64,000 nt of DNA from Aureimonas fodinaquatilis (GTDB lineage: Bacteria > Pseudomonadota > Alphaproteobacteria > Rhizobiales > Rhizobiaceae): contig NZ_VTWH01000003.1 of assembly GCF_008369445.1 (NCBI RefSeq), positions 124,001-188,000 on the forward strand, in the 5' to 3' direction. The notes under the pieces are model-generated. The model worked only from the letters and a program-made list of their open reading frames with translations, was not told where the DNA came from and did no database searches. Positions 1 to 64,000 of this stretch are shown here, one piece after another. The translations under genes and the position numbers were made by a program. Every line of letters starts with the position of its first letter. The first letter of the stretch is position 1.

Positions 1-1517
1 TGGCCTCCAATGTCCACGCGAATGGGCATGGTTGCGTGACCGAAGTGGCGAAAGCCGCGCAACTGGTCCCACGGCGCATCCGATTGCGGCCGATCAAAGC
101 AGTTTTGCAGAACCAGCGCTGCCAGTGCATAGGCTCGCGCAGGAGGGGCATCATCAGGCACCAGAACGCCCATGTCCCGTTCGATCAGCCCTGTGTCCAC
201 CTGCCCGGCAGCAAATCCGGAATGGCCGGCCAGACGGGTCAGGAAGGCCAGATTGGTGGTCACTCCGGCAATCTCGCTTGCAGCAAGACCCTGTTTCAGC
301 TTGCGCAAAGCGGCCTGTCGGCTGGGGCCATGTGCAATGACTTTGGCAATCATCGGGTCGTAGTAAGGGGAAACCTCGTCGCCCTCCCTCACGCCACTGT
401 CTATGCGCAGATCCTGTTGCAGTGACAGCCGCTTCAACTGGCCGGTCGCGGGCAAAAATCCCCTGCCGGGGTTTTCGGCATAGACACGGGCTTCAAAAGC
501 ATGGCCGTTCAGGCCAATCTGGTCCTGCGTTGCAGGCAGCTTTTCGCCACTGGCAACGCGAAGCTGCCATTCCACCAGATCCAGCCCGGTCACCGCTTCG
601 GTTACGGGGTGTTCGACCTGCAGGCGGGTGTTCATTTCCATGAACCAGAAGCGGTCAGGCAACAGGCCTTCCGACCCATCGACGATAAATTCGATCGTGC
701 CAGCGCCGCTATAGCCAATGGCCTTGGCAGCCCGCACCGCAGCATCGCCCATGGCCGCGCGCATCTCTGCCGTCATTCCGGGAGCCGGGGCCTCTTCAAT
801 CACTTTCTGGTGGCGGCGCTGCAATGAGCAGTCCCGCTCATACAAATGCACGGCATTGCCATGATTGTCGCCAAACACCTGAATTTCGATGTGGCGTGGC
901 GCGGTGATATATTTTTCAATCAGGCAGGCCGCATCGCCAAAGGCTGCGCGTGCCTCGCGCTGCGCGCCTTCCAGCGCAGCAGAGAAATCCTCTGCCCGGT
1001 CCACGCGGCGCATGCCCTTGCCGCCGCCGCCTGCACGAGCCTTGATCAGAACCGGATAGCCAATGCGTGCGGCTTCCTGCGCCAGGAAATTGCTGTCCTG
1101 CTCGGCGCCGTGATAGCCGGGAACCACCGGCACACCGGCCTGTTCCATCAGACGTTTTGCGGCGTCTTTCAGGCCCATGGCGCGTATGGCCGATGCGGAT
1201 GGGCCGATAAACACCAGACCGGCGGTTGTCACCGCATCAACAAATTCAGGATTTTCTGAAAGAAAGCCATAGCCGGGGTGAATGGCCTGAGCGCCGGTTT
1301 TGCGGGCTGCATCCAGTATGGCGTCCATGCGCAGATAGCTTTCTGCCACCGGTGCAGGGCCAATGTGCACAGCCTGATCGGCCAGACGCACATGCTGGGC
1401 GTTGGCATCGGCGTCAGAGTAGACCGCCACCGTGGCAATGCCAAGCCGCCGGGCAGTCCTGATGATCCGAACGGCTATTTCGCCGCGATTGGCAATCAAT
1501 ATCTTGTCAAACATCAT
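1..1517 (-). CDS. mccA: 3-methylcrotonyl-CoA carboxylase alpha (biotin carboxylase) subunit, 3' end cut by window
   Basis: Cytosolic biotin-dependent subunit that carboxylates biotin for conversion of 3-methylcrotonyl-CoA to 3-methylglutaconyl-CoA in leucine degradation. The first 505 codons are present. The biotin-carboxylase N-lobe KILIANRGEIAVRI is at residues 5-18, IHPGYGFLSENPEF follows near residue 80, and the ATP-grasp region comes after that. The C-terminal biotinyl domain lies beyond the left edge. Two adjacent ATG codons (1517 and 1514) could start it; both sit just after the mccB stop, so the genes are co-transcribed. Pyruvate, propionyl- and geranyl-CoA carboxylases share this fold; the mccB and ivd neighbours decide the assignment. 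Confidence 0.93.
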   Translation of the reverse strand, partial: MMFDKILIANRGEIAVRIIRTARRLGIATVAVYSDADANAQHVRLADQAVHIGPAPVAESYLRMDAILDAARKTGAQAIHPGYGFLSENPEFVDAVTTAGLVFIGPSASAIRAMGLKDAAKRLMEQAGVPVVPGYHGAEQDSNFLAQEAARIGYPVLIKARAGGGGKGMRRVDRAEDFSAALEGAQREARAAFGDAACLIEKYITAPRHIEIQVFGDNHGNAVHLYERDCSLQRRHQKVIEEAPAPGMTAEMRAAMGDAAVRAAKAIGYSGAGTIEFIVDGSEGLLPDRFWFMEMNTRLQVEHPVTEAVTGLDLVEWQLRVASGEKLPATQDQIGLNGHAFEARVYAENPGRGFLPATGQLKRLSLQQDLRIDSGVREGDEVSPYYDPMIAKVIAHGPSRQAALRKLKQGLAASEIAGVTTNLAFLTRLAGHSGFAAGQVDTGLIERDMGVLVPDDAPPARAYALAALVLQNCFDRPQSDAPWDQLRGFRHFGHATMPIRVDIGG

Positions 1518-1521
1518 CGCC

Positions 1522-3129
1522 TCACATCCGGAACAGGCCAAAGCGCGTTTCGCCCACCGGGGCGTTCAGCGCAGCGGAAAGCGAAAGTCCAAGCGCGTCG
1601 CGGCTCTTGCGCGGGTCCAGAATGCCATCATCCCACAGTCGTGCAGAGGCGTAGAGCGGGTGGCTCTGACGTTCAAACAGTTCGATCGTCGGTCGCTTGA
1701 ACTCAGTCTCCTCGTCATTGCTCCAGCTTTGGCCGCGCCGTTCCATGCCTTCGCGTTTGACCGTGGCCAGAACGCCCGCCGCCTGTTCGCCGCCCATGAC
1801 TGCAATTCGGGAATTGGGCCAGCTCCATAGAAAGCGAGGTGAAAACCCGCGCCCACACATGCCGTAATTGCCAGCACCATAGGAGCCGCCAACCAGCATG
1901 GTGATTTTGGGAACCGCTGTTGTGGAAACCGCGGTGACCAGCTTTGCGCCATGCTTGGCAATGCCGCCCGCCTCGTAACTGCGGCCAACCATAAAGCCGG
2001 TGATGTTCTGCAGGAACAGCAAGGGAATGCCGCGCTGTGAACACAGCTCAATGAAGTGTGCGCCTTTCATGGCGCTTTCCGAAAACAGCACGCCGTTATT
2101 GGCCAGAATACCCACTGGCAGGCCGTGAACATGGGCGAAACCGCAAACGAGCGTTTCGCCGTAAAGCCGCTTGAACTCATCAAAGCGAGAACCATCGACG
2201 AGCCGGGCAATGACCTCGCGGATGTCATAGGGTGTGCGCGCTTCGGCCGGAACCACGCCAATCAACTCTTCCGGATCGTAAAGCGGCGCTTCAACCGCCT
2301 GCCGCTCCACCGTGTGAACCGGCACAAGATTGAGATTGGCCACAGCCCGCCTTGCCAGAGACAATGCGTGCTCGTCATCTTCGGCCAGATGGTCCACCAC
2401 TCCGGAAAGGCGGGCATGGGTCATGCCGCCGCCCAGTTCTTCCGCCGTTACAACTTCGCCCGTAGCCTGCCGCACCAGCGGCGGACCAGCCAGAAAAATC
2501 GTACCCTGGCCGCGCACAATGATGGTTTCATCACTCATCGCCGGAATGTATGCGCCTCCTGCAGTGCACGAGCCCATGACAACAGCGATCTGTTTTATGC
2601 CACGTGCAGACATTTGCGCCTGATTGAAGAATATCCGGCCAAAATGGTCGCGATCGGGGAACACTTCGTCCTGATTGGGAAGGTTTGCGCCACCCGAATC
2701 CACCAGATAAATGCACGGCAGATTGTTTTCGAGTGCAATTTCCTGCGCCCGAAGATGCTTTTTGACCGTCAATGGATAGTAAGTGCCGCCTTTGACGGTG
2801 GCATCATTGCACACCACCATAACTTCGCGCCCGCAGACCCGTCCAATACCGCAGATCAGGCCCGCACCCGGCACTGCGTCATCATAATGGCCATGCGCGG
2901 TGAACAGCCCGATTTCCAGAAACGGCGAACCCGGGTCCAGCAGCCGGTCCACCCTTTCGCGGGGCAGAAGCTTTCCGCGCGACACATGGCGATCACGCGC
3001 AACCTGTCCGCCGCCCGCCAGCGTGCGCGCCGCCACCTCTTCCACCACGCCAAGCTGGCTCAACATGGAGGCGCGGTTTGTGGCAAAGCTTTCGGAACGG
3101 GGTGAAATCTGTGAAGAAAGAACGGCCAT
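1522..3129 (-). CDS. mccB: 3-methylcrotonyl-CoA carboxylase beta (carboxyltransferase) subunit
   Basis: Carboxyltransferase half of methylcrotonyl-CoA carboxylase; it moves CO2 from biotin to 3-methylcrotonyl-CoA. The 535 residues match the usual family length. Crotonase-like carboxyltransferase motifs are visible: [52 protein letters not shown] and, in the C-terminal lobe, [20 protein letters not shown]. The ATG overlaps the ivd stop by one base and mccA follows after four bases, so ivd, mccB and mccA form one transcript. The acyl-CoA-pocket residues were not analysed individually; specificity rests on overall resemblance and context. Confidence 0.96.
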
Positions 3130-4292
3130 CAGTCGCTTTCCTTGAACAGTTCCCGACCAATCAGCATACGGCGGATTTCCGATGTGCCAGCGCCAATTTC
3201 ATACAATTTGGCGTCGCGCAGCAGCCGGCCAGTGGAAAATTCGTTGATATAGCCATTGCCGCCCAATGCCTGAATGGCCTGCAGTGCCATTTGCGTGGCG
3301 TTTTCCGCGGCATAAAGAATGCAGCCCGCTGCATCCTTGCGGTTGGTTTCGCCCCGGTCTGCCGCGGCAGCCACCGAATAGACGTAGGAGCGTGAGGCGT
3401 TGAGCGAGACATACATATCGGCGAGCTTGGCCTGCATCAGCTGAAATTCGCCAATGGCCTGCCCGAACTGCTTGCGTTCGTGAACATAGGGCACAACCAC
3501 ATCCAGGCATGCCGCCATAATGCCAAGCGGGCCGGCAGAAAGGACAATCCGCTCATAGTCCAGCCCGCTCATCAGCACGCGCACACCGCCGCCAATTTCA
3601 CCCAGCACATTTTCCACCGGCACTTGGCAATCCTCAAACACCAGTTCGCAGGTGTTGGAGCCGCGCATGCCCAGCTTGTCCAGCTTCTGGGCGGTGGAAA
3701 ATCCCTTCATGCCTTTTTCAATCAGAAAGGCGGTGATGCCGCGTGGTCCGGCATTCGGGTCGGTTTTGGCATAGACCACCAAGGTCGAGGCTTCCGGACC
3801 ATTGGTGATCCACATTTTGGTGCCATTCAGCACAAAATGATCGCCAACCCGTTCTGCCTTCAGCCGCATGCCGACAACATCCGAGCCAGCACCGCTTTCC
3901 GACATTGCCAGCGAGCCGACATGTTCGCCGGTGATCAGCTTTGGCAGATATTTCTGCTTCTGTTCAGCCGTGCCATTGCGGCGGATCTGATTGACGCAGA
4001 GGTTGGAATGCGCCCCATAAGACAGGCCGACCGATGCGGAAGCGCGGCTGATTTCCTCAATGGCCACGCAATGGGCAAGATAGCCCATGGCCGAGCCGCC
4101 ATATTCCTCCTCCACCGTCAGGCCCAAAAGGCCGAGATCGCCGAGTTCGCGCCAAAGCTCATTCGGAAAATTGTTGCTGTGGTCAATTTCTTCGGCCCGG
4201 GGTGCAATGCGCTGCTGTGCAAAGCGGCGTACCATGTCGCGCAGTGCCTCGATTTCTTCCGGATGTCCAAATTTCAGCCCGCCATCATACAT
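3129..4292 (-). CDS. ivd: isovaleryl-CoA dehydrogenase
   Basis: FAD flavoprotein that oxidises isovaleryl-CoA to 3-methylcrotonyl-CoA, the step before the Mcc carboxylase. It has 387 residues, the normal length for acyl-CoA dehydrogenases. The signatures [10 protein letters not shown] (from residue 129) and [19 protein letters not shown] (near the C-terminus) are present. Glu247 in [10 protein letters not shown] sits where isovaleryl-CoA dehydrogenases carry their catalytic base, not the C-terminal Glu of straight-chain enzymes, which supports the specific assignment. The start overlaps the upstream TetR gene by 8 bases and its stop touches mccB, so the four genes read as one operon. Confidence 0.95.
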
Positions 4293-4908
4293 GCCGCGTT
4301 CCTCCCTGTTCGTCCGGCGCTTTTGTCAAAGCGGGCAGCCCCACGCTTCGCCGCGCCATATTGATGTAAATTTCTTCCACCTCATCGATGGAAAGACGCC
4401 CACCCGGCTTGTACCAGGTGGTTACGCCGGTCAGCATGGCAATCATTGCGCGCGTTGCCACAGCGCTGTCCTCGAGGCAGAACTTCCCGGCACCTGCTTC
4501 GAATATTGCCCTTAACCGGCCCTCATAATTGCGCCGCAGAACTTCCACCGCCGCAAAATTTTCCGGTTCCAGATTGCGCAGTTCCATATAGGCAATGAAC
4601 ACCGCATCCGGCTTCTCAAAGTGAAAGCGAATGTGGAATCGGGCAAAAGCCGTCAGCCTTGCCTCTGCTGTGTCATTGACCGGGTCTGTAACATCCCAGG
4701 CTGCCAGCAACTCGCCCAGATGCCCGGTCATCAGGTCACGCAGAATATCCTGTTTGGTGGCGAAGTGGTTGTACAGGCCGCCGGCACGAATGCCCACCGC
4801 ATCAGCAATTTCCCGCATGGAAACCGCAGCATATCCGCGCGCAGCAAAAAGCCGCTGCGCCTCCTGGCGAATGCTGGCAGCCGTAAAAGAGCCTTTCGTT
4901 TCTGACAT
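4285..4908 (-). CDS. TetR-family regulator of the leucine/isovalerate operon
   Basis: DNA-binding repressor of 207 residues. The N-terminal helix-turn-helix reads [20 protein letters not shown] (about residues 29-48), followed by the variable all-helical ligand domain. It is the first gene of the leftward operon and overlaps ivd, so it probably regulates the operon autogenously. A perfect 16-bp palindrome begins 12 bases upstream of its ATG and is the obvious operator. TetR-type regulators of branched-chain amino-acid degradation are known in proteobacteria, where acyl-CoA intermediates are plausible ligands; the ligand here is not visible from sequence. It might also control the divergent phosphoketolase gene. 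Confidence 0.88.
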
Positions 4909-4919
4909 ATTGACCAGCG

Positions 4920-4935
4920 GAATGAACGTTCATTC
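4920..4935. promoter_or_regulatory. Perfect 16-bp palindrome, candidate TetR operator
   Basis: GAATGAACGTTCATTC is a perfect inverted repeat located 12 bp upstream of the tetR start and 112 bp upstream of the phosphoketolase start. Size and symmetry fit TetR-family operators. Binding is inferred, not shown. Confidence 0.7.
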
Positions 4936-5047
4936 ATATTTGCAGTTCGGTCATTTCCTGTCAATCAATCAGCAATTGTTGCATTTTCCCGACATCTCGC
5001 TGTGTTTTAACTCTAGGTTACAGCGTGTGGAACAAGAGGAGCAGGAA

Positions 5048-7444
5048 ATGGCTGACGGCTGGATGGTTGATTTGAATGCGGAACTGAAAGTTCTTTCGGA
5101 TGCGGAGCTGTCCCTGATCCACCGCTACTGGCAGGCCGCCAATTACCTGTCCGTGGGGCAGATCTATCTTCTGGACAATCCGCTTCTCAAGATTCCGCTG
5201 ACCCGCGACCATGTCAAGCCGCGGCTTCTGGGGCATTGGGGCACCACACCCGGGCTGAACTTTATCTATGTTCATATGAACCGCATCATCAATGCCCGCG
5301 ATGAAAACGTGCTTTATGTCTGCGGCCCCGGCCATGGCGGTCCGGGCATGGTGGCCAACACCTATCTGGAAGGCGTTTACAGCGAAGTTTACCCCGATGT
5401 GTCGGAAACCGAGGCAGGACTTGAAAAACTGTTTCGCCAGTTTTCATTTCCCGGTGGCATTCCCAGTCACGCCGCGCCGGAAACACCCGGCTCTATCCAT
5501 GAAGGGGGTGAGCTGGGTTATGCCATTTTGCATGCGTTTGGCGCGGTTTTTGACAATCCGGATCTCGTCGCCGCCTGCGTTGTGGGAGATGGCGAAGCTG
5601 AAACCGGGCCGCTTTCCGGGTCATGGCAATCCATTAAATTTCTCAATCCCGCCCGCGATGGCGCAGTCCTCCCGATTTTGCACTTGAATGGCTACAAAAT
5701 CGCCAATCCGACCGTGCTGGGCCGAATGGATGATGCCGACATTGCCAAAATCTTTTCCGGCTATGGCTATTGGCCCATTTTCGTTTGTGGCGAAGACCCG
5801 CAACTGATGCATCAGGCTATGGCAGCAGCACTGGACAAGGCGTTTGATGAGATTGCCGGCATTCGCAAGAGTGCGCGTGCAGGACAAGCATCCTCTGTGC
5901 GCTGGCCAATGATTGTGCTGCGCAGTCCAAAAGGCTGGACCGGCCCGCGCGAGGTGGACGGCAAGAAGGTTGAAGGGTTCTGGCGCTCGCATCAGGTGCC
6001 GCTTTCCAATGTGCGGGGCAATGCGGACCATCTACAGCAGCTTGAAACCTGGATGCGCAGCTATCGCCCCAGTGAATTGTTTGATGGCAATGGGCAGCTT
6101 ATTGAGGAATTGCGCGCTCTTGCGCCAAAGGGTGACAAGCGCATGGGCGCCATTCCCGTGGCCAATGGCGGGCAGTTGCGCAAAGAGCTTGTCATGCCGG
6201 ACTACCGCGCACTGGCCGTGGATATTGCAAGCCCCGGCGCAGTGGAAGCCGAGTCCACTCGTGTGATGGGCTATCTGCTGCGCGAAGTTGCCAGACTGAA
6301 TGCTGAAACCGCCAATTTCCGGCTGTTCGGCCCGGACGAGACCGCATCAAACCGGCTGGATGCCGTGTTCGATGTGACAGAACGCGCGTGGATGGAAAAA
6401 TGCGAACCCTATGACGTGCATCTGGGGCCGGATGGCAGGGTGATGGAAGTGCTGTCCGAGCATTGCTGTCAAGGCTGGCTTGAAGGCTATTTGCTCAGCG
6501 GCCGGCACGGCCTGTTTTCCTGTTACGAGGCGTTTATCCACATTGTCGATTCCATGTTCAACCAGCATGCAAAATGGTTGAAGGTTTCGCGCGAACTGGA
6601 GTGGCGCGCGCCAATTTCATCCCTGAATTATTTGCTGACCAGCCATGTCTGGCGCCAGGACCACAACGGGTTCAGCCATCAGGACCCCGGCTTTGTCGAT
6701 CTTGTTGCAAATAAAAAGGCAGATATTGTGCGGATCTATCTGCCGCCGGATGCCAACACCCTGCTTTGGGTAACGGACCATTGCCTGCGGACCTATGACC
6801 GCATCAATGTCATTGTTGCCGGCAAACAGCCTGCGCCGCAATGGCTGGCCATGGACGCGGCAGTTGAGCACTGCGAAGCGGGAGCGGGTATCTGGGATTG
6901 GGCCGGAACCGCGAAAGGCAATGAGCCGGATGTTGTCATGGCCTGTGCGGGCGATGTGCCAACTATGGAAACACTGGCTGCGGTGGATATTTTGCGGCGG
7001 GAACTTCCTGATCTGGCCATTCGCGTTGTTAATGTCGTGGATTTGATGACATTGCAGCCTGATACCGAACATCCGCACGGTTTGCCGAAGCAGCAGTTTG
7101 ACGCCCTGTTCACCAATGATAAGCCGGTGATTTTCGCCTATCACGGCTATCCCTATCTGATCCATCGACTGACCTATGCCAGAACCAACCATGCCAATAT
7201 GCATGTTCGCGGGTTCAAGGAAGAGGGCACAACCACCACGCCTTTCGATATGGCCGTGATGAATGAGCTGGACCGTTACCATCTGGCGCTGGAGGCTATT
7301 CGCCGGGTGCCGGGACTTGCCGATAAAGCGGGCCATGTCGTGCAGCAATTGCACGACAAGCTGGCAGAACATCACCGTTACACGCGGGAATATGGTGAGG
7401 ATATGCCGGAAATCACCGGCTGGCGCTGGCCGTATCCCGCCTGA
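5048..7444 (+). CDS. xfp: Phosphoketolase (xylulose-5-P / fructose-6-P type)
   Basis: ThDP enzyme that phosphorolytically cleaves xylulose-5-phosphate (and often fructose-6-phosphate) to acetyl-phosphate plus a shorter sugar phosphate. The 798 residues match the 790-820 of the family. Motifs include [18 protein letters not shown] near residue 60, the ThDP/Mg motif [16 protein letters not shown], and C-terminal [17 protein letters not shown]. The reading frame is open 417 bases further upstream, but that part runs antisense through tetR. The ATG chosen has AGGAG at 5037-5041, six bases ahead. No acetate kinase or phosphotransacetylase is nearby. Its end overlaps the convergent hydroxyacid dehydrogenase by 32 bases. 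Confidence 0.96.
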
Positions 7445-8393
7445 TCAGAGCCGCATTAACCGAGGCTGGCGGAATTTCGCCAGCCATGGCGGCGGCAATG
7501 TTGGCCAGAACGATGCGGCCCATTTCCGCTTTCGTCTCCCCCGTGGCGCTGCCCTGGTGCGGCATCAGCACCACATTGTCCAGATTGCCAAAGACCGGAT
7601 TGATTGCGGGCTCGTTCCAGAAAACATCGAGCCCGGCACCGGCTATGGTGCCGTTGGTCAGGGCGGTTATAAGCGCCGCCTCATCCACCACGCTGCCCCG
7701 AGACACGTTGACCAGAAAGCCCTTCCGGCCCAGTGCGGCCAGCATGGCACTGGAAACCAGCCCTTGCGTGGCAGGGTTTGCAGCAATGGCAACCATCAGA
7801 ATGTCGGCCTTTGCCGCCAGTTCCTCGGGCGTTGCCACACGCTCCCATTGCTGCGGTGTTTCCACGGCAGAGCGGTTCCAATAGGCAATCTGCATGTCAA
7901 AGGCGGCTGCGCGCCGCGCAATTGCCTGTCCGATCTGGCCAAGGCCCAGAATGCCTACTGTTTTTCCGGCAAGGCGCGTGCCCAGCGGCAAGGTGGAACC
8001 GGCAGCCCATTGCCCGCTGCGCACCAGTTTCTCGCCCTGGTTCATGTGCCGCAAGGTGGCAATGATCAGGCCCATCGCCAGATCGGCAACATCGCCGGTT
8101 AATACGCCGGGTGTGTTGGTTACATGAATGCCGCGCTGACCTGCATGCGCCAGATCAACTTTGTCCAGCCCGACACCGTTGATGGCAATCACCTTCAAAA
8201 GCGGCAGGCGCTCAACCCATTGTGTGGAAATGCCGACGCCACCACCCGTGGCGACAACACGAAAGTCGTTCAGGCGCTGTTCGATCAGCGGCGCATCTGC
8301 CGGGTTGTGCAGGCGATAGACATCAAATTCGGCGGAAAGCTGCGTTTCCACGTCGTCGATCATCGGTTCGGCAAGGAGAAGAGCGTGTTTCAT
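7413..8393 (-). CDS. D-2-hydroxyacid dehydrogenase (hydroxypyruvate/glyoxylate reductase-like)
   Basis: NAD(P)-dependent D-isomer-specific 2-hydroxyacid dehydrogenase, probably reducing glyoxylate, hydroxypyruvate or a related 2-oxoacid in the cytosol. It has 326 residues. The Rossmann motif [15 protein letters not shown] is mid-protein. The catalytic Arg ([12 protein letters not shown]), Glu (GLDVFWNEP) and His ([12 protein letters not shown]) are all present. The start [10 protein letters not shown] is preferred over a frame 12 codons longer, because the extension looks non-coding and the protein begins like its family. It converges on xfp with overlapping 3' ends. Substrate cannot be decided from sequence. 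Confidence 0.88.
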
Positions 8394-8586
8394 GAACTGT
8401 GTACACCACGCCGGAACAGCAATTGGCAAGCGGGTATTGCACGGGCGGTTGCCGGGCGCGCAAATGATTCCACATAATGGCAGAATCGGCTATGCATGCC
8501 TTGGGTTGTGATCTTGGAGTGCCTCCAATACCCGGTTATCCGGGACTGTCCGCCCGATTGCCAACCTATTTGGAGGATATGTCCAT

Positions 8587-9699
8587 ATGCAGACAAGAGC
8601 AGCCGTTGCCTGGGAAGCCAACAAGCCCTTAACCGTTGAAACCATTAACATCAGCGGGCCGAAAGCCGGCGAGGTTCTGGTTGAAATCATGGCAACAGGA
8701 GTTTGCCATACGGATGCCTACACTTTGTCCGGGCTGGATTCGGAAGGAAAGTTTCCTGCTATTCTGGGGCATGAAGGTGCGGGAATCGTTCGTGAAGTGG
8801 GCGCCGGTGTAACCAGCGTCAAGCCTGGCGACCATGTGATTCCACTTTACACGCCGGAATGCCGACAGTGCAAAACCTGCCTTTCGCAGCGCTCAAATCT
8901 TTGCACGGCCATTCGCGCCACGCAGGGTCAGGGCATTATGCCGGACGGCACCTCACGCTTTTCCTGCAATGGCGGTGACGTGTTTCATTATATGGGCTGC
9001 TCCACTTTTTCCAACTTTACCGTGCTGCCGGAAATTGCCGTCGCAAAGGTTCGTGAAGACGCGCCATTCGACAAGATCTGCTACATTGGCTGTGGCGTAA
9101 CAACCGGCATTGGCGCGGTTATTTACACCGCGAAAGTTTGGCCGGGCGCCAATGTTGTGGTGTTCGGCCTTGGCGGCATTGGCCTTAATGTGCTGCAAGC
9201 GGCACGCATGGTCGGAGCAGACAAGATCATTGGCGTTGATATCAACCCGGCAAAGGTTGAAATGGCGCGCAAATTTGGCATGACGGATTTTATCAATCCG
9301 GCAGAAATCGGCAATGATCAGGTGGTGCCGGCCATTCTGGACCTGACCGGCGGCGGCGCTGATTTTTCGTTTGATGCCACGGGCAACACCAATGTCATGC
9401 GGCAGGCACTGGAATGCTGCCACCGCGGCTGGGGTGAATCCATCATCATCGGCGTGGCGGAAGCGGGCAAGGAAATATCTACCCGCCCGTTCCAGCTGGT
9501 GACTGGCCGGGTGTGGAAAGGCACGGCCTTTGGCGGCGCGCGCGGCCGCACGGATGTGCCGAAAATTGTCGATTGGTATATGGAAGGCAAAATCAATATT
9601 GATGATCTGATCACCCACACCATGCCGCTGGACGAAATCAACCATGCATTCGACCTGATGCATGAAGGCAAGTCCATTCGCTCGGTCGTGGTGTATTGA
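8587..9699 (+). CDS. frmA: S-(hydroxymethyl)glutathione dehydrogenase (class III alcohol dehydrogenase)
   Basis: Zinc enzyme that oxidises S-hydroxymethylglutathione, formed from formaldehyde and glutathione, to S-formylglutathione; it can also reduce S-nitrosoglutathione. The 370 residues are typical. Catalytic zinc ligands lie in [14 protein letters not shown] and GHEGAG, the four structural-zinc cysteines in [15 protein letters not shown], and the nucleotide site in [21 protein letters not shown] lies about ten bases before the ATG. S-formylglutathione hydrolase follows 69 bases downstream, completing the detoxification pair. The 193-bp upstream region holds a short inverted repeat (CCCGG-ttat-CCGGG) but no recognisable regulator. 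Confidence 0.96.
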
Positions 9700-9768
9700 T
9701 ACAGCCAGTCGGGCCTTGACCGACTTGGCCAGGGCCCACACCTGTTAAATGACGTGCAAGCGGAGTGG

Positions 9769-10614
9769 ATGACAGCAATGGATGTAATTTCGACGGCAAA
9801 AGCGCATGGTGGAGTGCAGGGTGTTTACCGGCACCGCTCTCGGACAACCGATTGCGACATGACCTTTGCGGTGTTTGTGCCGGAGCATCAGCCAGGAGAA
9901 AAACTGGCGGTTCTGACCTATCTTTCCGGCCTGACCTGCACGCATCAGAATGTCATGGACAAGGGTGAGTTTCGGCGCGCAGCGGCCAAGCACCGTTTGA
10001 TCATTGTGACACCAGACACCAGTCCTCGCGGGGCCGATGTGCCGGATGAGCCGGACAATTGGCAATTCGGCTCCGGCGCCGGCTTTTACGTTGACGCGAC
10101 GGAAGCCCCTTACAACGCAAATTACCGCATGTATTCCTACATCACCGACGAACTGCCCGCACTGCTGGCCGTGAACTTTCCCGTGGCGACAACGCGGCAA
10201 GGCATATTCGGCCACTCAATGGGCGGGCATGGCGCCATGACCATTGCGCTCAAAAATCCCGATATCTACCGCAGTTGCAGTGCATTTGCGCCCATTGTTC
10301 ACCCGGCCAGGGCAGACTGGTCCCGTCCGGCGTTTGAAAAATATCTTGGGGCTGATGCCAAGGCCTGGCGCGACTATGACACGTGCCTGTTGATTGAAGA
10401 TGGCAAGCGGTTTCCCGGCTTTCTCGTGGATCAGGGAACAGATGACCAGTTTCTTGAAAACGGCCTGCGCCCCGAACTGCTGAAGGCCGCATGCGAGACC
10501 GCGCGTATTCCGCTGACGTTGAATATGCGGGAAGGCTACGACCATTCCTACAATTTCATCTCGACTTTTATGGACGACCACTTAGCATGGCATGCCAAAC
10601 GCCTGAAGCCTTAA
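9769..10614 (+). CDS. fghA: S-formylglutathione hydrolase
   Basis: Esterase-D-family serine hydrolase that converts S-formylglutathione to formate and glutathione. From the chosen ATG it has 281 residues. The nucleophile elbow GHSMGGHGAM carries the catalytic Ser; DQGTDDQFLENGLRPE holds the Asp region and GYDHSYNFI the catalytic His. Three in-frame starts exist (GTG 9754, ATG 9769, ATG 9778). ATG 9769 is preferred because GCGGAG sits just before it, but 9778 also gives a normal family N-terminus. It is co-oriented with frmA, and the lemA start lies about 40 bases after its stop. Confidence 0.95.
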   Translation: MTAMDVISTAKAHGGVQGVYRHRSRTTDCDMTFAVFVPEHQPGEKLAVLTYLSGLTCTHQNVMDKGEFRRAAAKHRLIIVTPDTSPRGADVPDEPDNWQFGSGAGFYVDATEAPYNANYRMYSYITDELPALLAVNFPVATTRQGIFGHSMGGHGAMTIALKNPDIYRSCSAFAPIVHPARADWSRPAFEKYLGADAKAWRDYDTCLLIEDGKRFPGFLVDQGTDDQFLENGLRPELLKAACETARIPLTLNMREGYDHSYNFISTFMDDHLAWHAKRLKP

Positions 10615-10654
10615 GGTGTCTGGCAACATTCAAGGGAATGACGAGGGGATGCTC

Positions 10655-11284
10655 ATGAGCATGGATTCCGTACCACACGCCGCAGCATTCCGTCGCGTGC
10701 GGTTGTTTCTGCTGGCCGCTTTTGTACTGCCCATGCTGGCGGCATGCGGGGTCAACAATGTGCCCACTTACGAAGAGCAGGCAAAGGCAGCCTGGGGCGA
10801 AGTGCAGAACCAGTACCAGCGCCGTGCGGACCTGATCCCCAATCTTGTGGAAACCGTTAAAGGCTTTGCAGAGCAGGAACGGGACGTGCTGACATCGGTT
10901 GTGGAAGCACGGGCCCGAGCCACCCAGACGACGATCAACGCAGACCAGTTGAGCGACCCGCAGGCCATGCAGCAGTTTCAACAGGCTCAGGATGCATTGT
11001 CCGGTGCACTTTCGCGACTGCTGGTCACCGTGGAGCGCTATCCGGACCTGAAGTCGAACCAGAATTTTCTGGCGTTGCAAAGCCAGCTTGAGGGAACTGA
11101 AAACCGCATAGCGGTTGCCAGACGCGACTATATTGAAGCAGTGCGAGTTTATAACACCGAGCTGCGAACAATTCCGGGGCGTTGGATAGCGGCTATACTT
11201 TACCCCTCTGCCGAGCCAATGCAGGTGTTTGAGGCCGTGCAGGGCTCTTCCACACCGCCTGCTGTCAGCTTCGGAACAAATTGA
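10655..11284 (+). CDS. lemA: LemA-family membrane-anchored protein, probable lipoprotein
   Basis: Envelope protein of the LemA family, of unclear biochemical role. The N-terminus has a positively charged stretch, a hydrophobic segment (about residues 15-29) and a lipobox LAAC with Cys31, suggesting lipidation. The rest is a helical LemA domain beginning NNVPTYEEQAKAAWGEVQNQ and containing the hallmark QYQRRADLIPNLVETVKGFA. The ATG at 10655 is chosen for GAGGGG six bases upstream; in-frame starts at 10616 and 10649 are possible. The stop overlaps the next gene, a TPM-domain protein, a pairing seen widely in bacteria. Confidence 0.9.
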   Translation: MSMDSVPHAAAFRRVRLFLLAAFVLPMLAACGVNNVPTYEEQAKAAWGEVQNQYQRRADLIPNLVETVKGFAEQERDVLTSVVEARARATQTTINADQLSDPQAMQQFQQAQDALSGALSRLLVTVERYPDLKSNQNFLALQSQLEGTENRIAVARRDYIEAVRVYNTELRTIPGRWIAAILYPSAEPMQVFEAVQGSSTPPAVSFGTN

Positions 11285-12153
11285 GGCGCAAGGCAGTGCA
11301 GTCACTGGTGCAGAAATCCGTTGCGGTCAGGCTGGTGCTGGTTGTGCTGGTGTGGCTTGGCTTCAGCCTCACCGCCCGCGCGCAGGAGTTTCCTGCGCTG
11401 ACCGGCCGTGTGGTGGATGCGGCTCAATTGCTTTCCCCTGCGGAAGAAGCAGCGTTGAGCGCGCGGTTGCAAGCCTTTGAACAGACATCGTCAGACCAGA
11501 TTGTCGTGGCCACTGTGCCCGATCTGCAAGGCTATGAACTGGCAGACTTTGCCAACCGGCTGGCACGTCACTGGGCACTTGGCCGTGCGGGTGAAGATAA
11601 TGGCGCGTTGCTGCTGGTGGCGCGGGATGAGCGGCAGGTGCGCATAGAGGTTGGTTACGGGCTGGAAGGGGTGTTGACGGATGCCCTGTCGCGGCTGGTG
11701 ATCGAGAATGACATTCTGCCGGAATTTCGCTCAGGCGATTACCCGAAAGGGATTGAGGCCGGAGTGAACGGCATTGTGCAGGTGTTGTCTGGTGACGCGG
11801 CGGAGCTGCAGGCGCGGGCGGAAAGAAATGCCGGCTGGGAAAGGGAAACGACAGAGGACTGGGTTTCTCTGGCGGTTATAGCTTTCATTCTGCTGTCCGC
11901 ATTCGGTCCGGTTGCGTTGGCAGTCATGGCCAGCGTTTTCGGCACAAGATTGCCAGATGGTCGCGTAAAATTTCTCGGCATGGTGTTCGGCACGGATCCC
12001 GCCAATCGCAGCGGTCCGGGCGGTGGTTTTTCTGGCACTGGCATGCGCGGCCGGTCAGGTTTTCCCTCGGGTGGCGGCGGTTTCAGCGGTGGTGGCGGCT
12101 TTTCCGGTGGCGGCGGATCTTTCGGAGGCGGTGGCGCCTCCGGGCGCTGGTAG
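11281..12153 (+). CDS. TPM-domain (YgcG-like) membrane protein with Gly-rich tail
   Basis: Protein of 290 residues with a signal sequence (hydrophobic about residues 15-32, ending ARAQ), a TPM domain beginning FPALTGRVVDAAQLLSPAEE and including DNGALLLVARDERQVRIEVG, a transmembrane helix near residues 195-220, and a C-terminal Gly/Ser/Phe repeat tail. TPM domains are found in extracytoplasmic proteins, including a thylakoid PSII-assembly factor; the function here is unknown. The start is uncertain: TTG at 11281 overlaps the lemA stop, while GTG at 11296 would begin just before the signal sequence. It is in an operon with lemA and a second TPM-type gene. Confidence 0.85.
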   Translation: MRRKAVQSLVQKSVAVRLVLVVLVWLGFSLTARAQEFPALTGRVVDAAQLLSPAEEAALSARLQAFEQTSSDQIVVATVPDLQGYELADFANRLARHWALGRAGEDNGALLLVARDERQVRIEVGYGLEGVLTDALSRLVIENDILPEFRSGDYPKGIEAGVNGIVQVLSGDAAELQARAERNAGWERETTEDWVSLAVIAFILLSAFGPVALAVMASVFGTRLPDGRVKFLGMVFGTDPANRSGPGGGFSGTGMRGRSGFPSGGGGFSGGGGFSGGGGSFGGGGASGRW

Positions 12154-12159
12154 GAGGGT

Positions 12160-12798
12160 ATGATGCCGCTGCGCTTTTCCACACAGGATCATGACCGAAT
12201 AAGCCTGGCAATCCGCGATGCCGAAAAGCAGACCGCGGGTGAGATTTACGCCGTGTTTGCCCGCCAGAGCCATGATGGAACGGCATTGGCTTTTGCCATG
12301 GCGCTGGCGCTGTGTCTTGCCATCAGCCTGATTGCCTCACTGATTGCCGCGCTGGTGGGCCACCCGGTCAATGCGCTGACGCTGGCGCTTGGGCAGGGCC
12401 TGGGTGCGGGTCTTTTGTGTCTGGCTCTGTGGCGGGTACCCGCACTGCGGCAATTGTTTGTGCCAAATTTTGTGGCCAGTGCGGCGGCTGCCAAAGTGGC
12501 GCAGGCGCAGTTTCTGGCGCACAATCTGCATGTCACCTCCGGCCGCACCGGTGTTTTGCTGTTTGTATCCGAAGCGGAACATTATGCGGAAGTCATTGCC
12601 GATAGCGGCATTCACCAACATGTCAGCGAAGCGGACTGGCAGCAAATTGTTGACGTTTTGACCAAGGCCGCCCGACAGGACCAGTTGGTTGAGGGATTTG
12701 TTGAGGCGATCCGGCGGTCTGGCGCCTTGTTGAGTGTGCATTTTCCACCAACGGCACATGGCCGCAATGAGCTGCCAGACAGACTGGTGGAGATGTAG
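12160..12798 (+). CDS. TPM-domain integral membrane protein
   Basis: Protein of 212 residues, third member of the lemA-TPM-TPM operon, starting 6 bases after the previous stop with GGAGG before the ATG pair. The N-terminus reads ISLAIRDAEKQTAGEIYAVF, the start of a TPM fold. Two hydrophobic segments (about residues 44-66 and 73-92) interrupt it, and the TPM core resumes with HVTSGRTGVLLFVSEAEHYA and ends DQLVEGFVEAIRRSGALL. This arrangement matches the membrane TPM proteins that often accompany YgcG-like genes. No catalytic residues can be assigned and its role is unknown. Confidence 0.8.
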   Translation: MMPLRFSTQDHDRISLAIRDAEKQTAGEIYAVFARQSHDGTALAFAMALALCLAISLIASLIAALVGHPVNALTLALGQGLGAGLLCLALWRVPALRQLFVPNFVASAAAAKVAQAQFLAHNLHVTSGRTGVLLFVSEAEHYAEVIADSGIHQHVSEADWQQIVDVLTKAARQDQLVEGFVEAIRRSGALLSVHFPPTAHGRNELPDRLVEM

Positions 12799-12855
12799 GG
12801 CAATCACTCCCTGCCGAATATGCAACATTGACCGCTCTGCGCCAGCCGCGAAATC

Positions 12856-12884
12856 TTGACGCGAGCCGGTTGAAGCTTGATACA
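12856..12884 (+). promoter_or_regulatory. Candidate sigma-70 promoter for gnd
   Basis: TTGACG, 17 bases, then GATACA: a good -35/-10 pair ending 25 bases before the gnd start, in the gap after the TPM operon. Predicted by eye only. Confidence 0.5.
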
Positions 12885-12909
12885 ACCATAACGGATAATT
12901 CGGAGTGGA

Positions 12910-14340
12910 ATGATGAGCGAACGGTTGGCCGATATTGGTGTGCTTGGTCTGGGGACTATGGGTGCCAATCTGGCGCTGAACATGGCAGAAAAAGGCTTTG
13001 TGGTTGCAGGCAGCAACCGTACTGCCGAGAAGGCCTATGCACTGCGCGATGACAATGGCGCCGTAGGGCAGAACATTGTACCGACAGATTCGATCGAGCA
13101 GTTTGTTGCCACGCTGAAAACACCGCGCCTGATTGTGTTTATGGTGCCTGCCGGACCCATCGTTGATGAGGAAATGCAGCGCATAATGCCGCTGCTTTCG
13201 CCCGGCGATATCATGATTGACGCAGGCAATGCCGATTTCAACGACACTGTGCGCCGGTCAAAAGCCATTGCAGATACGCCGTTCCATTTTGTTGGCATGG
13301 GCGTTTCGGGTGGCGAGCTTGGCGCGCGACATGGCCCTTCCATCATGGTTGGTGGCGAAGAGCAGGTATACAGCCTGTTGAGCAAGATTCTGGAGCCAAT
13401 ATCCGCAAAATATCAGGGCACACCATGCGTTGCGTGGCTGGGACCGGACGGGGCGGGCCATTTCGTCAAAACCATTCACAACGGCATCGAATATGCCGAT
13501 ATGCAGATGATTGCGGAAATCTACGGCATTCTGCGCGATGGGCTGGGTCTGTCTGCCGGCGAAATGTCGGATATTTTTGCCGATTGGAACAGCCGCGGTC
13601 TTTCTTCCTACCTTATTGAAATCACCGCTGTTAATCTGGCCGAAAAGGACCCGGACTCTGGCAAGCCGCTGGTGGATGTCATTGCCGACGAAGCGGGCCA
13701 GAAGGGCACAGGTCGCTGGTCTGCGATTGAAGCTCAGAAGCTTGGCGTTGGCGCTACCACAATTGAGGCCGCGGTTTCAGCGCGGGGCATTTCCTCACGC
13801 CGCAAAGAGCGCGCGGCAACGGCCGCGCTTTACGGCAGCGTTGCGGGCGTGCGGGGAGATTTTCACCCCGACAAGGATGGGTTGAAAGAGCTGGAGCAGG
13901 CGCTGGAAACCGCAAAAATCATCGCCTATGCACAGGGCTTCGCTGTGTTGTCGGCCGCTTCTGAAGAGCGCGGCTGGAACCTGCCCTTGGGTGAAATTGC
14001 GCGCATCTGGCGGGCAGGCTGCATCATCCGCTCGCAGTTTCTGGATGATATCACGCGCGCTTACGAAGCATCCGGCCCTGCGGCCAATCTATTGCATGCA
14101 CCGCAATTTGTTGAGCGGGTGAAAGCTGGTGAAACAGCGCTTCGGCGTGTGGTGGCAAAGGCGGCGCTGGCCGGAATTCCCATGCCGGCTCTGGCCGCGG
14201 CCTTATCCTATTTCGATGATTATCGCCGGGCGCGAGGCACAACAAACCTGACTCAGGCCCAGCGCGATCTGTTTGGCGCGCACACCTTCCACCGGTTGGA
14301 TCAGGAAGGCGTATTCCACCATCAATGGCCAGCGGTTTAA
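12910..14340 (+). CDS. gnd: 6-phosphogluconate dehydrogenase (decarboxylating)
   Basis: Oxidative pentose-phosphate enzyme producing ribulose-5-phosphate, CO2 and NADPH in the cytosol. The 476 residues match the long homodimeric form. Visible motifs are the Rossmann GVLGLGTMGANLALNMAEKG (residues 9-28), the substrate loop GMGVSGGELGARHGPSIMVG, FVKTIHNGIEYADMQMIAE with catalytic Lys and Asn, and a C-terminal FDDYRRARGTTNLTQAQRD. ATG at 12910 or 12913 can start it. It has its own promoter-like sequence. It makes the ribulose-5-phosphate that could feed the phosphoketolase encoded at 5-7 kb. Confidence 0.97.
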   Translation: MMSERLADIGVLGLGTMGANLALNMAEKGFVVAGSNRTAEKAYALRDDNGAVGQNIVPTDSIEQFVATLKTPRLIVFMVPAGPIVDEEMQRIMPLLSPGDIMIDAGNADFNDTVRRSKAIADTPFHFVGMGVSGGELGARHGPSIMVGGEEQVYSLLSKILEPISAKYQGTPCVAWLGPDGAGHFVKTIHNGIEYADMQMIAEIYGILRDGLGLSAGEMSDIFADWNSRGLSSYLIEITAVNLAEKDPDSGKPLVDVIADEAGQKGTGRWSAIEAQKLGVGATTIEAAVSARGISSRRKERAATAALYGSVAGVRGDFHPDKDGLKELEQALETAKIIAYAQGFAVLSAASEERGWNLPLGEIARIWRAGCIIRSQFLDDITRAYEASGPAANLLHAPQFVERVKAGETALRRVVAKAALAGIPMPALAAALSYFDDYRRARGTTNLTQAQRDLFGAHTFHRLDQEGVFHHQWPAV

Positions 14341-14402
14341 CGCGTTTCCGGTGATCTTGCGAGTTCCTGAACCGTTGTAACCACTTCATTGGCCGCATTG
14401 GC

Positions 14403-14434
14403 TTCCCGTTGAAACGCAACAGTTTCAACGGGAA
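14403..14434. terminator. Perfect 13-bp hairpin between convergent gnd and rsuA-like genes
   Basis: TTCCCGTTGAAAC, a six-base loop, then GTTTCAACGGGAA. It lies 62 bases after the gnd stop and 5 bases beyond the end of the opposing gene. There is no clear T-run, so it may be a bidirectional, Rho-assisted or RNA-stabilising structure. Confidence 0.6.
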
Positions 14435-14439
14435 ATGCT

Positions 14440-15174
14440 CTAAGCCCAGATTGCCGCAATGTCGTCGGTCGTCAAAAGCTGGAACTCACCGGCCTGAAGG
14501 CCGGGAGGTAAAGTCAGGCCACCCAGACTTTCGCGATGCAGGGCAGTGACATGGTTGCCGGTTGCGGCAAACATGCGCCGCACCTGATGGTAACGCCCTT
14601 CGGTGATGGCAAGCCGGGCCTGATGCGGAGAAAGAACCTCCAGTTCAGCGGGCAGCAGGGGCTTGGCTTCGCCTTCCAGCATCAAGGTGCCACTGGCAAA
14701 AAGCTCAGCCTCGCTGCCTTCCAACGGGCGGTCCAGCGTAGCAAGATAGTGTTTTGCCACGTGGTTTTTCGGTGAAATAATCCGGTGCAGCAAGGCGCCA
14801 TCATCGGTCAGCAAAATCAGGCCCGATGTTTCCTTGTCCAGCCGCCCGACTGTGGAAATCGCCGGGTCGCGGCGGCGCCAGCGCGTGGGCAGCAGGTCGT
14901 AGATCAGCGCCCCGGCTTCCTTGTGCGAGCAGGTCATGCCCAATGGCTTGTTCACCATCACAACAAGTCCGGGCAGCGGGTCCAGCGGCTCACCATCGAC
15001 AACCAGCCGCTCACGCAGATCCGGTGTTATCGCAATCCGCTGCTCAGCGCTGGCAATGGGCGCGCCATCCAGAAAAATGCGGCCATTGCGCGCCAGCATC
15101 TGTATTTCACGCCGGGAGGCATAGCCCATATTGGCCAAAAGCTTGTCCAGCCGCGAGGTTGCGGTTTTGCTCAC
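14440..15174 (-). CDS. rsuA: RsuA/RluB-family pseudouridine synthase
   Basis: rRNA pseudouridine synthase of 244 residues. An N-terminal S4 RNA-binding domain (SRLDKLLANMGYASRREIQM, about residues 7-26) precedes the catalytic domain, with VNKPLGMTCSHKE and the catalytic Asp motif GRLDKETSGLILLTDDG. The EGRYHQVRRMFAATGNHV motif is typical of the RsuA branch, which modifies U516 of 16S rRNA; the RluE/RluB branches are close relatives, so the exact target is inferred. Its start overlaps the upstream methyltransferase gene by 4 bases, so the two rRNA-modifying enzymes form an operon. Confidence 0.88.
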   Translation of the reverse strand: MSKTATSRLDKLLANMGYASRREIQMLARNGRIFLDGAPIASAEQRIAITPDLRERLVVDGEPLDPLPGLVVMVNKPLGMTCSHKEAGALIYDLLPTRWRRRDPAISTVGRLDKETSGLILLTDDGALLHRIISPKNHVAKHYLATLDRPLEGSEAELFASGTLMLEGEAKPLLPAELEVLSPHQARLAITEGRYHQVRRMFAATGNHVTALHRESLGGLTLPPGLQAGEFQLLTTDDIAAIWA

Positions 15175-16091
15175 GCTATGGCCTCCAAAAGCTTGTAGCC
15201 ATTCTGGTCCTGCCGAACTTCAACCTTGCGAAACGCCTTCGTCAATACGGCTTCATAGGGCAAGTGCCGGTTGGCCACCAGCCAGAACACCCCGCCACGC
15301 CGCAGCGCTGCCCGTGCTGCGCGGATGAAATCCTGCCCCAGCGAACGCTGCTCCACCCCGTCGGAATGAAAGGGCGGGTTGGAAATGACAAAGTCCAGCT
15401 TTTCCATTCCGTGCTTGCGGGCGTCGGCCCAGTGGAAGCTGGCACGTTCATCAACAATGTTGTGGCTGGCGCATTCCACCGCGCGGCGGTCAATGTCAAA
15501 CCCGGCAATCGAGGTGACTTTGGCGGATGTCAGCGCTTTGCGCATCAGGAAGCCAAGGCCGCAGCCAAGGTCGATGCCATCGCCGGAAAGGTCCGGCAGC
15601 AATGCCATCAACATGGCGCTGCCGGGATCCAGCCGGTCCCAGGAAAAAACTCCTGGTTGCGTCCACAAGCCAAGCCCATCCAGCAAAATCGGGGAGCCTG
15701 CCTGAATGGCCGGCTTCAGAGGCAAGGCGGCATCCGGGCGAACAACCCGGCAAATGCGCTGGCGGCTTTTATAGGTTTCGGCGACCTCGCAACCAAAGTC
15801 CTGCAACTCTCCGGCCAGCCGCGAACCGCCTTTGTCCTTCGGTGCCAGAACCGTCAGTTCGCCCCCGGGTGCAACGGCCCGCAGGCCGTGGCCCAGAACG
15901 AACCGGCGTTCCAGAGACCCTTGGGGTGCAGCAATGCACAAGGACTGGAGGCTGGCATCGCTCAACGCTTCCAGCGATGCTGAACCGGGAATCAAGGGCG
16001 AGAGCTGCCCGGCATTGTCTGGCAGATCAACCAGATCAGGCGGCGGCGTGCCATAGACGGCGTGGGGAAATGGTAAAAATGACTTGTTCAC
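15171..16091 (-). CDS. rsmC: RsmC-like 16S rRNA (guanine-N2) methyltransferase
   Basis: SAM-dependent methyltransferase of 306 residues. The N-terminal half is a degenerate methyltransferase-like domain (LGHGLRAVAPGGELTVLAPK). The C-terminal half has the SAM motif DGIDLGCGLGFLMRKAL and the catalytic motif DFVISNPPFHSDGVEQ; NPPFH is characteristic of RsmC, which methylates G1207 of 16S rRNA. The two-domain layout and length fit RsmC/RsmD-type enzymes. It shares a 4-base overlap with the downstream pseudouridine synthase. It is divergent from panB with about 100 bases between starts. RlmG-type specificity is possible. Confidence 0.85.
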   Translation of the reverse strand: MNKSFLPFPHAVYGTPPPDLVDLPDNAGQLSPLIPGSASLEALSDASLQSLCIAAPQGSLERRFVLGHGLRAVAPGGELTVLAPKDKGGSRLAGELQDFGCEVAETYKSRQRICRVVRPDAALPLKPAIQAGSPILLDGLGLWTQPGVFSWDRLDPGSAMLMALLPDLSGDGIDLGCGLGFLMRKALTSAKVTSIAGFDIDRRAVECASHNIVDERASFHWADARKHGMEKLDFVISNPPFHSDGVEQRSLGQDFIRAARAALRRGGVFWLVANRHLPYEAVLTKAFRKVEVRQDQNGYKLLEAIA

Positions 16092-16179
16092 GCGTCAGCT
16101 ATAGCAAGTTCGCATTTTGATAAAAGAGGCAAAGGCTACCAATTTTGCCCGGAACGTGGTTTTAGGCGGTCAAGACAGT

Positions 16180-16186
16180 GGGAGGA
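16180..16186 (+). promoter_or_regulatory. Shine-Dalgarno that decides the panB start
   Basis: GGGAGGA lies six bases before an in-frame TTG (16193). A GTG at 16178 overlaps the ribosome-binding site itself, and the ATG at 16188 is out of frame and stops after two codons, so TTG 16193 is the likely start. Confidence 0.6.
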
Positions 16187-16192
16187 CATGAG

Positions 16193-17020
16193 TTGAGTGT
16201 CAGCGCAACGGTAAAAGCTCTAACGCCGCCAGACCTGGTTGCGCGCAAGGGCAAGGAAAAAATCGCCTGTCTCACGGCATATACAACGCCGATGGCCAGA
16301 CTGGTGGACCGCCACTGTGATCTTATTCTGGTGGGGGACAGCGTTGGCATGGTCGTGCATGGGCTGCCGAACACACTGGGCGTTACCATGGATATGATGA
16401 TGATGCACGGCAAGGCCGTCATGCGCGGGGCCGAGCGAACACTGGTGGTCGTCGATATGCCATTTGGCAGCTATGAAGCCGCGCCTGTGACTGCCTTTGA
16501 AAATGCGGCGCGGCTGATGGCGGAAACCGGCTGTGGCGCGGTCAAGCTTGAAGGCGGCGTGGAAATGGCCGGCACGGTGGAATTTCTGGCCTCTCGCGGC
16601 ATACCTGTGATGGCGCATATCGGCCTGGTGCCGCAGCGTGTGCAAAGCTTTGGTGGTTATAAAGTGCAGGGGCGCGGTGCCGGCCGGGAAAAGATTGCCG
16701 CAGACGCCCGTGCCGTGGCAGATGCCGGCGCGTTTGCCGTTGTGCTGGAAAAGGTGATTGAGCCGCTGGCGCGCGACATCACAGCAGAAATTTCAGTGCC
16801 AACCATTGGCATCGGGGCGTCCCCGGCCTGCGATGGCCAGATATTGGTCATCGATGACATTCTCGGCGTGTTCACCGATTTTCAGCCAAAATTTGTTCGC
16901 CGCTATGCGCAGCTTGGCAATGACGCCGAAGCGGCAATTTCGGCCTATGCCGCTGATGTGCGGGAAGGGCGTTTTCCGGCCGCAGAACATTGCTTTGTCG
17001 AAAGTCGCAACAAGACATGA
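16193..17020 (+). CDS. panB: 3-methyl-2-oxobutanoate hydroxymethyltransferase
   Basis: First committed step of pantothenate synthesis: transfers a hydroxymethyl group from 5,10-methylene-THF to 2-oxoisovalerate, giving ketopantoate. About 275 residues from a TTG start. Typical motifs are [36 protein letters not shown] (metal-binding Asp), MPFGSYE, KLEGG, and [20 protein letters not shown]. The C-terminal segment [20 protein letters not shown] is diagnostic. The stop overlaps the panC ATG in the usual ATGA arrangement, indicating translational coupling. Divergent from rsmC. Confidence 0.97.
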
Positions 17021-17874
17021 GCAATCTGGTTGTCCTGCGCAGGCGCGATGCGCTTCGTGAAAAGGTTCGAGAGTGGAAGCAACAGGGATTTTCCGTTGGG
17101 CTGGTGCCAACCATGGGCGCATTGCATGAAGGGCATCTCAGCCTGGTTGCAAAAGCATTGCAGGAAACTGACCGGGTGGTGGCAACGCTGTTCATCAACC
17201 CGAAGCAATTCAACAGTGCAGCGGATCTTGCCGCTTATCCTCGCACGGAGGATGACGATGCTGCGATGCTGAAGGCGGCAGGTGCGCACTGCCTTTACGT
17301 GCCTGATGGCGATCAAATCTATCCGCCCGGCTTTGCAACCAATATATCTGTCAGCGGAGTATCAGAAGGCCTGTGCGGGGCTTTTCGCCCCGGCCACTTT
17401 GATGGTGTGGCAACCATTGTAGCAAAGCTTTTCCTGCAAAGCGAAGCCGACAAAGCTTTTTTCGGTGAGAAGGATTTTCAGCAGCTTCAGGTTGTGCGGC
17501 GCATGGCTCAGGACCTTGATATTGCGGTGCAGATTTTTGGCTGTCCTACGGTGCGTGAAGCAGACGGGCTGGCAATGTCCTCACGCAATCGCCGGCTGTC
17601 TGCAAAGGAGCGTGCAATGGCAGCGGTGCTGCCGGAAACTCTGTTTGCAGCTTCCAATGCCATTGAGGCGGGGGAAAGCATTCCAGCCGTTCTGCACGCG
17701 GCGCGCGACAAAATCCTCGCTGGCGGTTTTAAGAGTGTGGAATATCTGGAGCTGCGTGATGCAGCAACCTTGACCCCGATAACCGATGAACTGGTACGCC
17801 CGGCGCGGCTACTTGTTGCGGGCTTTCTGGGTGCGGTGCGGCTGATTGACAATGTGCAAGTCACGCCGAACTGA
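17017..17874 (+). CDS. panC: Pantothenate synthetase
   Basis: ATP-dependent ligase joining pantoate and beta-alanine. 285 residues from the ATG that overlaps the panB stop; an upstream in-frame start is inside panB and is rejected. The nucleotide-binding motif [14 protein letters not shown] is at about residues 27-40. [19 protein letters not shown] and the pantoate/ATP loop [19 protein letters not shown] are both present. All expected landmarks of the family are there, so it should be functional. It is co-transcribed with panB. No panD is present in the window. Confidence 0.97.
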
Positions 17875-17881
17875 CATGACG

Positions 17882-17891
17882 CTTACGTAAG
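17882..17891. promoter_or_regulatory. 10-bp palindrome upstream of the acyl-CoA ligase gene
   Basis: CTTACGTAAG, just after the panC stop and 68 bases before the fadD-like start. It could be an operator half or a chance palindrome; no regulator is linked to it. Confidence 0.3.
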
Positions 17892-17958
17892 TGGCCTTCC
17901 GTTATGGCGGACCATTGGTTATTCATAACAACAGGGCAACTGGGAGGTACCGACAGCT

Positions 17959-19629
17959 ATGAGTAAACCATGGGTTCAGCACTATCCTGAAGGCGTCCCT
18001 GCCGAATTACCGGAAATTCCATACACGTCGCTGATTGAGCTGTTCGAGGAATCCTTTCGCCGCTATGCGGATCGTCCTGCGTTCAAGTTCATGGGCATGA
18101 AGCTGAGCTATTCCGAACTGGATAAGGCATCACGCCAATTTGCCGCATATTTGCAGGCTTCGGGTCTGAAGCCGGGGGACAGGGTGGCTTTGATGATGCC
18201 CAATGTCCCGCAATATCCGGTGGCAGTGGCGGGTGTGCTTCGGGCGGGCATGGTGGTGGTGAACACCAATCCGCTTTACACGCCGCGCGAGCTGACCCAC
18301 CAGCTTAAGGATTCCGGGGCAAAAGCGATTGTCATCCTCGAGAATATGGCAAAAACGCTGGAGAAATGCCGCAAGGATGTTCCGGTCGAAAAAATCATTG
18401 TTGCATCAGTCGGCGATATGCTGCCCACGATCAAGGGCGCTATCGTCAACTTCGTGCTGCGCAACATAAAGAAAATGGTGCCCGCCTATTCCCTGCCGGA
18501 TTCAGAGCGGTGGAATGCGGTGATGAGATCGGCATCTTCCAAATCATTTCAACCAGTTAAGGTTAGTTTTGACGATATTGCTGCACTGCAATATACAGGT
18601 GGCACAACGGGTGTTTCCAAGGGTTGTATTCTGACTCACCGCAACATTGTTTCCAATGTTCTGCAGTCGGAACTTTGGCACGAGCCAGCAGTGAAGGATC
18701 TTCCGGAAAGCGTTCAGGCCAACACGATCTGCGCCTTGCCGCTTTATCACATCTTCGGCTTCACGGTGAACATGATGCTGTCGATGCGGCAGGGCGGGTG
18801 CAACATCCTGATCATCAATCCGCGGGACATACCGGCGGTGATCAAGGACTTGAAAGCACAGCCCTTCCACCTGTTTCCAGCGGTTAACACGTTGTTTGGC
18901 GCCATAGCGCGGCACCCGGATGCCAAAACGGTGGACTGGTCTTCGCTGCGAATTTCGGTTGGTGGCGGCATGGCGGTGCAGGCAGCCACGGCAAAACTAT
19001 GGCTGGATGTTACGGGCTGCCCGATCTGCCAGGGTTACGGGTTGTCGGAAACATCGCCGGTGGCGTGCTGCAACCCGGTAACAACGCGCGAATATACCGG
19101 AACGATTGGCTATCCGCTGCCGTCGACAGATTGTGTCATTCTGGATGATGATGGCAACCATCTGCCAATTGGTGAGCGCGGCGAACTGGGCATCAAGGGG
19201 CCGCAGGTAACGGCGGGCTATTGGAACCGGCCGGAAGACACGGCGAAGTCTTTCACTGCGGATGGTTACTTCCGCACGGGCGACATTGCGGTGATGGATG
19301 AAGCGGGTGCAGCAACGATTGTGGATCGCAAGAAGGACATGATCAATGTGTCCGGGTTCAATGTTTACCCCAATGAGATTGAGGAGATCGTCACACGCAT
19401 GCCGGGCGTTGTTGAAGCGGCGGCAATTGGCATTCCTGATGACAATTCGGGCGAGGCGGTGAAGCTGTTTGTGGTGGCAAACGATTCGTCGGTAACGGCC
19501 GAGAGCGTGAAGGCGTTTTGCCGGGAAAATCTGACGGGTTACAAGCGACCCAAGGAGATTGAATTCCGGGACGAGCTACCGAAGACGAATGTCGGCAAGG
19601 TGCTGCGGCGGGAGTTGCGGCCGAGCTAG
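17959..19629 (+). CDS. fadD: Long-chain fatty-acid-CoA ligase
   Basis: Adenylate-forming enzyme of 556 residues that activates fatty acids with ATP and CoA at the inner membrane. The P-loop-like motif YTGGTTGVSKGCILTHRN (about residue 214), the A5 motif GYGLSETSPV, A7 YFRTGDIAVMDE, and the FACS region GFNVYPNEIEEIVTRMPGV are intact. The C-terminal catalytic Lys is in LPKTNVGKVLRREL. Length and motifs match FadD rather than short-chain acetyl-CoA synthetases. It stands alone, with GGGAGG ahead of the ATG and a hairpin plus T-run downstream. Confidence 0.93.
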   Translation: MSKPWVQHYPEGVPAELPEIPYTSLIELFEESFRRYADRPAFKFMGMKLSYSELDKASRQFAAYLQASGLKPGDRVALMMPNVPQYPVAVAGVLRAGMVVVNTNPLYTPRELTHQLKDSGAKAIVILENMAKTLEKCRKDVPVEKIIVASVGDMLPTIKGAIVNFVLRNIKKMVPAYSLPDSERWNAVMRSASSKSFQPVKVSFDDIAALQYTGGTTGVSKGCILTHRNIVSNVLQSELWHEPAVKDLPESVQANTICALPLYHIFGFTVNMMLSMRQGGCNILIINPRDIPAVIKDLKAQPFHLFPAVNTLFGAIARHPDAKTVDWSSLRISVGGGMAVQAATAKLWLDVTGCPICQGYGLSETSPVACCNPVTTREYTGTIGYPLPSTDCVILDDDGNHLPIGERGELGIKGPQVTAGYWNRPEDTAKSFTADGYFRTGDIAVMDEAGAATIVDRKKDMINVSGFNVYPNEIEEIVTRMPGVVEAAAIGIPDDNSGEAVKLFVVANDSSVTAESVKAFCRENLTGYKRPKEIEFRDELPKTNVGKVLRRELRPS

Positions 19630-19680
19630 GCACTTGCACTGACAGGGTTTTAGTGGCTTGATGGGGTATGGACAGTGATG

Positions 19681-19719
19681 CGCCGCAGATTGTATTTGCG
19701 GCGTCGGGAATGTTTTTTT
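19681..19719 (+). terminator. Probable terminator after fadD
   Basis: Stem CGCCGCA / TGCGGCG with a nine-base loop, followed by a short spacer and a run of seven T. It lies 51 bases after the fadD stop. Confidence 0.55.
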
Positions 19720-19803
19720 CCAAGGAATGCCGATTAGGGCTTTCCATTCACAAAACTGTCGCCTATATCCAACTCATCGCAGCGCCAGTCGCTGCTTTGG
19801 TGA

Positions 19804-19880
<77 letters not shown>

Positions 19881-19891
19881 CTGATAACGAC

Positions 19892-19922
19892 AAACCCGTA
19901 GCATCCGCTGTGGGTTTTTTTT
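19892..19922 (+). terminator. Rho-independent terminator after tRNA-fMet
   Basis: Stem AAACCC / GGGTTT with a 14-base loop running into eight T, starting 12 bases after the tRNA CCA. Confidence 0.7.
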
Positions 19923-19950
19923 GGTGTTTGCAAACGGCCTCGGTGACGTT

Positions 19951-20355
19951 GGCAGACTTCTCGGCGATCTCGGCCTGTCGGACACGGACCGAATGCCATA
20001 GTTCGTCATCGACAATGCGCAGCTCTGGCACATCTTTGATGATCCATTCCGATTCCGGGTTCAGGCGTGAGATGCGCTTTCCGGTGGATGGATCTTTGAT
20101 GTGGCGCAGCCGGTTCCAGATCAGCCGCCCGATGTAGAGTTCATTGTTAACCAGCCCTGTAGCGCGCTTCACATGGCTCCGAATGGTGGTGTCGCTCCAG
20201 AGTTTGCCAGCCGGACCGGGGACGCCTTCTTCGTTCAATGTGCGCGCGATGGCACGCGGGCCGACGCCGGCAGCGAACTCGCGGAAGGTGCGCCGGACGA
20301 CATTTGCCTCGGTTTCGTTGATCTCGCGATCACCACGAATGGGATCACCGCCCCT
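19951..20355 (-). pseudogene. Truncated large serine recombinase (recombinase domain only)
   Basis: About 135 codons match the Recombinase (PF07508-type) domain of large serine recombinases: IRGDREINETEANVVRRTF, GVGPRAIARTLNEEGVPGP, WSDTTIRSHVKRATGLVNNE and LYIGRLIWNRLRHIKDP. The N-terminal resolvase domain with the catalytic Ser is missing; upstream sequence in the same frame is unrelated. Downstream the frame runs through the terminator into the antisense of tRNA-fMet, so the native C-terminus is also lost. It is a dead remnant of an integrated element, pointing towards the tRNA. The open frame spans 19837-20616 but only this part is recognisable. Confidence 0.8.
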
Positions 20356-20835
20356 AGAGCCAGAGTGCGCCCTGGATATCGCAACGCGCAGAGCTGTAAA
20401 GGGAACCCCAAACACTATCGCACAGAATCCGGCTGAAAGAGTGCCAATCAGGCGCTGGCTACCGCTCGCGATGGTGCAGAGATTGTTATGGTGTGCGCTA
20501 GCAAAACTGACAGTCTTGCCGAAGTCGGCTTGCAGAACCTGATAGGCGCAGCAGATAACAGTCGTGTTGCCGAGTTGCGGAACCGACCGGAAACGCTTCT
20601 GTCCATATCGACGCAATTGGCCAATATGTGATTGTGGTCGCTGCCGGTGCCGATCTGGCCACGACGTCCGTAGCGCCAGTTGCGGACTATTTTGTTTTTA
20701 CAGTTCCGATGGCGTTCTGCGTTGGTAATTCTGCACTGGCGCGGTGCACAACGCCTGTAGGAGAAGCAAAACAAACTCATCATCAATCCGAATAATGTGT
20801 CTGAGCCTGCCCATCTAGCAACATCGATTGTTGAC
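20356..20835. other. Unassigned remnant sequence between recombinase fragment and island A
   Basis: No gene is recognised. One plus-strand frame (20437-20634) is open for about 65 codons with plausible amino-acid composition but no start signal or known motif. A different frame continues for a further 50 codons (to about 20794), which suggests a frameshifted remnant. Together with the neighbouring recombinase fragment this looks like decayed mobile-element DNA. Confidence 0.4.
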
Positions 20836-20845
20836 TGTTATAACA
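20836..20845. promoter_or_regulatory. TGTTATAACA palindrome, candidate GntR operator (copy 1)
   Basis: A perfect 10-bp palindrome followed by A, at the head of the rightward SDR-SDR-E1-E2 operon. The same 11-mer TGTTATAACAA occurs beside the island's GntR gene (37917-37927). Shared regulation is inferred. Confidence 0.6.
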
Positions 20846-20919
20846 AATAACATTACTTACACTGAGAAGCAGATCGTGGAGCTCTGCGGATATGCTCGGA
20901 CTTTGGGAGGAGTGAGCGC

Positions 20920-20988
20920 ATGCCAGAAAACTGTTGCGAGGCGGCGCGTCTCAGCCCAGCAGAATGGATGCGTTGCTGTGACTTTTGA
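20920..20988 (+). CDS. Possible 22-residue Cys-rich leader peptide
   Basis: An ATG with an excellent ribosome-binding site (GGAGG at 20906-20910, nine bases ahead) opens a 22-codon frame containing two Cys-Cys pairs (CCEA and MRCCDF). It ends inside the start of the SDR gene, overlapping the proposed GTG (20978) out of frame. It could be a translated leader coupled to the SDR, or a relic of an older start. No function is known; existence as a peptide is unproven. Confidence 0.35.
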   Translation: MPENCCEAARLSPAEWMRCCDF

Positions 20989-21712
20989 TTTCCAGAACAA
21001 AACTCTGCTGTTGACCGGGGCCAATGGCGGTATTGGCCGAGAAGTCGCACGGGTTTTCTGCGCAGGCGGTGCCAATCTTGTGCTGGCCGATCGCGATGCC
21101 GAGGCCTTGCGTGAATTTGCCGACACCTTAGATACTTCCGCCGTGCTGGTGCAGAAGCTGGATGCAGCAGATCCTGCATCGGTAGCCAGCCTTGTTGATG
21201 CTGCCGTTGCCAGATTCGGCCAGACTGACCATGTCGTGCCAAGCGCGGGCATCTACCTTGCTGAGCCCTTTGCCGAGATGACCGATGAGCAGTGGCGACG
21301 CACGCTTTCGATCAATCTGGATGGTGTGTTCTATCTGCTCAGCCGGTTGCAGCCGCATCTGGCATCTGGCTCATCCATAACCAATCTGACCTCGCTGGCG
21401 GCGCATCGCGGCGCGACATCCAATGCACATTACTCGGCGTCGAAAGGGGCATTAACCTCACTGACCCGCAGCCTTGCCAGAGAATTGGGGCCAAAGACCC
21501 GGGTTAACGCGGTTGCGCCGGGTATTATTGAGACGCCCATGATCCAGGATTTTCTGAAGACAAGGGCTGAAAGCACGTTGGCGCAGACCCCCTTGGGGCG
21601 GTTGGGGAAACCCGAAGAGGTGGCGAGTGTCGTCGCCTTTCTTGCCTCAGATGCAGCCTCTTTCATCACGGGCGAAACCATCCATGTGAATGGCGGCCTT
21701 TACATGCTGTGA
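20978..21712 (+). CDS. SDR-family oxidoreductase (first gene of rightward operon)
   Basis: Classical short-chain dehydrogenase/reductase of 244 residues from a GTG that yields the normal N-terminus (TFDFQNKTLLLTGANGGIGR). Motifs are TGANGGIG (cofactor), Ser and YSASKG (catalytic), and C-terminal GETIHVNGGLYML. Asp in LADRDAEAL after beta-2 favours NAD(H). An upstream frame extension exists, but the strongest ribosome site there serves a different frame (the 22-aa ORF). It heads the operon SDR-SDR-E1-E2 behind a TGTTATAACA site. Substrate unknown; presumably an alcohol intermediate of island A. Confidence 0.85.
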   Translation: MTFDFQNKTLLLTGANGGIGREVARVFCAGGANLVLADRDAEALREFADTLDTSAVLVQKLDAADPASVASLVDAAVARFGQTDHVVPSAGIYLAEPFAEMTDEQWRRTLSINLDGVFYLLSRLQPHLASGSSITNLTSLAAHRGATSNAHYSASKGALTSLTRSLARELGPKTRVNAVAPGIIETPMIQDFLKTRAESTLAQTPLGRLGKPEEVASVVAFLASDAASFITGETIHVNGGLYML

Positions 21713-21756
21713 CGGCCGGGTCCGGCCTTTTTTGATGAAGAAAGAAGGATGACGCC

Positions 21757-22512
21757 ATGGCAGGTTTGTTGCAGGGGCGGCTGGCATTGATCACAGGGGC
21801 CGGGCGGGGGCTTGGTTCAGCGATTGCGCAGGGCATGGCTGAGGCCGGTGCAAGGGTGATCCTTGCCGATTTGAATGGCGCTGACGTTGAAACTCAGGCC
21901 GAAACGCTTCGCAAAGCCGGGCTTGACGCGCGCGGCGTCGCGCTGGACGTGACAGACCGTGCGGCACTGGCGGAGCATGCCGCGCGCCTCATGGCAGATG
22001 AAGGTGGGCTGGATGTGCTGGTCAACAATGCCGGTGTTGCGGGGCGCGCAAGCTTTGATGATCCTGCCGTGGCCGAGGTCTGGGACCGTGTGATTGCCGT
22101 CAATCTGGAAGGGACGTTCAACGCTTCGCAGGCGCTGACACCTGCGCTGATCGCACGCAAGGGAAATGTGGTGCATCTCTCCTCCGTTGCCGGTTTTGTC
22201 GCGGGGGGGTCGACTGCCGGCTATGTTGTTTCGAAAGGCGCAGTGCGCTCGCTGACGCAGGTTATGGCGCGCGATCTGGCGCAGCATGGGGTGCGCGTCA
22301 ATGCAGTAGCGCCCGGTATCATGATGAGCCAGATGGCGGTCGCCCAACTGAACCGCCCGGGCGGTGCGGACTGGTTTCTGAACCGCGTGCCGATGAAACG
22401 CATTGGTGAAACCCGCGAAATCGTCGATCCGGTCATCTTCCTAGCTTCCGACATGGCCAGTTTCATCACCGGCACCGTGCTGCCTGTCGATGGCGGCTTC
22501 CTCGCCGCCTGA
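21757..22512 (+). CDS. SDR-family oxidoreductase
   Basis: Second short-chain dehydrogenase of the operon, 251 residues, with AGAAGGA ahead of the ATG. Contains TGAGRGLGSAIAQGMAEAG, NNAGVAG, HLSSVAG and YVVSKGAV (catalytic Ser, Tyr, Lys) and the C-terminal TGTVLPVDGGF. Asp in ILADLNGAD predicts NAD preference. It is distinct from the preceding SDR and probably acts on another intermediate or stereoisomer. The fused E1 gene starts 43 bases downstream. Resembles 3-oxoacyl-ACP-reductase-like dehydrogenases in annotation space, but the catabolic context makes a fatty-acid role unlikely. Confidence 0.87.
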   Translation: MAGLLQGRLALITGAGRGLGSAIAQGMAEAGARVILADLNGADVETQAETLRKAGLDARGVALDVTDRAALAEHAARLMADEGGLDVLVNNAGVAGRASFDDPAVAEVWDRVIAVNLEGTFNASQALTPALIARKGNVVHLSSVAGFVAGGSTAGYVVSKGAVRSLTQVMARDLAQHGVRVNAVAPGIMMSQMAVAQLNRPGGADWFLNRVPMKRIGETREIVDPVIFLASDMASFITGTVLPVDGGFLAA

Positions 22513-22555
22513 CTTACGGTCAACCCATTCCCGTTTACGTTCGCAGAGAGCCGAT

Positions 22556-24742
22556 ATGCCCGTTTTTCATGATCTGACCCCGAAAGCCCCTTGGCTCGAG
22601 ATCGTCGCAACCGACGAAGACCGCGCAGCGCTTGATCCGAAAACCGGCTTGACCATGTTGGCCCAGATGCATTTGATCCGCGCCTTTGAAGAAAAGGTGC
22701 TGGATCTTGCCGGGCAGAACCTTGTGCACGGACCGGCTCATTCTGCAATTGGTCAGGAAGGCGGCGCGGTCGGCTCAGCTTTGGCGATGCGGCCCTCAGA
22801 TCAGGTCAATGGCTCACACCGGGCGCATCACCAGTTTCTCGCCAAAGCGCTCAGCTATGTGGCGCAGCAGGGCATCGATCCGAAATTGCCCTTTGGTGAA
22901 GGCGTGCGGGAGCTTGCGACAAAGACGCTCGCCGAGATCATGGGCCTGGCGCAGGGTTATTGCAAAGGCCGGGGCGGCTCTATGCATCTTCGCTGGGCGG
23001 AGAGCGGCAATCTTGGAACCAATGCGATTGTTGGCGGCGGCGTACCGATGGCTGCGGGCGCAGCCTTTGCGCAAAAAAACGCGGGAAACGGCGACGTTGT
23101 CTATACTTATTTCGGCGACGGAGCGGTGAATATCGGCTCGGTGCTGGAGACCATGAATCTGGCAGCCGCCTGGAAGCTGCCGATCTGCTTCTTTATCGAA
23201 AACAACCGTTATGCGGTTTCGACCAATGTTGAGGAAGTCACCGCCGAAACAAGGCTTTCGGCGCGAGGTCTGGCCTTTGGTATACCGTCATTCAAAGTTG
23301 ATGGGATGGACACGCTTTCGGTCTGGCTCGCTTCAAAAGAGGCCAACCGGATCATGCGCGCCGGTGAGGGCCCGACAATTATCGAGGCCGATCTTTACCG
23401 CTTTTTCCACCAGAACGGTCCGCTGCCCGGCTCAGCTTTTGGCTATCGCAGCAAAGAGGAGGAGGCCGAATGGCGCCAGCGCGACCCGCTGACGGCCATG
23501 GCGCGCGATTTGCAGGAACGGCAGATCATTGGCGAGGATGCGGTCACGGCTCTGCGCGAAAACTGCGTAAAGCTGATGGACGAGATTACCGACACCCTGG
23601 TTGAGACCTTCGATGGCAAAAGACGCATCATCCCGGCGCTTTGGCCGAAGGAAAGCTTCCGCGATTACGGCTTGCGCGGTGATCTGAGCGAAATGGCGGA
23701 TGCGCGCTATGATGAAGAGGCGACTTTTGCTGGCGAAACGGTGCAAAACGCCAAATTCATCGACGTCGTTGCAGATGTCATGACGCGCCGCATGGAAGAA
23801 GACGCGCGGATCGTTGTCATGGGCGAAGATGTCCACCGGCTGAAAGGTGGCACCAACGGGGCAACGCGTGGCCTTACGGCGCGCTTTCCGGATCGCTGCC
23901 TTGGCACGCCGATTTCCGAAAATGCCTTTACCGGCGTTGCGGCGGGCATTGCGGCGGATGGCCGGGGACGTCCGGTGATCGAATTCATGTATCCCGATTT
24001 CATGTGGGTCGCTGCAGATCAGGTTTTCAACCAGATTGGCAAGGCGCGCCACATGTTCGGCGGCGATAGTTCCATGCCGCTTGTCCTGCGCACCAAGGTT
24101 GCGATGGGAACGGGCTACGGCTCACAGCATTCGATGGACCCAGCGGGGATTTTTGCGACCGCGCCGGGCTGGCGCATCATCGCACCGTCGACGCCGTTTG
24201 ATTATGTCGGGTTGATGAATTCGGCCCTGCGCTGTGATGACCCGGTTCTGGTGATCGAACATGTCGATCTTTACAATTCCAAAGGCACTGCGCCTGCGAC
24301 GGATCTGGATTATTGCATTCCGCTGGGCAAGGCCCGCAAGGTGCGGGAAGGCGGGCGACTGACAATCCTGACCTATCTGGCGATGGTGGAGAAAACCCGC
24401 CTCGTCGTCGAGGAACTGGGTGTGGATGCTGAAATCATCGATCTGCGATCGCTGGATCGGGCCGGTCTCGACTGGGAGATGATCGAGGCTTCGGTGCACA
24501 AGACCAACAATGTGCTGATCGTCGAACAAGGTGCAGTCGGTACTTCATATGGCGGTTTTCTGGCCGATGAATTGCAGCGCCGCGTTTTTGATTGGCTGGA
24601 CCAGCCCATTGCCCGAGTGCATGGCGGAGAGGCTTCGCCCTCGATATCTAAAGTTCTGGAAACCGCTGCCTGCGCCCGCCCGCAGGATATTGCAGAGGGC
24701 ATCCGCGCTGTGATGGCCGGTCAGGGTCTGCCGCTGGCATAA
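22556..24742 (+). CDS. Fused alpha-beta E1 component of a 2-oxoacid/acetoin-type dehydrogenase complex
   Basis: ThDP-dependent dehydrogenase of 728 residues that joins the usually separate E1 alpha and beta chains. The alpha half (about 1-380) has GPAHSAIGQEGGAVGSALAM, a SHRAHHQFLAK motif and the ThDP signature FGDGAVNIGSVLETMNLAA. The beta half begins near residue 395 with ETVQNAKFIDVVADVMTRRM and contains GEDVHRLKGGTNGATRGL and EFMYPDFMWVAADQVFNQ. Together with the adjacent E2 it should transfer an acyl group to lipoate. Candidate substrates are a 2-oxoacid or a vicinal hydroxyketone such as acetoin. No E3 gene is nearby, so a shared dihydrolipoamide dehydrogenase is implied. Confidence 0.9.
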   Translation: MPVFHDLTPKAPWLEIVATDEDRAALDPKTGLTMLAQMHLIRAFEEKVLDLAGQNLVHGPAHSAIGQEGGAVGSALAMRPSDQVNGSHRAHHQFLAKALSYVAQQGIDPKLPFGEGVRELATKTLAEIMGLAQGYCKGRGGSMHLRWAESGNLGTNAIVGGGVPMAAGAAFAQKNAGNGDVVYTYFGDGAVNIGSVLETMNLAAAWKLPICFFIENNRYAVSTNVEEVTAETRLSARGLAFGIPSFKVDGMDTLSVWLASKEANRIMRAGEGPTIIEADLYRFFHQNGPLPGSAFGYRSKEEEAEWRQRDPLTAMARDLQERQIIGEDAVTALRENCVKLMDEITDTLVETFDGKRRIIPALWPKESFRDYGLRGDLSEMADARYDEEATFAGETVQNAKFIDVVADVMTRRMEEDARIVVMGEDVHRLKGGTNGATRGLTARFPDRCLGTPISENAFTGVAAGIAADGRGRPVIEFMYPDFMWVAADQVFNQIGKARHMFGGDSSMPLVLRTKVAMGTGYGSQHSMDPAGIFATAPGWRIIAPSTPFDYVGLMNSALRCDDPVLVIEHVDLYNSKGTAPATDLDYCIPLGKARKVREGGRLTILTYLAMVEKTRLVVEELGVDAEIIDLRSLDRAGLDWEMIEASVHKTNNVLIVEQGAVGTSYGGFLADELQRRVFDWLDQPIARVHGGEASPSISKVLETAACARPQDIAEGIRAVMAGQGLPLA

Positions 24743-24759
24743 CAATCGGGAACGCAAGA

Positions 24760-25998
24760 ATGGCAATTGAAATCACGCTTCCGTCGCTTTCCGCCGGGAT
24801 GGAAGACGCGGTCATCGCGAAATGGCTGGTTGCGGTCGGCGACCGGGTTACGAAAGGCCAATTGCTGGCTGAGGTGGAGACCGATAAAGCCACCATGGAA
24901 ATGGAGGCCGAGGCGGACGGGATCGTCGGGCAGCTTGCAGTTACCGACGGCCAGCGCGCGGAAGTGGGGCAACTTATCGCTGTTCTGCTGGCGGACGGTG
25001 AGTGCGTTTCGGCAGTGGCTGAGTCCGCGCCTGAGGCCGCACCCAATAAACTCGTACCAGTTCCAAAACCAGCCGCCGCCGTGCCGGTGGTGGCGGGTGA
25101 GCGCAAGCATTCGGCATCACCGTTGGCGCGCAGGCTGGCGGCTGATGCTGGGCTGAATCTGACTGGCGTGACCGGTAGCGGCCCGCGGGGTCGTATCGTG
25201 AAAATAGATGTTCAGCGTTTGCGCGATGAGGCCTCTGTTGCATCTGCTCCGCCGCGGGCTGCCGCCGCTGCTCCGGTAGCAGCATCCGCCGGAAACATTC
25301 CAGCCGGGATCGGGCCATATGAGGCGAAGCCTTTGTCAAACATGCGCCGCCACATTGCCCGGCGTCTGCTTGAGGCCAAGACCACAATCCCGCATTTCTA
25401 CCTCTCGGTGGATTGCGAAATCGACGAATTGCTGGCGCTGCGCAGCAAGATCAATACGGGCCGTGACAAGGCCGATCGAATTTCAGTCAATGACATGGTG
25501 ATCAAAGCAGCCGCCTTTGCGCTTCGCAAAGTGCCAGAGGCGAATGTGATCTGGAACGGCGACGAAATTCTGCAACTGACCGATGTCGACATCTCGGTTG
25601 CTGTCGCCACCGAAGGCGGGCTGATCACGCCCATTCTGCGCGGCGCTGACCGGATGAGTCTTGGCACCCTCTCAGCCGAAATGAAATCGCTGGCTGAGCG
25701 CGCCCGGGCAAATCGTTTGCGCCCGGACGAGTTTCAGGGCGGTGGCTTTTCTGTGTCCAATCTCGGCATGTTTGGAGTCAAGACCTTCTCGGCGATCATC
25801 AACCCGCCGCAAAGCTGCATTCTGGCAGTTGGCGCAAGTGAGCGCCGCCCGGTCGGGCGCGGCGATCAGATTGTGCTGGCGGATGTGATGAGTGTGACGC
25901 TTTCGGTCGATCACCGTTCAGTCGATGGCGCTGTGGGCGCAAAACTGCTTGCTGCGTTCAAAGAAGGGATCGACGATCCGATGAGCCTTCTGCTCTGA
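24760..25998 (+). CDS. Dihydrolipoamide acyltransferase (E2) of the same complex
   Basis: E2 of 412 residues. An N-terminal lipoyl domain carries the lipoylation Lys in VETDKATMEMEAEADG (about residue 45). An Ala/Pro-rich linker follows. The peripheral-subunit-binding domain is SPLARRLAADAGLNLTGVTG (about residues 118-150), and the C-terminal acetyltransferase core has LSVDHRSVDGAVGAKLL with the catalytic His and Asp. It accepts the acyl group from the fused E1 encoded 17 bases upstream and passes it to CoA. A single lipoyl domain is typical of acetoin and branched-chain complexes. Last gene of the rightward operon. Confidence 0.93.
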   Translation: MAIEITLPSLSAGMEDAVIAKWLVAVGDRVTKGQLLAEVETDKATMEMEAEADGIVGQLAVTDGQRAEVGQLIAVLLADGECVSAVAESAPEAAPNKLVPVPKPAAAVPVVAGERKHSASPLARRLAADAGLNLTGVTGSGPRGRIVKIDVQRLRDEASVASAPPRAAAAAPVAASAGNIPAGIGPYEAKPLSNMRRHIARRLLEAKTTIPHFYLSVDCEIDELLALRSKINTGRDKADRISVNDMVIKAAAFALRKVPEANVIWNGDEILQLTDVDISVAVATEGGLITPILRGADRMSLGTLSAEMKSLAERARANRLRPDEFQGGGFSVSNLGMFGVKTFSAIINPPQSCILAVGASERRPVGRGDQIVLADVMSVTLSVDHRSVDGAVGAKLLAAFKEGIDDPMSLLL

Positions 25999-26033
25999 AC
26001 CTTTGGCCTTCTATCTTCGATAAGCCATTGAGA

Positions 26034-26052
26034 GGCCGCTGGATCAGCGGCC
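26034..26052. terminator. Hairpin between the convergent operons of island A
   Basis: GGCCGCTG, loop GAT, CAGCGGCC: a perfect 8-bp stem overlapping the stop of the leftward GMC gene and 35 bases after the E2 stop. There is no T-run; probably a weak bidirectional terminator. Confidence 0.45.
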
Positions 26053-27663
26053 CTCATTCAGAATGATATCGGCACCTTTGGCAGCAAGCATCATCACTGC
26101 CGCCTGCGTATTGCCCGAGACCATTTCCGGCATGATCGAGGCGTCGATCACCCGCAGGCCTGCAATGCCATGCACACGCAGTTTCGGGTCAACCACGGCC
26201 ATTGAATCCTGGCCCATGCGGCAGGTGCCGATGGCATGATAGATCGTCTGGCCATTGGCGCGCGCGAAGGACAGCCAGTCTTCGTCGCTGACACATTCGG
26301 CGCCGGGGCTGAGTTCGGCCACACGCCAGGCATCCATCGGGCTTTGTCCGATGATCTCACGCGCCAGTTTCATGCCATCAACCATCGCGCGGCGGTCTTC
26401 CTCGTGATCAAGAAAATTCGGGACGATTTCCGGCTGTATGGTCAGATCAGGAGAAACTGCGTGAATAGAGCCGCGCGATTGCGGACGCAACTGCGTGACG
26501 CCAAGCGTCATGCCGGGAAACTTGTGCAGCTTGCGTTCGGCTGCGTTGGCATAGCTTGCATGCATGAAGAAATACTGCACATCGGGCCGGTCGAGCCCTG
26601 CGCGTGAGCGCAGGAAGCCATGCGTCAATCCGGTGCCATAGGTCAGCACGCCGCGCCGCTGCAGCCCGTATTTCATCACCTCGAGAAACAGGCGGGGGAA
26701 GCGGGTACTTTCATTCAGCGTCACCGGTTGCGAGACGCGCCAGTTCATCCGGGTACAGAAATGGTCGATGTAATTCTCGCCCACGCCGGGCAGGGCATGG
26801 CGTGTTTCGATGCCAAGCGCGGCAAGTCGCGCTGGATCGCCGATCCCGGCAAGTTCCAGAAGCTGCGGTGTTTGAACAGCGCCTGCGGCAAGAACAACCT
26901 CCCGCGCATGAACCCGCGTGGCGGGTGCGCCGCTTTGACTAAGGGTGATACCTTTCGCAGCAAGCCCTTCAAGCACAAGGCCGGTGACGCGGGCATCGGT
27001 CAGCACCGTCAGGTTGGGTCTCTTACGGGCCGGTTCAAGCCAGCTGCGATCAGCCGAATAGCGCTCACCGTTTCGTTGATTAACCTGATACCAGCCAACG
27101 CCTTCCTGAGAGGCGGCGTTGTAGTCAGGGTTGAAGCGCTGGCCTTGAGCAATGGCGGCATCTATCCATGCCTGGCCAATCGCATTCTGCTCGATCACCT
27201 CGTTAACCGGCAGCGGGCCATTATACCCGCGCATAGGGTCGTTACCGGCCTTGCCCCAGCTTTCAATCGCGCGGAACCAGGGCAGGACATCATCCCATCC
27301 CCAGCCAGTCGCGCCGCTGCTGGCCCACTGGTCATAATCCTGCGGCTGGCCGCGCACATAGATCATGCCGTTGATCAGGGTTGAGCCGCCCAGTCCCTTG
27401 CCACGCGGAATGGCAATGCGGCGAAAATCGGTTGCCTGTTCTTCCTTGCTCCAGAAGCCCCAATTGTAGCGCCTGTTGACCAGAAGTTTGTAGAAGCCTG
27501 CCGGAATGCGGATCCATGGCGAGCGAGCTTCGCCCCCGGCTTCGCACAGAAGCACTTTATCTCTGCCAGAGCGCGACAGGGCCTCGGCCAGAATGCAACC
27601 GGCGGTGCCGCCGCCGACGATGATGTAATCAAACCGCGCATCGGGCGGCAGGTGCTGAGCCAT
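26044..27663 (-). CDS. GMC-family FAD oxidoreductase (choline-dehydrogenase-like)
   Basis: Flavoprotein alcohol dehydrogenase of 539 residues. The FAD-binding motif DYIIVGGGTAGCILAEALSR starts at about residue 13. GMC signature 1 reads GKGLGGSTLINGMIYVRG, and the C-terminus has YHAIGTCRMGQDSMAVVDP with the catalytic His and IDASIMPEMVSGNTQAAVMM. No betaine-aldehyde dehydrogenase is nearby, so choline is unlikely. In this operon it presumably oxidises a primary or secondary alcohol of the imported compound. No signal peptide, so cytosolic or membrane-associated. Last gene of the leftward operon. Confidence 0.92.
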   Translation of the reverse strand: MAQHLPPDARFDYIIVGGGTAGCILAEALSRSGRDKVLLCEAGGEARSPWIRIPAGFYKLLVNRRYNWGFWSKEEQATDFRRIAIPRGKGLGGSTLINGMIYVRGQPQDYDQWASSGATGWGWDDVLPWFRAIESWGKAGNDPMRGYNGPLPVNEVIEQNAIGQAWIDAAIAQGQRFNPDYNAASQEGVGWYQVNQRNGERYSADRSWLEPARKRPNLTVLTDARVTGLVLEGLAAKGITLSQSGAPATRVHAREVVLAAGAVQTPQLLELAGIGDPARLAALGIETRHALPGVGENYIDHFCTRMNWRVSQPVTLNESTRFPRLFLEVMKYGLQRRGVLTYGTGLTHGFLRSRAGLDRPDVQYFFMHASYANAAERKLHKFPGMTLGVTQLRPQSRGSIHAVSPDLTIQPEIVPNFLDHEEDRRAMVDGMKLAREIIGQSPMDAWRVAELSPGAECVSDEDWLSFARANGQTIYHAIGTCRMGQDSMAVVDPKLRVHGIAGLRVIDASIMPEMVSGNTQAAVMMLAAKGADIILNEGR

Positions 27664-27709
27664 TGTGCTGTAAACTCCGTGAACCCGGGGCTGGGGTTCG
27701 GTGCAGCGG

Positions 27710-28510
27710 TCACGCCTTGGCGGGCGTAACCCCCATATGTTCTGCCATCAGGCGGATCTGCTGGCGCAGCATCGGGCGCCCGAAATGGATAAGGGCACCT
27801 TTTTCGCGGGCTGTGGCCAGAATCGGCGTTACCTCTGGCTCCATAATCGCTTCAGCCACGATCTGGCCGGAATGGAAGGCAGTGTCTTCCAGCGGCAGCG
27901 GATCACCATCCCGCAGCCCCAGCGAGGTGGCATTGACAACGAGGTCCTGGCTCGCCGTTTCCGGCGCACCAGCAGAAGCTTTGACATTCGGATAATGCTC
28001 CGCCACACGTCGGGCGAGGTCTTCTGCCTTTCCTGCGGATCGGTTCACGATGCGCAGGCTGTTTACGCCGGCCTCTGCCAAGGCAAAGGCGATGGCTGAC
28101 GCCGCGCCGCCCGCGCCCAGAAGGCAGCTTTTCATGCCTCTCACATCGATAGCACTGGCTTCGAGACCGCGAACAAATCCCTTGCCGTCCAGCATCGCGC
28201 CCACAAGACTGCCATCAGGATCGCGGCGTATCGTATTGACCGCGCCGATTGCGGCCGCATCACCCACAACGCTGTCGCAGAGCTCCAGGATCGCGGTCTT
28301 GTGCGGAACTGTGACGATCAGGCCACCGAAATTTTCGATCCGGCGCAGTGTGTCGATAAAGGTCGCCAGGTTTTCGGGCTGCACATGAAACGGAACCAGC
28401 ACCCCGTCATAGCCCAGCGATGCGAAATGATTGTTCATCTCTTCGGGGGTTTTGACATGGGCGATGGGGTGGGCGACGATGCCGTAAAGCTTTGTATGTC
28501 CTGTAATCAT
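27710..28510 (-). CDS. AroE-like (shikimate/quinate dehydrogenase family) oxidoreductase with altered substrate site
   Basis: AroE-fold dehydrogenase of 266 residues. Catalytic Lys (VTVPHKTAIL) and Asp (AMLDGKGFVRGL) are kept, and the nucleotide motif is LLGAGGAASAIAFALAE with an NADP-type RS after beta-2. However, the usual N-terminal shikimate-binding Ser-x-Ser is replaced: the protein has HVKTP where AroE has HSKSP. The normal NTDG is MLDG. It is therefore probably not the biosynthetic enzyme but acts on a related cyclic or hydroxy-carbonyl compound of island A. Genes either side are catabolic; 7 bases separate it from the upstream SDR gene. Confidence 0.85.
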   Translation of the reverse strand: MITGHTKLYGIVAHPIAHVKTPEEMNNHFASLGYDGVLVPFHVQPENLATFIDTLRRIENFGGLIVTVPHKTAILELCDSVVGDAAAIGAVNTIRRDPDGSLVGAMLDGKGFVRGLEASAIDVRGMKSCLLGAGGAASAIAFALAEAGVNSLRIVNRSAGKAEDLARRVAEHYPNVKASAGAPETASQDLVVNATSLGLRDGDPLPLEDTAFHSGQIVAEAIMEPEVTPILATAREKGALIHFGRPMLRQQIRLMAEHMGVTPAKA

Positions 28511-28517
28511 CGGATCC

Positions 28518-29315
28518 TCAGGTCAGGAGAAAACCGCCGGCGACATCGACGGTCTGGCCGGTGACGAAACTGGATTCGGTCGAGGTCAGCCAGACCACCA
28601 CATCGGCAACTTCGGCGGGCTCGCCAAGGCGTGCCATCGGTGTCAGCCGCACCTGTTCGGCATTCACCTCCGGCGCGACACCAGCAACCATCGGAGTGGC
28701 GATGCGGCCCGGCGCAACCGCATTCACGCGGATCGCATAGGGGCCGAGTTCTGCCGCCAGATGCTTGGTAAATCCGATGATCGAAGATTTTGTCGCGGCG
28801 TAATGGCAGGCAACAATCGGCGTGTAGGTTTTTCCGGCCACCGAGGATGTGTTGACGATCCAGCCGCGTTTTGCTTGCACCATGGCAGGGGTGAGCGCGC
28901 GGATTGCGTTGAAGCTGCCGGTGAGGTTTACATCAACGACCCGGCGCCATTCGTCCGGGTCCATTTCCCACACCTTATGAGCTACGCCCGCATGTTTGGG
29001 CGAAATGCCGGCATTGTTGATCAGTGTGTCAAATTCCAGCCCGGTCGCCGCAATCGCCGCCTCAAGCGAGGCATAGTCTGAAACATCGCAGGCGACTGGC
29101 ACTGCACGACCGGGGCCCGAGGCGTTGAGTTCTGCGCAAGTCGCGGCGACGTCGTCCAGGCTCAGGTCGCAGATGCCCACCGTTGCGGAACGCTCGACAT
29201 AAGCTTTGGCGATAGCAAGGCCGATACCGCGGACGGCGCCGGTGACCAGAACGTTCCGCCCTTGATGCGATGGGCGCAAGCGGATTTCATCGGGAGTGAT
29301 TTCGGTCTTTTCCAT
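28518..29315 (-). CDS. SDR-family oxidoreductase
   Basis: Short-chain dehydrogenase of 265 residues. An extended N-terminus (about 20 residues) precedes NVLVTGAVRGIGLAIAKAY; NNAG, VNTSSVAGKTYTPIVACHYAATKSS-type catalytic region (Ser, Tyr, Lys) and TGQTVDVAGGFLLT follow. Asp in ICDLSLDDV after beta-2 indicates NAD. It starts 3 bases after livF ends, so it is tightly within the leftward operon. It is the third SDR of island A; such multiplicity suggests several stereospecific alcohol or ring-hydroxyl oxidations. Confidence 0.87.
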   Translation of the reverse strand: MEKTEITPDEIRLRPSHQGRNVLVTGAVRGIGLAIAKAYVERSATVGICDLSLDDVAATCAELNASGPGRAVPVACDVSDYASLEAAIAATGLEFDTLINNAGISPKHAGVAHKVWEMDPDEWRRVVDVNLTGSFNAIRALTPAMVQAKRGWIVNTSSVAGKTYTPIVACHYAATKSSIIGFTKHLAAELGPYAIRVNAVAPGRIATPMVAGVAPEVNAEQVRLTPMARLGEPAEVADVVVWLTSTESSFVTGQTVDVAGGFLLT

Positions 29316-29318
29316 GGT

Positions 29319-30023
29319 TCATATCCCCAGATAGGCACGGCGGACGTGATCGTTTTTCAACAGCGCCTCGGCGGTATCGGCAAGCACGACACTGCCGTTT
29401 TCCAGTACGTAACCGCGGTCTGCGACCTTGAGCGTGGTGAAGACATTCTGTTCGACAATCAGCACTGTGGTACCGGTGGCGGCAATCTTGCGCACCACGT
29501 CAAAAACCTGACTGACCACGATGGGAGCGAGTCCCAGCGAGGGTTCATCGAACATCAGTATCTTCGGCTTCGCCATCATGCCGCGAGCGATTGCGACCAT
29601 CTGCTGCTCTCCCCCGGACAGGGATGAGGCGTCTTGGTCCAGACGCTCACGCACACGGGGGAACAGTTCGAGCACCTCTTCAAGTCGCTCGGCCTGACCT
29701 TGGCGGGCGGCTTTGCGATAGGTGCCCATCAACAGGTTTTCGCGCACCGACATATCGGGAAAAAGCTGACGCCCTTCCGGGATGAGGATGATGCCGCGAT
29801 CGACCACCTCATGCGCTGGGAGATTGGTAATATCCTCTCCCATGAAGGTGATCTTGCCTTTGCGCGGCCGGATCTGTCCGACAATGGTGCGTAGGGTGGT
29901 TGTCTTGCCGGCGCCATTGGCGCCGACAATGGTCACGATTTCTCCTTCACCGACGGTCAGGCTGACATTTTGCAGGATCGTGGTCGGGCCATAGCCTGCA
30001 TCGACATTCTCAACCGTGATCAT
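29319..30023 (-). CDS. livF: Branched-chain-amino-acid-type ABC transporter ATPase, LivF-like
   Basis: ABC ATPase of 234 residues with Walker A GANGAGKTTTLRTIVG, signature LSGGEQQMVAIARGMM and Walker B ILMFDEPSLGLAP. The chosen start, MITVENVDAGYG, overlaps the upstream livMG gene by 14 bases; a longer frame is open upstream but lies inside that gene. It partners the ATPase half of the LivM-LivG fusion. HAAT-family importers carry amino acids, but also aromatic and alicyclic acids, and the flanking dehydrogenases suggest a non-amino-acid substrate here. Confidence 0.93.
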   Translation of the reverse strand: MITVENVDAGYGPTTILQNVSLTVGEGEIVTIVGANGAGKTTTLRTIVGQIRPRKGKITFMGEDITNLPAHEVVDRGIILIPEGRQLFPDMSVRENLLMGTYRKAARQGQAERLEEVLELFPRVRERLDQDASSLSGGEQQMVAIARGMMAKPKILMFDEPSLGLAPIVVSQVFDVVRKIAATGTTVLIVEQNVFTTLKVADRGYVLENGSVVLADTAEALLKNDHVRRAYLGI

Positions 30024-31842
30024 GGGTGAACTCCTTGCCGAGATAGGCTTCGATGACCTGAGGATTGCGGACAATCTCCTGCGGCGCGCCTTCGGCGATG
30101 ACCTCGCCCGACGCCAGCACGATGACCCGGTCAGAAAGCGACATTACCGCCTGCATGACATGTTCAATGGCGATGATTGAAACGCCCGTGTCGCGGATCG
30201 CGAGCATCAGGTCGATGGCGCGGCGCACATCGGTCTGGTTGATCCCGGCCATGACCTCGTCCAGCAGCAGAATGCGTGGCTCCATTGCCATGACGCGGGC
30301 AACTTCCAGCCGTTTCAGCCCGCCGATCGTCAGACCGCGTGCCTCGTTTTGCAACAGCGGCCCAAGACCCATCCGCCAAGCGGTCTCACGCGCCGCTTCG
30401 CGGGCGTTTTTCTCATCATGATGGCGGTAGAAGGCACCGACCATGATGTTTTCCTCGACCGTCATTGCAGCAAAGGGCTGCACGATCTGGAAGGTCCGGC
30501 CAATGCCGAGCGCGGCAAAATCGGCGGCGGTCGTGGCGGATTTGAAGGTGCCATCACTGCTGCGGATTGTGACCTTGCCGGAATCGGGCTGCAAAAAGCC
30601 CGAGATCATGTTGAACACGGTGGTCTTGCCGGCGCCGTTCGGTCCGATCAGGCCAAGAACCTCTCCCTCACGCAAGGTGAAGTTGACATTCTTGGTAACA
30701 TACAGCCCGCCAAAATGCTTGTTCAGCCCTTCGACGCGCAGCACGTCATCACCAATCCCGGGCCGGTCGGGCGCGGGCGCAGCGCGGACCGCTGCCGGGG
30801 CCTTGATTGTGTCGGTTTCAGTGGTGCGAACCTCATCTTCCGTTTTGTCTTTGGTGCCGAACCAGCGCTTCAAGAGCCCCATAATGCCGTTCGGCATGAA
30901 AAGCACGCAGCCGATCAGCACCAGACCGTAAACGAAACCATGCAGGCCAAGCGCCGAAGAGCCGAGCGAAGCGCGCGCCCATTCTGTCAGCGGCACCAGC
31001 AGCACTGCGCCCAGAAGCGGGCCAGCGACGGTGCCAATGCCACCGATCAGCGCAAAAAGTGCGATCTGGATTGAGAAGGCCAGACCGAACATGGCAGCGG
31101 GCTCGATGAAGGTCAGATACATGGCGTGGAATGTGCCGACCATGGCACAAAGCGCCGAAGATATTGCAATTGCAGCCAGTCGCACCTGCACGGTGCGCAC
31201 ACCTGCCGAACGTGCTGCCGATTCACGTTCGCGCGTGGCGACAAGGTAGAAGCCAAGGCGCGAATTGCGCACCAGCCATGCCACCAGCAGCGTTACGAGA
31301 AGCATGCCGAAGATGATGACCAGAGCGGGCCAGCGCTCGCGGAAAACCATCCACGTCCAGCCGAGTTTCAACTCGATCATCAGGCCGGTTGCCCCGCCGG
31401 TTATTCCGGTGAAATGCAGCGAGAGAACGCGGAACACTTCAAGAAAGGCAATGGTGGCAAGCGTGAAGAACGGGCCTTTCAGCCGGAAGCAGGGATACGA
31501 GATCACCATGCCGACAACGGCGGCGAGGGCTGCGCCGACGAACATGCTCAGCCAGGGCGAAATGCCCATATTGAACATGATAACGCCGACATAGCCGCCG
31601 ATGCCATAAAAGATCGCATGCCCAAGCGACATCTGGCCGGCAAAGCCGCCAACGATGTTCCAGGCCGTCGAAAGCGCGGCAAAAAGGCAGATTGTGATGA
31701 AGATATGCGAGACGAACGCATTGTCGATCGCAAGCGGCACGACCAGAAGCGCAGCCAGAAGGGCAGCCAGTGAAAACTGGCTCCTGCCGAATTTAAGGCC
31801 GAATTTGCTGCCGGTCGGGGTATCGATGTCGCTGATGCTCAT
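30010..31842 (-). CDS. livMG: LivM permease fused to LivG ATPase
   Basis: Single 610-residue protein joining two usually separate subunits. Residues 1-330 form the LivM permease, with about ten hydrophobic helices and the signature GGFAGQMSLGHAIFYGIGGY. A linker rich in Thr, Ala and Pro (about 335-370) follows. Residues 370-610 are the ATPase: Walker A GLIGPNGAGKTTVFNMI, signature LTIGGLKRLEVARVMAMEP and Walker B ILLLDEVMAG. No stop or frameshift separates the parts. It works with LivH, LivF and the periplasmic binding protein of this operon. Confidence 0.94.
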   Translation of the reverse strand: MSISDIDTPTGSKFGLKFGRSQFSLAALLAALLVVPLAIDNAFVSHIFITICLFAALSTAWNIVGGFAGQMSLGHAIFYGIGGYVGVIMFNMGISPWLSMFVGAALAAVVGMVISYPCFRLKGPFFTLATIAFLEVFRVLSLHFTGITGGATGLMIELKLGWTWMVFRERWPALVIIFGMLLVTLLVAWLVRNSRLGFYLVATRERESAARSAGVRTVQVRLAAIAISSALCAMVGTFHAMYLTFIEPAAMFGLAFSIQIALFALIGGIGTVAGPLLGAVLLVPLTEWARASLGSSALGLHGFVYGLVLIGCVLFMPNGIMGLLKRWFGTKDKTEDEVRTTETDTIKAPAAVRAAPAPDRPGIGDDVLRVEGLNKHFGGLYVTKNVNFTLREGEVLGLIGPNGAGKTTVFNMISGFLQPDSGKVTIRSSDGTFKSATTAADFAALGIGRTFQIVQPFAAMTVEENIMVGAFYRHHDEKNAREAARETAWRMGLGPLLQNEARGLTIGGLKRLEVARVMAMEPRILLLDEVMAGINQTDVRRAIDLMLAIRDTGVSIIAIEHVMQAVMSLSDRVIVLASGEVIAEGAPQEIVRNPQVIEAYLGKEFTHDHG

Positions 31843-31851
31843 GAACTTTCC

Positions 31852-32736
31852 TCACGACAGATGCGAAAGGGCCTTCCGACTGCCAAAAAGGCCGGATGGC
31901 TTGAGGATAAGGATGAGGAGGAACAGTCCGAAGACCACCGCCTCGCGCAGGCCGGAGCCGATATAGAATCCCGCCATGGCGTCGATTACGCCGATCACCA
32001 GCGCGCCGAAGAAAGCGCCCGGGATCGAACCGAGGCCACCCAGAACCACGACGACGAAGGCCGTTAGCACGAAGTAGATACCGGTGTTGGATGAGGTCGG
32101 GTAAAGCGGCGCAATCATCACAGCGGCGAGGCCGACGCAGGCGGCACCGATGGCGAAGCTGAGGACGTAGATGCGCGGCACGTTGACGCCCATCAGTTCA
32201 GCTGCAGCGCGGTGCTGCGCTACCGACCGGATCGCGCGGCCAGTTTGTGTTTTCTTAAGGAAAAGCTGCAATCCAATCACCAGCGCCGTGGCGGCGATGA
32301 AGATATATATCTGACCGATCAGCACCCGCACCGGACCGATATCGACGGGGGTGCGCAGTCCGTAATTCGGCGTGTTGGCGATATCAGCGCCAAAAATCAG
32401 CAATGCGAGGTTCATCATCGCGGTTGAAAGGCCGACCGTTGCAAATATCTGCACATGGTCATCCTCGGCCCCCATAAGAGGCTGGATCAGCAGCCTTTGC
32501 GTCAAGGCACCCAGAATAATCATCGCCGGAACGACCATGATGACCGAAGCATAGGGGTGAAGACCCAGATTTGTGGTGATGATCCAGGTTATGAACATGC
32601 CCGCCATGAGAAATTCACCATGGGCAAAGTTTACGACCTTGACGATACCAAATATCAGCGTCAGCCCGATGGCGACGATGGCAAACAGCCCACCAAGCAT
32701 AAGGCCGTTTGTAAGAACTTGTAGAAATGTCGTCAT
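31852..32736 (-). CDS. livH: ABC transporter permease, LivH-like
   Basis: Inner-membrane permease of 294 residues with about eight hydrophobic helices. Begins TTFLQVLTNGLMLGGLFAIV and has the family motif GIVKVVNFAHGEFLMAGMF and, in the second half, VLGGLGSIPGAFFGALVIG. It pairs with the LivM half of the fusion protein encoded 9 bases downstream to form the translocation pore. The binding-protein gene lies 48 bases upstream. No substrate-specific feature can be read. Confidence 0.94.
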   Translation of the reverse strand: MTTFLQVLTNGLMLGGLFAIVAIGLTLIFGIVKVVNFAHGEFLMAGMFITWIITTNLGLHPYASVIMVVPAMIILGALTQRLLIQPLMGAEDDHVQIFATVGLSTAMMNLALLIFGADIANTPNYGLRTPVDIGPVRVLIGQIYIFIAATALVIGLQLFLKKTQTGRAIRSVAQHRAAAELMGVNVPRIYVLSFAIGAACVGLAAVMIAPLYPTSSNTGIYFVLTAFVVVVLGGLGSIPGAFFGALVIGVIDAMAGFYIGSGLREAVVFGLFLLILILKPSGLFGSRKALSHLS

Positions 32737-32784
32737 TTCAGGCTCCCCGGAAGGGGGACGGCATTGCTGCCGTCCGCGTCACTG

Positions 32785-33984
32785 TCAGTTGCTGAAACGG
32801 ATTTCATTGCTGGCTGCTTCGGCCGGGTAGACCGTCACCAACTCACCATCCTGCCACTGCATACCCATCATGAACGCGCGCTCATTCTGGTTGTTTTCGC
32901 CGAATTTGAAGCCGTAGCCGGTGGCGGTGGTGCCATTCGGAATGTCGAGCGTTTTCATCGCTTCAACAATCTGGTCGGCCTCAAAACCTTCTGCATTTTG
33001 CAGTGCTTCAAAAATTGCCTTTGCGCCGACATAGTTGTTCAGCGAATGGCCGGAGCGCGGCGCGGTTCCGTATTTTTCCTGATAGGCAGCGACGAATTCG
33101 GTCAGGCCGGGGGTGGCTTCGGTATTGACGATGAACTGCGTGAAATCGACGTCGAAAACCCCGTCAATTATGTCATGGCCCACAGCATCCGCAGTCGGTT
33201 GCATTGAATAGCCGCCGCCGCCGCCGATGATTGCAGTTGGCTTATAGCCGGCTTCATTCGCCTGTTGCAGGAATAGGACCGAGTCATTCTGATACGAGGT
33301 CTGCAACACGACATCGACGCCTGCATTGCGCAGTTCGAGAACCAAGGAAGACATGTCAACGATATTGGCCGGGTACCCGCTCTTGATCGCGATGGTCAGG
33401 CCGTTTTCATCAGCTGTCGTCTGCTGATGTTTCGCAACCGAGGTTCCGTAGGAACTGTCTTCGTGGATGATGCCCAGTTTCAGCGTCTTGGGGTCAATGC
33501 CCATGCCGGGAGCGATGTTGTTAACCAGCATCTCAACCGAGTTGCGGCCGATATGTTCGGCAGTTGGATTGGTGCGGAACAGATATTCGAGCCCGCGCCC
33601 GGTCACTTCATCGGCCACCGCGCCCAGTTCGAAATATGGCACGCCGGCCAGTTCGGCCACCTGCGACGCTGCAATGGCGCGTGCGGAAGAATAGGTACCG
33701 AAGATCGCCTTCACGCCTTGCAGCGAAATCAGACGCCGCGCTTCGCCGGTGGCCTGATTGTTGTCGACCGCGTCGCCGCGCTCAAGCACGATCATTTCGC
33801 CGTTGATACCGCCGGCAGCATTGATCTCTTCCACGGCGATCTCCAGCCCGCGCGAGCTTTCATCACCCAAAAGCGCCAGTGGGCCGCTTATCGGATAGAG
33901 CGAACCGAAGCGCACCTCTGCCGAAGCCGGAAGTGCCAGCGAAAGCCCGAGGGCCGCACTCATCATGTATGTCGTAAGTTTCAT
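32785..33984 (-). CDS. Periplasmic binding protein of the Liv-type importer
   Basis: Type-I periplasmic binding protein of 399 residues. A Sec signal peptide (MKLTTYMMSAALGLSLALPASA, about residues 1-22) precedes VRFGSLYPISGPLALLGDES, the standard start of Peripla_BP_6 proteins. GGAGG precedes the ATG. Larger than LivK/LivJ (about 345 mature residues), and close in style to the binding proteins used for aromatic acids and amides. It would determine what island A imports; the ligand is unknown. Confidence 0.92.
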   Translation of the reverse strand: MKLTTYMMSAALGLSLALPASAEVRFGSLYPISGPLALLGDESSRGLEIAVEEINAAGGINGEMIVLERGDAVDNNQATGEARRLISLQGVKAIFGTYSSARAIAASQVAELAGVPYFELGAVADEVTGRGLEYLFRTNPTAEHIGRNSVEMLVNNIAPGMGIDPKTLKLGIIHEDSSYGTSVAKHQQTTADENGLTIAIKSGYPANIVDMSSLVLELRNAGVDVVLQTSYQNDSVLFLQQANEAGYKPTAIIGGGGGYSMQPTADAVGHDIIDGVFDVDFTQFIVNTEATPGLTEFVAAYQEKYGTAPRSGHSLNNYVGAKAIFEALQNAEGFEADQIVEAMKTLDIPNGTTATGYGFKFGENNQNERAFMMGMQWQDGELVTVYPAEAASNEIRFSN

Positions 33985-34004
33985 GTTTTCCTCCCTAAAT
34001 AAAA

Positions 34005-35726
34005 TCAGTAGTCAAGCGCATGTTTGCCGGTAAAGCTTGAGACTGGTGGCCAAGCCCGTTCATCGGTCACGACGTCGATGACTGTCAGCACGTTAGCGGC
34101 GATGGCGTCTTGAAGCGCTGCGGGCAGCTGGTCGGCTTGGTCTACCCTGACCCCTCTGACCCCGCAGGCTTTTGCGATGGCTGCATGATCGACTGGCTGG
34201 AAATGCACCACATCGGTATGCGCGCCAAAAAGGCTCAGTTCAGCGTGTTTCTGGTAGCCGAGAATCTGGTTGTTCAGCACAACCACGACGACTGGCAGGT
34301 TCATCCGCTTTGAGGTTTCGATTTCGGCCCAGACATGGGCAAAACCGCCATCTCCGGTCAGGCAGATTACCGGGGCATCGGGGCGTGCGGCCTTGGCGCC
34401 AAGCGCAAAGGGCAGTCCCCAGCCTAGCCCGGCCAGACCGCGTGGTGTCAAAATGCGCTGACCGGCCTTGCGGATGGTGATGCCATCGGCAACCCAGATC
34501 GACGAATATGAGGCATCCGCCACGACAATCGCCTCGGGTGAAATCAGCTTGTCGATTTCAGCAACAATCCGCTCTGGCCGCAAAGGTGATGCGTCTGATA
34601 AGGCATGGGAACGGGCCGCAGCACTGCTTGCAAGTCCCTCACGGATTTGGGTTTCGACCGCAGAGCGTGCTTTGATGCGGGCGTTGAGATCGCGTGATTG
34701 CAGAGCGGTGTTCAGTGCCTCGAGCCCAAGGCGGGCGTCGCCCACAAGGCGCAGAGCTTCATAATTGCGCCCAACCTCATTGCCGTCGATATCAAGCTGA
34801 ATATAGCGCGCACCCTGCGGGTAAAGCTGCCAGCTATCGGTGCCATTCTGGTTTGTGCGGTTGCCGACCAAAAGGACAACATCCGCTTCGCGAACCATCG
34901 GTGCCAGATCCGCGGCCTTGGCACCCGGCCCCATGAAGTAACCTACGACCCCAAGCGACAGCGAATGCGTTTCATCGACAGAGCCTTTGCCCATGACCGT
35001 GGTGGCGACGGGAAAACCGAGCTCCTGTAATTCGCTCAGTGCCTGATGCGCCCGCGATGCATGAATGCCGCCGCCTGCGATGACCAGTGGCCGCGCTGCA
35101 CCCGCCAACAGGTCGGCGGCCTCGGCAATTCTGGCCGGATCGGGCGCAACCGGATCAAGCGGGAAATGGCCGTAGGCTGCTTCTCGGCCAAGGTGCGGTT
35201 GTTGCTTGCGCAACTCGTCCATCAGATCGACTGGTACAAGCAGCACGGCAGGACCGGCGCGGCCACTCGTGGCCGCGGTGATCGCCATATCGACATAGTC
35301 CTCGATCCGCGAAATTTCGGTTACGCGGCGCACCCATTTTGCGACGCCCTGAAACAAAGCGGGGTGGTCAAGCTCCTGAAAGGCGTTGCGGTCGGTATGC
35401 TGGCGATGCACATCCTGCACGATCGCCACCACCGGGATTGAGGCCTTCAGCGCTTCTGCCAGCCCCGCGACCAGAAGCGTCGCCGCTGGTCCGTTCTGCC
35501 CGGTAACTACGGCCACCTGACCCGAGATGCGGGCAAAGGCATCGGCCATCGCCGCACCAGCATTTTCGGTGCGGTAACCGACCTGCGTGATGCCGTAATC
35601 CGGCGCGGCAAGGAAAAAGGCTGACGGGATGGACTGGCCGAAAACCTTGGTGACACCATGACGGCGCAAAGCTGCGGCCAGAAGATGCGCTCCGGTCTGG
35701 TTCGAACGGATTTCCACGTTTTTCAT
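34005..35726 (-). CDS. ThDP-dependent acetolactate-synthase-like enzyme
   Basis: Three-domain ThDP enzyme of 573 residues in the ALS/POX/benzoylformate-decarboxylase superfamily. The catalytic Glu is in GYRTENAGAAMADAFARI (about residue 57). The ThDP/Mg motif GDGGFAHVWAEIETSKRMNL leads to LNNQILGYQKH near the C-terminus. No small regulatory subunit accompanies it, so branched-chain biosynthesis is unlikely. Family members also hydrolyse cyclic diketones or decarboxylate 2-oxoacids, and either reaction would suit this catabolic operon. Its ATG overlaps the quinone-oxidoreductase-like stop by one base, implying coupling. Exact reaction unknown. Confidence 0.88.
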   Translation of the reverse strand: MKNVEIRSNQTGAHLLAAALRRHGVTKVFGQSIPSAFFLAAPDYGITQVGYRTENAGAAMADAFARISGQVAVVTGQNGPAATLLVAGLAEALKASIPVVAIVQDVHRQHTDRNAFQELDHPALFQGVAKWVRRVTEISRIEDYVDMAITAATSGRAGPAVLLVPVDLMDELRKQQPHLGREAAYGHFPLDPVAPDPARIAEAADLLAGAARPLVIAGGGIHASRAHQALSELQELGFPVATTVMGKGSVDETHSLSLGVVGYFMGPGAKAADLAPMVREADVVLLVGNRTNQNGTDSWQLYPQGARYIQLDIDGNEVGRNYEALRLVGDARLGLEALNTALQSRDLNARIKARSAVETQIREGLASSAAARSHALSDASPLRPERIVAEIDKLISPEAIVVADASYSSIWVADGITIRKAGQRILTPRGLAGLGWGLPFALGAKAARPDAPVICLTGDGGFAHVWAEIETSKRMNLPVVVVVLNNQILGYQKHAELSLFGAHTDVVHFQPVDHAAIAKACGVRGVRVDQADQLPAALQDAIAANVLTVIDVVTDERAWPPVSSFTGKHALDY

Positions 35727-36742
35727 CAGACGGTCCTATCTTCGCAGGCTGTTGTTTTCAGGATGATTTTTCCGGTATGAGCCGAGGCTTCGAGATGAGC
35801 ATGGGCAGCTTGAACATCTGCCAGGTCAAATACGGAATCGATCACCGGACGGGCACCTGCGTTTAAAATCAGCGGCAGTGCTTCAGCCTCGACAGCGCGG
35901 GCAAGCGCGGCTTTCATCGCCAGCGGCCGCGCCCGCAGCGTCGATCCGCTAAGGGTCAGGCGTTTGAACAGAAGCGGCCCCATATCCAGATCGGCGCGTG
36001 ACCCCTGCTGGAAGGCGATTTGCGCAATGCGGCCATCCTCGGCCACAAGGCTGAGATTTTTTTGCATATACGGCCCGCCGACCATGTCGAGGATCACTTC
36101 AGGGCCGCGGCCATCTGTGAGGGCGCGGACGGGCTCAACGAAATCGCCGTTGCGGTAATTGACCGAGGCCAATGCGCCAAGCGCCTCGGATGCACGGCAT
36201 TTTGCATCGCTGCCGCAGGTGGTGATGACACGCGCACCGATGGCTTTGGCCAAAAGCGTGGCGGTGACGCCAATGCCGGAGGTGCCGCCATGGATCAGAA
36301 CCGTTTCGCCAGCCTTGAGTCCCGCGCGGATGAAAAGATTGCTCCACACGGTGAAATAGGTTTCCGGGATGCCTGCGGCCTCAATCATGCTCAGACCGTC
36401 TGGCACCGGGATGCAGGCTTCGGCCTGCACGATCGCTTCTTCGGCATAGGCGCCGCCTGCGACAAGCGCCATTACCCGGGATCCCGGTGCAAAGCGGTTC
36501 ACATCCGGCGCCGCTTCAAGGACTTCCCCTGAGAGTTCCAGCCCCAGCACATCGGTAACGCCAGGCGGCGGCGGGTAGTTGCCTGCGCGCTGCATCGCAT
36601 CCGGACGGTTGACGCCCGCCGCATGGACCCGCACCCGCATCTCACCCGGCCGAAGAGCTGGCAGGTTGCGACGCACCAGTGTCAGAACCTCCGGCCCACC
36701 CGGCTGTGTGGTTACGACTGACAGAATTCCAGCTTCAGACAT
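35726..36742 (-). CDS. Zinc-free MDR-family quinone-oxidoreductase-like enzyme
   Basis: Medium-chain dehydrogenase/reductase of 338 residues in the QOR/enoyl-reductase branch. The NADPH site is GGTSGIGVTATLLAKAIGAR, and the start region is GPEVLTLVRRNLPALRPGE. It lacks the structural-zinc cysteine cluster. The start at MSEAGIL is chosen for GGGGGAG upstream; a 13-codon extension is rejected. Likely reduces an alpha,beta-unsaturated carbonyl or quinone with NADPH. Second gene of the leftward operon, 35 bases after the zinc ADH. Confidence 0.87.
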   Translation of the reverse strand: MSEAGILSVVTTQPGGPEVLTLVRRNLPALRPGEMRVRVHAAGVNRPDAMQRAGNYPPPPGVTDVLGLELSGEVLEAAPDVNRFAPGSRVMALVAGGAYAEEAIVQAEACIPVPDGLSMIEAAGIPETYFTVWSNLFIRAGLKAGETVLIHGGTSGIGVTATLLAKAIGARVITTCGSDAKCRASEALGALASVNYRNGDFVEPVRALTDGRGPEVILDMVGGPYMQKNLSLVAEDGRIAQIAFQQGSRADLDMGPLLFKRLTLSGSTLRARPLAMKAALARAVEAEALPLILNAGARPVIDSVFDLADVQAAHAHLEASAHTGKIILKTTACEDRTV

Positions 36743-36777
36743 TGGTTTTCTCCCCCCAATTGTTTCGCGACCAGCTC

Positions 36778-37845
36778 TCACGAAGCCGGATGCAGCATGA
36801 CTTTCAAAGCCGAACGATCGCGGGCGAGGGCAAAGCCTTCGGACGCGCGCTCCAGCGGCAAACGATGTGTGATCATGCGGCCATAGCGATCTGGCTCGGC
36901 GGCAAGGCGTGCCACCGCTTCCTGAAAGCAGGCCCGTGTGGAATCGTGACTGCCGCGCATCTGTTTTTTGCCGCGCACCAGTTGGTTAATATCCAGCGTC
37001 AGCGGGGCATCATGAATGCCAACCACGACGAGAACGCCCTCAGAGCGCAGAATGGCAAGGCCCTCGGCCACACTGGATGGTCGTCCTGTGGCTTCCAGAA
37101 CAATATCAGGACCCTGGCCGAAATGGCGGGCAACCGCATCGGTAAGGGTTTCATCCGCAAGATCGACTGTGCGTGCAATGCCCAGTTCACGCGCGAGCGT
37201 CAGGCGCGGGCCGTCCCGGAAGCCTGCCAGCATGACATCCGCACCCCGGCTTGCCGCGACCAGTGCTATACCAAAGCCAATAGGGCCGGGGCCCAGCACC
37301 AGAACGCGCCTGCGGCCCCTTTCATTTCCTTCACTGGAAACGAGGCCGGAGGTGTTGACGGCGTTGATTGAGACTGCCAGCGGCTCGGCCAGCGCGGCAA
37401 TGTCATGTGCCAGGCCCGCAGGCAAGCGCAGTGCATTAGCGGCAGGTATGCGCACCTTCGCAGCAAAACCGCCATCGCGGTGCAATCCGATGACCCGGCG
37501 GTTCGCGCAAGCGCTGTAGTGTCCTTCATGGCAGGCAACGCAATCACCGCAGGTGACTGTTGGCAGGCAAACTATGTTGTCCCCCGGACGCAGCGCATCA
37601 GGTCCGGCTGCGGCATCGGCGCCGATGGCCAGTACCGTTCCCGCAAATTCATGCCCAAGGGTCAGCGGTAGATAGAGGCGCATGAAGTCGTAGGCGGAGT
37701 CGCCAGACCACGCATGAAGATCGCTGCCGCAAATCCCGCAAGCTTCAACAGACACAATGATTTCATCTGCCGCAGGCACATCAACGAAGGCAAGATTGAT
37801 CAGATCAGCCCCTTGTCCGGGGATGCATTTTTGCAGCGCTAACAT
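36778..37845 (-). CDS. Zinc-dependent alcohol dehydrogenase (sorbitol/threonine-dehydrogenase-like)
   Basis: MDR-family polyol/alcohol dehydrogenase of 355 residues. Catalytic-zinc residues are in ACGICGSDLHAWSGD and GHEFAGTV, and the structural-zinc cysteines in TCGDCVACHEGHYSAC. The cofactor motif is VLGPGPIGFGIALVAASRG. The start (MLALQKC) is supported by GAGGAGG; 11 upstream codons in frame are rejected. First gene of the leftward operon, divergent from the GntR gene with the TGTTATAACA site between. Presumably the first or an early oxidation step of island A. Confidence 0.9.
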   Translation of the reverse strand: MLALQKCIPGQGADLINLAFVDVPAADEIIVSVEACGICGSDLHAWSGDSAYDFMRLYLPLTLGHEFAGTVLAIGADAAAGPDALRPGDNIVCLPTVTCGDCVACHEGHYSACANRRVIGLHRDGGFAAKVRIPAANALRLPAGLAHDIAALAEPLAVSINAVNTSGLVSSEGNERGRRRVLVLGPGPIGFGIALVAASRGADVMLAGFRDGPRLTLARELGIARTVDLADETLTDAVARHFGQGPDIVLEATGRPSSVAEGLAILRSEGVLVVVGIHDAPLTLDINQLVRGKKQMRGSHDSTRACFQEAVARLAAEPDRYGRMITHRLPLERASEGFALARDRSALKVMLHPAS

Positions 37846-37916
37846 TAAAAGCCTCCTCTGGTGCATACGGCTCCTCAACCGCTAGCATGCACCATCCCTA
37901 TGCGTTATAAGCCACA

Positions 37917-37926
37917 TGTTATAACA
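37917..37926. promoter_or_regulatory. TGTTATAACA palindrome, candidate GntR operator (copy 2)
   Basis: Perfect palindrome between the divergent ADH and GntR genes. A related GCGTTATAAGC lies 12 bases to the left (37902-37912). The same TGTTATAACAA stands ahead of the rightward operon at 20836. Confidence 0.65.
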
Positions 37927-37976
37927 ACGTGTCAATTCTTGACGACGCTTCAGGTCCTTTAATTACGGGGGAAAAG

Positions 37977-38654
37977 ATGTTGGAAATCAGTGGAAGTGAT
38001 TGGATTAAGCCGATTCAACGTCAGAGCCTGAGCGAGAACGCCTATACAAATCTGCGCGAGGCGCTGATGGAAGGGCGGATGAAGCCTGGCGATGACCTGC
38101 CATTGCGGCCGGTTTCGCGCAGCTTTGGCATCAGCGCGACACCAATGCGTGAGGCTCTGCTGCGCCTTGTCACCGAACATGCGTTGGAAATGGACGGGCG
38201 TGGCCGGATTTCGGTTCCGCATCTCACGCGCACCACTTTGCTGGAGGTTCGCAAGATTCGCTCTTTCCTTGAGGGGAATGCCGCACGCGAAGCCGCGCTG
38301 CACGCGAAACCCGAAGCTGTGGATCAGCTTGAGCAACTGCATGTTGAACTCAGCGCCGCCCAGGATGCGCGGGATTTCCCGCGCGCAATCGGGTTGAACA
38401 CCAAGTTTCACCTGAAACTCTGCGAAATCGCCACGCTGCCAGTGTCTTATGAAGTTGTATCCAACCTCTGGGTGCGGTGCGGGCCGTTGCTGTCGCATCT
38501 CTATGATTTTGGCATACCCGCGAATTGGGATCCCCATCCGCATGTGCGCGTGGTGGCGGCGATCCGTGCGCGCGATCCCGATGCTGCCTATGCGGCGCTG
38601 ATCCACGATATTGAAGGCGGCGGAGCGGGCCTGCTGGCGCATGTGAAGGACTGA
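37977..38654 (+). CDS. GntR-family (FCD domain) regulator of island A
   Basis: Transcription regulator of 225 residues. The winged helix (about residues 18-85) has NAYTNLREALMEGRMKPGDD and SRSFGISATPMREALLRLVT. The C-terminal FCD helical ligand domain has VRKIRSFLEGNAAREAALHA and LNTKFHLKLCEIA with a candidate metal-binding His. The ATG after GGGGGAAAAG is preferred over the GTG at 37929. It is divergent from the leftward operon and lies beside a TGTTATAACA site that recurs at the other operon, so it probably controls both, with a pathway metabolite as inducer. Confidence 0.88.
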   Translation: MLEISGSDWIKPIQRQSLSENAYTNLREALMEGRMKPGDDLPLRPVSRSFGISATPMREALLRLVTEHALEMDGRGRISVPHLTRTTLLEVRKIRSFLEGNAAREAALHAKPEAVDQLEQLHVELSAAQDARDFPRAIGLNTKFHLKLCEIATLPVSYEVVSNLWVRCGPLLSHLYDFGIPANWDPHPHVRVVAAIRARDPDAAYAALIHDIEGGGAGLLAHVKD

Positions 38655-38680
38655 GCGGGCACGAAGGCCGATGGGTTCCA

Positions 38681-39769
38681 TCACTGAGCCGCTTTGAAAC
38701 GGGTTTCAACCCAGTCGATGGCTTCTGCGATATCCCGTGATGTGATCGGCGCTGGCAGATGCCCGATATGCGGCGATGTCATGGTCATATCCGCAAGGAT
38801 AGTGACCTCATCTTCGGTCGGCGCGCGGTCTCCAAGATCCGCCAGTGTAACCGGCAGACCGATATCGTGGCAGAAACCGGCAAAGCGGTCGATTGCGTCC
38901 TCAGTAGCGCCCTGCAAACGCATCTGAACTACATTCGCATAAGCGATCTGCATTCCGTGCATTTGATGCGACCATGGCACCAGCGCGCTCAGGCCGCGCG
39001 TCATTGAGTGCGCGACGGACAAGCCGCCGCTTTCAAAGGCCAGCCCGCTCATCAGCACAGTTGCCTCGACCATGCGCTCAAAGGCGGGCGTCACTTCGCC
39101 GCGGTCAAGCGCGGCCAGCGCATCCCTTGCATGGGCAAGCACGATCTCATGGCAGCTCTTGGCAAGTGCAACCGCTGTCCATGCCGATGTGCCGCCAAAC
39201 ATATTCTTCCCGCCCGCGTCTGCACAGCAGGTGACTTCATGGATCTTGCCGATAGCGTCACCGATCCCGGCCAGAAAAAGCTGTCTGGGTGCAGCCACGA
39301 TCACGGCGGTATCAACGATCACCAATTCGGGGTTGCGCGCAAGTTTGCGTACCGCGACCAAACGGTGATCGTCATCATAGACAACGTAAATATGCGAGGT
39401 GGGCGCGTCGGTTGACGCAATTGAGGGAACCGTCACCACCCGCGCACCAAGCTGATGCGACATGGCTTTGCCGGCATCGATACATTTGCCACCGCCAATC
39501 GCGGCAACGATCTCCGGCTTGTTTGGCCCATCAACAGCGGCGAGCAAACGCGAGATCTCGGGATCGGTGCACTCGCCCGAGAAGATCAGGATCTGCGGCG
39601 TAAGGCCTGCGCTTTCACACGCGGCCCTTATCCCTGCGCCATACTTCTCGTTCATCACCGGATCAACCAGCAGTGCGACACTGCCGCCCAGTCGTGCAAG
39701 CTCTGCGCCAATCTGATTGAGCGCACCCGCACCCTGAACATATCTTGATGGTGATCCGAAAATGATCAT
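38681..39769 (-). CDS. GldA-like iron/zinc alcohol dehydrogenase (glycerol dehydrogenase family)
   Basis: Metal-dependent dehydrogenase of 362 residues. NAD-binding GGGKCIDAGKAMSHQLGARV (about residues 92-111), VPSIASTDAPTSHIYVVYDD, and metal ligands in LAGIGDAIGKIHE (Asp), VAHSMTRG (His) and HQMHGM (His) are present. Glycerol dehydrogenases and relatives oxidise vicinal diols such as glycerol or 1,2-propanediol. It is divergent from the split transketolase operon, with candidate operators between. A paralogue is cut by the right edge of the window. Confidence 0.9.
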   Translation of the reverse strand: MIIFGSPSRYVQGAGALNQIGAELARLGGSVALLVDPVMNEKYGAGIRAACESAGLTPQILIFSGECTDPEISRLLAAVDGPNKPEIVAAIGGGKCIDAGKAMSHQLGARVVTVPSIASTDAPTSHIYVVYDDDHRLVAVRKLARNPELVIVDTAVIVAAPRQLFLAGIGDAIGKIHEVTCCADAGGKNMFGGTSAWTAVALAKSCHEIVLAHARDALAALDRGEVTPAFERMVEATVLMSGLAFESGGLSVAHSMTRGLSALVPWSHQMHGMQIAYANVVQMRLQGATEDAIDRFAGFCHDIGLPVTLADLGDRAPTEDEVTILADMTMTSPHIGHLPAPITSRDIAEAIDWVETRFKAAQ

Positions 39770-39848
39770 CCCGCCTTTTCCCCTTCATCACCCTTTTCAA
39801 GTTATGGCCGGATCTCCCCGCCATCGATCATGAAGCATCTCGACTCGT

Positions 39849-39871
39849 GCATCACATATCATATATGATGC
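39849..39871. promoter_or_regulatory. Nested inverted repeats between gldA-like and transketolase genes
   Basis: GCATCA, 11 bases, TGATGC forms an outer inverted repeat; within it ATCATATATGAT (39858-39869) is a perfect 12-bp palindrome. Located in the 212-bp divergent promoter region, a suitable operator for the GntR regulator of island B. Confidence 0.5.
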
Positions 39872-39981
39872 TTGATATTGCCGCGTTGAGTCAATAACCT
39901 TTCACCACGCCACCAAAAGAATCGTCGGACAGACAGGCAGGGGGCAGGTGAAAGCGGCCTTGCCCTACAGAGGAGTAACGA

Positions 39982-40875
39982 ATGACACCTTCAGACCCGC
40001 AAGCCCCGCCCAGACGCCAGAACAGTTTTGTGCCGGATCAGGGCACGATTGAGCGTCTGCGTGAGCGCGCGCAGTTCATTCGGCTGGAGACGATTCGCCT
40101 GATCGATATCGCCAAAACAGGCCATTACACCTCGGTATTTTCGGCGGCCGAGATGTTCTCTGCGCTGTATTATGATGTGATGAAGCTGCGCCGGGGCGAA
40201 CCGGACTGGGACGATCGCGACCGCTTTACCATTGGCAAAGGCCATGCAGCGGTAGGCCTGTTTCCGATTTATGCCGATCTGGACTTTTTTCCGAAAGACT
40301 GGCTGGACGACTATACGCGACTTGGCAGTCCGCTGGGCGACCACCCCGATATGCGCAAGGTGCCGGGAGTTGATTTCTCGTCCGGCTCTATCGGCCATGC
40401 GCTGTCCAACGCAATCGGCATTGCGTTGGCGCAGCGCTGGACCGGCAGGTCCTATAAGGTTTTTTGCATGATGGGCGATGGGGAAATGCAGGAAGGCCAA
40501 GTCTGGGAGGCGGCGCTTTTTGCCGCGCAGAACCGAATGAAGAACCTGATCGCCATTGTGGACCGCAACGGTTTTCAGCTCGATGGCAGGGTCGATGACG
40601 TGATGGGTATTGAGCCGCTTGACGCGAAATGGCGGGCGTTTGGCTGGGAGGTCTACGAGGTCGATGGCCATGACATTGCCGCCGTCACCGAACTGATGCG
40701 CAGCCTGCGCGCTGATGACAGCCGCGAGAAGCCGGCGCTCGTCATCTCGAAAACCATCAAGGGTAAGGGAGTTTCCTACATGGAGACCGAGCCGGGTTGG
40801 CATCTGGGCTGGCTTGACCCAGAGGATGCCCAAGACGCCATTGCCGAAATCAAATCGAAGGTCATCGGATCATGA
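39982..40875 (+). CDS. Transketolase N-terminal (ThDP-binding) subunit
   Basis: First half of a split transketolase, 297 residues, with GAGGAG six bases before the ATG. Motifs are KTGHYTSVFSAAEMFSALYY, TIGKGHAAVGLFPIYADLDF, SSGSIGHALSNAIGIALAQR, the ThDP/Mg signature MGDGEMQEGQVWEAALFAAQ, and KTIKGKGVSYMETEPGWHLG. It must associate with the C-terminal subunit encoded next (4-base ATGA overlap). Split transketolases occur in core metabolism and in dedicated sugar pathways such as sulfofructose or apiulose degradation; this copy sits in a catabolic cassette, so a special ketose is likely. Confidence 0.92.
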   Translation: MTPSDPQAPPRRQNSFVPDQGTIERLRERAQFIRLETIRLIDIAKTGHYTSVFSAAEMFSALYYDVMKLRRGEPDWDDRDRFTIGKGHAAVGLFPIYADLDFFPKDWLDDYTRLGSPLGDHPDMRKVPGVDFSSGSIGHALSNAIGIALAQRWTGRSYKVFCMMGDGEMQEGQVWEAALFAAQNRMKNLIAIVDRNGFQLDGRVDDVMGIEPLDAKWRAFGWEVYEVDGHDIAAVTELMRSLRADDSREKPALVISKTIKGKGVSYMETEPGWHLGWLDPEDAQDAIAEIKSKVIGS

Positions 40876-41861
40876 ACGCGCCAAAATCTCCGAACTCCTG
40901 GCAATATCGCGGACTGAATGCTGTCAATCCCGGACTTGACCATCTATCGAATGGGCTTTTGTGGCTGGTGGATCAGGGGCACAATGTTGTGGCGGGGTCT
41001 GCCGATCTGCAATATTCGAACGGCCTGAACCGCTTCGCCGCCGCCCATCCAGACCGCTATATCTCTTTCGGCATTTCCGAACAGAATATGGTCTCTGTCG
41101 CCGCCGGAATAGCCACGACAGGGGTCACGCCTTTCATCGCGACATTTTCATCTTTCCTTGGGCTGCTGGCCTGCGAACAGATTCGCATGGATGTCGCCTA
41201 TTGCGCACAGCCGGTTCGCCTTATCGGTCATCACACCGGCATCTCACTGGGTTTTTATGGCACCTCGCATCACGCGACGGAGGATATTGGCACCATGCGC
41301 TCGCTGGCCGATATCGCTATTGTCTCCCCTTCGGACGGGGCGCAACTGGAAGCCGCAATCCGCGCCTCGGCGGACTGGGACCAGCCGATCTACTTCCGCA
41401 TCGGCCGCGGCCGTGATCCGGTCGTCTATAAGGGCGGCACCGAATTCACCTTCGGAAAAGCCCATATTCACAGCATCGGCGAAGAGCTGACAATCATCGC
41501 CTGCGGCATCACCGTTCACGCCGCGCTTGAGGCGGCAGCGGCGATGAATGCAGCGGGACGTTCGGTGGGGGTGATCGATATGGCCTCTATCAAGCCGCTG
41601 GACCGCGATGCGGTGTTGCAGGCGGCCGAAGCCTCGCGCTGCCTGATGACCGTTGAAGAACATAATGTCATGGGCGGGCTGGGCTCAGCCGTGGCCGAAG
41701 TTCTCACGGATGAGGGAAAGGGCGTGCGCCTGAAGCGGCACGGCATTTATGACGAATATGCGCTGATCGCACCGCCGACCCATCTTTACGCGCATTACAA
41801 GCTTGACGGCGCGGGCATTCGCGAAGTGGCTGAAGGCTTCCTGTCCGGGCAGAAGGGCTGA
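40872..41861 (+). CDS. Transketolase C-terminal subunit
   Basis: Second half of the split transketolase, 329 residues. The pyrimidine-binding domain contains YISFGISEQNMVSVAAGIAT, with Glu that activates ThDP, and GTSHHATEDIGTMRSLADIA. The C-terminal domain follows from KAHIHSIGEELTIIACGITV, ending with VEEHNVMGGLGSAVAEVL. GRGRD after YFRI corresponds to the region that contacts substrate phosphate in sugar transketolases. The start overlaps the N subunit gene by 4 bases, and an SDR follows after 7 bases. Confidence 0.92.
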   Translation: MNAPKSPNSWQYRGLNAVNPGLDHLSNGLLWLVDQGHNVVAGSADLQYSNGLNRFAAAHPDRYISFGISEQNMVSVAAGIATTGVTPFIATFSSFLGLLACEQIRMDVAYCAQPVRLIGHHTGISLGFYGTSHHATEDIGTMRSLADIAIVSPSDGAQLEAAIRASADWDQPIYFRIGRGRDPVVYKGGTEFTFGKAHIHSIGEELTIIACGITVHAALEAAAAMNAAGRSVGVIDMASIKPLDRDAVLQAAEASRCLMTVEEHNVMGGLGSAVAEVLTDEGKGVRLKRHGIYDEYALIAPPTHLYAHYKLDGAGIREVAEGFLSGQKG

Positions 41862-41868
41862 ATTTGTT

Positions 41869-42561
41869 ATGACAAAAACCGCGATTATCACAGGCGGCGG
41901 GACTGGAATCGGTCTTGCCACCAGCCGCCATTTGCTGGCCGATGGCTGGCATGTCATTGCAGGCGGGATCGACAATGAGGACGACCTGCCCGAAGGGATC
42001 GAGTTCATAAAAACCGATGTGACGAGCGAGATAGATCTTGCAGCGCTGGTCGGGCGCGCCGATCGCGTTGATGCGCTGATCAATTGCGCCGGGATCATCC
42101 GCCAGATGCGGGAATGGGAGGTGGACCAGTTCCGAGCGGTGATGGATGTCAACCTGACAGCTTCGCTGGCTGCCAGCAACGCCGCTCGCGACAAGCTGAT
42201 CGCCGCTCAAGGTGTCATTGTTAACCTCGCATCCATGTGGAGCTGGTTTGGTTCAGCGCGCTCGCCAGCCTATGCGGCATCGAAAGGTGGCATCGTGGCG
42301 TTGACCCGTTCGCTTGCGGTGGCGCTTGGCCCGAAAGGCGTGCGGGCAAATGCAATTGCGCCGGGCTGGGTCAATACAAGAATGGGGGCAGGCGCAAAGA
42401 ACGATCCTGCGCGCGAGCCCGCAATCACTGCGCGAATTCCTCTGGGACGCTGGGCGGAACCTGAAGAGATCGCCGAGGTGATCGGCTTCCTTGTCTCGCC
42501 CGCAGCGCGCTACATTAACGGTGCCCTTATCCCTATCGATGGCGGCTATTCCATCGCGTGA
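41869..42561 (+). CDS. SDR-family oxidoreductase of island B
   Basis: Short-chain dehydrogenase of 230 residues. IITGGGTGIGLATSRHLLAD binds NAD(P), and NLASMWSWFGSARSPAYAAS with SKGG provides the Ser-Tyr-Lys triad. The SMWSWFG segment, TGGGTGIGLATSR and RIPLGRWA are shared almost exactly with the SDR at 62940-63638, so the two are close paralogues. Third gene of the operon after the transketolase halves. It would interconvert an alcohol and ketone on the route to or from the transketolase substrate. Confidence 0.87.
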   Translation: MTKTAIITGGGTGIGLATSRHLLADGWHVIAGGIDNEDDLPEGIEFIKTDVTSEIDLAALVGRADRVDALINCAGIIRQMREWEVDQFRAVMDVNLTASLAASNAARDKLIAAQGVIVNLASMWSWFGSARSPAYAASKGGIVALTRSLAVALGPKGVRANAIAPGWVNTRMGAGAKNDPAREPAITARIPLGRWAEPEEIAEVIGFLVSPAARYINGALIPIDGGYSIA

Positions 42562-42604
42562 GCGGTCGTGAAGGGTTCGGGCCGATCAGGCCCGGATCGT
42601 TCTA

Positions 42605-43264
42605 TCAGTCCTCTGCAATCCGGGCGATCAGCTCGCGCGACCAGTTTACATCGGCCTGCATCGCGGCCTCTGCGGCCTTTGCATCATTATGCCGAAGCGC
42701 CTCGATAAAGCTGAAATGCAGATGGTCACTGCCGGAGAGGCGACGCGCGGGCATCTCCTCGTGAAAGGTGCGCAGAAAAGGCCCCATCAACGCCCACATA
42801 TTCTCGCAGACGGCTTCCACAAAGGGCAGGTTCGCCCGACGTAAGATCAGGAAGTGAAATTCGCGGTTGGCGCGCGCCGCTTCGCGCGGATCAAGTCCAG
42901 CGGCGGCTATGAAGGCAGAGTTCATCGCCTCAAATTCCGCAATAACTTCAGGCGTTGCGATTTCTCCCACGTGATGCGCAGCAATGCCTTCCAGCTGATA
43001 GCGTATCGCGACGATCTCGCGCAGGTCGCGCGCCGTGAGCACGGGCACGATCACCGAGGTGGCAGCGGTGAATTTCAACGCCTGTTCCGACGCAAGCCGC
43101 ATAATCGCCTCGCGAACCGGAGTAATTGAGGTACCGTAAAGTTCGGCCACACCGCTGATTGTCAGACGCTCACCCGGACGGTATTCCCCTTCCATCAGCG
43201 AAAGCCGCAGATTGCGGTAGATCTGCTCCGAAAGACTCGCCTTAACTACCTGCTTTCCAGCCAT
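42605..43264 (-). CDS. GntR-family (FCD domain) regulator of island B
   Basis: Regulator of 219 residues, convergent with the transketolase-SDR operon. The winged helix has LSEQIYRNLRLSLMEGEYRP and VAELYGTSITPVREAIMRLA; the FCD domain follows with VAIRYQLEGIAAHHVGE and REFHFLILRRANLPFVEAV. TGGTTTTACCA, the classic shape of a FadR/FCD operator, lies 44 bases before its ATG. Local control of island B is inferred from position. Confidence 0.88.
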   Translation of the reverse strand: MAGKQVVKASLSEQIYRNLRLSLMEGEYRPGERLTISGVAELYGTSITPVREAIMRLASEQALKFTAATSVIVPVLTARDLREIVAIRYQLEGIAAHHVGEIATPEVIAEFEAMNSAFIAAAGLDPREAARANREFHFLILRRANLPFVEAVCENMWALMGPFLRTFHEEMPARRLSGSDHLHFSFIEALRHNDAKAAEAAMQADVNWSRELIARIAED

Positions 43265-43307
43265 GCCCGCCGCCCGTTTCTGCAGCGGAGCTATCGCATC
43301 TTTTAAA

Positions 43308-43318
43308 TGGTTTTACCA
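43308..43318. promoter_or_regulatory. TGGTTTTACCA, candidate GntR/FCD operator
   Basis: Fits the TGGT-nnn-ACCA form bound by FadR-type GntR proteins and lies directly upstream of the island B regulator, suggesting autoregulation. Confidence 0.5.
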
Positions 43319-43330
43319 GCATAAGCGGGT

Positions 43331-43370
43331 TGCGCATCCACCATAATCCCCGTGATGAAAGGGATGCGCA
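43331..43370. repeat. 9-bp inverted repeat with 22-base loop
   Basis: TGCGCATCC and GGATGCGCA flank 22 bases in the gap between the GntR gene and the IS debris. It could be a cruciform or operator, or a scar of an insertion; nothing more can be said. Confidence 0.35.
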
Positions 43371-43522
43371 GTTTGTTTGAGAGCGAATATTGACGCATTC
43401 ATCATGCGGAAGCGTCATGACCCCCTCTGACGAATTTGTTTAGAAGCTCCGGTCGGTCTCTCGCCAGCTCGTCTGCGAACTTGGTTTCGTGGGACGGGAG
43501 TTCTCGGGCACGGACCTTCCGC

Positions 43523-43615
43523 GTTTATGGTGGTCGGAAAGTCTGGCGGCAGTTGAAGCGTGAAGACTTTGACGCCGCCCGCTGCACCGTTGCTCGGCTT
43601 ATAAGGTCGATGAGC
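43523..43615 (+). pseudogene. IS3-family transposase (OrfB) fragment
   Basis: About 31 codons read VYGGRKVWRQLKREDFDAAR and CTVARLIRSM, the well-known HTH_21-type segment of IS3-family OrfB transposases (usual form YGVRKVWRQL...CTVxRLM). The DDE catalytic residues and the rest of the protein are absent; flanking frame sequence is unrelated. Inactive relic. Confidence 0.75.
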
Positions 43616-44041
43616 CTGCATAACGAACCGGCCGCCGCGATCTGTCCGGCAGGGCTTCAACGCTATCAGTCTTATAGCGACTGAATATGTTGCAGCCAGT
43701 TTTGCGCGAGATGCAGAAATCCCGGCAGACATCGCTCATCTCTTCTCACTCCACAAGGCGGGCGCTAAAGCGTAGACGTTCCGCCATGACCGAAGTCTCT
43801 CTCCACAGCATCAACACCTCTCGCAAAAGCGAAAAGTGTTACCCATGTCTCCGGTACGAAATGTCACCTATATCTCAGGTCGTGCAGGCTCGCTAAGTCT
43901 TTGCCTGGCGAGTTTTTTGTTGTCTTTGAAATCCTGAAATTGTTGCCCACAGTCCCAAGGGACCAGCAGGGACCGGCTGAAATCAGCTTGGCACCTTCGG
44001 CAAGCGACATGCCGCTAAAAGTGTCTCGACTACACGAGGCC
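43616..44041. other. Decayed insertion-sequence debris with tandem 18-mers
   Basis: No intact gene is seen. Two imperfect direct repeats (43838-43855 and 43863-43880, 14 of 18 bases identical, 25-base period, GTYACCYATRTCTCMGGT) resemble the repeated motifs at ends of some IS elements. A short stem with six T (about 43885-43918) could be a terminator on the plus strand. The rest, up to the end of the hydrolase gene, shows nothing recognisable. Confidence 0.45.
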
Positions 44042-44995
44042 TCAGTGGGATTTTATGAAACTGGCGATGCTATCCACAACGCCTGGTGCCAACGGCAGAT
44101 CGGCCGCGGCATAGGTGGCGAGGTTGGCGTCTCGATCATCGGGGCCAACCTGCTTCATGACATGGTTGGTATCCGGCAGGATCGCCAGCTCCGCGTCTGG
44201 TGCGGCCTGTTTGATACGTTCGGCATCGGACCCCGACACCTGAAGATCGGTCTGCCCTTGCGCTATCAGGAGCGGCACAGCAATTCCCCCAGCCAGTTCC
44301 GCAGGGTCCAGCGCAAAGGTGCTGATGAGAAATCTCTGCACGTCAGGATTAAAAAGTGGCATCAGTTCCGGCGGCAATGTCGCCGTCTCCACAAGTCGGC
44401 CGGCTGACAGCTCGTCTATTGCGTGATTGGCCGCGGCCAGCAACTGCGTGTTTGCCGGATTGGCCTGCAACTGCTCTTTGAGAACATCACCGAGGGGGCG
44501 TCCGGCCGTAGCGACCAGAATCAATCCGCAGAGGTTATTGGTCTTCGCGGCAGACGCCAACGCAACGAGGCCGCCCTCGCTATGACCGAGCAGCCAGACG
44601 CATGTAGCCCCCGTTCTTGCCCGAACTGCATCCACCCAGATGCCAGTATCGTGGACATAGTCGTCAAGTGTCACCGCATTGGCATCAGCAACGGCAGCCT
44701 GGCTGCCGAACATGCCACGCTTATCAATGCGAACACTGCCGATCCCTTGCTCGGCCAACCCCTCGGCCAGGAGACGATACGGCGCAGCGTTAACACCCAG
44801 AGGGTTGTTGCCGTCTCGATCAGTCGGACCAGAGCCCGGTATCATAAGGACGATTGGTGAATCCACTGCCGGCAGAACCAGCGTTCCCTGCAGTGGTCCG
44901 TCGGGACCTGGAGCTTGGATTTCTTCATTCGCCACTGCCGGGGTGCCGCCGGCAAGCAGCATCGCGAGCGCAGCAGACACCATGTTACACCGCAT
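44042..44995 (-). CDS. Secreted alpha/beta hydrolase
   Basis: Alpha/beta hydrolase of 317 residues with a Sec-type signal (about residues 1-23, ending PAVA). The oxyanion-side motif is VLMIPGSGPTDRDGNNPLG, the nucleophile elbow LLGHSEGGLVAL (Ser), and a late His in PDTNHVMKQV. The start is set by GGAGG before ATG 44995. It is the last gene of the island C operon, 22 bases after ridA. Exported esterase or peptidase-like hydrolases could release the transported substrate in the periplasm; substrate unknown. Confidence 0.85.
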   Translation of the reverse strand: MRCNMVSAALAMLLAGGTPAVANEEIQAPGPDGPLQGTLVLPAVDSPIVLMIPGSGPTDRDGNNPLGVNAAPYRLLAEGLAEQGIGSVRIDKRGMFGSQAAVADANAVTLDDYVHDTGIWVDAVRARTGATCVWLLGHSEGGLVALASAAKTNNLCGLILVATAGRPLGDVLKEQLQANPANTQLLAAANHAIDELSAGRLVETATLPPELMPLFNPDVQRFLISTFALDPAELAGGIAVPLLIAQGQTDLQVSGSDAERIKQAAPDAELAILPDTNHVMKQVGPDDRDANLATYAAADLPLAPGVVDSIASFIKSH

Positions 44996-45017
44996 GTCAT
45001 GCCTCCATCGAAAGGGC

Positions 45018-45416
45018 TTAAACGGACGCTGGCTTATAGGCAATCACGTCCATTTCCACTTTGGCATCCACCATCAAAGGTGACTGAACAGTTGAACGCG
45101 CTGGCGGATGATCGATAAAATATTTCTGGAACACCGCGTTGAAGCTCGAAAAATCACGGGCATCATCCAGCCAGACATTCACCTTCACCACATCTGCCAA
45201 TGTGCAATCTGCAAGGGCAAGGGCGCTTTTGATGTTGGCCACCACTTGTTCTGTCTGCGCGACGATATTGCCGGCAACCACTTCACCATCGACGGTCGGC
45301 ACCTGACCGGAAACATAGATGAGGTCACCCGCGCGCACTGCCTTGGCAAAAGGGCGAGGCTGTCCACCAGCCTGGCTGTCTGCAGTTTCATAGCGGATTA
45401 TTTTATTGTCGCTCAT
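45018..45416 (-). CDS. ridA: RidA-family enamine/imine deaminase
   Basis: YjgF/YER057c/UK114 protein of 132 residues. The signature GDLIYVSGQVPTVDGEVV is present, and the C-terminal ARSTVQSPLMVDAKVEMDVI includes the Arg that binds carboxylates and the Glu of the active site. RidA hydrolyses reactive 2-aminoacrylate or 2-iminobutyrate formed by PLP-dependent serine/threonine dehydratases. Such a PLP enzyme is encoded 7 kb away under what looks like the same operator, giving it a sensible partner. Start chosen at MSDNKII with GGAG upstream, rather than 9 codons earlier. Confidence 0.9.
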   Translation of the reverse strand: MSDNKIIRYETADSQAGGQPRPFAKAVRAGDLIYVSGQVPTVDGEVVAGNIVAQTEQVVANIKSALALADCTLADVVKVNVWLDDARDFSSFNAVFQKYFIDHPPARSTVQSPLMVDAKVEMDVIAYKPASV

Positions 45417-45487
45417 TTCAACTCCTGAATTCGCTTTGGCCATGGCTTCGTCTCACACCATGCTTCCGGCGGACGCACTGCTGCTTG

Positions 45488-47320
45488 TCATGCAGCCGCA
45501 TTTTCCGTGTTATTCCAGTCACTCAGTTGCACAAGGTGTCCTGGGCTCACTTCTCGATAGGCTTTTTTCGGCGGTACATAATCATATGATCTGAGAGGGC
45601 TTTTGATCTCTTTCCCCAGATCAGGACGCTTCAGTTTGCGTGCTGCTGGATCGGGAATGGGAACAGCGTCAATCAGGCGGCGTGTATAAGGGTGCTGGGG
45701 GTTGTTGAAGATGGACTCTCTTGGCCCAATCTCGACAATTTCACCCAGATACATCACTGCAACGCGATGGCTGATCCGCTCGACAACGGCCATATCATGG
45801 CTGATGAACAAATAGGCCAGATCGTGCTTTTCCTGCAAATCCATCAGAAGATTCGCCACCTGCGCCTTAACGGAAACATCCAGTGCCGAAACAGCTTCAT
45901 CAGCAACAATCAGCTTGGGCTGAAGCGCCAAGGCACGGGCAATCGATATGCGCTGACGCTGACCACCCGAGAATTCATGTGGGAAACGCTCGGCCATTGA
46001 GGCAGCCAGTCCAACCTGTTCAAGCAGTTCCGCCACCCTTTCCTTCGCCTGTTTCTTGTTCATCAAACCATGCGAGAGGATGGGCTCAGCAATTGCCGCG
46101 CCGATACGAATACGCGGATTGAGCGACGCAAAAGGATCCTGAAAGATAATCTGTGCGCTGCGTCGCATGGCCCGCAAGGATGAAGCGCCCAGTTTGGTCA
46201 CATCCTTATCTTCAATAATGATGCTGCCGGATGCGGGTTCGAGAAGGCGCATGATGGCGCGCCCGGTTGTTGATTTTCCACAACCGGATTCCCCTACAAG
46301 CGCCAGCGTTTCACCAGGGCGTAAATCAAATGAAACATCTTCAACGGCATGAATTCGACCATTGGGCAGATCAAAACGGACAACAATATTGGAGGCTTGC
46401 AGAATAGGGTTGCGAGTTGATGGAACCGGCTTTGTCACCCGGCCATCTTTCGCTTCACCGGTTTGCGGATTCACCTCGGGAAAGCGCTTTGGCGCGATCG
46501 TGTCACCCATGGTGCCAAGGCGCGGAATGGAAGCCAACAGCGATTTGGTGTAAACAGCTTTTGGTGAAGCAAAGATGTCCCTGGTGGCACCAGTCTCAAC
46601 CATATCGCCGCGCAACATGACAACAGTGCGATCTGCCACCTCGGCAACCACACCCATATCATGGGTGATGAAGAGGACAGCCATGTTCTCTTCTTCCTGC
46701 AATTCCCGAATGAGATGCAGAATTTCCGCCTGAATGGTCACATCCAATGCGGTTGTCGGCTCGTCAGCAATCAAAAGCTTCGGGCGGCAGGCCAACGCCA
46801 TTGCAATCATCACCCGCTGGCGCATCCCGCCTGAAAATTTGTGCGGATATTCATGCAGTCGTGTTTTGGCGGCGGGAATACGGACACGATCCATGAGCCG
46901 CAGAGCTTCGGCTTCAGCCTGCTTCCAGCTCAGCTTCTGATGCAGCACAAGTGCTTCAGCCAACTGATTGCCGATTGTGAATACCGGGTTCAGTGAGGTC
47001 ATCGGCTCCTGGAAGATCATGCCGATTGAGCCACCGCGCACCGAGCGCATTTCGGCTTCCGAAACCTGCAACAGGTCGCGGCCTTCAAGAAGAATGCGGC
47101 CTTCTATGCGCGAATTGTCCTTTGGCAGAAGGCGCATGGTGGACAATGCCGTTACGCTTTTGCCTGAACCGCTTTCGCCAACAATAGCAACGGTTTCGCC
47201 AGCGTGAACATGGAAATTGATATCGCGTATGACCGCACGCCAGCCGCCAGCCGACTTGAAGGATGTCGTCAGTTGCTCAACGGATAAAACGGGATTTGTG
47301 CTGCGGTTGTGTTCCGCCAT
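45488..47320 (-). CDS. Fused DppD-DppF-type ABC ATPase of a peptide importer
   Basis: 610-residue protein with two complete ABC ATPase domains. The first (about 10-265) has Walker [19 protein letters not shown] and signature [17 protein letters not shown]. The second (about 310-560) has [18 protein letters not shown] and [18 protein letters not shown]. Each is followed by an oligopeptide-transporter tail. The domain pair resembles GsiA of the glutathione importer. It starts 2 bases after the DppC-like gene ends, powering import by the DppB/DppC pore. Confidence 0.94.
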
Positions 47321-47322
47321 GA

Positions 47323-48183
47323 TCAGGTTTCCTTCGCAAGACGTGGATCAACCATATCGCGCAGCCCATCACCCACGAGTTGCAGTGACAGCACAGAAAA
47401 GACGATTGCCAGACCGGGAAAAAGCATCAGCCATGGTGCGTTGTTCATGTATTCGCGCCCCGATGCCAGCATGGTGCCCCATGTCGGCATATCTGATGAA
47501 ACACCGATGCCGAGAAATGACAGGCTGGCTTCGGCCAGCATGGCCGATGCGAAAACAAATGTTGCCTGAACAAGGATGGGAGAGGCCAGATTGAGCAGGA
47601 CATGGCGCAGCAGAACCTGCCATGTCGGCAATCCAAGCGAAATTGCTGCCTCGATATAGGGCATCTCACGGACAACCAGCGTTGATCCACGAACAATACG
47701 TGCCAGTCGTGGCGCGTAGGTAATGCCCAACGCGATGATAACAGTTATCAGGGATGGGCCCAATGCAGCCACCAACGCAATGGCCAGCAGAATGTCGGGA
47801 AATGACATCATCGCATCCAGAAGGCGCGAGATCGGTGCATCCAGTTTGCGGAAGTAACCAGCGGTGACACCAAGGATAATGCCGAGGATTGTCGAGATTG
47901 CCACAACGCCCAAGCTGACAAGGAGGGAAATGCGCCCGGCATAAATAGCGCGGGAGAAGATATCCCTGCCAAATTCATCCGTGCCAAAGAAATGTGTCCA
48001 CGAGGGGCTTTGCAGCTTGTTGACGATCGAGAGTTTGTTGGGTGCGTAAGGCGCAATCCACGGTGCCAGCAGTGCAGCAAGGACAACGGTCAGCAGAATC
48101 AACGCACCCAGTGCAATGGCTCGATTGCCGAAAAGGCGGCGCAGACTGCCGATGAAGGGCATGGAGAAGGAAGCGAGCGTCAC
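47323..48183 (-). CDS. Peptide ABC transporter permease, DppC-like
   Basis: Inner-membrane permease of 286 residues with an N-terminal helix (about 20-40), a periplasmic loop containing HFFGTDEFGRDIFSRAIYAG (typical of DppC/OppC), and five further helices. The EAA-loop region is EMPYIEAAISLGLPTWQVLLRHVLLN. It overlaps the dppB-like gene by 4 bases and is translationally coupled to it. Acts with DppB, the fused ATPase and the family-5 binding protein. Confidence 0.94.
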   Translation of the reverse strand: MTLASFSMPFIGSLRRLFGNRAIALGALILLTVVLAALLAPWIAPYAPNKLSIVNKLQSPSWTHFFGTDEFGRDIFSRAIYAGRISLLVSLGVVAISTILGIILGVTAGYFRKLDAPISRLLDAMMSFPDILLAIALVAALGPSLITVIIALGITYAPRLARIVRGSTLVVREMPYIEAAISLGLPTWQVLLRHVLLNLASPILVQATFVFASAMLAEASLSFLGIGVSSDMPTWGTMLASGREYMNNAPWLMLFPGLAIVFSVLSLQLVGDGLRDMVDPRLAKET

Positions 48184-49130
48184 AGTTTTACCCTCGGATC
48201 TACCAGAATATACAGCATGTCCACGGCGAAATTGATCAGGACGTAAATTGCGGCCACAACCAGCAAGGTGCCCTGAATGACCGGATAGTCACGTCTGAGA
48301 ACGGCAGAAACGACGAGGTTGCCAATGCCTGGAAGGCCAAAGACGGTTTCTGTCACAACCGCACCTGCAACCAGCATGGCAATTGAAAGACCAATCACGG
48401 TGATGATGGGAATGAGCGCGTTCTTGAATGCGTGCTTGAGGATGACCCGCCGCTCGCTTGCGCCTTTGGCGCGCGCTGTGCGGACATAGTCGTCTCCCAG
48501 AACATCCAGCATTGCGGCGCGTGTGAAACGGGTTATCAGTGCCGAATTGACCACTCCCAGCGCCAGAGCAGGCAGTACGAGGTGGTGCAGCCGGTCTAAA
48601 AAGCCGGCATCCGGCCCGCCATAGCCTGAAGCGGGAAACCACCCCATTCCAACGGCCAGTGTCTGGATGAGAATGAGACCAAGCCAGAAACTGGGAACAC
48701 TGGCAGCAACCATTGTCAGCGTTACAACCGACTGGTCGAAAATGGTACCTCGCTTGACAGCGGAAAGAATGCCGACGGGCAAGGCAATGGTAATGGCGAT
48801 CAGAATAGAAAACAGAGTGAGGAAGAATGTGGGCTCCGCACGTGAGGCCAGTGCCTGAGTTACGGGCTGGTTAAGGAAGATCGACTGCCCCAGATCGCCC
48901 TGAAATATGCCCATGACGAAATGGGCATATTGAATCAGAATGGGCGCATCCAGGCCCATTCTGGCACGAAGGTCAGCAATGTCCTGCGGGGTCGCATCTG
49001 ACCCCAGCATGACCGCTGCCGGATCGCCCGGTGTTACGCGAACTATGATGAAAACAACTGTTACAACCAGAGCCAGCACGATCAACATGCCAACCAGTCG
49101 GTTCAACAGAGCCCAGGCGATCCGCTGCAT
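48180..49130 (-). CDS. Peptide ABC transporter permease, DppB-like
   Basis: Inner-membrane permease of 316 residues. The N-terminal helix (ALLNRLVGMLIVLALVVTVV) and RVTPGDPAAVMLGSDATPQD are DppB/OppB hallmarks. The cytoplasmic EAA loop lies in DYVRTARAKGASERRVILKH. It begins 9 bases after the binding-protein gene ends and overlaps the DppC-like gene. Substrate is set by the binding protein rather than by this subunit. Confidence 0.94.
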   Translation of the reverse strand: MQRIAWALLNRLVGMLIVLALVVTVVFIIVRVTPGDPAAVMLGSDATPQDIADLRARMGLDAPILIQYAHFVMGIFQGDLGQSIFLNQPVTQALASRAEPTFFLTLFSILIAITIALPVGILSAVKRGTIFDQSVVTLTMVAASVPSFWLGLILIQTLAVGMGWFPASGYGGPDAGFLDRLHHLVLPALALGVVNSALITRFTRAAMLDVLGDDYVRTARAKGASERRVILKHAFKNALIPIITVIGLSIAMLVAGAVVTETVFGLPGIGNLVVSAVLRRDYPVIQGTLLVVAAIYVLINFAVDMLYILVDPRVKL

Positions 49131-49139
49131 TTTAATGCC

Positions 49140-50657
49140 TCACTGCTTTGGAGTCACATTCCAGAAATGCGGCCAATAGGTTGGCGTGTAGCCACTTACG
49201 CCATTTGCAACGCCTGAAAGGGCATTGAAATTGCCAACCTTGTAGAGAGGAGCGTCATCATAGATGACAGTTTGAATGCCTTCCCAGGCTGTCAGCTTAT
49301 CCTCATCTGTGGTGGCATTCATGTACTGATTGACGGCTTCGGCCTTCTGGTCCGAAACATACCAGCCCGGATAGGAGTCAGTGATCGTGTTGATCGTGGT
49401 CGGATCGCCCGGGAAGTTGGAATGGGTGATGAAAATGTCCCATTGCGCAGGGTCAGCGCGACGCGTTGTCAATGTTGCCCAATCGACAACCTGCAGGTCG
49501 ACCTTGAAGCCGGCAGCTTCAAGATAAGCTTTGGCGACTTCGCCAATCTTGTAATGGAATTCGTACTGGCGGCTGGTCAAAAGGCGGATTGGAGTTCCGT
49601 CATATCCAGCATCCTGCAGGAGTTTTGCGGCTGCTTCCGGGTCGCCTTCACCATAGCGGGCAACACCTGCGTCCGTGTTCCAGTAAAAGCCTGTCGGGAA
49701 AATTGAACCGCCAACGCTGTAGAAGCGCTCGTCTGAAAAGGCAGCCAGCATCATATCGGAAGCATTCAGTGCCGCCTGCACCGCCTGTCGCAACTCTTTA
49801 TTGGTCAGAACACCCTGCTGCATGTTCATGTTGAGCGACGCCCAGCCGGAATTCTCAAAAATGACAGGCTTGGCCACGCCGCTGGCCTCAACCCGCTCAA
49901 AGGCACTCACAGGCAAGGCATCGGCAAAATCAAACTGTCCTGAAATCAACCCTTCAACACGGGTGTTTGCATCGGGAACCGGTACGAAGCGCAGTTCCCT
50001 GGCGATCGCCTCACGCTTGCCGGCATAGTTGCTCGGCTCTCCTTCAGGAGATTGGTAATCTTCAAAACGCACGAGCTGCGTATACTGGTCAGGCCTGCGC
50101 TCTTTCAGCGCGTAAGGTCCTGTTCCAATGAATTTCGTCAGCGTGTCTTCAACCGTTTCCGATGGAATGATGACCGATGCCTGCGAAAGCGTTGCCAGAA
50201 GGGGAGCATAGCGCGACTTGAGTTTGATGATGACCGCATGGTCGCCATCTTCAGCCAGGCTCTCGACAACTTCCGCAACCTGCCTGCCTTTGGAGTTGAT
50301 CTGCATCCAGCGTGTGAGGGAGGCTACAACGTCTTTGGCATCGAAGTCACTTCCATCATGGAACTTCACACCTTCGCGCAGGGCAATGCGGTATGTCAGG
50401 CCATCTTCTGAAATTTCAGGCATGGAGGCTGCAAGAAGCGGCACCGATTTCCACTGATCATCATAGGTGAACAGCGTTTCAAAAATATGCTGGTCGATGG
50501 TCAGAACGATGTCTGTCGGCGTCTGCATGACATCAAGGCTTGGTGGCTCGCCAATAGTGGCAATGGTCAGAACGCCATCCGTTGCCTGTGCCAATGCCAT
50601 GGCGCTGGAACAGGCAAGGGCGGCCGTTGCCGCAGCAAGTATAAAAGTTTTTTTCAT
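49140..50657 (-). CDS. Extracellular solute-binding protein family 5 (peptide-binding)
   Basis: Periplasmic binding protein of 505 residues. A signal peptide (about 1-23, ending MALA) is followed by VLTIATIGEPPSLDVMQTPT, the start of family-5 (DppA/OppA/NikA-type) proteins. The internal ALREGVKFHDGSDFDAKDVV is a family signature. An N-terminal Gln rather than Cys follows cleavage, so it is soluble, not a lipoprotein. Located directly after the M81 peptidase gene, so its ligand is likely to be a peptide or peptide-like amide cleaved by that enzyme. Confidence 0.93.
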   Translation of the reverse strand: MKKTFILAAATAALACSSAMALAQATDGVLTIATIGEPPSLDVMQTPTDIVLTIDQHIFETLFTYDDQWKSVPLLAASMPEISEDGLTYRIALREGVKFHDGSDFDAKDVVASLTRWMQINSKGRQVAEVVESLAEDGDHAVIIKLKSRYAPLLATLSQASVIIPSETVEDTLTKFIGTGPYALKERRPDQYTQLVRFEDYQSPEGEPSNYAGKREAIARELRFVPVPDANTRVEGLISGQFDFADALPVSAFERVEASGVAKPVIFENSGWASLNMNMQQGVLTNKELRQAVQAALNASDMMLAAFSDERFYSVGGSIFPTGFYWNTDAGVARYGEGDPEAAAKLLQDAGYDGTPIRLLTSRQYEFHYKIGEVAKAYLEAAGFKVDLQVVDWATLTTRRADPAQWDIFITHSNFPGDPTTINTITDSYPGWYVSDQKAEAVNQYMNATTDEDKLTAWEGIQTVIYDDAPLYKVGNFNALSGVANGVSGYTPTYWPHFWNVTPKQ

Positions 50658-50704
50658 GATTTTCTCCCTTTTATGGATTGGCGAGGCCGCCTTTTCCTAT
50701 GCGA

Positions 50705-52183
50705 TTAATCAAGGCCCAACGGGTCGGCGACACGCGGCCAGAGTTCAAGACTGGCTTTGCGATAAGGCGTTATCGCCGGATCTGTGGGGTAAGACGTCGG
50801 TGCGGCGATGTAGACGATCTCGGACGTGATCGGTTGAAAGCCGGCCTGGAAATGGTTGGTTGATTTGACCAGAAGGAAATCCTTCGATCGGTAATCAATG
50901 CCAAGATTGGTGAAGATATCCGGCTCATACGTCTGGGAACGGCTGGTGATCAGGATAATATCGATTGTGGTTCCCACAGGACGCACAACGGCAACGCGTC
51001 CCAGATTGACCCGGCTGTTACGGAAGCTTTGCCAACCGGCATCCACGACTTTCCTGATCGTCACCCGCAGATCCAGCGGATCGCCTCCCTGCCAGGACGA
51101 TTTGCCACCAATCCGAATATCAAGTTCTGCATCTTCACCTGCTGCATGGCAGAATGAGACGGCAACGGGGTCCCATATCGTGGCAACGCCGAAATTATCG
51201 AGCCCGCGCTTTTGCATGCGACGAATGATATGGGTTGCATCGCCTGCAACACCGCCACCCGGGTTGTCCCATATGTCGGATATGACAACGGGAAGAGCCG
51301 GATTTGCCTTGCGCACGGCAATTGCATGATCAAGGCCGGCTTCTGTATCAAACATCTGCATGGCGGTGATTTTTCGCATGGCGTAAAGCTCATGGCCCAG
51401 CCTGCGAGCCAAAGCATCGCCTATTGCCTTGTCGTTGTCCGTCACAACAATGATGCGGGTGCCCATGTCGGGTGCATCACCTGCCATGAAGCCATGAATG
51501 ACGGACAGTGAAAGAATGCCATCCTTGCCTTGCATGGCAACCAGTCGGTCGACAAAGGAGCGCATTGGTTCCCGGTTGGTCGGATAGATGGTGATCATCC
51601 GGCAATCGAAAGTGGAAATAACGGGGCGGATTTCTCCCTTGAGCGCCCTTAAGGCGAGGTCCACAACATGCTCGCCGCGTTCTTCGAAATCCGTATGCGG
51701 GAACTCAAGGAAGGTCGCCATGATGTCGAGATTGGCGACGCGCTTGGCCGTCAGATGACTGTGCGGATCAAACTCCGCTGCAATCAGAACATTTGGGCCG
51801 ACAATTTCGCGGATGCGCGCCAGAAGGTCACCTTCCGGGTCATCGTAGCCCTGCGCAACCATCGCGCCATGAAGCCCCAGCACAACGCCATCGACCGGTA
51901 ATGCCTGGCGCAATTCGTTGAGAATGGTGTCGCGAAGGGTTTCATATGTTTTGCGCTGGATAAGACCGGCAGGCTCTGCCCAGCAGGCAGTTCCTTCTAT
52001 GACCGTGAAGCCTTCAGCGCGCGCCCGACGGCGCAGAATCGGCACAACAGATGAACACAGTGTCGGTGTGTCCGGATGTTCACCAGGTGCGGCATAAAAG
52101 CCGGCCTTGAACGCATACATGTCGGTTGGAACAGGCGAGAAAGTGTTGGTTTCGGTCGCCAGAGAGGCTGTAAAAATACGCAT
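50705..52183 (-). CDS. M81-family metallopeptidase (microcystinase C / MlrC-like)
   Basis: Zinc peptidase of 492 residues. N-terminal domain begins MRIFTASLATETNTFSPVPT. The putative metal site lies in LHGAMVAQGYDDPEGDLLAR, AEFDPHSHLT and EFPHTDFEERG. The C-terminal MlrC domain has ISDIWDNPGGGVAGDATHII. The start is set where the family begins, 12 codons inside a longer frame. No signal peptide, so it acts on imported material. MlrC cleaves linearised microcystin fragments with D-amino acids and Adda; relatives sit next to Dpp-type importers. First gene of the island C operon. Confidence 0.9.
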   Translation of the reverse strand: MRIFTASLATETNTFSPVPTDMYAFKAGFYAAPGEHPDTPTLCSSVVPILRRRARAEGFTVIEGTACWAEPAGLIQRKTYETLRDTILNELRQALPVDGVVLGLHGAMVAQGYDDPEGDLLARIREIVGPNVLIAAEFDPHSHLTAKRVANLDIMATFLEFPHTDFEERGEHVVDLALRALKGEIRPVISTFDCRMITIYPTNREPMRSFVDRLVAMQGKDGILSLSVIHGFMAGDAPDMGTRIIVVTDNDKAIGDALARRLGHELYAMRKITAMQMFDTEAGLDHAIAVRKANPALPVVISDIWDNPGGGVAGDATHIIRRMQKRGLDNFGVATIWDPVAVSFCHAAGEDAELDIRIGGKSSWQGGDPLDLRVTIRKVVDAGWQSFRNSRVNLGRVAVVRPVGTTIDIILITSRSQTYEPDIFTNLGIDYRSKDFLLVKSTNHFQAGFQPITSEIVYIAAPTSYPTDPAITPYRKASLELWPRVADPLGLD

Positions 52184-52407
52184 ATGATTGCCCGTCATCG
52201 CACGCATAAAGAACGTCAAAGCTTCGCATGATTGCGCTGGTAAAATGTCCTGTCGCTAAACAGGCAGGAGACACTGCGGAAAAATCATTTTTGATGGTCC
52301 TCCGCCCATTTCTTGTAATTTATTTTCTAAATAATGCGTCAAACTACGCGTATGTCAACAAATATTGCGATTTTCACGTAAAAAATAGATCATCCATGAA
52401 AATATTA

Positions 52408-52422
52408 TGAAATTATTTTTCA
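52408..52422. promoter_or_regulatory. TGAAATTATTTTTCA, candidate RpiR operator (copy 1)
   Basis: TGAAA-n5-TTTCA, in the AT-rich region 225 bases upstream of the M81 peptidase start. The identical 15-mer occurs at 53813-53827. Between this site and the peptidase gene (52184-52407) nothing else is seen. Confidence 0.6.
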
Positions 52423-52479
52423 TTTTTTCATCTGCGTAATTTTGCGTTTCTCATGTCTCGATTATGCGAACGGGTATAA

Positions 52480-52597
52480 AACCTCGGTATGCGCCGGGCT
52501 GGGCAGTTCATAGCCAGCCATGGCTGGGGCAGGCGCTGGCAATGAGACGTCTGCGCACATGAAAAAAAGGCCTGTAAAAACAGGCCTTTTTTTCATG
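52480..52597 (+). ncRNA. Candidate small RNA or attenuator ending in a strong terminator
   Basis: No gene covers this stretch. It contains GGCTGG (52497-52502), CCAGCC (52514-52519) and GGCTGG (52522-52527), so the middle element can pair with either neighbour, giving mutually exclusive hairpins. An outer GCGCC/GGCGC pair encloses them and the 17-bp terminator follows. AT-rich promoter-like sequence (TTGCGT, TATGCG) lies just before. Transcription is hypothetical. Confidence 0.3.
52558..52597. terminator. Perfect 17-bp bidirectional terminator
   Basis: Arms of 17 bases (CATGAAAAAAAGGCCTG and its exact complement) around a six-base loop, with a T7 tract on either strand. It ends 20 bases beyond the PLP-enzyme stop, so it terminates that leftward gene and could also end any rightward transcript. 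Confidence 0.85.
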
Positions 52598-52617
52598 AGA
52601 AATGAATGTTTTCGCGC

Positions 52618-53706
52618 TTACCAAACCGCTCCGCGCGCAGCGACATCCTCGACGCGTGTCACAATGCCATTTCGATGAAAGACCATGCGGTCAAAAAGAT
52701 TGCTGACAACGCATGTATGATTGGGAATGACACGCACCATTGAGCCGATTGCAGGAAAATCGACTTTGCAATCGCTCAAATCGACCACGGCATGTTCTTC
52801 TGAAAGGGAGACAATCCGCGCAGCTTCAAAGCCTTCAATTGTGCCGAAATCGGAAAAGCCGAGAAGATCTGACGTCAGCGCTTTTGAACCGCAATCCAGC
52901 ACAGCGCGGTTTTCTGCCGGGCGTGAAACAACCGTTGCCAGGATGTACATTGCAATGTCGCCGATTTTGCAATGGCCTGCACGAACCATGCTGCGATCAT
53001 TGTAAACATATGTTCCGGCACGATGCTCCGTCGCGGACGGCACAAGATGGGCAGAATAGAAATCGGGAGAGCCGCCATTGGACCGGATCGGGCAATCAAG
53101 TCCCTGTGCTTTGAGCTGCTTCACCGTTTCGACAATGAAATTCTCAACTTCCTGGGCGCCGCCAACGGCCGGATAGGTCAGAATTCCGGCGAAATGCAAA
53201 CCGGGCTGCGCGTCAATCGATTGCGCCAGAGTTGTGGCGGCTTGCGGTGTCTGCACGCCGCAGCGCTTGCCACCGGTGTCGCACTCCACCAGTACGGATA
53301 GTGGTCGTTCAGCGTCAAATGTTGCGGCCAGTCCTGTTAACGTGGCCTCGCTATCAACCGTCACCTTCAATGCCCGAATTTTTTCATGAAGAGTTTTGAG
53401 GCGGGCGAGTTTCGAAGTTCCCAGAATATTGAAGGTGATGAGAATGTCCTCAAAACCTGCATCGGCAAACACTTCAGCTTCCGTTACTTTCTGGCAATTG
53501 ATCCCCTTTGCGCCCGCATCCACCTGCTGACGGGCGACAGCAGGAATCTTGTGGGTCTTGATGTGTGGACGAAAGGTTTTGCCGCTTTGCTCGATATAGG
53601 CTTGAGCGCGCGTGATATTTGCCGCCAGTCGATCTTCATCAATAACGGGCAGCGGGGTAGGCAAGTCTTCAATCCGTGTGCCTGTTGCGGGCCAGGGGAA
53701 TGTCAT
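52618..53706 (-). CDS. D-serine dehydratase / D-threonine aldolase family PLP enzyme
   Basis: Fold-type III PLP enzyme of 362 residues (alanine-racemase N-terminal domain plus D-serine-dehydratase-like C-terminal domain). The PLP-Lys is in FRPHIKTHKIPAVARQQVDA (about residue 52). The C-terminal metal site is in PNHTCVVSNLFD with His and Cys as in eukaryotic-type D-serine dehydratases. ATG 53706 is preferred over a start 7 codons earlier. The family converts D-serine/D-threonine by dehydration or aldol cleavage; dehydration would make the enamine handled by RidA. It is divergent from the RpiR gene, sharing its operator region. Confidence 0.87.
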   Translation of the reverse strand: MTFPWPATGTRIEDLPTPLPVIDEDRLAANITRAQAYIEQSGKTFRPHIKTHKIPAVARQQVDAGAKGINCQKVTEAEVFADAGFEDILITFNILGTSKLARLKTLHEKIRALKVTVDSEATLTGLAATFDAERPLSVLVECDTGGKRCGVQTPQAATTLAQSIDAQPGLHFAGILTYPAVGGAQEVENFIVETVKQLKAQGLDCPIRSNGGSPDFYSAHLVPSATEHRAGTYVYNDRSMVRAGHCKIGDIAMYILATVVSRPAENRAVLDCGSKALTSDLLGFSDFGTIEGFEAARIVSLSEEHAVVDLSDCKVDFPAIGSMVRVIPNHTCVVSNLFDRMVFHRNGIVTRVEDVAARGAVW

Positions 53707-53812
53707 ATGGAAACCTCTATGCGACATTGACCATTTTCGATGTATATAATTTTCTTATTCGGCTCAATTCAGCCGATCTTATTGACACTATTGCCGACGT
53801 TTTCCATAAATG

Positions 53813-53827
53813 TGAAATTATTTTTCA
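53813..53827. promoter_or_regulatory. TGAAATTATTTTTCA, candidate RpiR operator (copy 2)
   Basis: Exact copy of the 15-mer at 52408-52422, here between the divergent PLP-enzyme and rpiR-type genes, 36 bases before the regulator start. A separate 6-bp inverted repeat (TCGGCT/AGCCGA, 53759-53776) lies nearby. Confidence 0.62.
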
Positions 53828-53863
53828 AGTCCGGCAATCGCACGAAAGGTCTGATGTTTTCAC

Positions 53864-54727
53864 ATGGATATCATTCACGCGCTCAGTGATGACGAAAACA
53901 GACTTTCGGGACTGGAGAGAAAACTGGCGGCCTATGTGCTTGACAATGTGGATTTTGTTGTTGCTGCATCCATAAGCGAGCTGGCCGAAAAAGTTCAGGT
54001 TTCTGCGCCGACGGTAACGCGGTTCTGTCGGCATCTTGGCTGTCAGAGCTATTCGGACTTCAAGGTGCAGCTTGCGAAGATTTCTTATGTCGGATTGCGT
54101 TATCTGACCCCGGAAACTCAAACGAACAGCGTTGAAGAGGTTGCGGAAGACATTATTGCGAAGGCCCAGAATGCGCTGTTTCAATTGCATCGGCAATTGG
54201 ACCTGGCTGCGATTGACAGAGCGGCACATCTGTTACGCAGTGCCAATTTCATTCAGGCTTTCGGCGCAAGTGGTAACTCGGCAATGATCGCCAATGAATT
54301 GCACAACCGCCTTTTCCGACTGGGTTGTCATATCCATTCTTCCAATGATCACAGCATGAATGTCATGCTCTCTTCAGCAGCGGTACCCGGAACGGTCGTT
54401 GTGGGTTCATCGATGACGGGACGCGATGCAGATCTTCTGCATTGCATGAACCTGCTGCGTGAGAGATCAATTCCGACGATCGCCATCACTCAAAGCCAGT
54501 CGCCTCTGGCAAAAGCATGTGACGTGCTGATTGCAGTCGATCTTCAGGAGGGGAAGAATATTTTCCGCCCCACATCAACACGGTATGCGTATCTGGCGGC
54601 CATCGATATTCTGGCGAATATGGTGGCTTATGCCGATCGCAATCGTGCAGCCCGCGTTCTCAGGCAAATCAAGGAAGAGCTCGTCCGTTCGCGCGATGGT
54701 GATGATCGGCAGATACTGGGCGACTAA
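53864..54727 (+). CDS. RpiR/MurR-family regulator
   Basis: Regulator of 287 residues with an N-terminal HTH_6 domain (about 1-77: SISELAEKVQVSAPTVTRFC) and a C-terminal SIS domain (about 110-260) containing FGASGNSAMIANELHNRLFR and VGSSMTGRDADLLHC. SIS domains usually sense phosphosugars or amino-sugar derivatives, though members also control amino-acid and peptide use. Divergent from the PLP-enzyme gene with a TGAAATTATTTTTCA site between; the same site precedes the peptidase-Dpp operon, so it probably governs island C. Not part of the gci cluster, which converges on it. Confidence 0.9.
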   Translation: MDIIHALSDDENRLSGLERKLAAYVLDNVDFVVAASISELAEKVQVSAPTVTRFCRHLGCQSYSDFKVQLAKISYVGLRYLTPETQTNSVEEVAEDIIAKAQNALFQLHRQLDLAAIDRAAHLLRSANFIQAFGASGNSAMIANELHNRLFRLGCHIHSSNDHSMNVMLSSAAVPGTVVVGSSMTGRDADLLHCMNLLRERSIPTIAITQSQSPLAKACDVLIAVDLQEGKNIFRPTSTRYAYLAAIDILANMVAYADRNRAARVLRQIKEELVRSRDGDDRQILGD

Positions 54728-54795
54728 AGCATTCAAGGTTGAACCGACAAAGTTCCAACGATATGCCAATGGGACAGAACAAAGCGTTAGACAGT

Positions 54796-55935
54796 TCAGG
54801 CAATCCGATATTGTTCGAGTGCATCGCGGTTGATCTCGATGCCGAGACCTGGCCGGTCCGGTATTGCCAGTACACCATCGACTACCTCAAACGGCTGCGA
54901 TGCAATTGCCTGCCGGAACGGGTTGGGGGTGCGGTCGAACTCGAATATCGGCGCGCGTGGCGCGTGTCGATCCGGAGCCACGGGCAAAGATGCCAGAAAC
55001 TGAAGCGAGGCCGCAATCTGGATCGCTGTTCCCCAGACATGCGGCACAACACGCACTCCGTAAAGAGTGGCAAGTTCCGCGATGCGCCGGCACTCGGAGA
55101 ATCCGCCCGCGCCGCAAATGTCGGGTTGAGCGATGTCGACAGCCTCGGCCTCGAACGCTTCCCGGAAGCCGTAGCGGCCATGCCAGGTCTCGCCTCCTGC
55201 CACGGCGATCGGCTGCCCGGCTCGCACCTTGCGGTAAGCGCCAAGGTGTTCAGGGATTACCGGTTCTTCGAACCAACGAACATCATAGTCTGCTGCCGCT
55301 TTGCCAACCTCGATCGCCTCAAGCACGTCATAGCCATGGTTGGCGTCGATCATCAGTTCGACAGAGGGGCCTAGGGCGCTGCGCACAGCGGCAATAACGG
55401 CAATATCTTCAACAGGGTCAAAGCCGATCTTGATTTTTACTGCTTGGAAACCGTTCGCAACATGCCCGGCAACCTCTATCGCCGTGTCTTCAACTCTATC
55501 AGTGCCGACCCGGTGGAAGCCGCCGGTTGCGTAGGCCTGAACGCTTTCGCGAAAGCGTCCACCCAGCAGCGTTGCGACAGAGACGCCAAGATGTTGACCC
55601 TTGATATCCCAAAGAGCGACATCAATGCCCGATAAAGCGGTCATAGCCAAGCCGCGTTGCCCCTGATCCCGGCTGGTACCGTAGAGCTTTGCCCACACCA
55701 CTTCCGTATCCATTGGGCTCATGCCAATCAGGTGAGCGGCGTAGAAACGCACCATTGCCTGATTGGGCATTGCCGGACCCAGGCACTCACCCCATCCAGA
55801 TGTACCGTCATCACAAACGACCTCCACCACGCAGTGCTGACGGCGGTCGAATGTCATTGTGGAGCTTTGAAACTGTTCATCCAGAACATGTTCCAGAACG
55901 TAGGTCTTGACTTCGACAATTCTGATCGGGGTCAC
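54796..55935 (-). CDS. gci: Enolase-superfamily hexarate enzyme, probable galactarolactone cycloisomerase
   Basis: Mandelate-racemase-subgroup enolase of 379 residues. Catalytic KxK is in AVKIKIGFDP, metal ligands in MIDANHGYD, WFEEPV and AGGETWHGRYG, and the His base in VVPHVWGTAIQI. The overall sequence, including YATGGF and the tail DRPGLGIEINRDAL, closely follows Agrobacterium Gci from memory. Gci opens D-galactaro-1,4-lactone to 3-deoxy-2-keto-hexarate, the KdgD substrate, and kdgD is in the same operon. The start is uncertain: GTG 55935 gives the family N-terminus (TPIRIVEVKTYVLEH); a TTG 33 codons earlier is open. Galactarate dehydratase activity is the alternative. Confidence 0.85.
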   Translation of the reverse strand: MTPIRIVEVKTYVLEHVLDEQFQSSTMTFDRRQHCVVEVVCDDGTSGWGECLGPAMPNQAMVRFYAAHLIGMSPMDTEVVWAKLYGTSRDQGQRGLAMTALSGIDVALWDIKGQHLGVSVATLLGGRFRESVQAYATGGFHRVGTDRVEDTAIEVAGHVANGFQAVKIKIGFDPVEDIAVIAAVRSALGPSVELMIDANHGYDVLEAIEVGKAAADYDVRWFEEPVIPEHLGAYRKVRAGQPIAVAGGETWHGRYGFREAFEAEAVDIAQPDICGAGGFSECRRIAELATLYGVRVVPHVWGTAIQIAASLQFLASLPVAPDRHAPRAPIFEFDRTPNPFRQAIASQPFEVVDGVLAIPDRPGLGIEINRDALEQYRIA

Positions 55936-56053
55936 TGTTGCTTCACTTTCAAGGAAAGGCGGGAGAGCTGTTGATGCTCCGTCTTGATGCTGGCCGAACC
56001 GGGTAGCGACGCACGCTGATCCCGGTTCGGGCAAAATGGAACTCTTAGCCTCT

Positions 56054-56854
56054 TCAGCGGGCTTGAATTGTTTCCGGCAATTGGGTGCCGAAATAGCCTT
56101 GGAACGCCTCGTTCAGGCTGCCACCTTCGAGGTTTTTACTGATTGCGGCGTTGAGCGCTTCCTTCAGTTCCGGCTCTTCCTTGCGCAACCCCACACCGAT
56201 CGGAAATTCAACCAGCGTGAATTTCAACTCCAGGTTACGGTTTGGGTTCTGCTCGACGATGGACTTCAACGTGGCAGGTTCTGTTACAGCGGCCTGAACC
56301 TGCCCGCTGACGAACGCAGTCATGTTGGTGGCTTCGTCATCGAACCGGACGATGTCGGCATCGGGCGCCTGGGCAGTCAGCGCAGTATCGTTGGTCGAAC
56401 CGCGTACAACCCCAACGCGGACGCCTTTCAGATCGGCAGTGGACGAAATTGCCAGATCCTGCGGGCCGGCGACGCCAACAATTGCACTGCCGTATGGGAT
56501 TGAGAAGTCCACAACCTTTTCGCGCTCGGGCGTGATCGAAAAGGTCGAAATCACCGCATCAACGCGACCGCTTGTCAGAAACGGAATACGGTTCGGCTGC
56601 GTCAGCTCGACAATGGTCAGGTTCACGCCGAGTTCTTCAGCGATCAGCTTTGCCGCATCAAAGTCGTAACCGGCAGATTGAAGGTTGGCATCCTTGTAGC
56701 CCCATGGCGGACGTCCAAATTCCAGACCAACGCGAATCTCGCCGGCGCTTTTGATCTGTTCGAGCAAATTCTGCGCCGACGCGGCTCCCGGCATCGCAAA
56801 AGCGATGACAAGCGCCCCGATCACGGCGCGGAAGAATTGTCTTTTCTCGGTCAT
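56054..56854 (-). CDS. Amino-acid-type ABC transporter binding protein (family 3)
   Basis: Periplasmic binding protein of 266 residues. Signal peptide about 1-27 (ending GAASA), then KSAGEIRVGLEFGRPPWGYK, YDFDAAKLIAEELGVNLTIV and VDAVISTFSITPEREKVVDF, all typical of the polar-amino-acid (PAAT) cluster. The carboxylate-binding region SGRVDAVIST is conserved. Its operon partners are hexarate enzymes, so the ligand may be a sugar diacid rather than an amino acid; sequence alone cannot tell. Confidence 0.9.
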   Translation of the reverse strand: MTEKRQFFRAVIGALVIAFAMPGAASAQNLLEQIKSAGEIRVGLEFGRPPWGYKDANLQSAGYDFDAAKLIAEELGVNLTIVELTQPNRIPFLTSGRVDAVISTFSITPEREKVVDFSIPYGSAIVGVAGPQDLAISSTADLKGVRVGVVRGSTNDTALTAQAPDADIVRFDDEATNMTAFVSGQVQAAVTEPATLKSIVEQNPNRNLELKFTLVEFPIGVGLRKEEPELKEALNAAISKNLEGGSLNEAFQGYFGTQLPETIQAR

Positions 56855-56902
56855 TCCATTCTCCTCCGTTTAGATTATTTTTGCTCGTTTCGTCGCTGGA
56901 CG

Positions 56903-57628
56903 TCAGGCCGCTGCTACGAATCTGGCAAGTTCCTCGGTGCCTGGGTTGGTCAGGATTTCCGGACCCCCTTGCTCCCTTACGACGCCGTTGTGCATGAAAA
57001 TGATTTTGTCAGCCACGCGGCGGGCGAAATCCATCTCGTGCGTGACAAGGATCATTGTCATGCCGTCCTTCGCCAAACCTTCGATGACGCGCAGCACCTC
57101 GCCCGTCAGTTGCGGGTCAAGCGCCGAGGTCACCTCGTCAAACAGCATGACCTTCGGCTGCATGGCCAACCCACGAGCAATGGCGACACGCTGTTGCTGG
57201 CCGCCCGAAAGCTGTTCAGGGTATGACTCCACCTTTGATTGCAGGCCGACACGGTCCAGCACTGCATTGGCAATCTGGGTGGCCTCCGCTTTGGTCTTGC
57301 CTTTCACCAGTCGCAGGCCCAGCATCACGTTCTGCGCCACCGTCAGGTGCGGGAAAAGGTTGTAGCCCTGAAACACGATGCCAACGTCTCGCCGCAGAGC
57401 CGCAAGGTCGACGGTGCCCGTATGCATGGCGTGACCGCACACAAACATCTCGCCGCCTTCGATGGTTTCCAGGCGATCCATGCATCGCAGGGCGGTCGAC
57501 TTTCCAGAACCGGACTGGCCGATAAGTGCCACGACTTCGCCGCGAGCGACTGAGAAGCTGACGCCCTTGAGCACTTCCAGGGAGCCGAAGCGCTTGCGAA
57601 CGTCGCGAAGTTCAACGATGTTCGACAT
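56903..57628 (-). CDS. Amino-acid-type ABC transporter ATPase (GlnQ-like)
   Basis: ABC ATPase of 241 residues with Walker A IGQSGSGKSTALRCMDRLET, signature LSGGQQQRVAIARGLAMQ, Walker B VMLFDEVTSALDPQL and the H-loop VTHEMDFARRVADK. These are typical of GlnQ/HisP. It overlaps the upstream permease gene by 17 bases. Energises the two GlnP-like permeases of this operon. Confidence 0.94.
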   Translation of the reverse strand: MSNIVELRDVRKRFGSLEVLKGVSFSVARGEVVALIGQSGSGKSTALRCMDRLETIEGGEMFVCGHAMHTGTVDLAALRRDVGIVFQGYNLFPHLTVAQNVMLGLRLVKGKTKAEATQIANAVLDRVGLQSKVESYPEQLSGGQQQRVAIARGLAMQPKVMLFDEVTSALDPQLTGEVLRVIEGLAKDGMTMILVTHEMDFARRVADKIIFMHNGVVREQGGPEILTNPGTEELARFVAAA

Positions 57629-58259
57629 CGAGTTTCCTTTCCATGTAACGGCTCAACTCCGACAGCGGATAGCACGCGATAAAGTACAGGAACCCGGCAA
57701 TCCCGAAGTATACAAAGGGTTGGAAGGTCGCGTTGTTGATCAGCTTTGCGTTGTAGGTCAGTTCGGCATAACCCACGACAAGCGAAGCTATTGATGTGTT
57801 CTTGATGACCTGCACCATGAAGCCGACAGTGGGTGGAAGCGCGATGCGAATGGCCTGTGGGGCGATAACCCGCGCCATGCGTTGTGTACGAGTGAGGCCA
57901 AGGCACTCGGCCGCTTCCCACTGCGCCTTGGGCACTGCCTGAAGACATCCGCGCCATATCTCACCGAGATAAACGCTGGCATAAATGGTCATTGCCAGGG
58001 TTGCGGCGGCCAGCGGCCCAATGTGTCCGATCCCCAAAAGGCTGGGGCCGAAAAAGCTCAATCCCATAAGCACCAGCAGTGGAATGCCCTGAACGACACT
58101 GATATAGGCCCCCGTGATGCGTCGTATTGGAACGAGCGGGGAAATGCGGGCAAGCGCCAGCACAATTCCGACGAAGCCACCGAAAATGAATGTCAGACCG
58201 CTGAGGATCATGGTGGCCAGCAGGCCGTCCACGAGGGACATGACGAATACCGGGTTCAT
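57612..58259 (-). CDS. Amino-acid-type ABC permease (HisM/GlnP-like)
   Basis: Inner-membrane permease of 215 residues. Five hydrophobic segments; ITGAYISVVQGIPLLVLMGL and the EAA loop QWEAAECLGLTRTQRMARVI are typical. MNPVFVM is chosen as start, 10 bases after the preceding permease gene; a 9-codon extension overlaps that gene. Forms the channel with the companion permease encoded upstream. Confidence 0.92.
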   Translation of the reverse strand: MNPVFVMSLVDGLLATMILSGLTFIFGGFVGIVLALARISPLVPIRRITGAYISVVQGIPLLVLMGLSFFGPSLLGIGHIGPLAAATLAMTIYASVYLGEIWRGCLQAVPKAQWEAAECLGLTRTQRMARVIAPQAIRIALPPTVGFMVQVIKNTSIASLVVGYAELTYNAKLINNATFQPFVYFGIAGFLYFIACYPLSELSRYMERKLDVEHR

Positions 58260-58269
58260 GTCTGCGGCC

Positions 58270-58953
58270 TCACAATGGCGTTCCAAGCTTACTGCGACGC
58301 GGGAACATCAACTGGCCAAGCCCCCAGAAGAAAAGGCGCACCAGCGCGGCCAGCAGCACGTAGATGACTCCGATCACGACGAAGATTTCAAAGTTGCGGA
58401 AGGTGGCCGATTGGATGCGGTTGGCCATGCCAAACAATTCGTCCACGCCGACGGCCGACACGATGGATGAAAAGAGCATCAACAGCACATATTGGCTGGT
58501 GAGGGCCGGATATACACGTTCCAGCGCCGGGCGAATGATCACATGCAGATAGGTTTGAAACCTGGAAAGACCCAGGCATTCCGCTGCCTCTATCTGTCCG
58601 CGTTTGATAGACTGGATGCCCGCACGCACAATTTCTGTGGTGTAGGCGCCGACATTCACCGTCAGGGCGATAGTTGCACCTAGTATAAAAGGCATCCGCA
58701 CACCCATGGATGCAAGCCCAAAGATGAGGAAGTAGGCCTGGATCAGAAGCGGTGTGTTACGGATGATTTCGACATAGACCGTCACGACCGCCCGCGCCCA
58801 TCGGACATGCGACGTTCTTAGCCCTGCACATATCGACCCCAGGATAATTCCCAGAACTGTCGATACCGCAGTGATCTGCAACGTCACCAGAACACCCTGC
58901 AACAGCAGAGGCCAGTGCTCGAGAACAGCCTGGAAGTCAAACTGATAGGCCAC
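58270..58953 (-). CDS. Amino-acid-type ABC permease
   Basis: Inner-membrane permease of 227 residues from a GTG with GGAGG four bases ahead; a longer open frame upstream lacks a ribosome site. Contains LLQGVLVTLQITAVSTVLGI, EIIRNTPLLIQAYFLIFGLA, and the EAA loop QIEAAECLGLSRFQTYLHVI. An ATG two bases before the GTG is out of frame and short. First transporter gene after kdgD, with a 107-base gap. Confidence 0.9.
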   Translation of the reverse strand: MAYQFDFQAVLEHWPLLLQGVLVTLQITAVSTVLGIILGSICAGLRTSHVRWARAVVTVYVEIIRNTPLLIQAYFLIFGLASMGVRMPFILGATIALTVNVGAYTTEIVRAGIQSIKRGQIEAAECLGLSRFQTYLHVIIRPALERVYPALTSQYVLLMLFSSIVSAVGVDELFGMANRIQSATFRNFEIFVVIGVIYVLLAALVRLFFWGLGQLMFPRRSKLGTPL

Positions 58954-59060
58954 ACATCCTCCCACTCGACGCTTGGCCCAGCCGACCCGCACCATTGTCA
59001 CAGGCCGGCTGGAAAACAAATTTCAGTCTGCCCCAAAGGAGCAAATGACGTGCGGCCTTG

Positions 59061-60035
<975 letters not shown>

Positions 60036-60060
60036 TTATCGTACAAGCGTCAATAAGTCG

Positions 60061-60792
60061 TCATACGAATTTTTCTGCTTTTCGGAGAATCATTCTGTAT
60101 CGCTGCCTTCCACCCAGCAGATGCACGCGCATTGCGTCGCGTGCGCGTTCCACGTCGCCGTCCAGCACAGCATCGATAATTTGGGCATGTTCCTTTTGAA
60201 GCCGTTCAACATTTGACTTCAGTTCTGCTTTGTCCACTCCAAGTGCAGCGCGTGGGATGATGTCTCGACCAATCATCTCAAGAAATTCGCGAAAGCGATG
60301 ATTGTTCGTGGCGGCGGCGATGGAGATATGCAGCGCGAAATCAGCGTCAGCGGTCGATTGCCCGGCCGCGGCGCATTGGTCTATCTGTTGCAGACACAGC
60401 ACCATATCCTCTTCCTGCGCGGGAGAGCGGCGTTGCGCGGCAAGTCCCGCCGCCTCAACCTCGACAGCTGCCCTGAGTTCAAGAAGCTCGAGCACCGTCG
60501 ATATTTTCTTGTAATCAATGTCCTGAAAGGGCTGGACCGCGCTCTTGACCGGATCGATTATGAAAACGCCAGCGCCTTGTCTCGGCTCTACAAGCCCGTC
60601 TGCGCGCAGAATCGTGACTGCCTCGCGGACGACCGTGCGGCTGACGCCATGATTGAGCGTCAGTTGTGCCTCACTGGGAAGCTTGTCGCCAACCTTGTAT
60701 TCTCCCGCTACAATTGCTTCGCGGAGAGTTTCGGCGAGGTTCTCTACCAGCGTTCCGTTTGCTTGCCGCTTCTCGCCACCTGTTTTCGACAC
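60061..60792 (-). CDS. GntR/FadR-type regulator of the hexarate operon
   Basis: Regulator of 243 residues from a GTG with GGAG nine bases ahead. The winged helix is LAETLREAIVAGEYKVGDKL and HGVSRTVVREAVTILRADGL (about residues 18-75); the FCD domain has LELRAAVEVEAAGLAAQRR. It is the first gene of the leftward cluster with kdgD, the transporter and gci. Two TCANATGA-type sites lie 41-72 bases upstream of its start, so it probably represses its own operon and responds to a hexarate intermediate. Confidence 0.9.
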   Translation of the reverse strand: MSKTGGEKRQANGTLVENLAETLREAIVAGEYKVGDKLPSEAQLTLNHGVSRTVVREAVTILRADGLVEPRQGAGVFIIDPVKSAVQPFQDIDYKKISTVLELLELRAAVEVEAAGLAAQRRSPAQEEDMVLCLQQIDQCAAAGQSTADADFALHISIAAATNNHRFREFLEMIGRDIIPRAALGVDKAELKSNVERLQKEHAQIIDAVLDGDVERARDAMRVHLLGGRQRYRMILRKAEKFV

Positions 60793-60832
60793 TGCGCAGA
60801 TCTCCGTTCCAATCGCATGCTTCTATGTCTAT

Positions 60833-60864
60833 TTATCACATGAGATTTGCAAGTCATATGATAA
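60833..60864. promoter_or_regulatory. Paired operator-like sites upstream of the hexarate GntR gene
   Basis: TTATCACATGA, 10 bases, TCATATGATAA: an inverted repeat with one mismatch in 11. Each arm also holds a small palindrome-like core (TCACATGA, TCATATGA), centres 18 bases apart, consistent with two operators on the same DNA face. Confidence 0.55.
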
Positions 60865-60947
60865 GTTTCAAGGCAGTTTTGCTGCAACAGGCTTTTGTGA
60901 CCAAACTTTCAACAGGACCTCACGGCGTCTGACTCTGCTGGAAAGCC

Positions 60948-62156
60948 TTATGCTGCATTCGCGTTCAGAACACCTTCCGGGCTGCGGCCCACAATCTTTT
61001 CGTAAAGCGTGGAATCTGTTGCACCTTCTGTGTTGATGACCAGCACACGGGCTTCGGGACCTAGGCCAATCTGAACGGCAAGCGCCGGGTCGCGTTGCAC
61101 GGCGATAAGTCCCGCAAGCCCTGCTCCCCCGCTCTCACCTGCAACCACCGCCGGATCGCCAGCCGCGGGAGACGCAAGGCGTCGCATGACTTCAGGGGCG
61201 CACTCCTCATCGACCGTCATGAAGCCGTCCGCCACCCGCGACAGTATCCTGAACGCAACCAGGGAGGGTTCGTAGCACTCAAGCATGACCATGATTGTCG
61301 GCTGGTCTCCCTGCACCTTGACAAGCGTGCCGGCCTTTGCGCTTTCGAACAGGCAGGCGGAGCGGGCGGGCTCGACGATAGTGACATGTGGCTGGTGACT
61401 GCCCAGAACGACGGACATATGCCCTGCAACTGCAGCGGCGAAGCCGCCAACTCCGGCCTGAAGAAAGACATGGGTCGGCGGATATGGAAGATCGGCGAGA
61501 GTCTCGTGAACAAGTGCGATGTAGCCCTGAGATACGAGGCTTGGTGTATACTCATAACCCGGCCATGACGTGTCAGACAGGACCGTCCAGCCATTGTCCC
61601 TGGCTGCGCGGGTGGCTTGCGCTACGGAATCATCATAATTGCCGTCGACCCGCAGGATTTCCGCACCGAAGCTTGCGATAGCCTCGATCCGAGCGTCGCT
61701 GACGCCTGAATGGACAAAAATTTTTGCCTGGGCGCCTATGAGCGAGGCACCCTGCGCTACAGAGCGCCCATGATTCCCGTCGGTTGCGCAGGCAAAGGTC
61801 ATTCCGGCTGCAATAACGCCAATCTCATCGGACATCAGCTCATCTACACAGACCGGCCGCTTAAGGCGGCGTTCGGCTTCCTCCTTGACCAGGATCATGA
61901 GCGCATATGCGCCGCCAAGAGCCTTGAAGCTCCCGAGACCCAGACGAAACCCCTCGTCCTTGATGTGCAGCGAGCCAAGGCCAAGTTCAGCCGCAAGTCC
62001 CGGCAACGCATGCAGTGGCGTCGGTGCATTGTTATCGCGCAAAGTCAGCACTTGAAACACGCGTTCGACAGCGGTCAGGCCTAGTGTTTCGGCGTCTGTC
62101 TGCTCAAGAGGTTGGGCATGAGTGGATAGGGTATTGTGCAAATATTGGATCGGCAT
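60948..62156 (-). CDS. dpaL: Diaminopropionate ammonia-lyase
   Basis: Fold-type II PLP enzyme of 402 residues that converts 2,3-diaminopropionate to pyruvate and ammonia. PLP-Lys is in GLGSFKALGGAYALMILVKE, and FACATDGNHGRSVAQGASLI, FLQAGVGGFAAAVAGH and GESGGAGLAGL (phosphate-binding region) are typical of DpaL. The ATG after GATGGAG gives a length close to E. coli DpaL (398); a frame 36 codons longer is rejected. It is downstream of an Lrp-type gene in the same orientation and upstream of, but 155 bases from, the hexarate regulator. Confidence 0.9.
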   Translation of the reverse strand: MPIQYLHNTLSTHAQPLEQTDAETLGLTAVERVFQVLTLRDNNAPTPLHALPGLAAELGLGSLHIKDEGFRLGLGSFKALGGAYALMILVKEEAERRLKRPVCVDELMSDEIGVIAAGMTFACATDGNHGRSVAQGASLIGAQAKIFVHSGVSDARIEAIASFGAEILRVDGNYDDSVAQATRAARDNGWTVLSDTSWPGYEYTPSLVSQGYIALVHETLADLPYPPTHVFLQAGVGGFAAAVAGHMSVVLGSHQPHVTIVEPARSACLFESAKAGTLVKVQGDQPTIMVMLECYEPSLVAFRILSRVADGFMTVDEECAPEVMRRLASPAAGDPAVVAGESGGAGLAGLIAVQRDPALAVQIGLGPEARVLVINTEGATDSTLYEKIVGRSPEGVLNANAA

Positions 62157-62291
62157 CGCAGCACTCCATCTGGGCTGGAGCCACACTAATTCACCGTCAG
62201 CAATAAAAGCGCTCCAATTTGGAGGGGCAAATGCAACATTGTTTCGTCCAGGCTGAATGATCATCTAGCGGATGCATGGTGAGCCTGCACA

Positions 62292-62780
62292 CTATCCCAG
62301 TGGAACGGTCAGTCCTGCTTTGATGCGATCCATGCAAACAAGAGTCCGGAAACGCTTCACATTGGGGTTTTCAAAAAACAGACGCCGCGTCAGAACCTCG
62401 TACTCGGCCATAGTCCTCACCACGACAATCAGGATAAAATCCACGTCTCCTGTCACATAATAGCACTGCTGCACTTCCGGCACCGAGGAAAACAAACGCT
62501 TCGCGTCGTCGAACATCTCGGCCCGTTCACTTTCCATCTGAACCTCGACAAAAAGAGTAATAGCGCGTCCAACTTTGGCCGGGTCGATCAGTGCGGCATT
62601 TCCTGCGATAACCCCTGTCTCTTCCATTCGTTTGATCCGGCGTTGCACAGCAGGTGCAGACAGATGCACGGCTTCAGCAATGCGGCGTTGTGGTGTCTTG
62701 TTGTCCAACTGAAGAATTTTCAAAATCGCAAGATCGGTCTTATCCAGCTCAATGCGTCCTGAACCTGACTTTTCCCTCAC
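62292..62780 (-). CDS. Lrp/AsnC-family regulator
   Basis: Regulator of 162 residues: N-terminal winged HTH (LDKTDLAILKILQLDNKTPQ and RIAEAVHLSAPAVQRRIKRM, about 12-55) and a C-terminal RAM domain (ITLFVEVQMESERAEMFDDA, CYYVTGDVDFILIVVVRTMA). 135 bases separate it from dpaL, which follows in the same direction. Lrp-type proteins often control adjacent amino-acid genes, so diaminopropionate or a related amino acid is a likely effector. Confidence 0.92.
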   Translation of the reverse strand: MREKSGSGRIELDKTDLAILKILQLDNKTPQRRIAEAVHLSAPAVQRRIKRMEETGVIAGNAALIDPAKVGRAITLFVEVQMESERAEMFDDAKRLFSSVPEVQQCYYVTGDVDFILIVVVRTMAEYEVLTRRLFFENPNVKRFRTLVCMDRIKAGLTVPLG

Positions 62781-62939
62781 CGCCGCCCTCCGTTATCGAT
62801 CCAAATTTGCGCGAGGATTGGCTGTTTCTGGCACATTTGGTGCAGGAGGCGGAAGATTGGTTTTGTGTGGCAGTCAATATCACCATCGCGCTCCCCTTCT
62901 GTCGACAGCAGGGTTTGGGCCTATGGCGCAACCGCAATT

Positions 62940-63638
62940 TCAGCTTGCCAGATAGCCGCCATCGACGGGCATGATTGCACCGTGGACATAGGAAGCATCG
63001 TCGGAAAGCAGAAACGCAACCACCTTGGCGATTTCGTCTGTTGCGGCCCAGCGACCCAGCGGAATGCGGGCGTCAATCCGCGCCTTGCGTGTTGCATCGG
63101 CGCGCGCGCCTTCTGAAATTCGCGTTTCCACCCAGCCCGGTGCCACCGCGTTGACCCGGATTCCGCGCCCGCCCCATGAAACCGCCAGCGACCGTGTCAA
63201 TGCAGCCACCGCCCCCTTACTGGTTCCATAAGCCGGTGCAACCGGATTGCCGAACCAGCTCCACATAGACGCAATGTTGACAACTGAGCCGCCCGACGAT
63301 TCCAGGGCGGGCAGGGCCGCCTTGCAGCAGTTCAGCACACCCGTAACATTAACGGACATGACCCGTTCAAATATTTCGGGCTCCCATTCCTGCTCAAAGC
63401 GTATTGTGCCCGCGCATGTCACAAGTCCGCCAAGCTGATCAATGCCGGCGAAGGCCGAAGCAACAGACTCCTTGTGCGTTACATCGCATTCGACAAAACG
63501 GGCATTGTCTGGAAAATCCGCATCGCGCTCAAGACCCGCTGCCGTGACCTGCCAGCCCCGCGCCGCCAGCAACCGCGATGTTGCAAGTCCTATACCGGTG
63601 CCCCCGCCCGTCACCACGACATTTCCCCTGCTTGTCAT
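62940..63638 (-). CDS. SDR-family oxidoreductase, paralogue of the island B SDR
   Basis: Short-chain dehydrogenase of 232 residues. VVTGGGTGIGLATSRLLAAR binds the cofactor, and NIASMWSWFGNPVAPAYGTS with SKGA gives the catalytic triad; RIPLGRWA and MPVDGGYLAS close it. The TGGGTGIGLATSR, SMWSWFG and RIPLGRWA blocks are shared with the SDR at 41869-42561. ATG 63638 is used; TTG 63647 is in frame and would overlap the upstream GldA-like stop. Co-transcribed with that gene. Confidence 0.87.
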   Translation of the reverse strand: MTSRGNVVVTGGGTGIGLATSRLLAARGWQVTAAGLERDADFPDNARFVECDVTHKESVASAFAGIDQLGGLVTCAGTIRFEQEWEPEIFERVMSVNVTGVLNCCKAALPALESSGGSVVNIASMWSWFGNPVAPAYGTSKGAVAALTRSLAVSWGGRGIRVNAVAPGWVETRISEGARADATRKARIDARIPLGRWAATDEIAKVVAFLLSDDASYVHGAIMPVDGGYLAS

Positions 63639-63643
63639 ATCAA

Positions 63644-64000
63644 TCAAATCCGTTCGTTCAGCAGTTGCATGGCCCGCACAAGATCATCCGGTTCAAGGCT
63701 GCGGTAATAATTGCTGGCATAGGGCGCGCCGAGTGCGACCTCTGCCATGCGGCGGAATGTGGCTTCGTCCGTAATGCCAAACGGGGCAAACCGGGTGGGC
63801 AGTCCGATGCTCTCCAGAAATTGTGCCAGATCGCCAAGCTCTGCTTCATCACCCTGACCAGCGGCGATCTGGGTTAATGTGCCAAGCGCCACCATCTCGC
63901 CATGCAGCAAGCCGCTCAGTTGCGGCACGGTTGAAAATCCGCGCACCATGGAATGTGCGATGGACAGGCCGCCGCTTTCAAATGCCAGACCGCTCAAAAG
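63644..64000 (-). CDS. GldA-like alcohol dehydrogenase, C-terminal part (N-terminus beyond window)
   Basis: About 119 C-terminal codons of a glycerol-dehydrogenase-family enzyme. LAFESGGLSIAHSMVRG and LLHGEMVALGTL carry the two metal-binding His residues. The first block matches LAFESGGLSVAHSMTRG of the island B enzyme nearly exactly. The rest of the gene and any further module members lie to the right of the window. Precedes the paralogous SDR in the same transcript. Confidence 0.88.
   Translation of the reverse strand, partial: LLSGLAFESGGLSIAHSMVRGFSTVPQLSGLLHGEMVALGTLTQIAAGQGDEAELGDLAQFLESIGLPTRFAPFGITDEATFRRMAEVALGAPYASNYYRSLEPDDLVRAMQLLNERI

What the first reader, a model, noticed from the sequence alone, without database searches (positions are those of the whole stretch)
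20978..38654. Unrecognised pathway: Liv-type importer, ThDP lyase, fused E1/E2 complex, AroE-like enzyme, GMC oxidase and several dehydrogenases
The set suits stepwise oxidation of a polyhydroxylated or alicyclic carboxylate to a diketone or hydroxyketone, C-C cleavage by the ALS-like ThDP enzyme (compare cyclohexanedione hydrolase or IolD), and CoA capture by the E1/E2 complex. No aldehyde dehydrogenase, aldolase or kinase appears, so neither a sugar-kinase route nor choline use fits. I cannot match this combination to a described pathway.
Basis: inference. Interest (0 to 1): 0.72.

Follow-up and report, generated by a model that had tools for sequence, protein, structure and literature searches.

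The report
Undescribed polyol-type catabolic operon, co-regulated
A Paracoccus-like bacterium carries a set of importer and enzyme genes that is kept together in other bacteria and shares a conserved DNA control site; it probably takes up and breaks down an unidentified polyhydroxylated compound by a route not yet described.

Summary
A core of eleven genes (GntR regulator / Zn-ADH, PIG3-type oxidoreductase, ThDP enzyme, Liv-type binding protein, LivH, fused LivM-G, LivF, FabG-like SDR, AroE-like, GMC) is found in 34 of 80 ThDP-homologue loci, complete in 24 and in the same order in 33. The SDR-SDR-fused E1-E2 block is optional (6 of 29 genomes), but in Paracoccus it appears to belong to the same regulon: TGTTATAACA lies before the regulator/Zn-ADH pair and again before the E1/E2 block, its only two exact copies in the window. 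The 8-bp core occurs in 32 of 34 core loci and 0 of 46 other loci. The binding protein lacks two amino-acid-recognition residues of LivJ/LivK; the ThDP enzyme lacks two substrate residues of acetolactate synthase. A neighbouring ThDP clade with nearly identical likely active-site positions has dihydroxyacetone (DHA) kinase genes downstream in 12 of 13 rows, suggesting a C-C lyase that releases DHA or a similar ketone. Substrate unknown; an apiose-type branched polyol or acid is my leading guess. Against: 12 of 30 core genomes, this one included, have no DHA kinase domain. The listings I saw of five full-text searches held no description.

The parts
20836..20845 (.). operator TGTTATAACA in front of the SDR-SDR-E1-E2 block (142 bp before codon 20978)
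   Evidence: same site, 0-1 mismatch, 73-149 bp upstream of SDR1 in five Paracoccus loci (L107, L143, L146-L148)
20978..21712 (+). short-chain dehydrogenase SDR1
   Evidence: domain match begins near residue 58-64 of the longer ORF 20828-21712; GTG start at 20978 inferred
21757..22512 (+). short-chain dehydrogenase SDR2 (best NCBIfam score to BudC meso-2,3-butanediol dehydrogenase, below cut-off)
22490..24742 (+). fused E1 (alpha + beta) of a 2-oxoacid/acetoin dehydrogenase-type complex
   Evidence: E1_dh, Transket_pyr and Transketolase_C in one chain; no E1 equivalog cut-off met
24760..25998 (+). E2 acyltransferase with lipoyl, E3-binding and catalytic domains
   Evidence: TIGR01349 461.5 bits, cut-off 445
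26044..27663 (-). GMC oxidoreductase (choline-dehydrogenase-like, below the betA cut-off)
   Evidence: in 27 of 34 core loci
27710..28510 (-). AroE-like dehydrogenase with Val at the place of AroE Ser14
   Evidence: in 28 of 34 core loci
28518..29315 (-). FabG-like SDR
   Evidence: NF004198 338 bits, cut-off 296; in 29 of 34 core loci, a related SDR in 3 more
29319..30074 (-). LivF-type ATPase
   Evidence: in 32 of 34 core loci
30010..31842 (-). fused LivM-LivG (permease + ATPase)
   Evidence: in 33 of 34 core loci
31852..32736 (-). LivH-type permease
32785..33984 (-). Liv-type solute-binding protein without two of the LivJ/K residues for an alpha-amino acid
   Evidence: nearest solved structure 8wch, SAR11_0655 with L-pyroglutamate
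34005..35726 (-). ThDP-dependent enzyme, PRK06112/NF004772 family, proposed C-C lyase
35726..36781 (-). PIG3-type NAD(P)H-quinone oxidoreductase-like enzyme
   Evidence: TIGR02824 454 bits, cut-off 297; in 28 of 34 core loci
36778..37878 (-). Zn-dependent alcohol dehydrogenase (threonine/scyllo-inosose dehydrogenase-like, below cut-offs)
   Evidence: in 31 of 34 core loci
37917..37926 (.). operator TGTTATAACA between regulator and Zn-ADH
37929..38654 (+). GntR/FCD regulator, divergent from the operon
   Evidence: in 32 of 34 core loci
38681..39769 (-). glycerol dehydrogenase-like Fe-ADH (possible DHA sink; membership doubtful)
   Evidence: NF006941 349 bits, cut-off 336; beside the core also in L027, L028 and L107, but in only 2 of 34 core loci; no matching operator

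Best explanation
This is a catabolic regulon under one GntR/FCD regulator. A Liv-type ABC importer takes up a compound that is not an alpha-amino acid, most likely a small polyhydroxylated alcohol or acid. GMC, AroE-like, FabG-like and Zn-ADH dehydrogenases oxidise it to an alpha-hydroxyketone whose hydroxyl carbon is tertiary. The acetolactate-synthase-like ThDP enzyme then works in the cleaving direction: it breaks the bond between the keto carbon and the tertiary carbinol and releases a ketone, probably dihydroxyacetone (DHA), plus a short aldehyde or oxoacid. In Paracoccus an extra SDR-SDR-E1-E2 block with the same operator converts an acyloin- or oxoacid-type product to acyl-CoA, and a neighbouring glycerol dehydrogenase could take up DHA. 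Shown here: conservation, ThDP clade, shared operator sequence, and replacement of two amino-acid-binding and two acetolactate-synthase residues. Inferred: that the regulator binds the site, direction of the ThDP reaction, DHA as product, order of steps. Guessed: an apiose-type branched substrate.
For: Core set in 34 of 80 loci, all eleven genes in 24, same order and orientation of those present in 33. All 14 core rows of a 47-row tree are one clade (SH-aLRT 99). A relative at 57% (L119) has ThDP, Liv, ADH, SDR and quinone-oxidoreductase genes in another order. GTTATAAC in 32 of 34 core loci, 0 of 46 others, and between regulator and next gene in all 29 core loci printed. In the window TGTTATAACA has exact copies only at 37917 and 20836. 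Longer motif GTTATAACAAATNNCA in 23 of 30 core genomes, one place each apart from a symmetric pair in G312; control 2 hits; in this genome and four Paracoccus (G289, G290, G291, G317) that place is in front of the E1 block. Binding protein: LivJ Glu226 is Gly or Ala and Thr102 is Val in five cluster proteins aligned. ThDP: places of plant AHAS R377 and W574 are N294 and A495. Core and neighbouring clade share nearly all listed likely active-site positions; only 3 positions of the chain (169, 389, 497) differ with 85% or more agreement in each of the 14-row groups. In that clade (13 rows, SH-aLRT 97) 12 have DhaK downstream. DhaK (55% or more) is in 17 of the 46 non-core loci, in 16 of them within 206 bp after the ThDP match. 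DHA-linked neighbours of a core: GldA in the window, L027, L028, L107; DHA kinase in L114.
Against: Within the flanks held, no core locus has DhaK or DhaL (0 of 34) and 2 of 34 have GldA. 12 of 30 core genomes, this one included, have no Dak1 domain. My context B was defined by DhaK or a CoA-transferase, so '17 of 19' there is partly circular; the joint grouping of core and B rows has SH-aLRT 83 only, and which B rows are nearest is unresolved. The CoA-transferases and MaoC protein of context B are unexplained by CoA-free cleavage. Genome-wide, TGTTATAACA has 3 places against 2 for the reversed control, so its weight rests on position. Four ThDP relatives at 55-58% sit with aromatic-degradation genes or class III aminotransferases. 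Some core plasmids have aromatic-type genes a few kb away: UbiD/UbiX in L112, a carboxymuconolactone decarboxylase in L106, 4-oxalomesaconate tautomerase in L110. Fold comparison does not separate lyase, synthase and carboligase relatives. Close E1 genes are absent from 23 of 29 core genomes; in Rhodovulum and Allorhizobium the E1 block lacks the operator.
Confidence: 0.45

Rival explanations
1. [quoted passage not shown] the E1/E2 complex or CoA-transferases supply the CoA ester.
For: Context B holds a formyl-CoA-transferase-like class III CoA-transferase in 19 of 19 loci (partly by my grouping rule) and DhaK in 17 of 19. The first 12 Foldseek rows are HACL/HACS chains. The published 2-HIBA route has mpdB, mpdC and a ThDP gene in one cluster, with the GMC family named in a figure legend (passages of PMC7176365).
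Against: No core locus has that CoA-transferase at 45% or more (0 of 34; one weak 37% match in L036), and none matches the one acyl-CoA ligase I used as a query, although the listed active-site positions match context B. By sequence ALS and Gcl score higher than HACL. Close E1 genes are in only 6 of 29 core genomes.
Confidence: 0.2
2. The pathway degrades an aromatic or phenylpropanoid side chain (for example an arylglycerol), with the ThDP enzyme as a benzoin- or benzoylformate-type lyase.
For: Several binding proteins in the fold list are complexes with aromatic acids. Benzaldehyde lyase is among the fold matches. Two ThDP relatives (55% and 58%) sit in aromatic clusters. UbiD/UbiX, a carboxymuconolactone decarboxylase and 4-oxalomesaconate tautomerase lie a few kb from the core in L112, L106 and L110.
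Against: Those genes differ between the three records, so none is conserved with the core; I did not search the 34 core loci systematically for ring-cleavage genes. The neighbouring ThDP clade is tied to DHA kinases and, in part, sugar-type ABC importers.
Confidence: 0.15
3. A cyclitol or alicyclic pathway, with an IolD/CDH-like ring-cleaving ThDP enzyme.
For: The Zn-ADH scores against scyllo-inosose dehydrogenase IolM (167 bits, cut-off 450); the AroE-like protein belongs to a quinate/shikimate family.
Against: CDH scores below ALS, HKA synthase, Gcl and HACL; the AroE-like protein lacks the Ser14 that in AroE binds the shikimate carboxylate (role recalled); IolM is far below cut-off; no gene is named inositol-specific in the annotated core plasmid stretches.
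Confidence: 0.08
4. Ordinary branched-chain amino-acid importer and acetolactate synthase genes, gathered without a common pathway.
For: Database names: 'branched-chain amino acid ABC transporter', 'acetolactate synthase catalytic subunit'.
Against: Conserved order, clade and operator; residues for amino acids and acetolactate replaced.
Confidence: 0.03

Closest known systems
Acetolactate (acetohydroxyacid) synthase and HKA synthases BbmA/CsmA
   Same: fold, ThDP motif, catalytic Glu, FQE motif
   Different: places of plant AHAS R377 and W574 are Asn and Ala; genes lie in an importer operon; the database name 'acetolactate synthase' rests on family naming
2-Hydroxyisobutyryl-CoA lyase pathway of Actinomycetospora (PMC7176365, passages read)
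   Same: GMC-type oxidase, aldehyde dehydrogenase and ThDP enzyme for a tertiary carbinol
   Different: no CoA-transferase of that type, and no match to one acyl-CoA ligase query, in the 34 core loci; ThDP enzyme nearer to ALS/Gcl by sequence
D-apionate/apulose pathways (AptAB transketolase, OiaX; recalled)
   Same: branched hydroxyketone cleaved by a ThDP enzyme; oiaX, DHA-kinase-like and split transketolase genes flank the core in Salipiger profundus; OiaX-like genes in 12 of 30 core genomes, 5 of them at 74% or more
   Different: no phosphorylating gene in the core; importer of Liv type; no OiaX match in this genome
Acetoin / 2,3-butanediol dehydrogenase operons (recalled)
   Same: SDR + SDR + E1 + E2, with an ALDH in L145-L148 and L134
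   Different: E1 alpha and beta fused; E2 passes the mitochondrial-type PDH E2 cut-off; shares the operator of the Liv/ThDP operon in Paracoccus
TRIS degradation clusters (PMC10848231, passages read)
   Same: choline-dehydrogenase-like GMC enzyme acting on a hydroxymethyl compound
   Different: its main text holds neither 'branched-chain' nor 'shikimate'; the published route goes through 2-hydroxymethylserine (abstract known from recall)

Membership tests
Acetohydroxyacid (acetolactate) synthase | ThDP/Mg motif and catalytic Glu | tested here: met
   E54, GDGGF (458-462) and N486 invariant in 47 sequences; aligned with plant AHAS
Acetohydroxyacid (acetolactate) synthase | substrate residues R377 and W574 (roles recalled) | tested here: not met
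   aligned positions N294 and A495 (the printed chain is a W574L mutant); N294 invariant, A495 in 46 of 47 sequences
2-Hydroxyacyl-CoA lyase / oxalyl-CoA decarboxylase | CoA-activation partner in the operon | tested here: inconclusive
   class III CoA-transferase at 45% or more in 0 of 34 core loci; other kinds of CoA ligase not searched for beyond one query; E1/E2 could substitute in the 6 of 29 genomes that have it
2-Hydroxyacyl-CoA lyase / oxalyl-CoA decarboxylase | fold | tested here: inconclusive
   HKA synthase, AHAS, Gcl and HACS rows lie within about 2.5 Z units
IolD / cyclohexane-1,2-dione hydrolase | closest family by sequence | tested here: inconclusive
   CDH 151 bits against 201 for AHAS; IolD not among the 25 of 45 NCBIfam rows shown; catalytic residues not aligned
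Liv/HAAT importer | binding protein, two permease domains, two ATPase domains | tested here: met
Liv amino-acid binding proteins (LivJ/LivK) | Glu226 and Thr102 for the alpha-amino acid (roles and numbering recalled) | tested here: not met
   Gly or Ala, and Val, in the five cluster proteins aligned with LivJ/K; V123 invariant in 20 cluster proteins
Shikimate dehydrogenase AroE | catalytic Lys/Asp and Asn | tested here: met
   K71, N92 and D108 aligned with E. coli AroE, kept in all 11 AroE-like rows
Shikimate dehydrogenase AroE | carboxylate-binding Ser14 (role recalled) and equivalog score | tested here: not met
   Val in all 11 AroE-like rows; 160 bits against the aroE cut-off 200
PDH / acetoin dehydrogenase complex | E1 alpha and beta domains plus lipoyl E2 | tested here: met
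PDH / acetoin dehydrogenase complex | substrate (pyruvate, acetoin or other) | not testable with these tools
   no E1 equivalog cut-off met; E2 passes TIGR01349

The most novel reading that the evidence does not exclude
An acetolactate-synthase-like enzyme works backwards in a phosphate-free pathway for apiose-type branched compounds: an apionate- or apulose-like hydroxyketone is split into dihydroxyacetone and a two-carbon product, the mirror image of the acetolactate step of branched-chain amino-acid synthesis, under a single GntR operator that also controls a fused E1/E2 complex.
Probability: 0.2. Interest if true: 0.75.

Novelty: new variant of a known kind. Interest (0 to 1): 0.55.

Why it matters
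The cluster is found in Paracoccus, Salipiger, Sinorhizobium (pSymA of S. meliloti), Methylobacterium, Nitratireductor, Inquilinus and others, yet its genes are named as amino-acid importer, acetolactate synthase, FabG and shikimate dehydrogenase; the residues tested here argue against three of these names (importer, ThDP enzyme, AroE-like). Identifying it would correct many annotations, give a reaction to the PRK06112 ThDP family, and add a carbon source of plant- and sea-associated bacteria. The conserved operator makes the regulon directly testable.

Tried and rejected
Rejected: plain branched-chain amino-acid import and acetolactate synthesis. TRIS degradation, considered because the Acidovorax record with a related cluster comes from TAP medium: the TRIS paper's main text has no match for 'branched-chain' or 'shikimate'. 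DHA kinase as an obligatory partner in core genomes: not upheld, Dak1 in 18 of 30 and not here. OiaX as an obligatory partner: in 12 of 30 and not here. Operator control of the GldA/transketolase unit: no exact site between GldA and TktN, where a different palindrome lies; a one-mismatch copy at 41865 lies inside the SDR reading frame and was not weighed. IolD/CDH comparison: no support found. CoA-ester lyase: kept as a rival.

Limits. Contexts were set by simple thresholds of mine: 34 A, 19 B, 12 C, 15 none; the last 27 were not studied one by one. The tree holds 47 rows (46 loci and the window), chosen for plausible starts. For the E1 search I gave 30 of the 34 core loci; 29 could be searched, L037 could not; searches used these 29 and this genome, whose completeness the tool does not give for the 29. 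That the longer-motif places lie between regulator and next gene was checked by coordinates for nine non-Paracoccus loci (L034, L035, L042, L043, L053, L061, L064, L069, L077), not for the rest. L021's, L022's and other unnamed loci were labelled but not used in counts. Gene labels rest on tblastn with the queries I chose, so genes without a query were not seen. Fold searches rank the ThDP relatives too close together to decide; CDH does not appear among the 50 rows shown. Literature: listings (20 of 35 papers; 20 of 339; 15 of 129; 0; 2) held no description; the library lacks most subscription papers. Searches were on side questions and gave nothing on the cluster. Residue roles in AHAS, LivJ and AroE and the apionate pathway are recalled.

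Full report
Observation. The window is base 124001-188000 of contig 3 of a 3.93-Mb genome; its nearest named relatives for this cluster are Paracoccus. Reading leftwards from a divergent GntR/FCD regulator (37929-38654+), a closely packed series runs Zn-ADH, PIG3-type oxidoreductase, ThDP enzyme, Liv-type binding protein, LivH, a LivM-LivG fusion, LivF, FabG-like SDR, AroE-like protein and GMC oxidoreductase (37878 down to 26044). A second block runs towards it: SDR1, SDR2, a fused E1 and an E2 (20978-25998).

Conservation. By simple thresholds of mine, 34 of 80 loci hold the Liv importer (context A), 19 a class III CoA-transferase and/or DhaK (context B), 12 a looser Liv/ADH/SDR set (context C), and 15 none of these. 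In context A: regulator 32 of 34, Zn-ADH 31, PIG3 28, LivM-G 33, LivF 32, FabG-like SDR 29 (3 more with a related SDR), AroE-like 28, GMC 27. All eleven core genes are in 24 of 34; in 33 of 34 the genes present keep order and orientation, L054 does not. Some misses are contig ends. The set is also on pSymA of Sinorhizobium meliloti and on plasmids of Paracoccus, Rhodovulum (ThDP gene not in the core there), Salipiger, Pacificitalea and Neorhizobium. A 47-row tree puts its 14 context-A rows in one clade (SH-aLRT 99). A 57%-identical relative has ThDP, Liv, ADH, SDR and PIG3-type genes in another order.

The E1/E2 block. A close relative of the fused E1 (77% or more) is present in 6 of 29 context-A genomes searched (a seventh match is only 40% and holds a stop), and also in Paracoccus albus and two Rhodovulum plasmids. 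In L145-L148 the block lies next to the GMC gene and includes an aldehyde dehydrogenase. Of 297 genomes of the order, 10 including this one have an E1 match at E 1e-200; among these, L135 has SDR, AroE-like and Liv genes beside it and L134 SDR, E2, ALDH and sugar ABC genes. So the block is an optional module that also occurs elsewhere.

One regulon. The gap between regulator and next gene contains GTTATAAC in all 29 context-A loci printed; over whole loci it is in 32 of 34 context-A loci and in 0 of the 46 others. In the window TGTTATAACA occurs exactly twice, at 37917 and at 20836, the latter in front of the E1/E2 block (0.13 copies of the 8-mer expected; a one-mismatch copy lies at 41865). 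Genome-wide it occurs at 3 places against 2 for the reversed control, so number alone shows nothing there; the third place lies before a CobW-like gene (named from its sequence by recall). L107, L143, L146, L147 and L148, all Paracoccus, carry the site upstream of SDR1 with 0-1 mismatch; Rhodovulum (with its own GntR gene there) and Allorhizobium do not, and L144 could not be judged. The longer motif GTTATAACAAATNNCA is found in 23 of 30 context-A genomes, one place each apart from a symmetric pair in G312, with 2 control hits. In this genome and four Paracoccus that place is the E1-block site. This ties the two blocks together in Paracoccus by a shared site as well as by position; binding is not shown.

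What the proteins are not. Aligned with E. coli LivJ and LivK, five cluster binding proteins have Gly or Ala for Glu226 and Val for Thr102 (roles recalled); the nearest solved structure is SAR11_0655 with L-pyroglutamate. The AroE-like protein keeps the catalytic Lys, Asn and Asp (K71, N92, D108) but has Val for Ser14; its best PDB match is a 'shikimate dehydrogenase family protein' (155 bits), and 5-ketofructose reductase scores 93 bits. The ThDP enzyme keeps the catalytic Glu, but the places of plant AHAS R377 and W574 are Asn and Ala. Its predicted structure (pLDDT 89.7) matches HKA synthase, AHAS, glyoxylate carboligase and HACL structures about equally.

What it may do. DhaK (55% or more) is in 17 of the 46 non-core loci; in 16 of these it starts within 206 bp after the ThDP match (12 within 40 bp), in L040 another gene lies between. 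Since context B was defined partly by DhaK, the fairer count is by clade: 12 of the 13 rows of a supported clade (SH-aLRT 97) have it. The DhaK of L115 scores 376 bits against the dhaK1 cut-off 406, so it is DhaK-like, not certified DhaK. Core and context-B rows share nearly all positions I listed as likely active-site positions, and three positions of the chain differ with 85% or more agreement in each group. I infer the same reaction in both and, from the kinase, a DHA-like ketone as product. ThDP chemistry releases a ketone only from a tertiary carbinol next to the attacked carbonyl, so the substrate would be branched (established mechanism, applied by inference). Context A has no CoA-transferase of the context-B type at 45% or more (0 of 34), which speaks against a CoA ester there. 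In the window a glycerol dehydrogenase-like gene beside the operon (349 bits, cut-off 336) could take DHA.

Against this. No context-A locus has DhaK or DhaL within the flanks held and 2 of 34 have GldA; 12 of 30 context-A genomes lack the Dak1 domain, this one included; OiaX, a marker of apionate use (recalled), is in 12 of 30, 5 of them at 74% or more, and not here. The joint grouping of core and context-B rows has SH-aLRT 83. More distant relatives of the ThDP enzyme lie in other settings, and aromatic-type genes lie a few kb from the core in L106, L110 and L112. The substrate, the direction of the ThDP step and the role of the E1/E2 block remain untested.

Literature. Listings of full-text searches for the gene combination, for apionate/apulose routes and for the family name held no description (lists capped). 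Passages were read in PMC7176365 (2-HIBA lyase route) and PMC10848231 (TRIS); other papers were seen in listings only.

Verdict. A real and conserved catabolic gene set, with a shared operator in Paracoccus, and without a described pathway in what I could search.

Noticed in passing
window 38681-43264: Glycerol dehydrogenase-like Fe-ADH, split transketolase (39982-41861), SDR (41803-42561) and a second GntR gene form a neighbouring unit also seen in L027, L028 and L107; the gap 39769-39982 holds a different palindrome (ATCATATATGAT).
   Followed up: partly
window 19804-20616: A tRNA-Met (19804-19880+) overlaps an ORF with a Pfam Recombinase domain (19837-20616-) just before SDR1, which may mark the edge of an inserted element.
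   Followed up: no
L002/L017 (own genome, contig 3, 213898-215577): A second PRK06112-like ThDP paralogue (56% identical) lies about 26 kb beyond the window with sugar-type ABC permease-like genes and an aldehyde dehydrogenase-like gene.
   Followed up: partly
L115, L116 and the 19 context-B loci: Related ThDP genes sit with CoA-transferases, a MaoC-like gene, DhaK-DhaL and in part sugar ABC genes: possibly a second undescribed pathway of the same enzyme family.
   Followed up: partly
L118, L121: ThDP relatives at about 55% lie between a class III-type aminotransferase and a FabG-like SDR, next to another ABC importer.
   Followed up: no
L109 (Acidovorax temperans pEP1): Related importer, SDR, ALDH, AroE-like, GlcD-like and GMC genes without a ThDP gene in the stretch, in an isolate from contaminated Tris-acetate-phosphate medium.
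   Followed up: partly
window 45488-52219: Oligopeptide/nickel-type ABC importer genes with an MlrC-like protein (386 bits, far below its cut-off).
   Followed up: no
L135: Compact set of GntR, SDR1-like, AroE-like, Liv-type, SDR and fused E1 genes without the ThDP gene in another genome of the order.
   Followed up: partly
Paracoccus genomes: Among six genomes, the two with GldA beside the core (this one, G290) have no Dak1 domain and the four with Dak1 (G289, G291, G292, G317) have no GldA there; too few to weigh.
   Followed up: no
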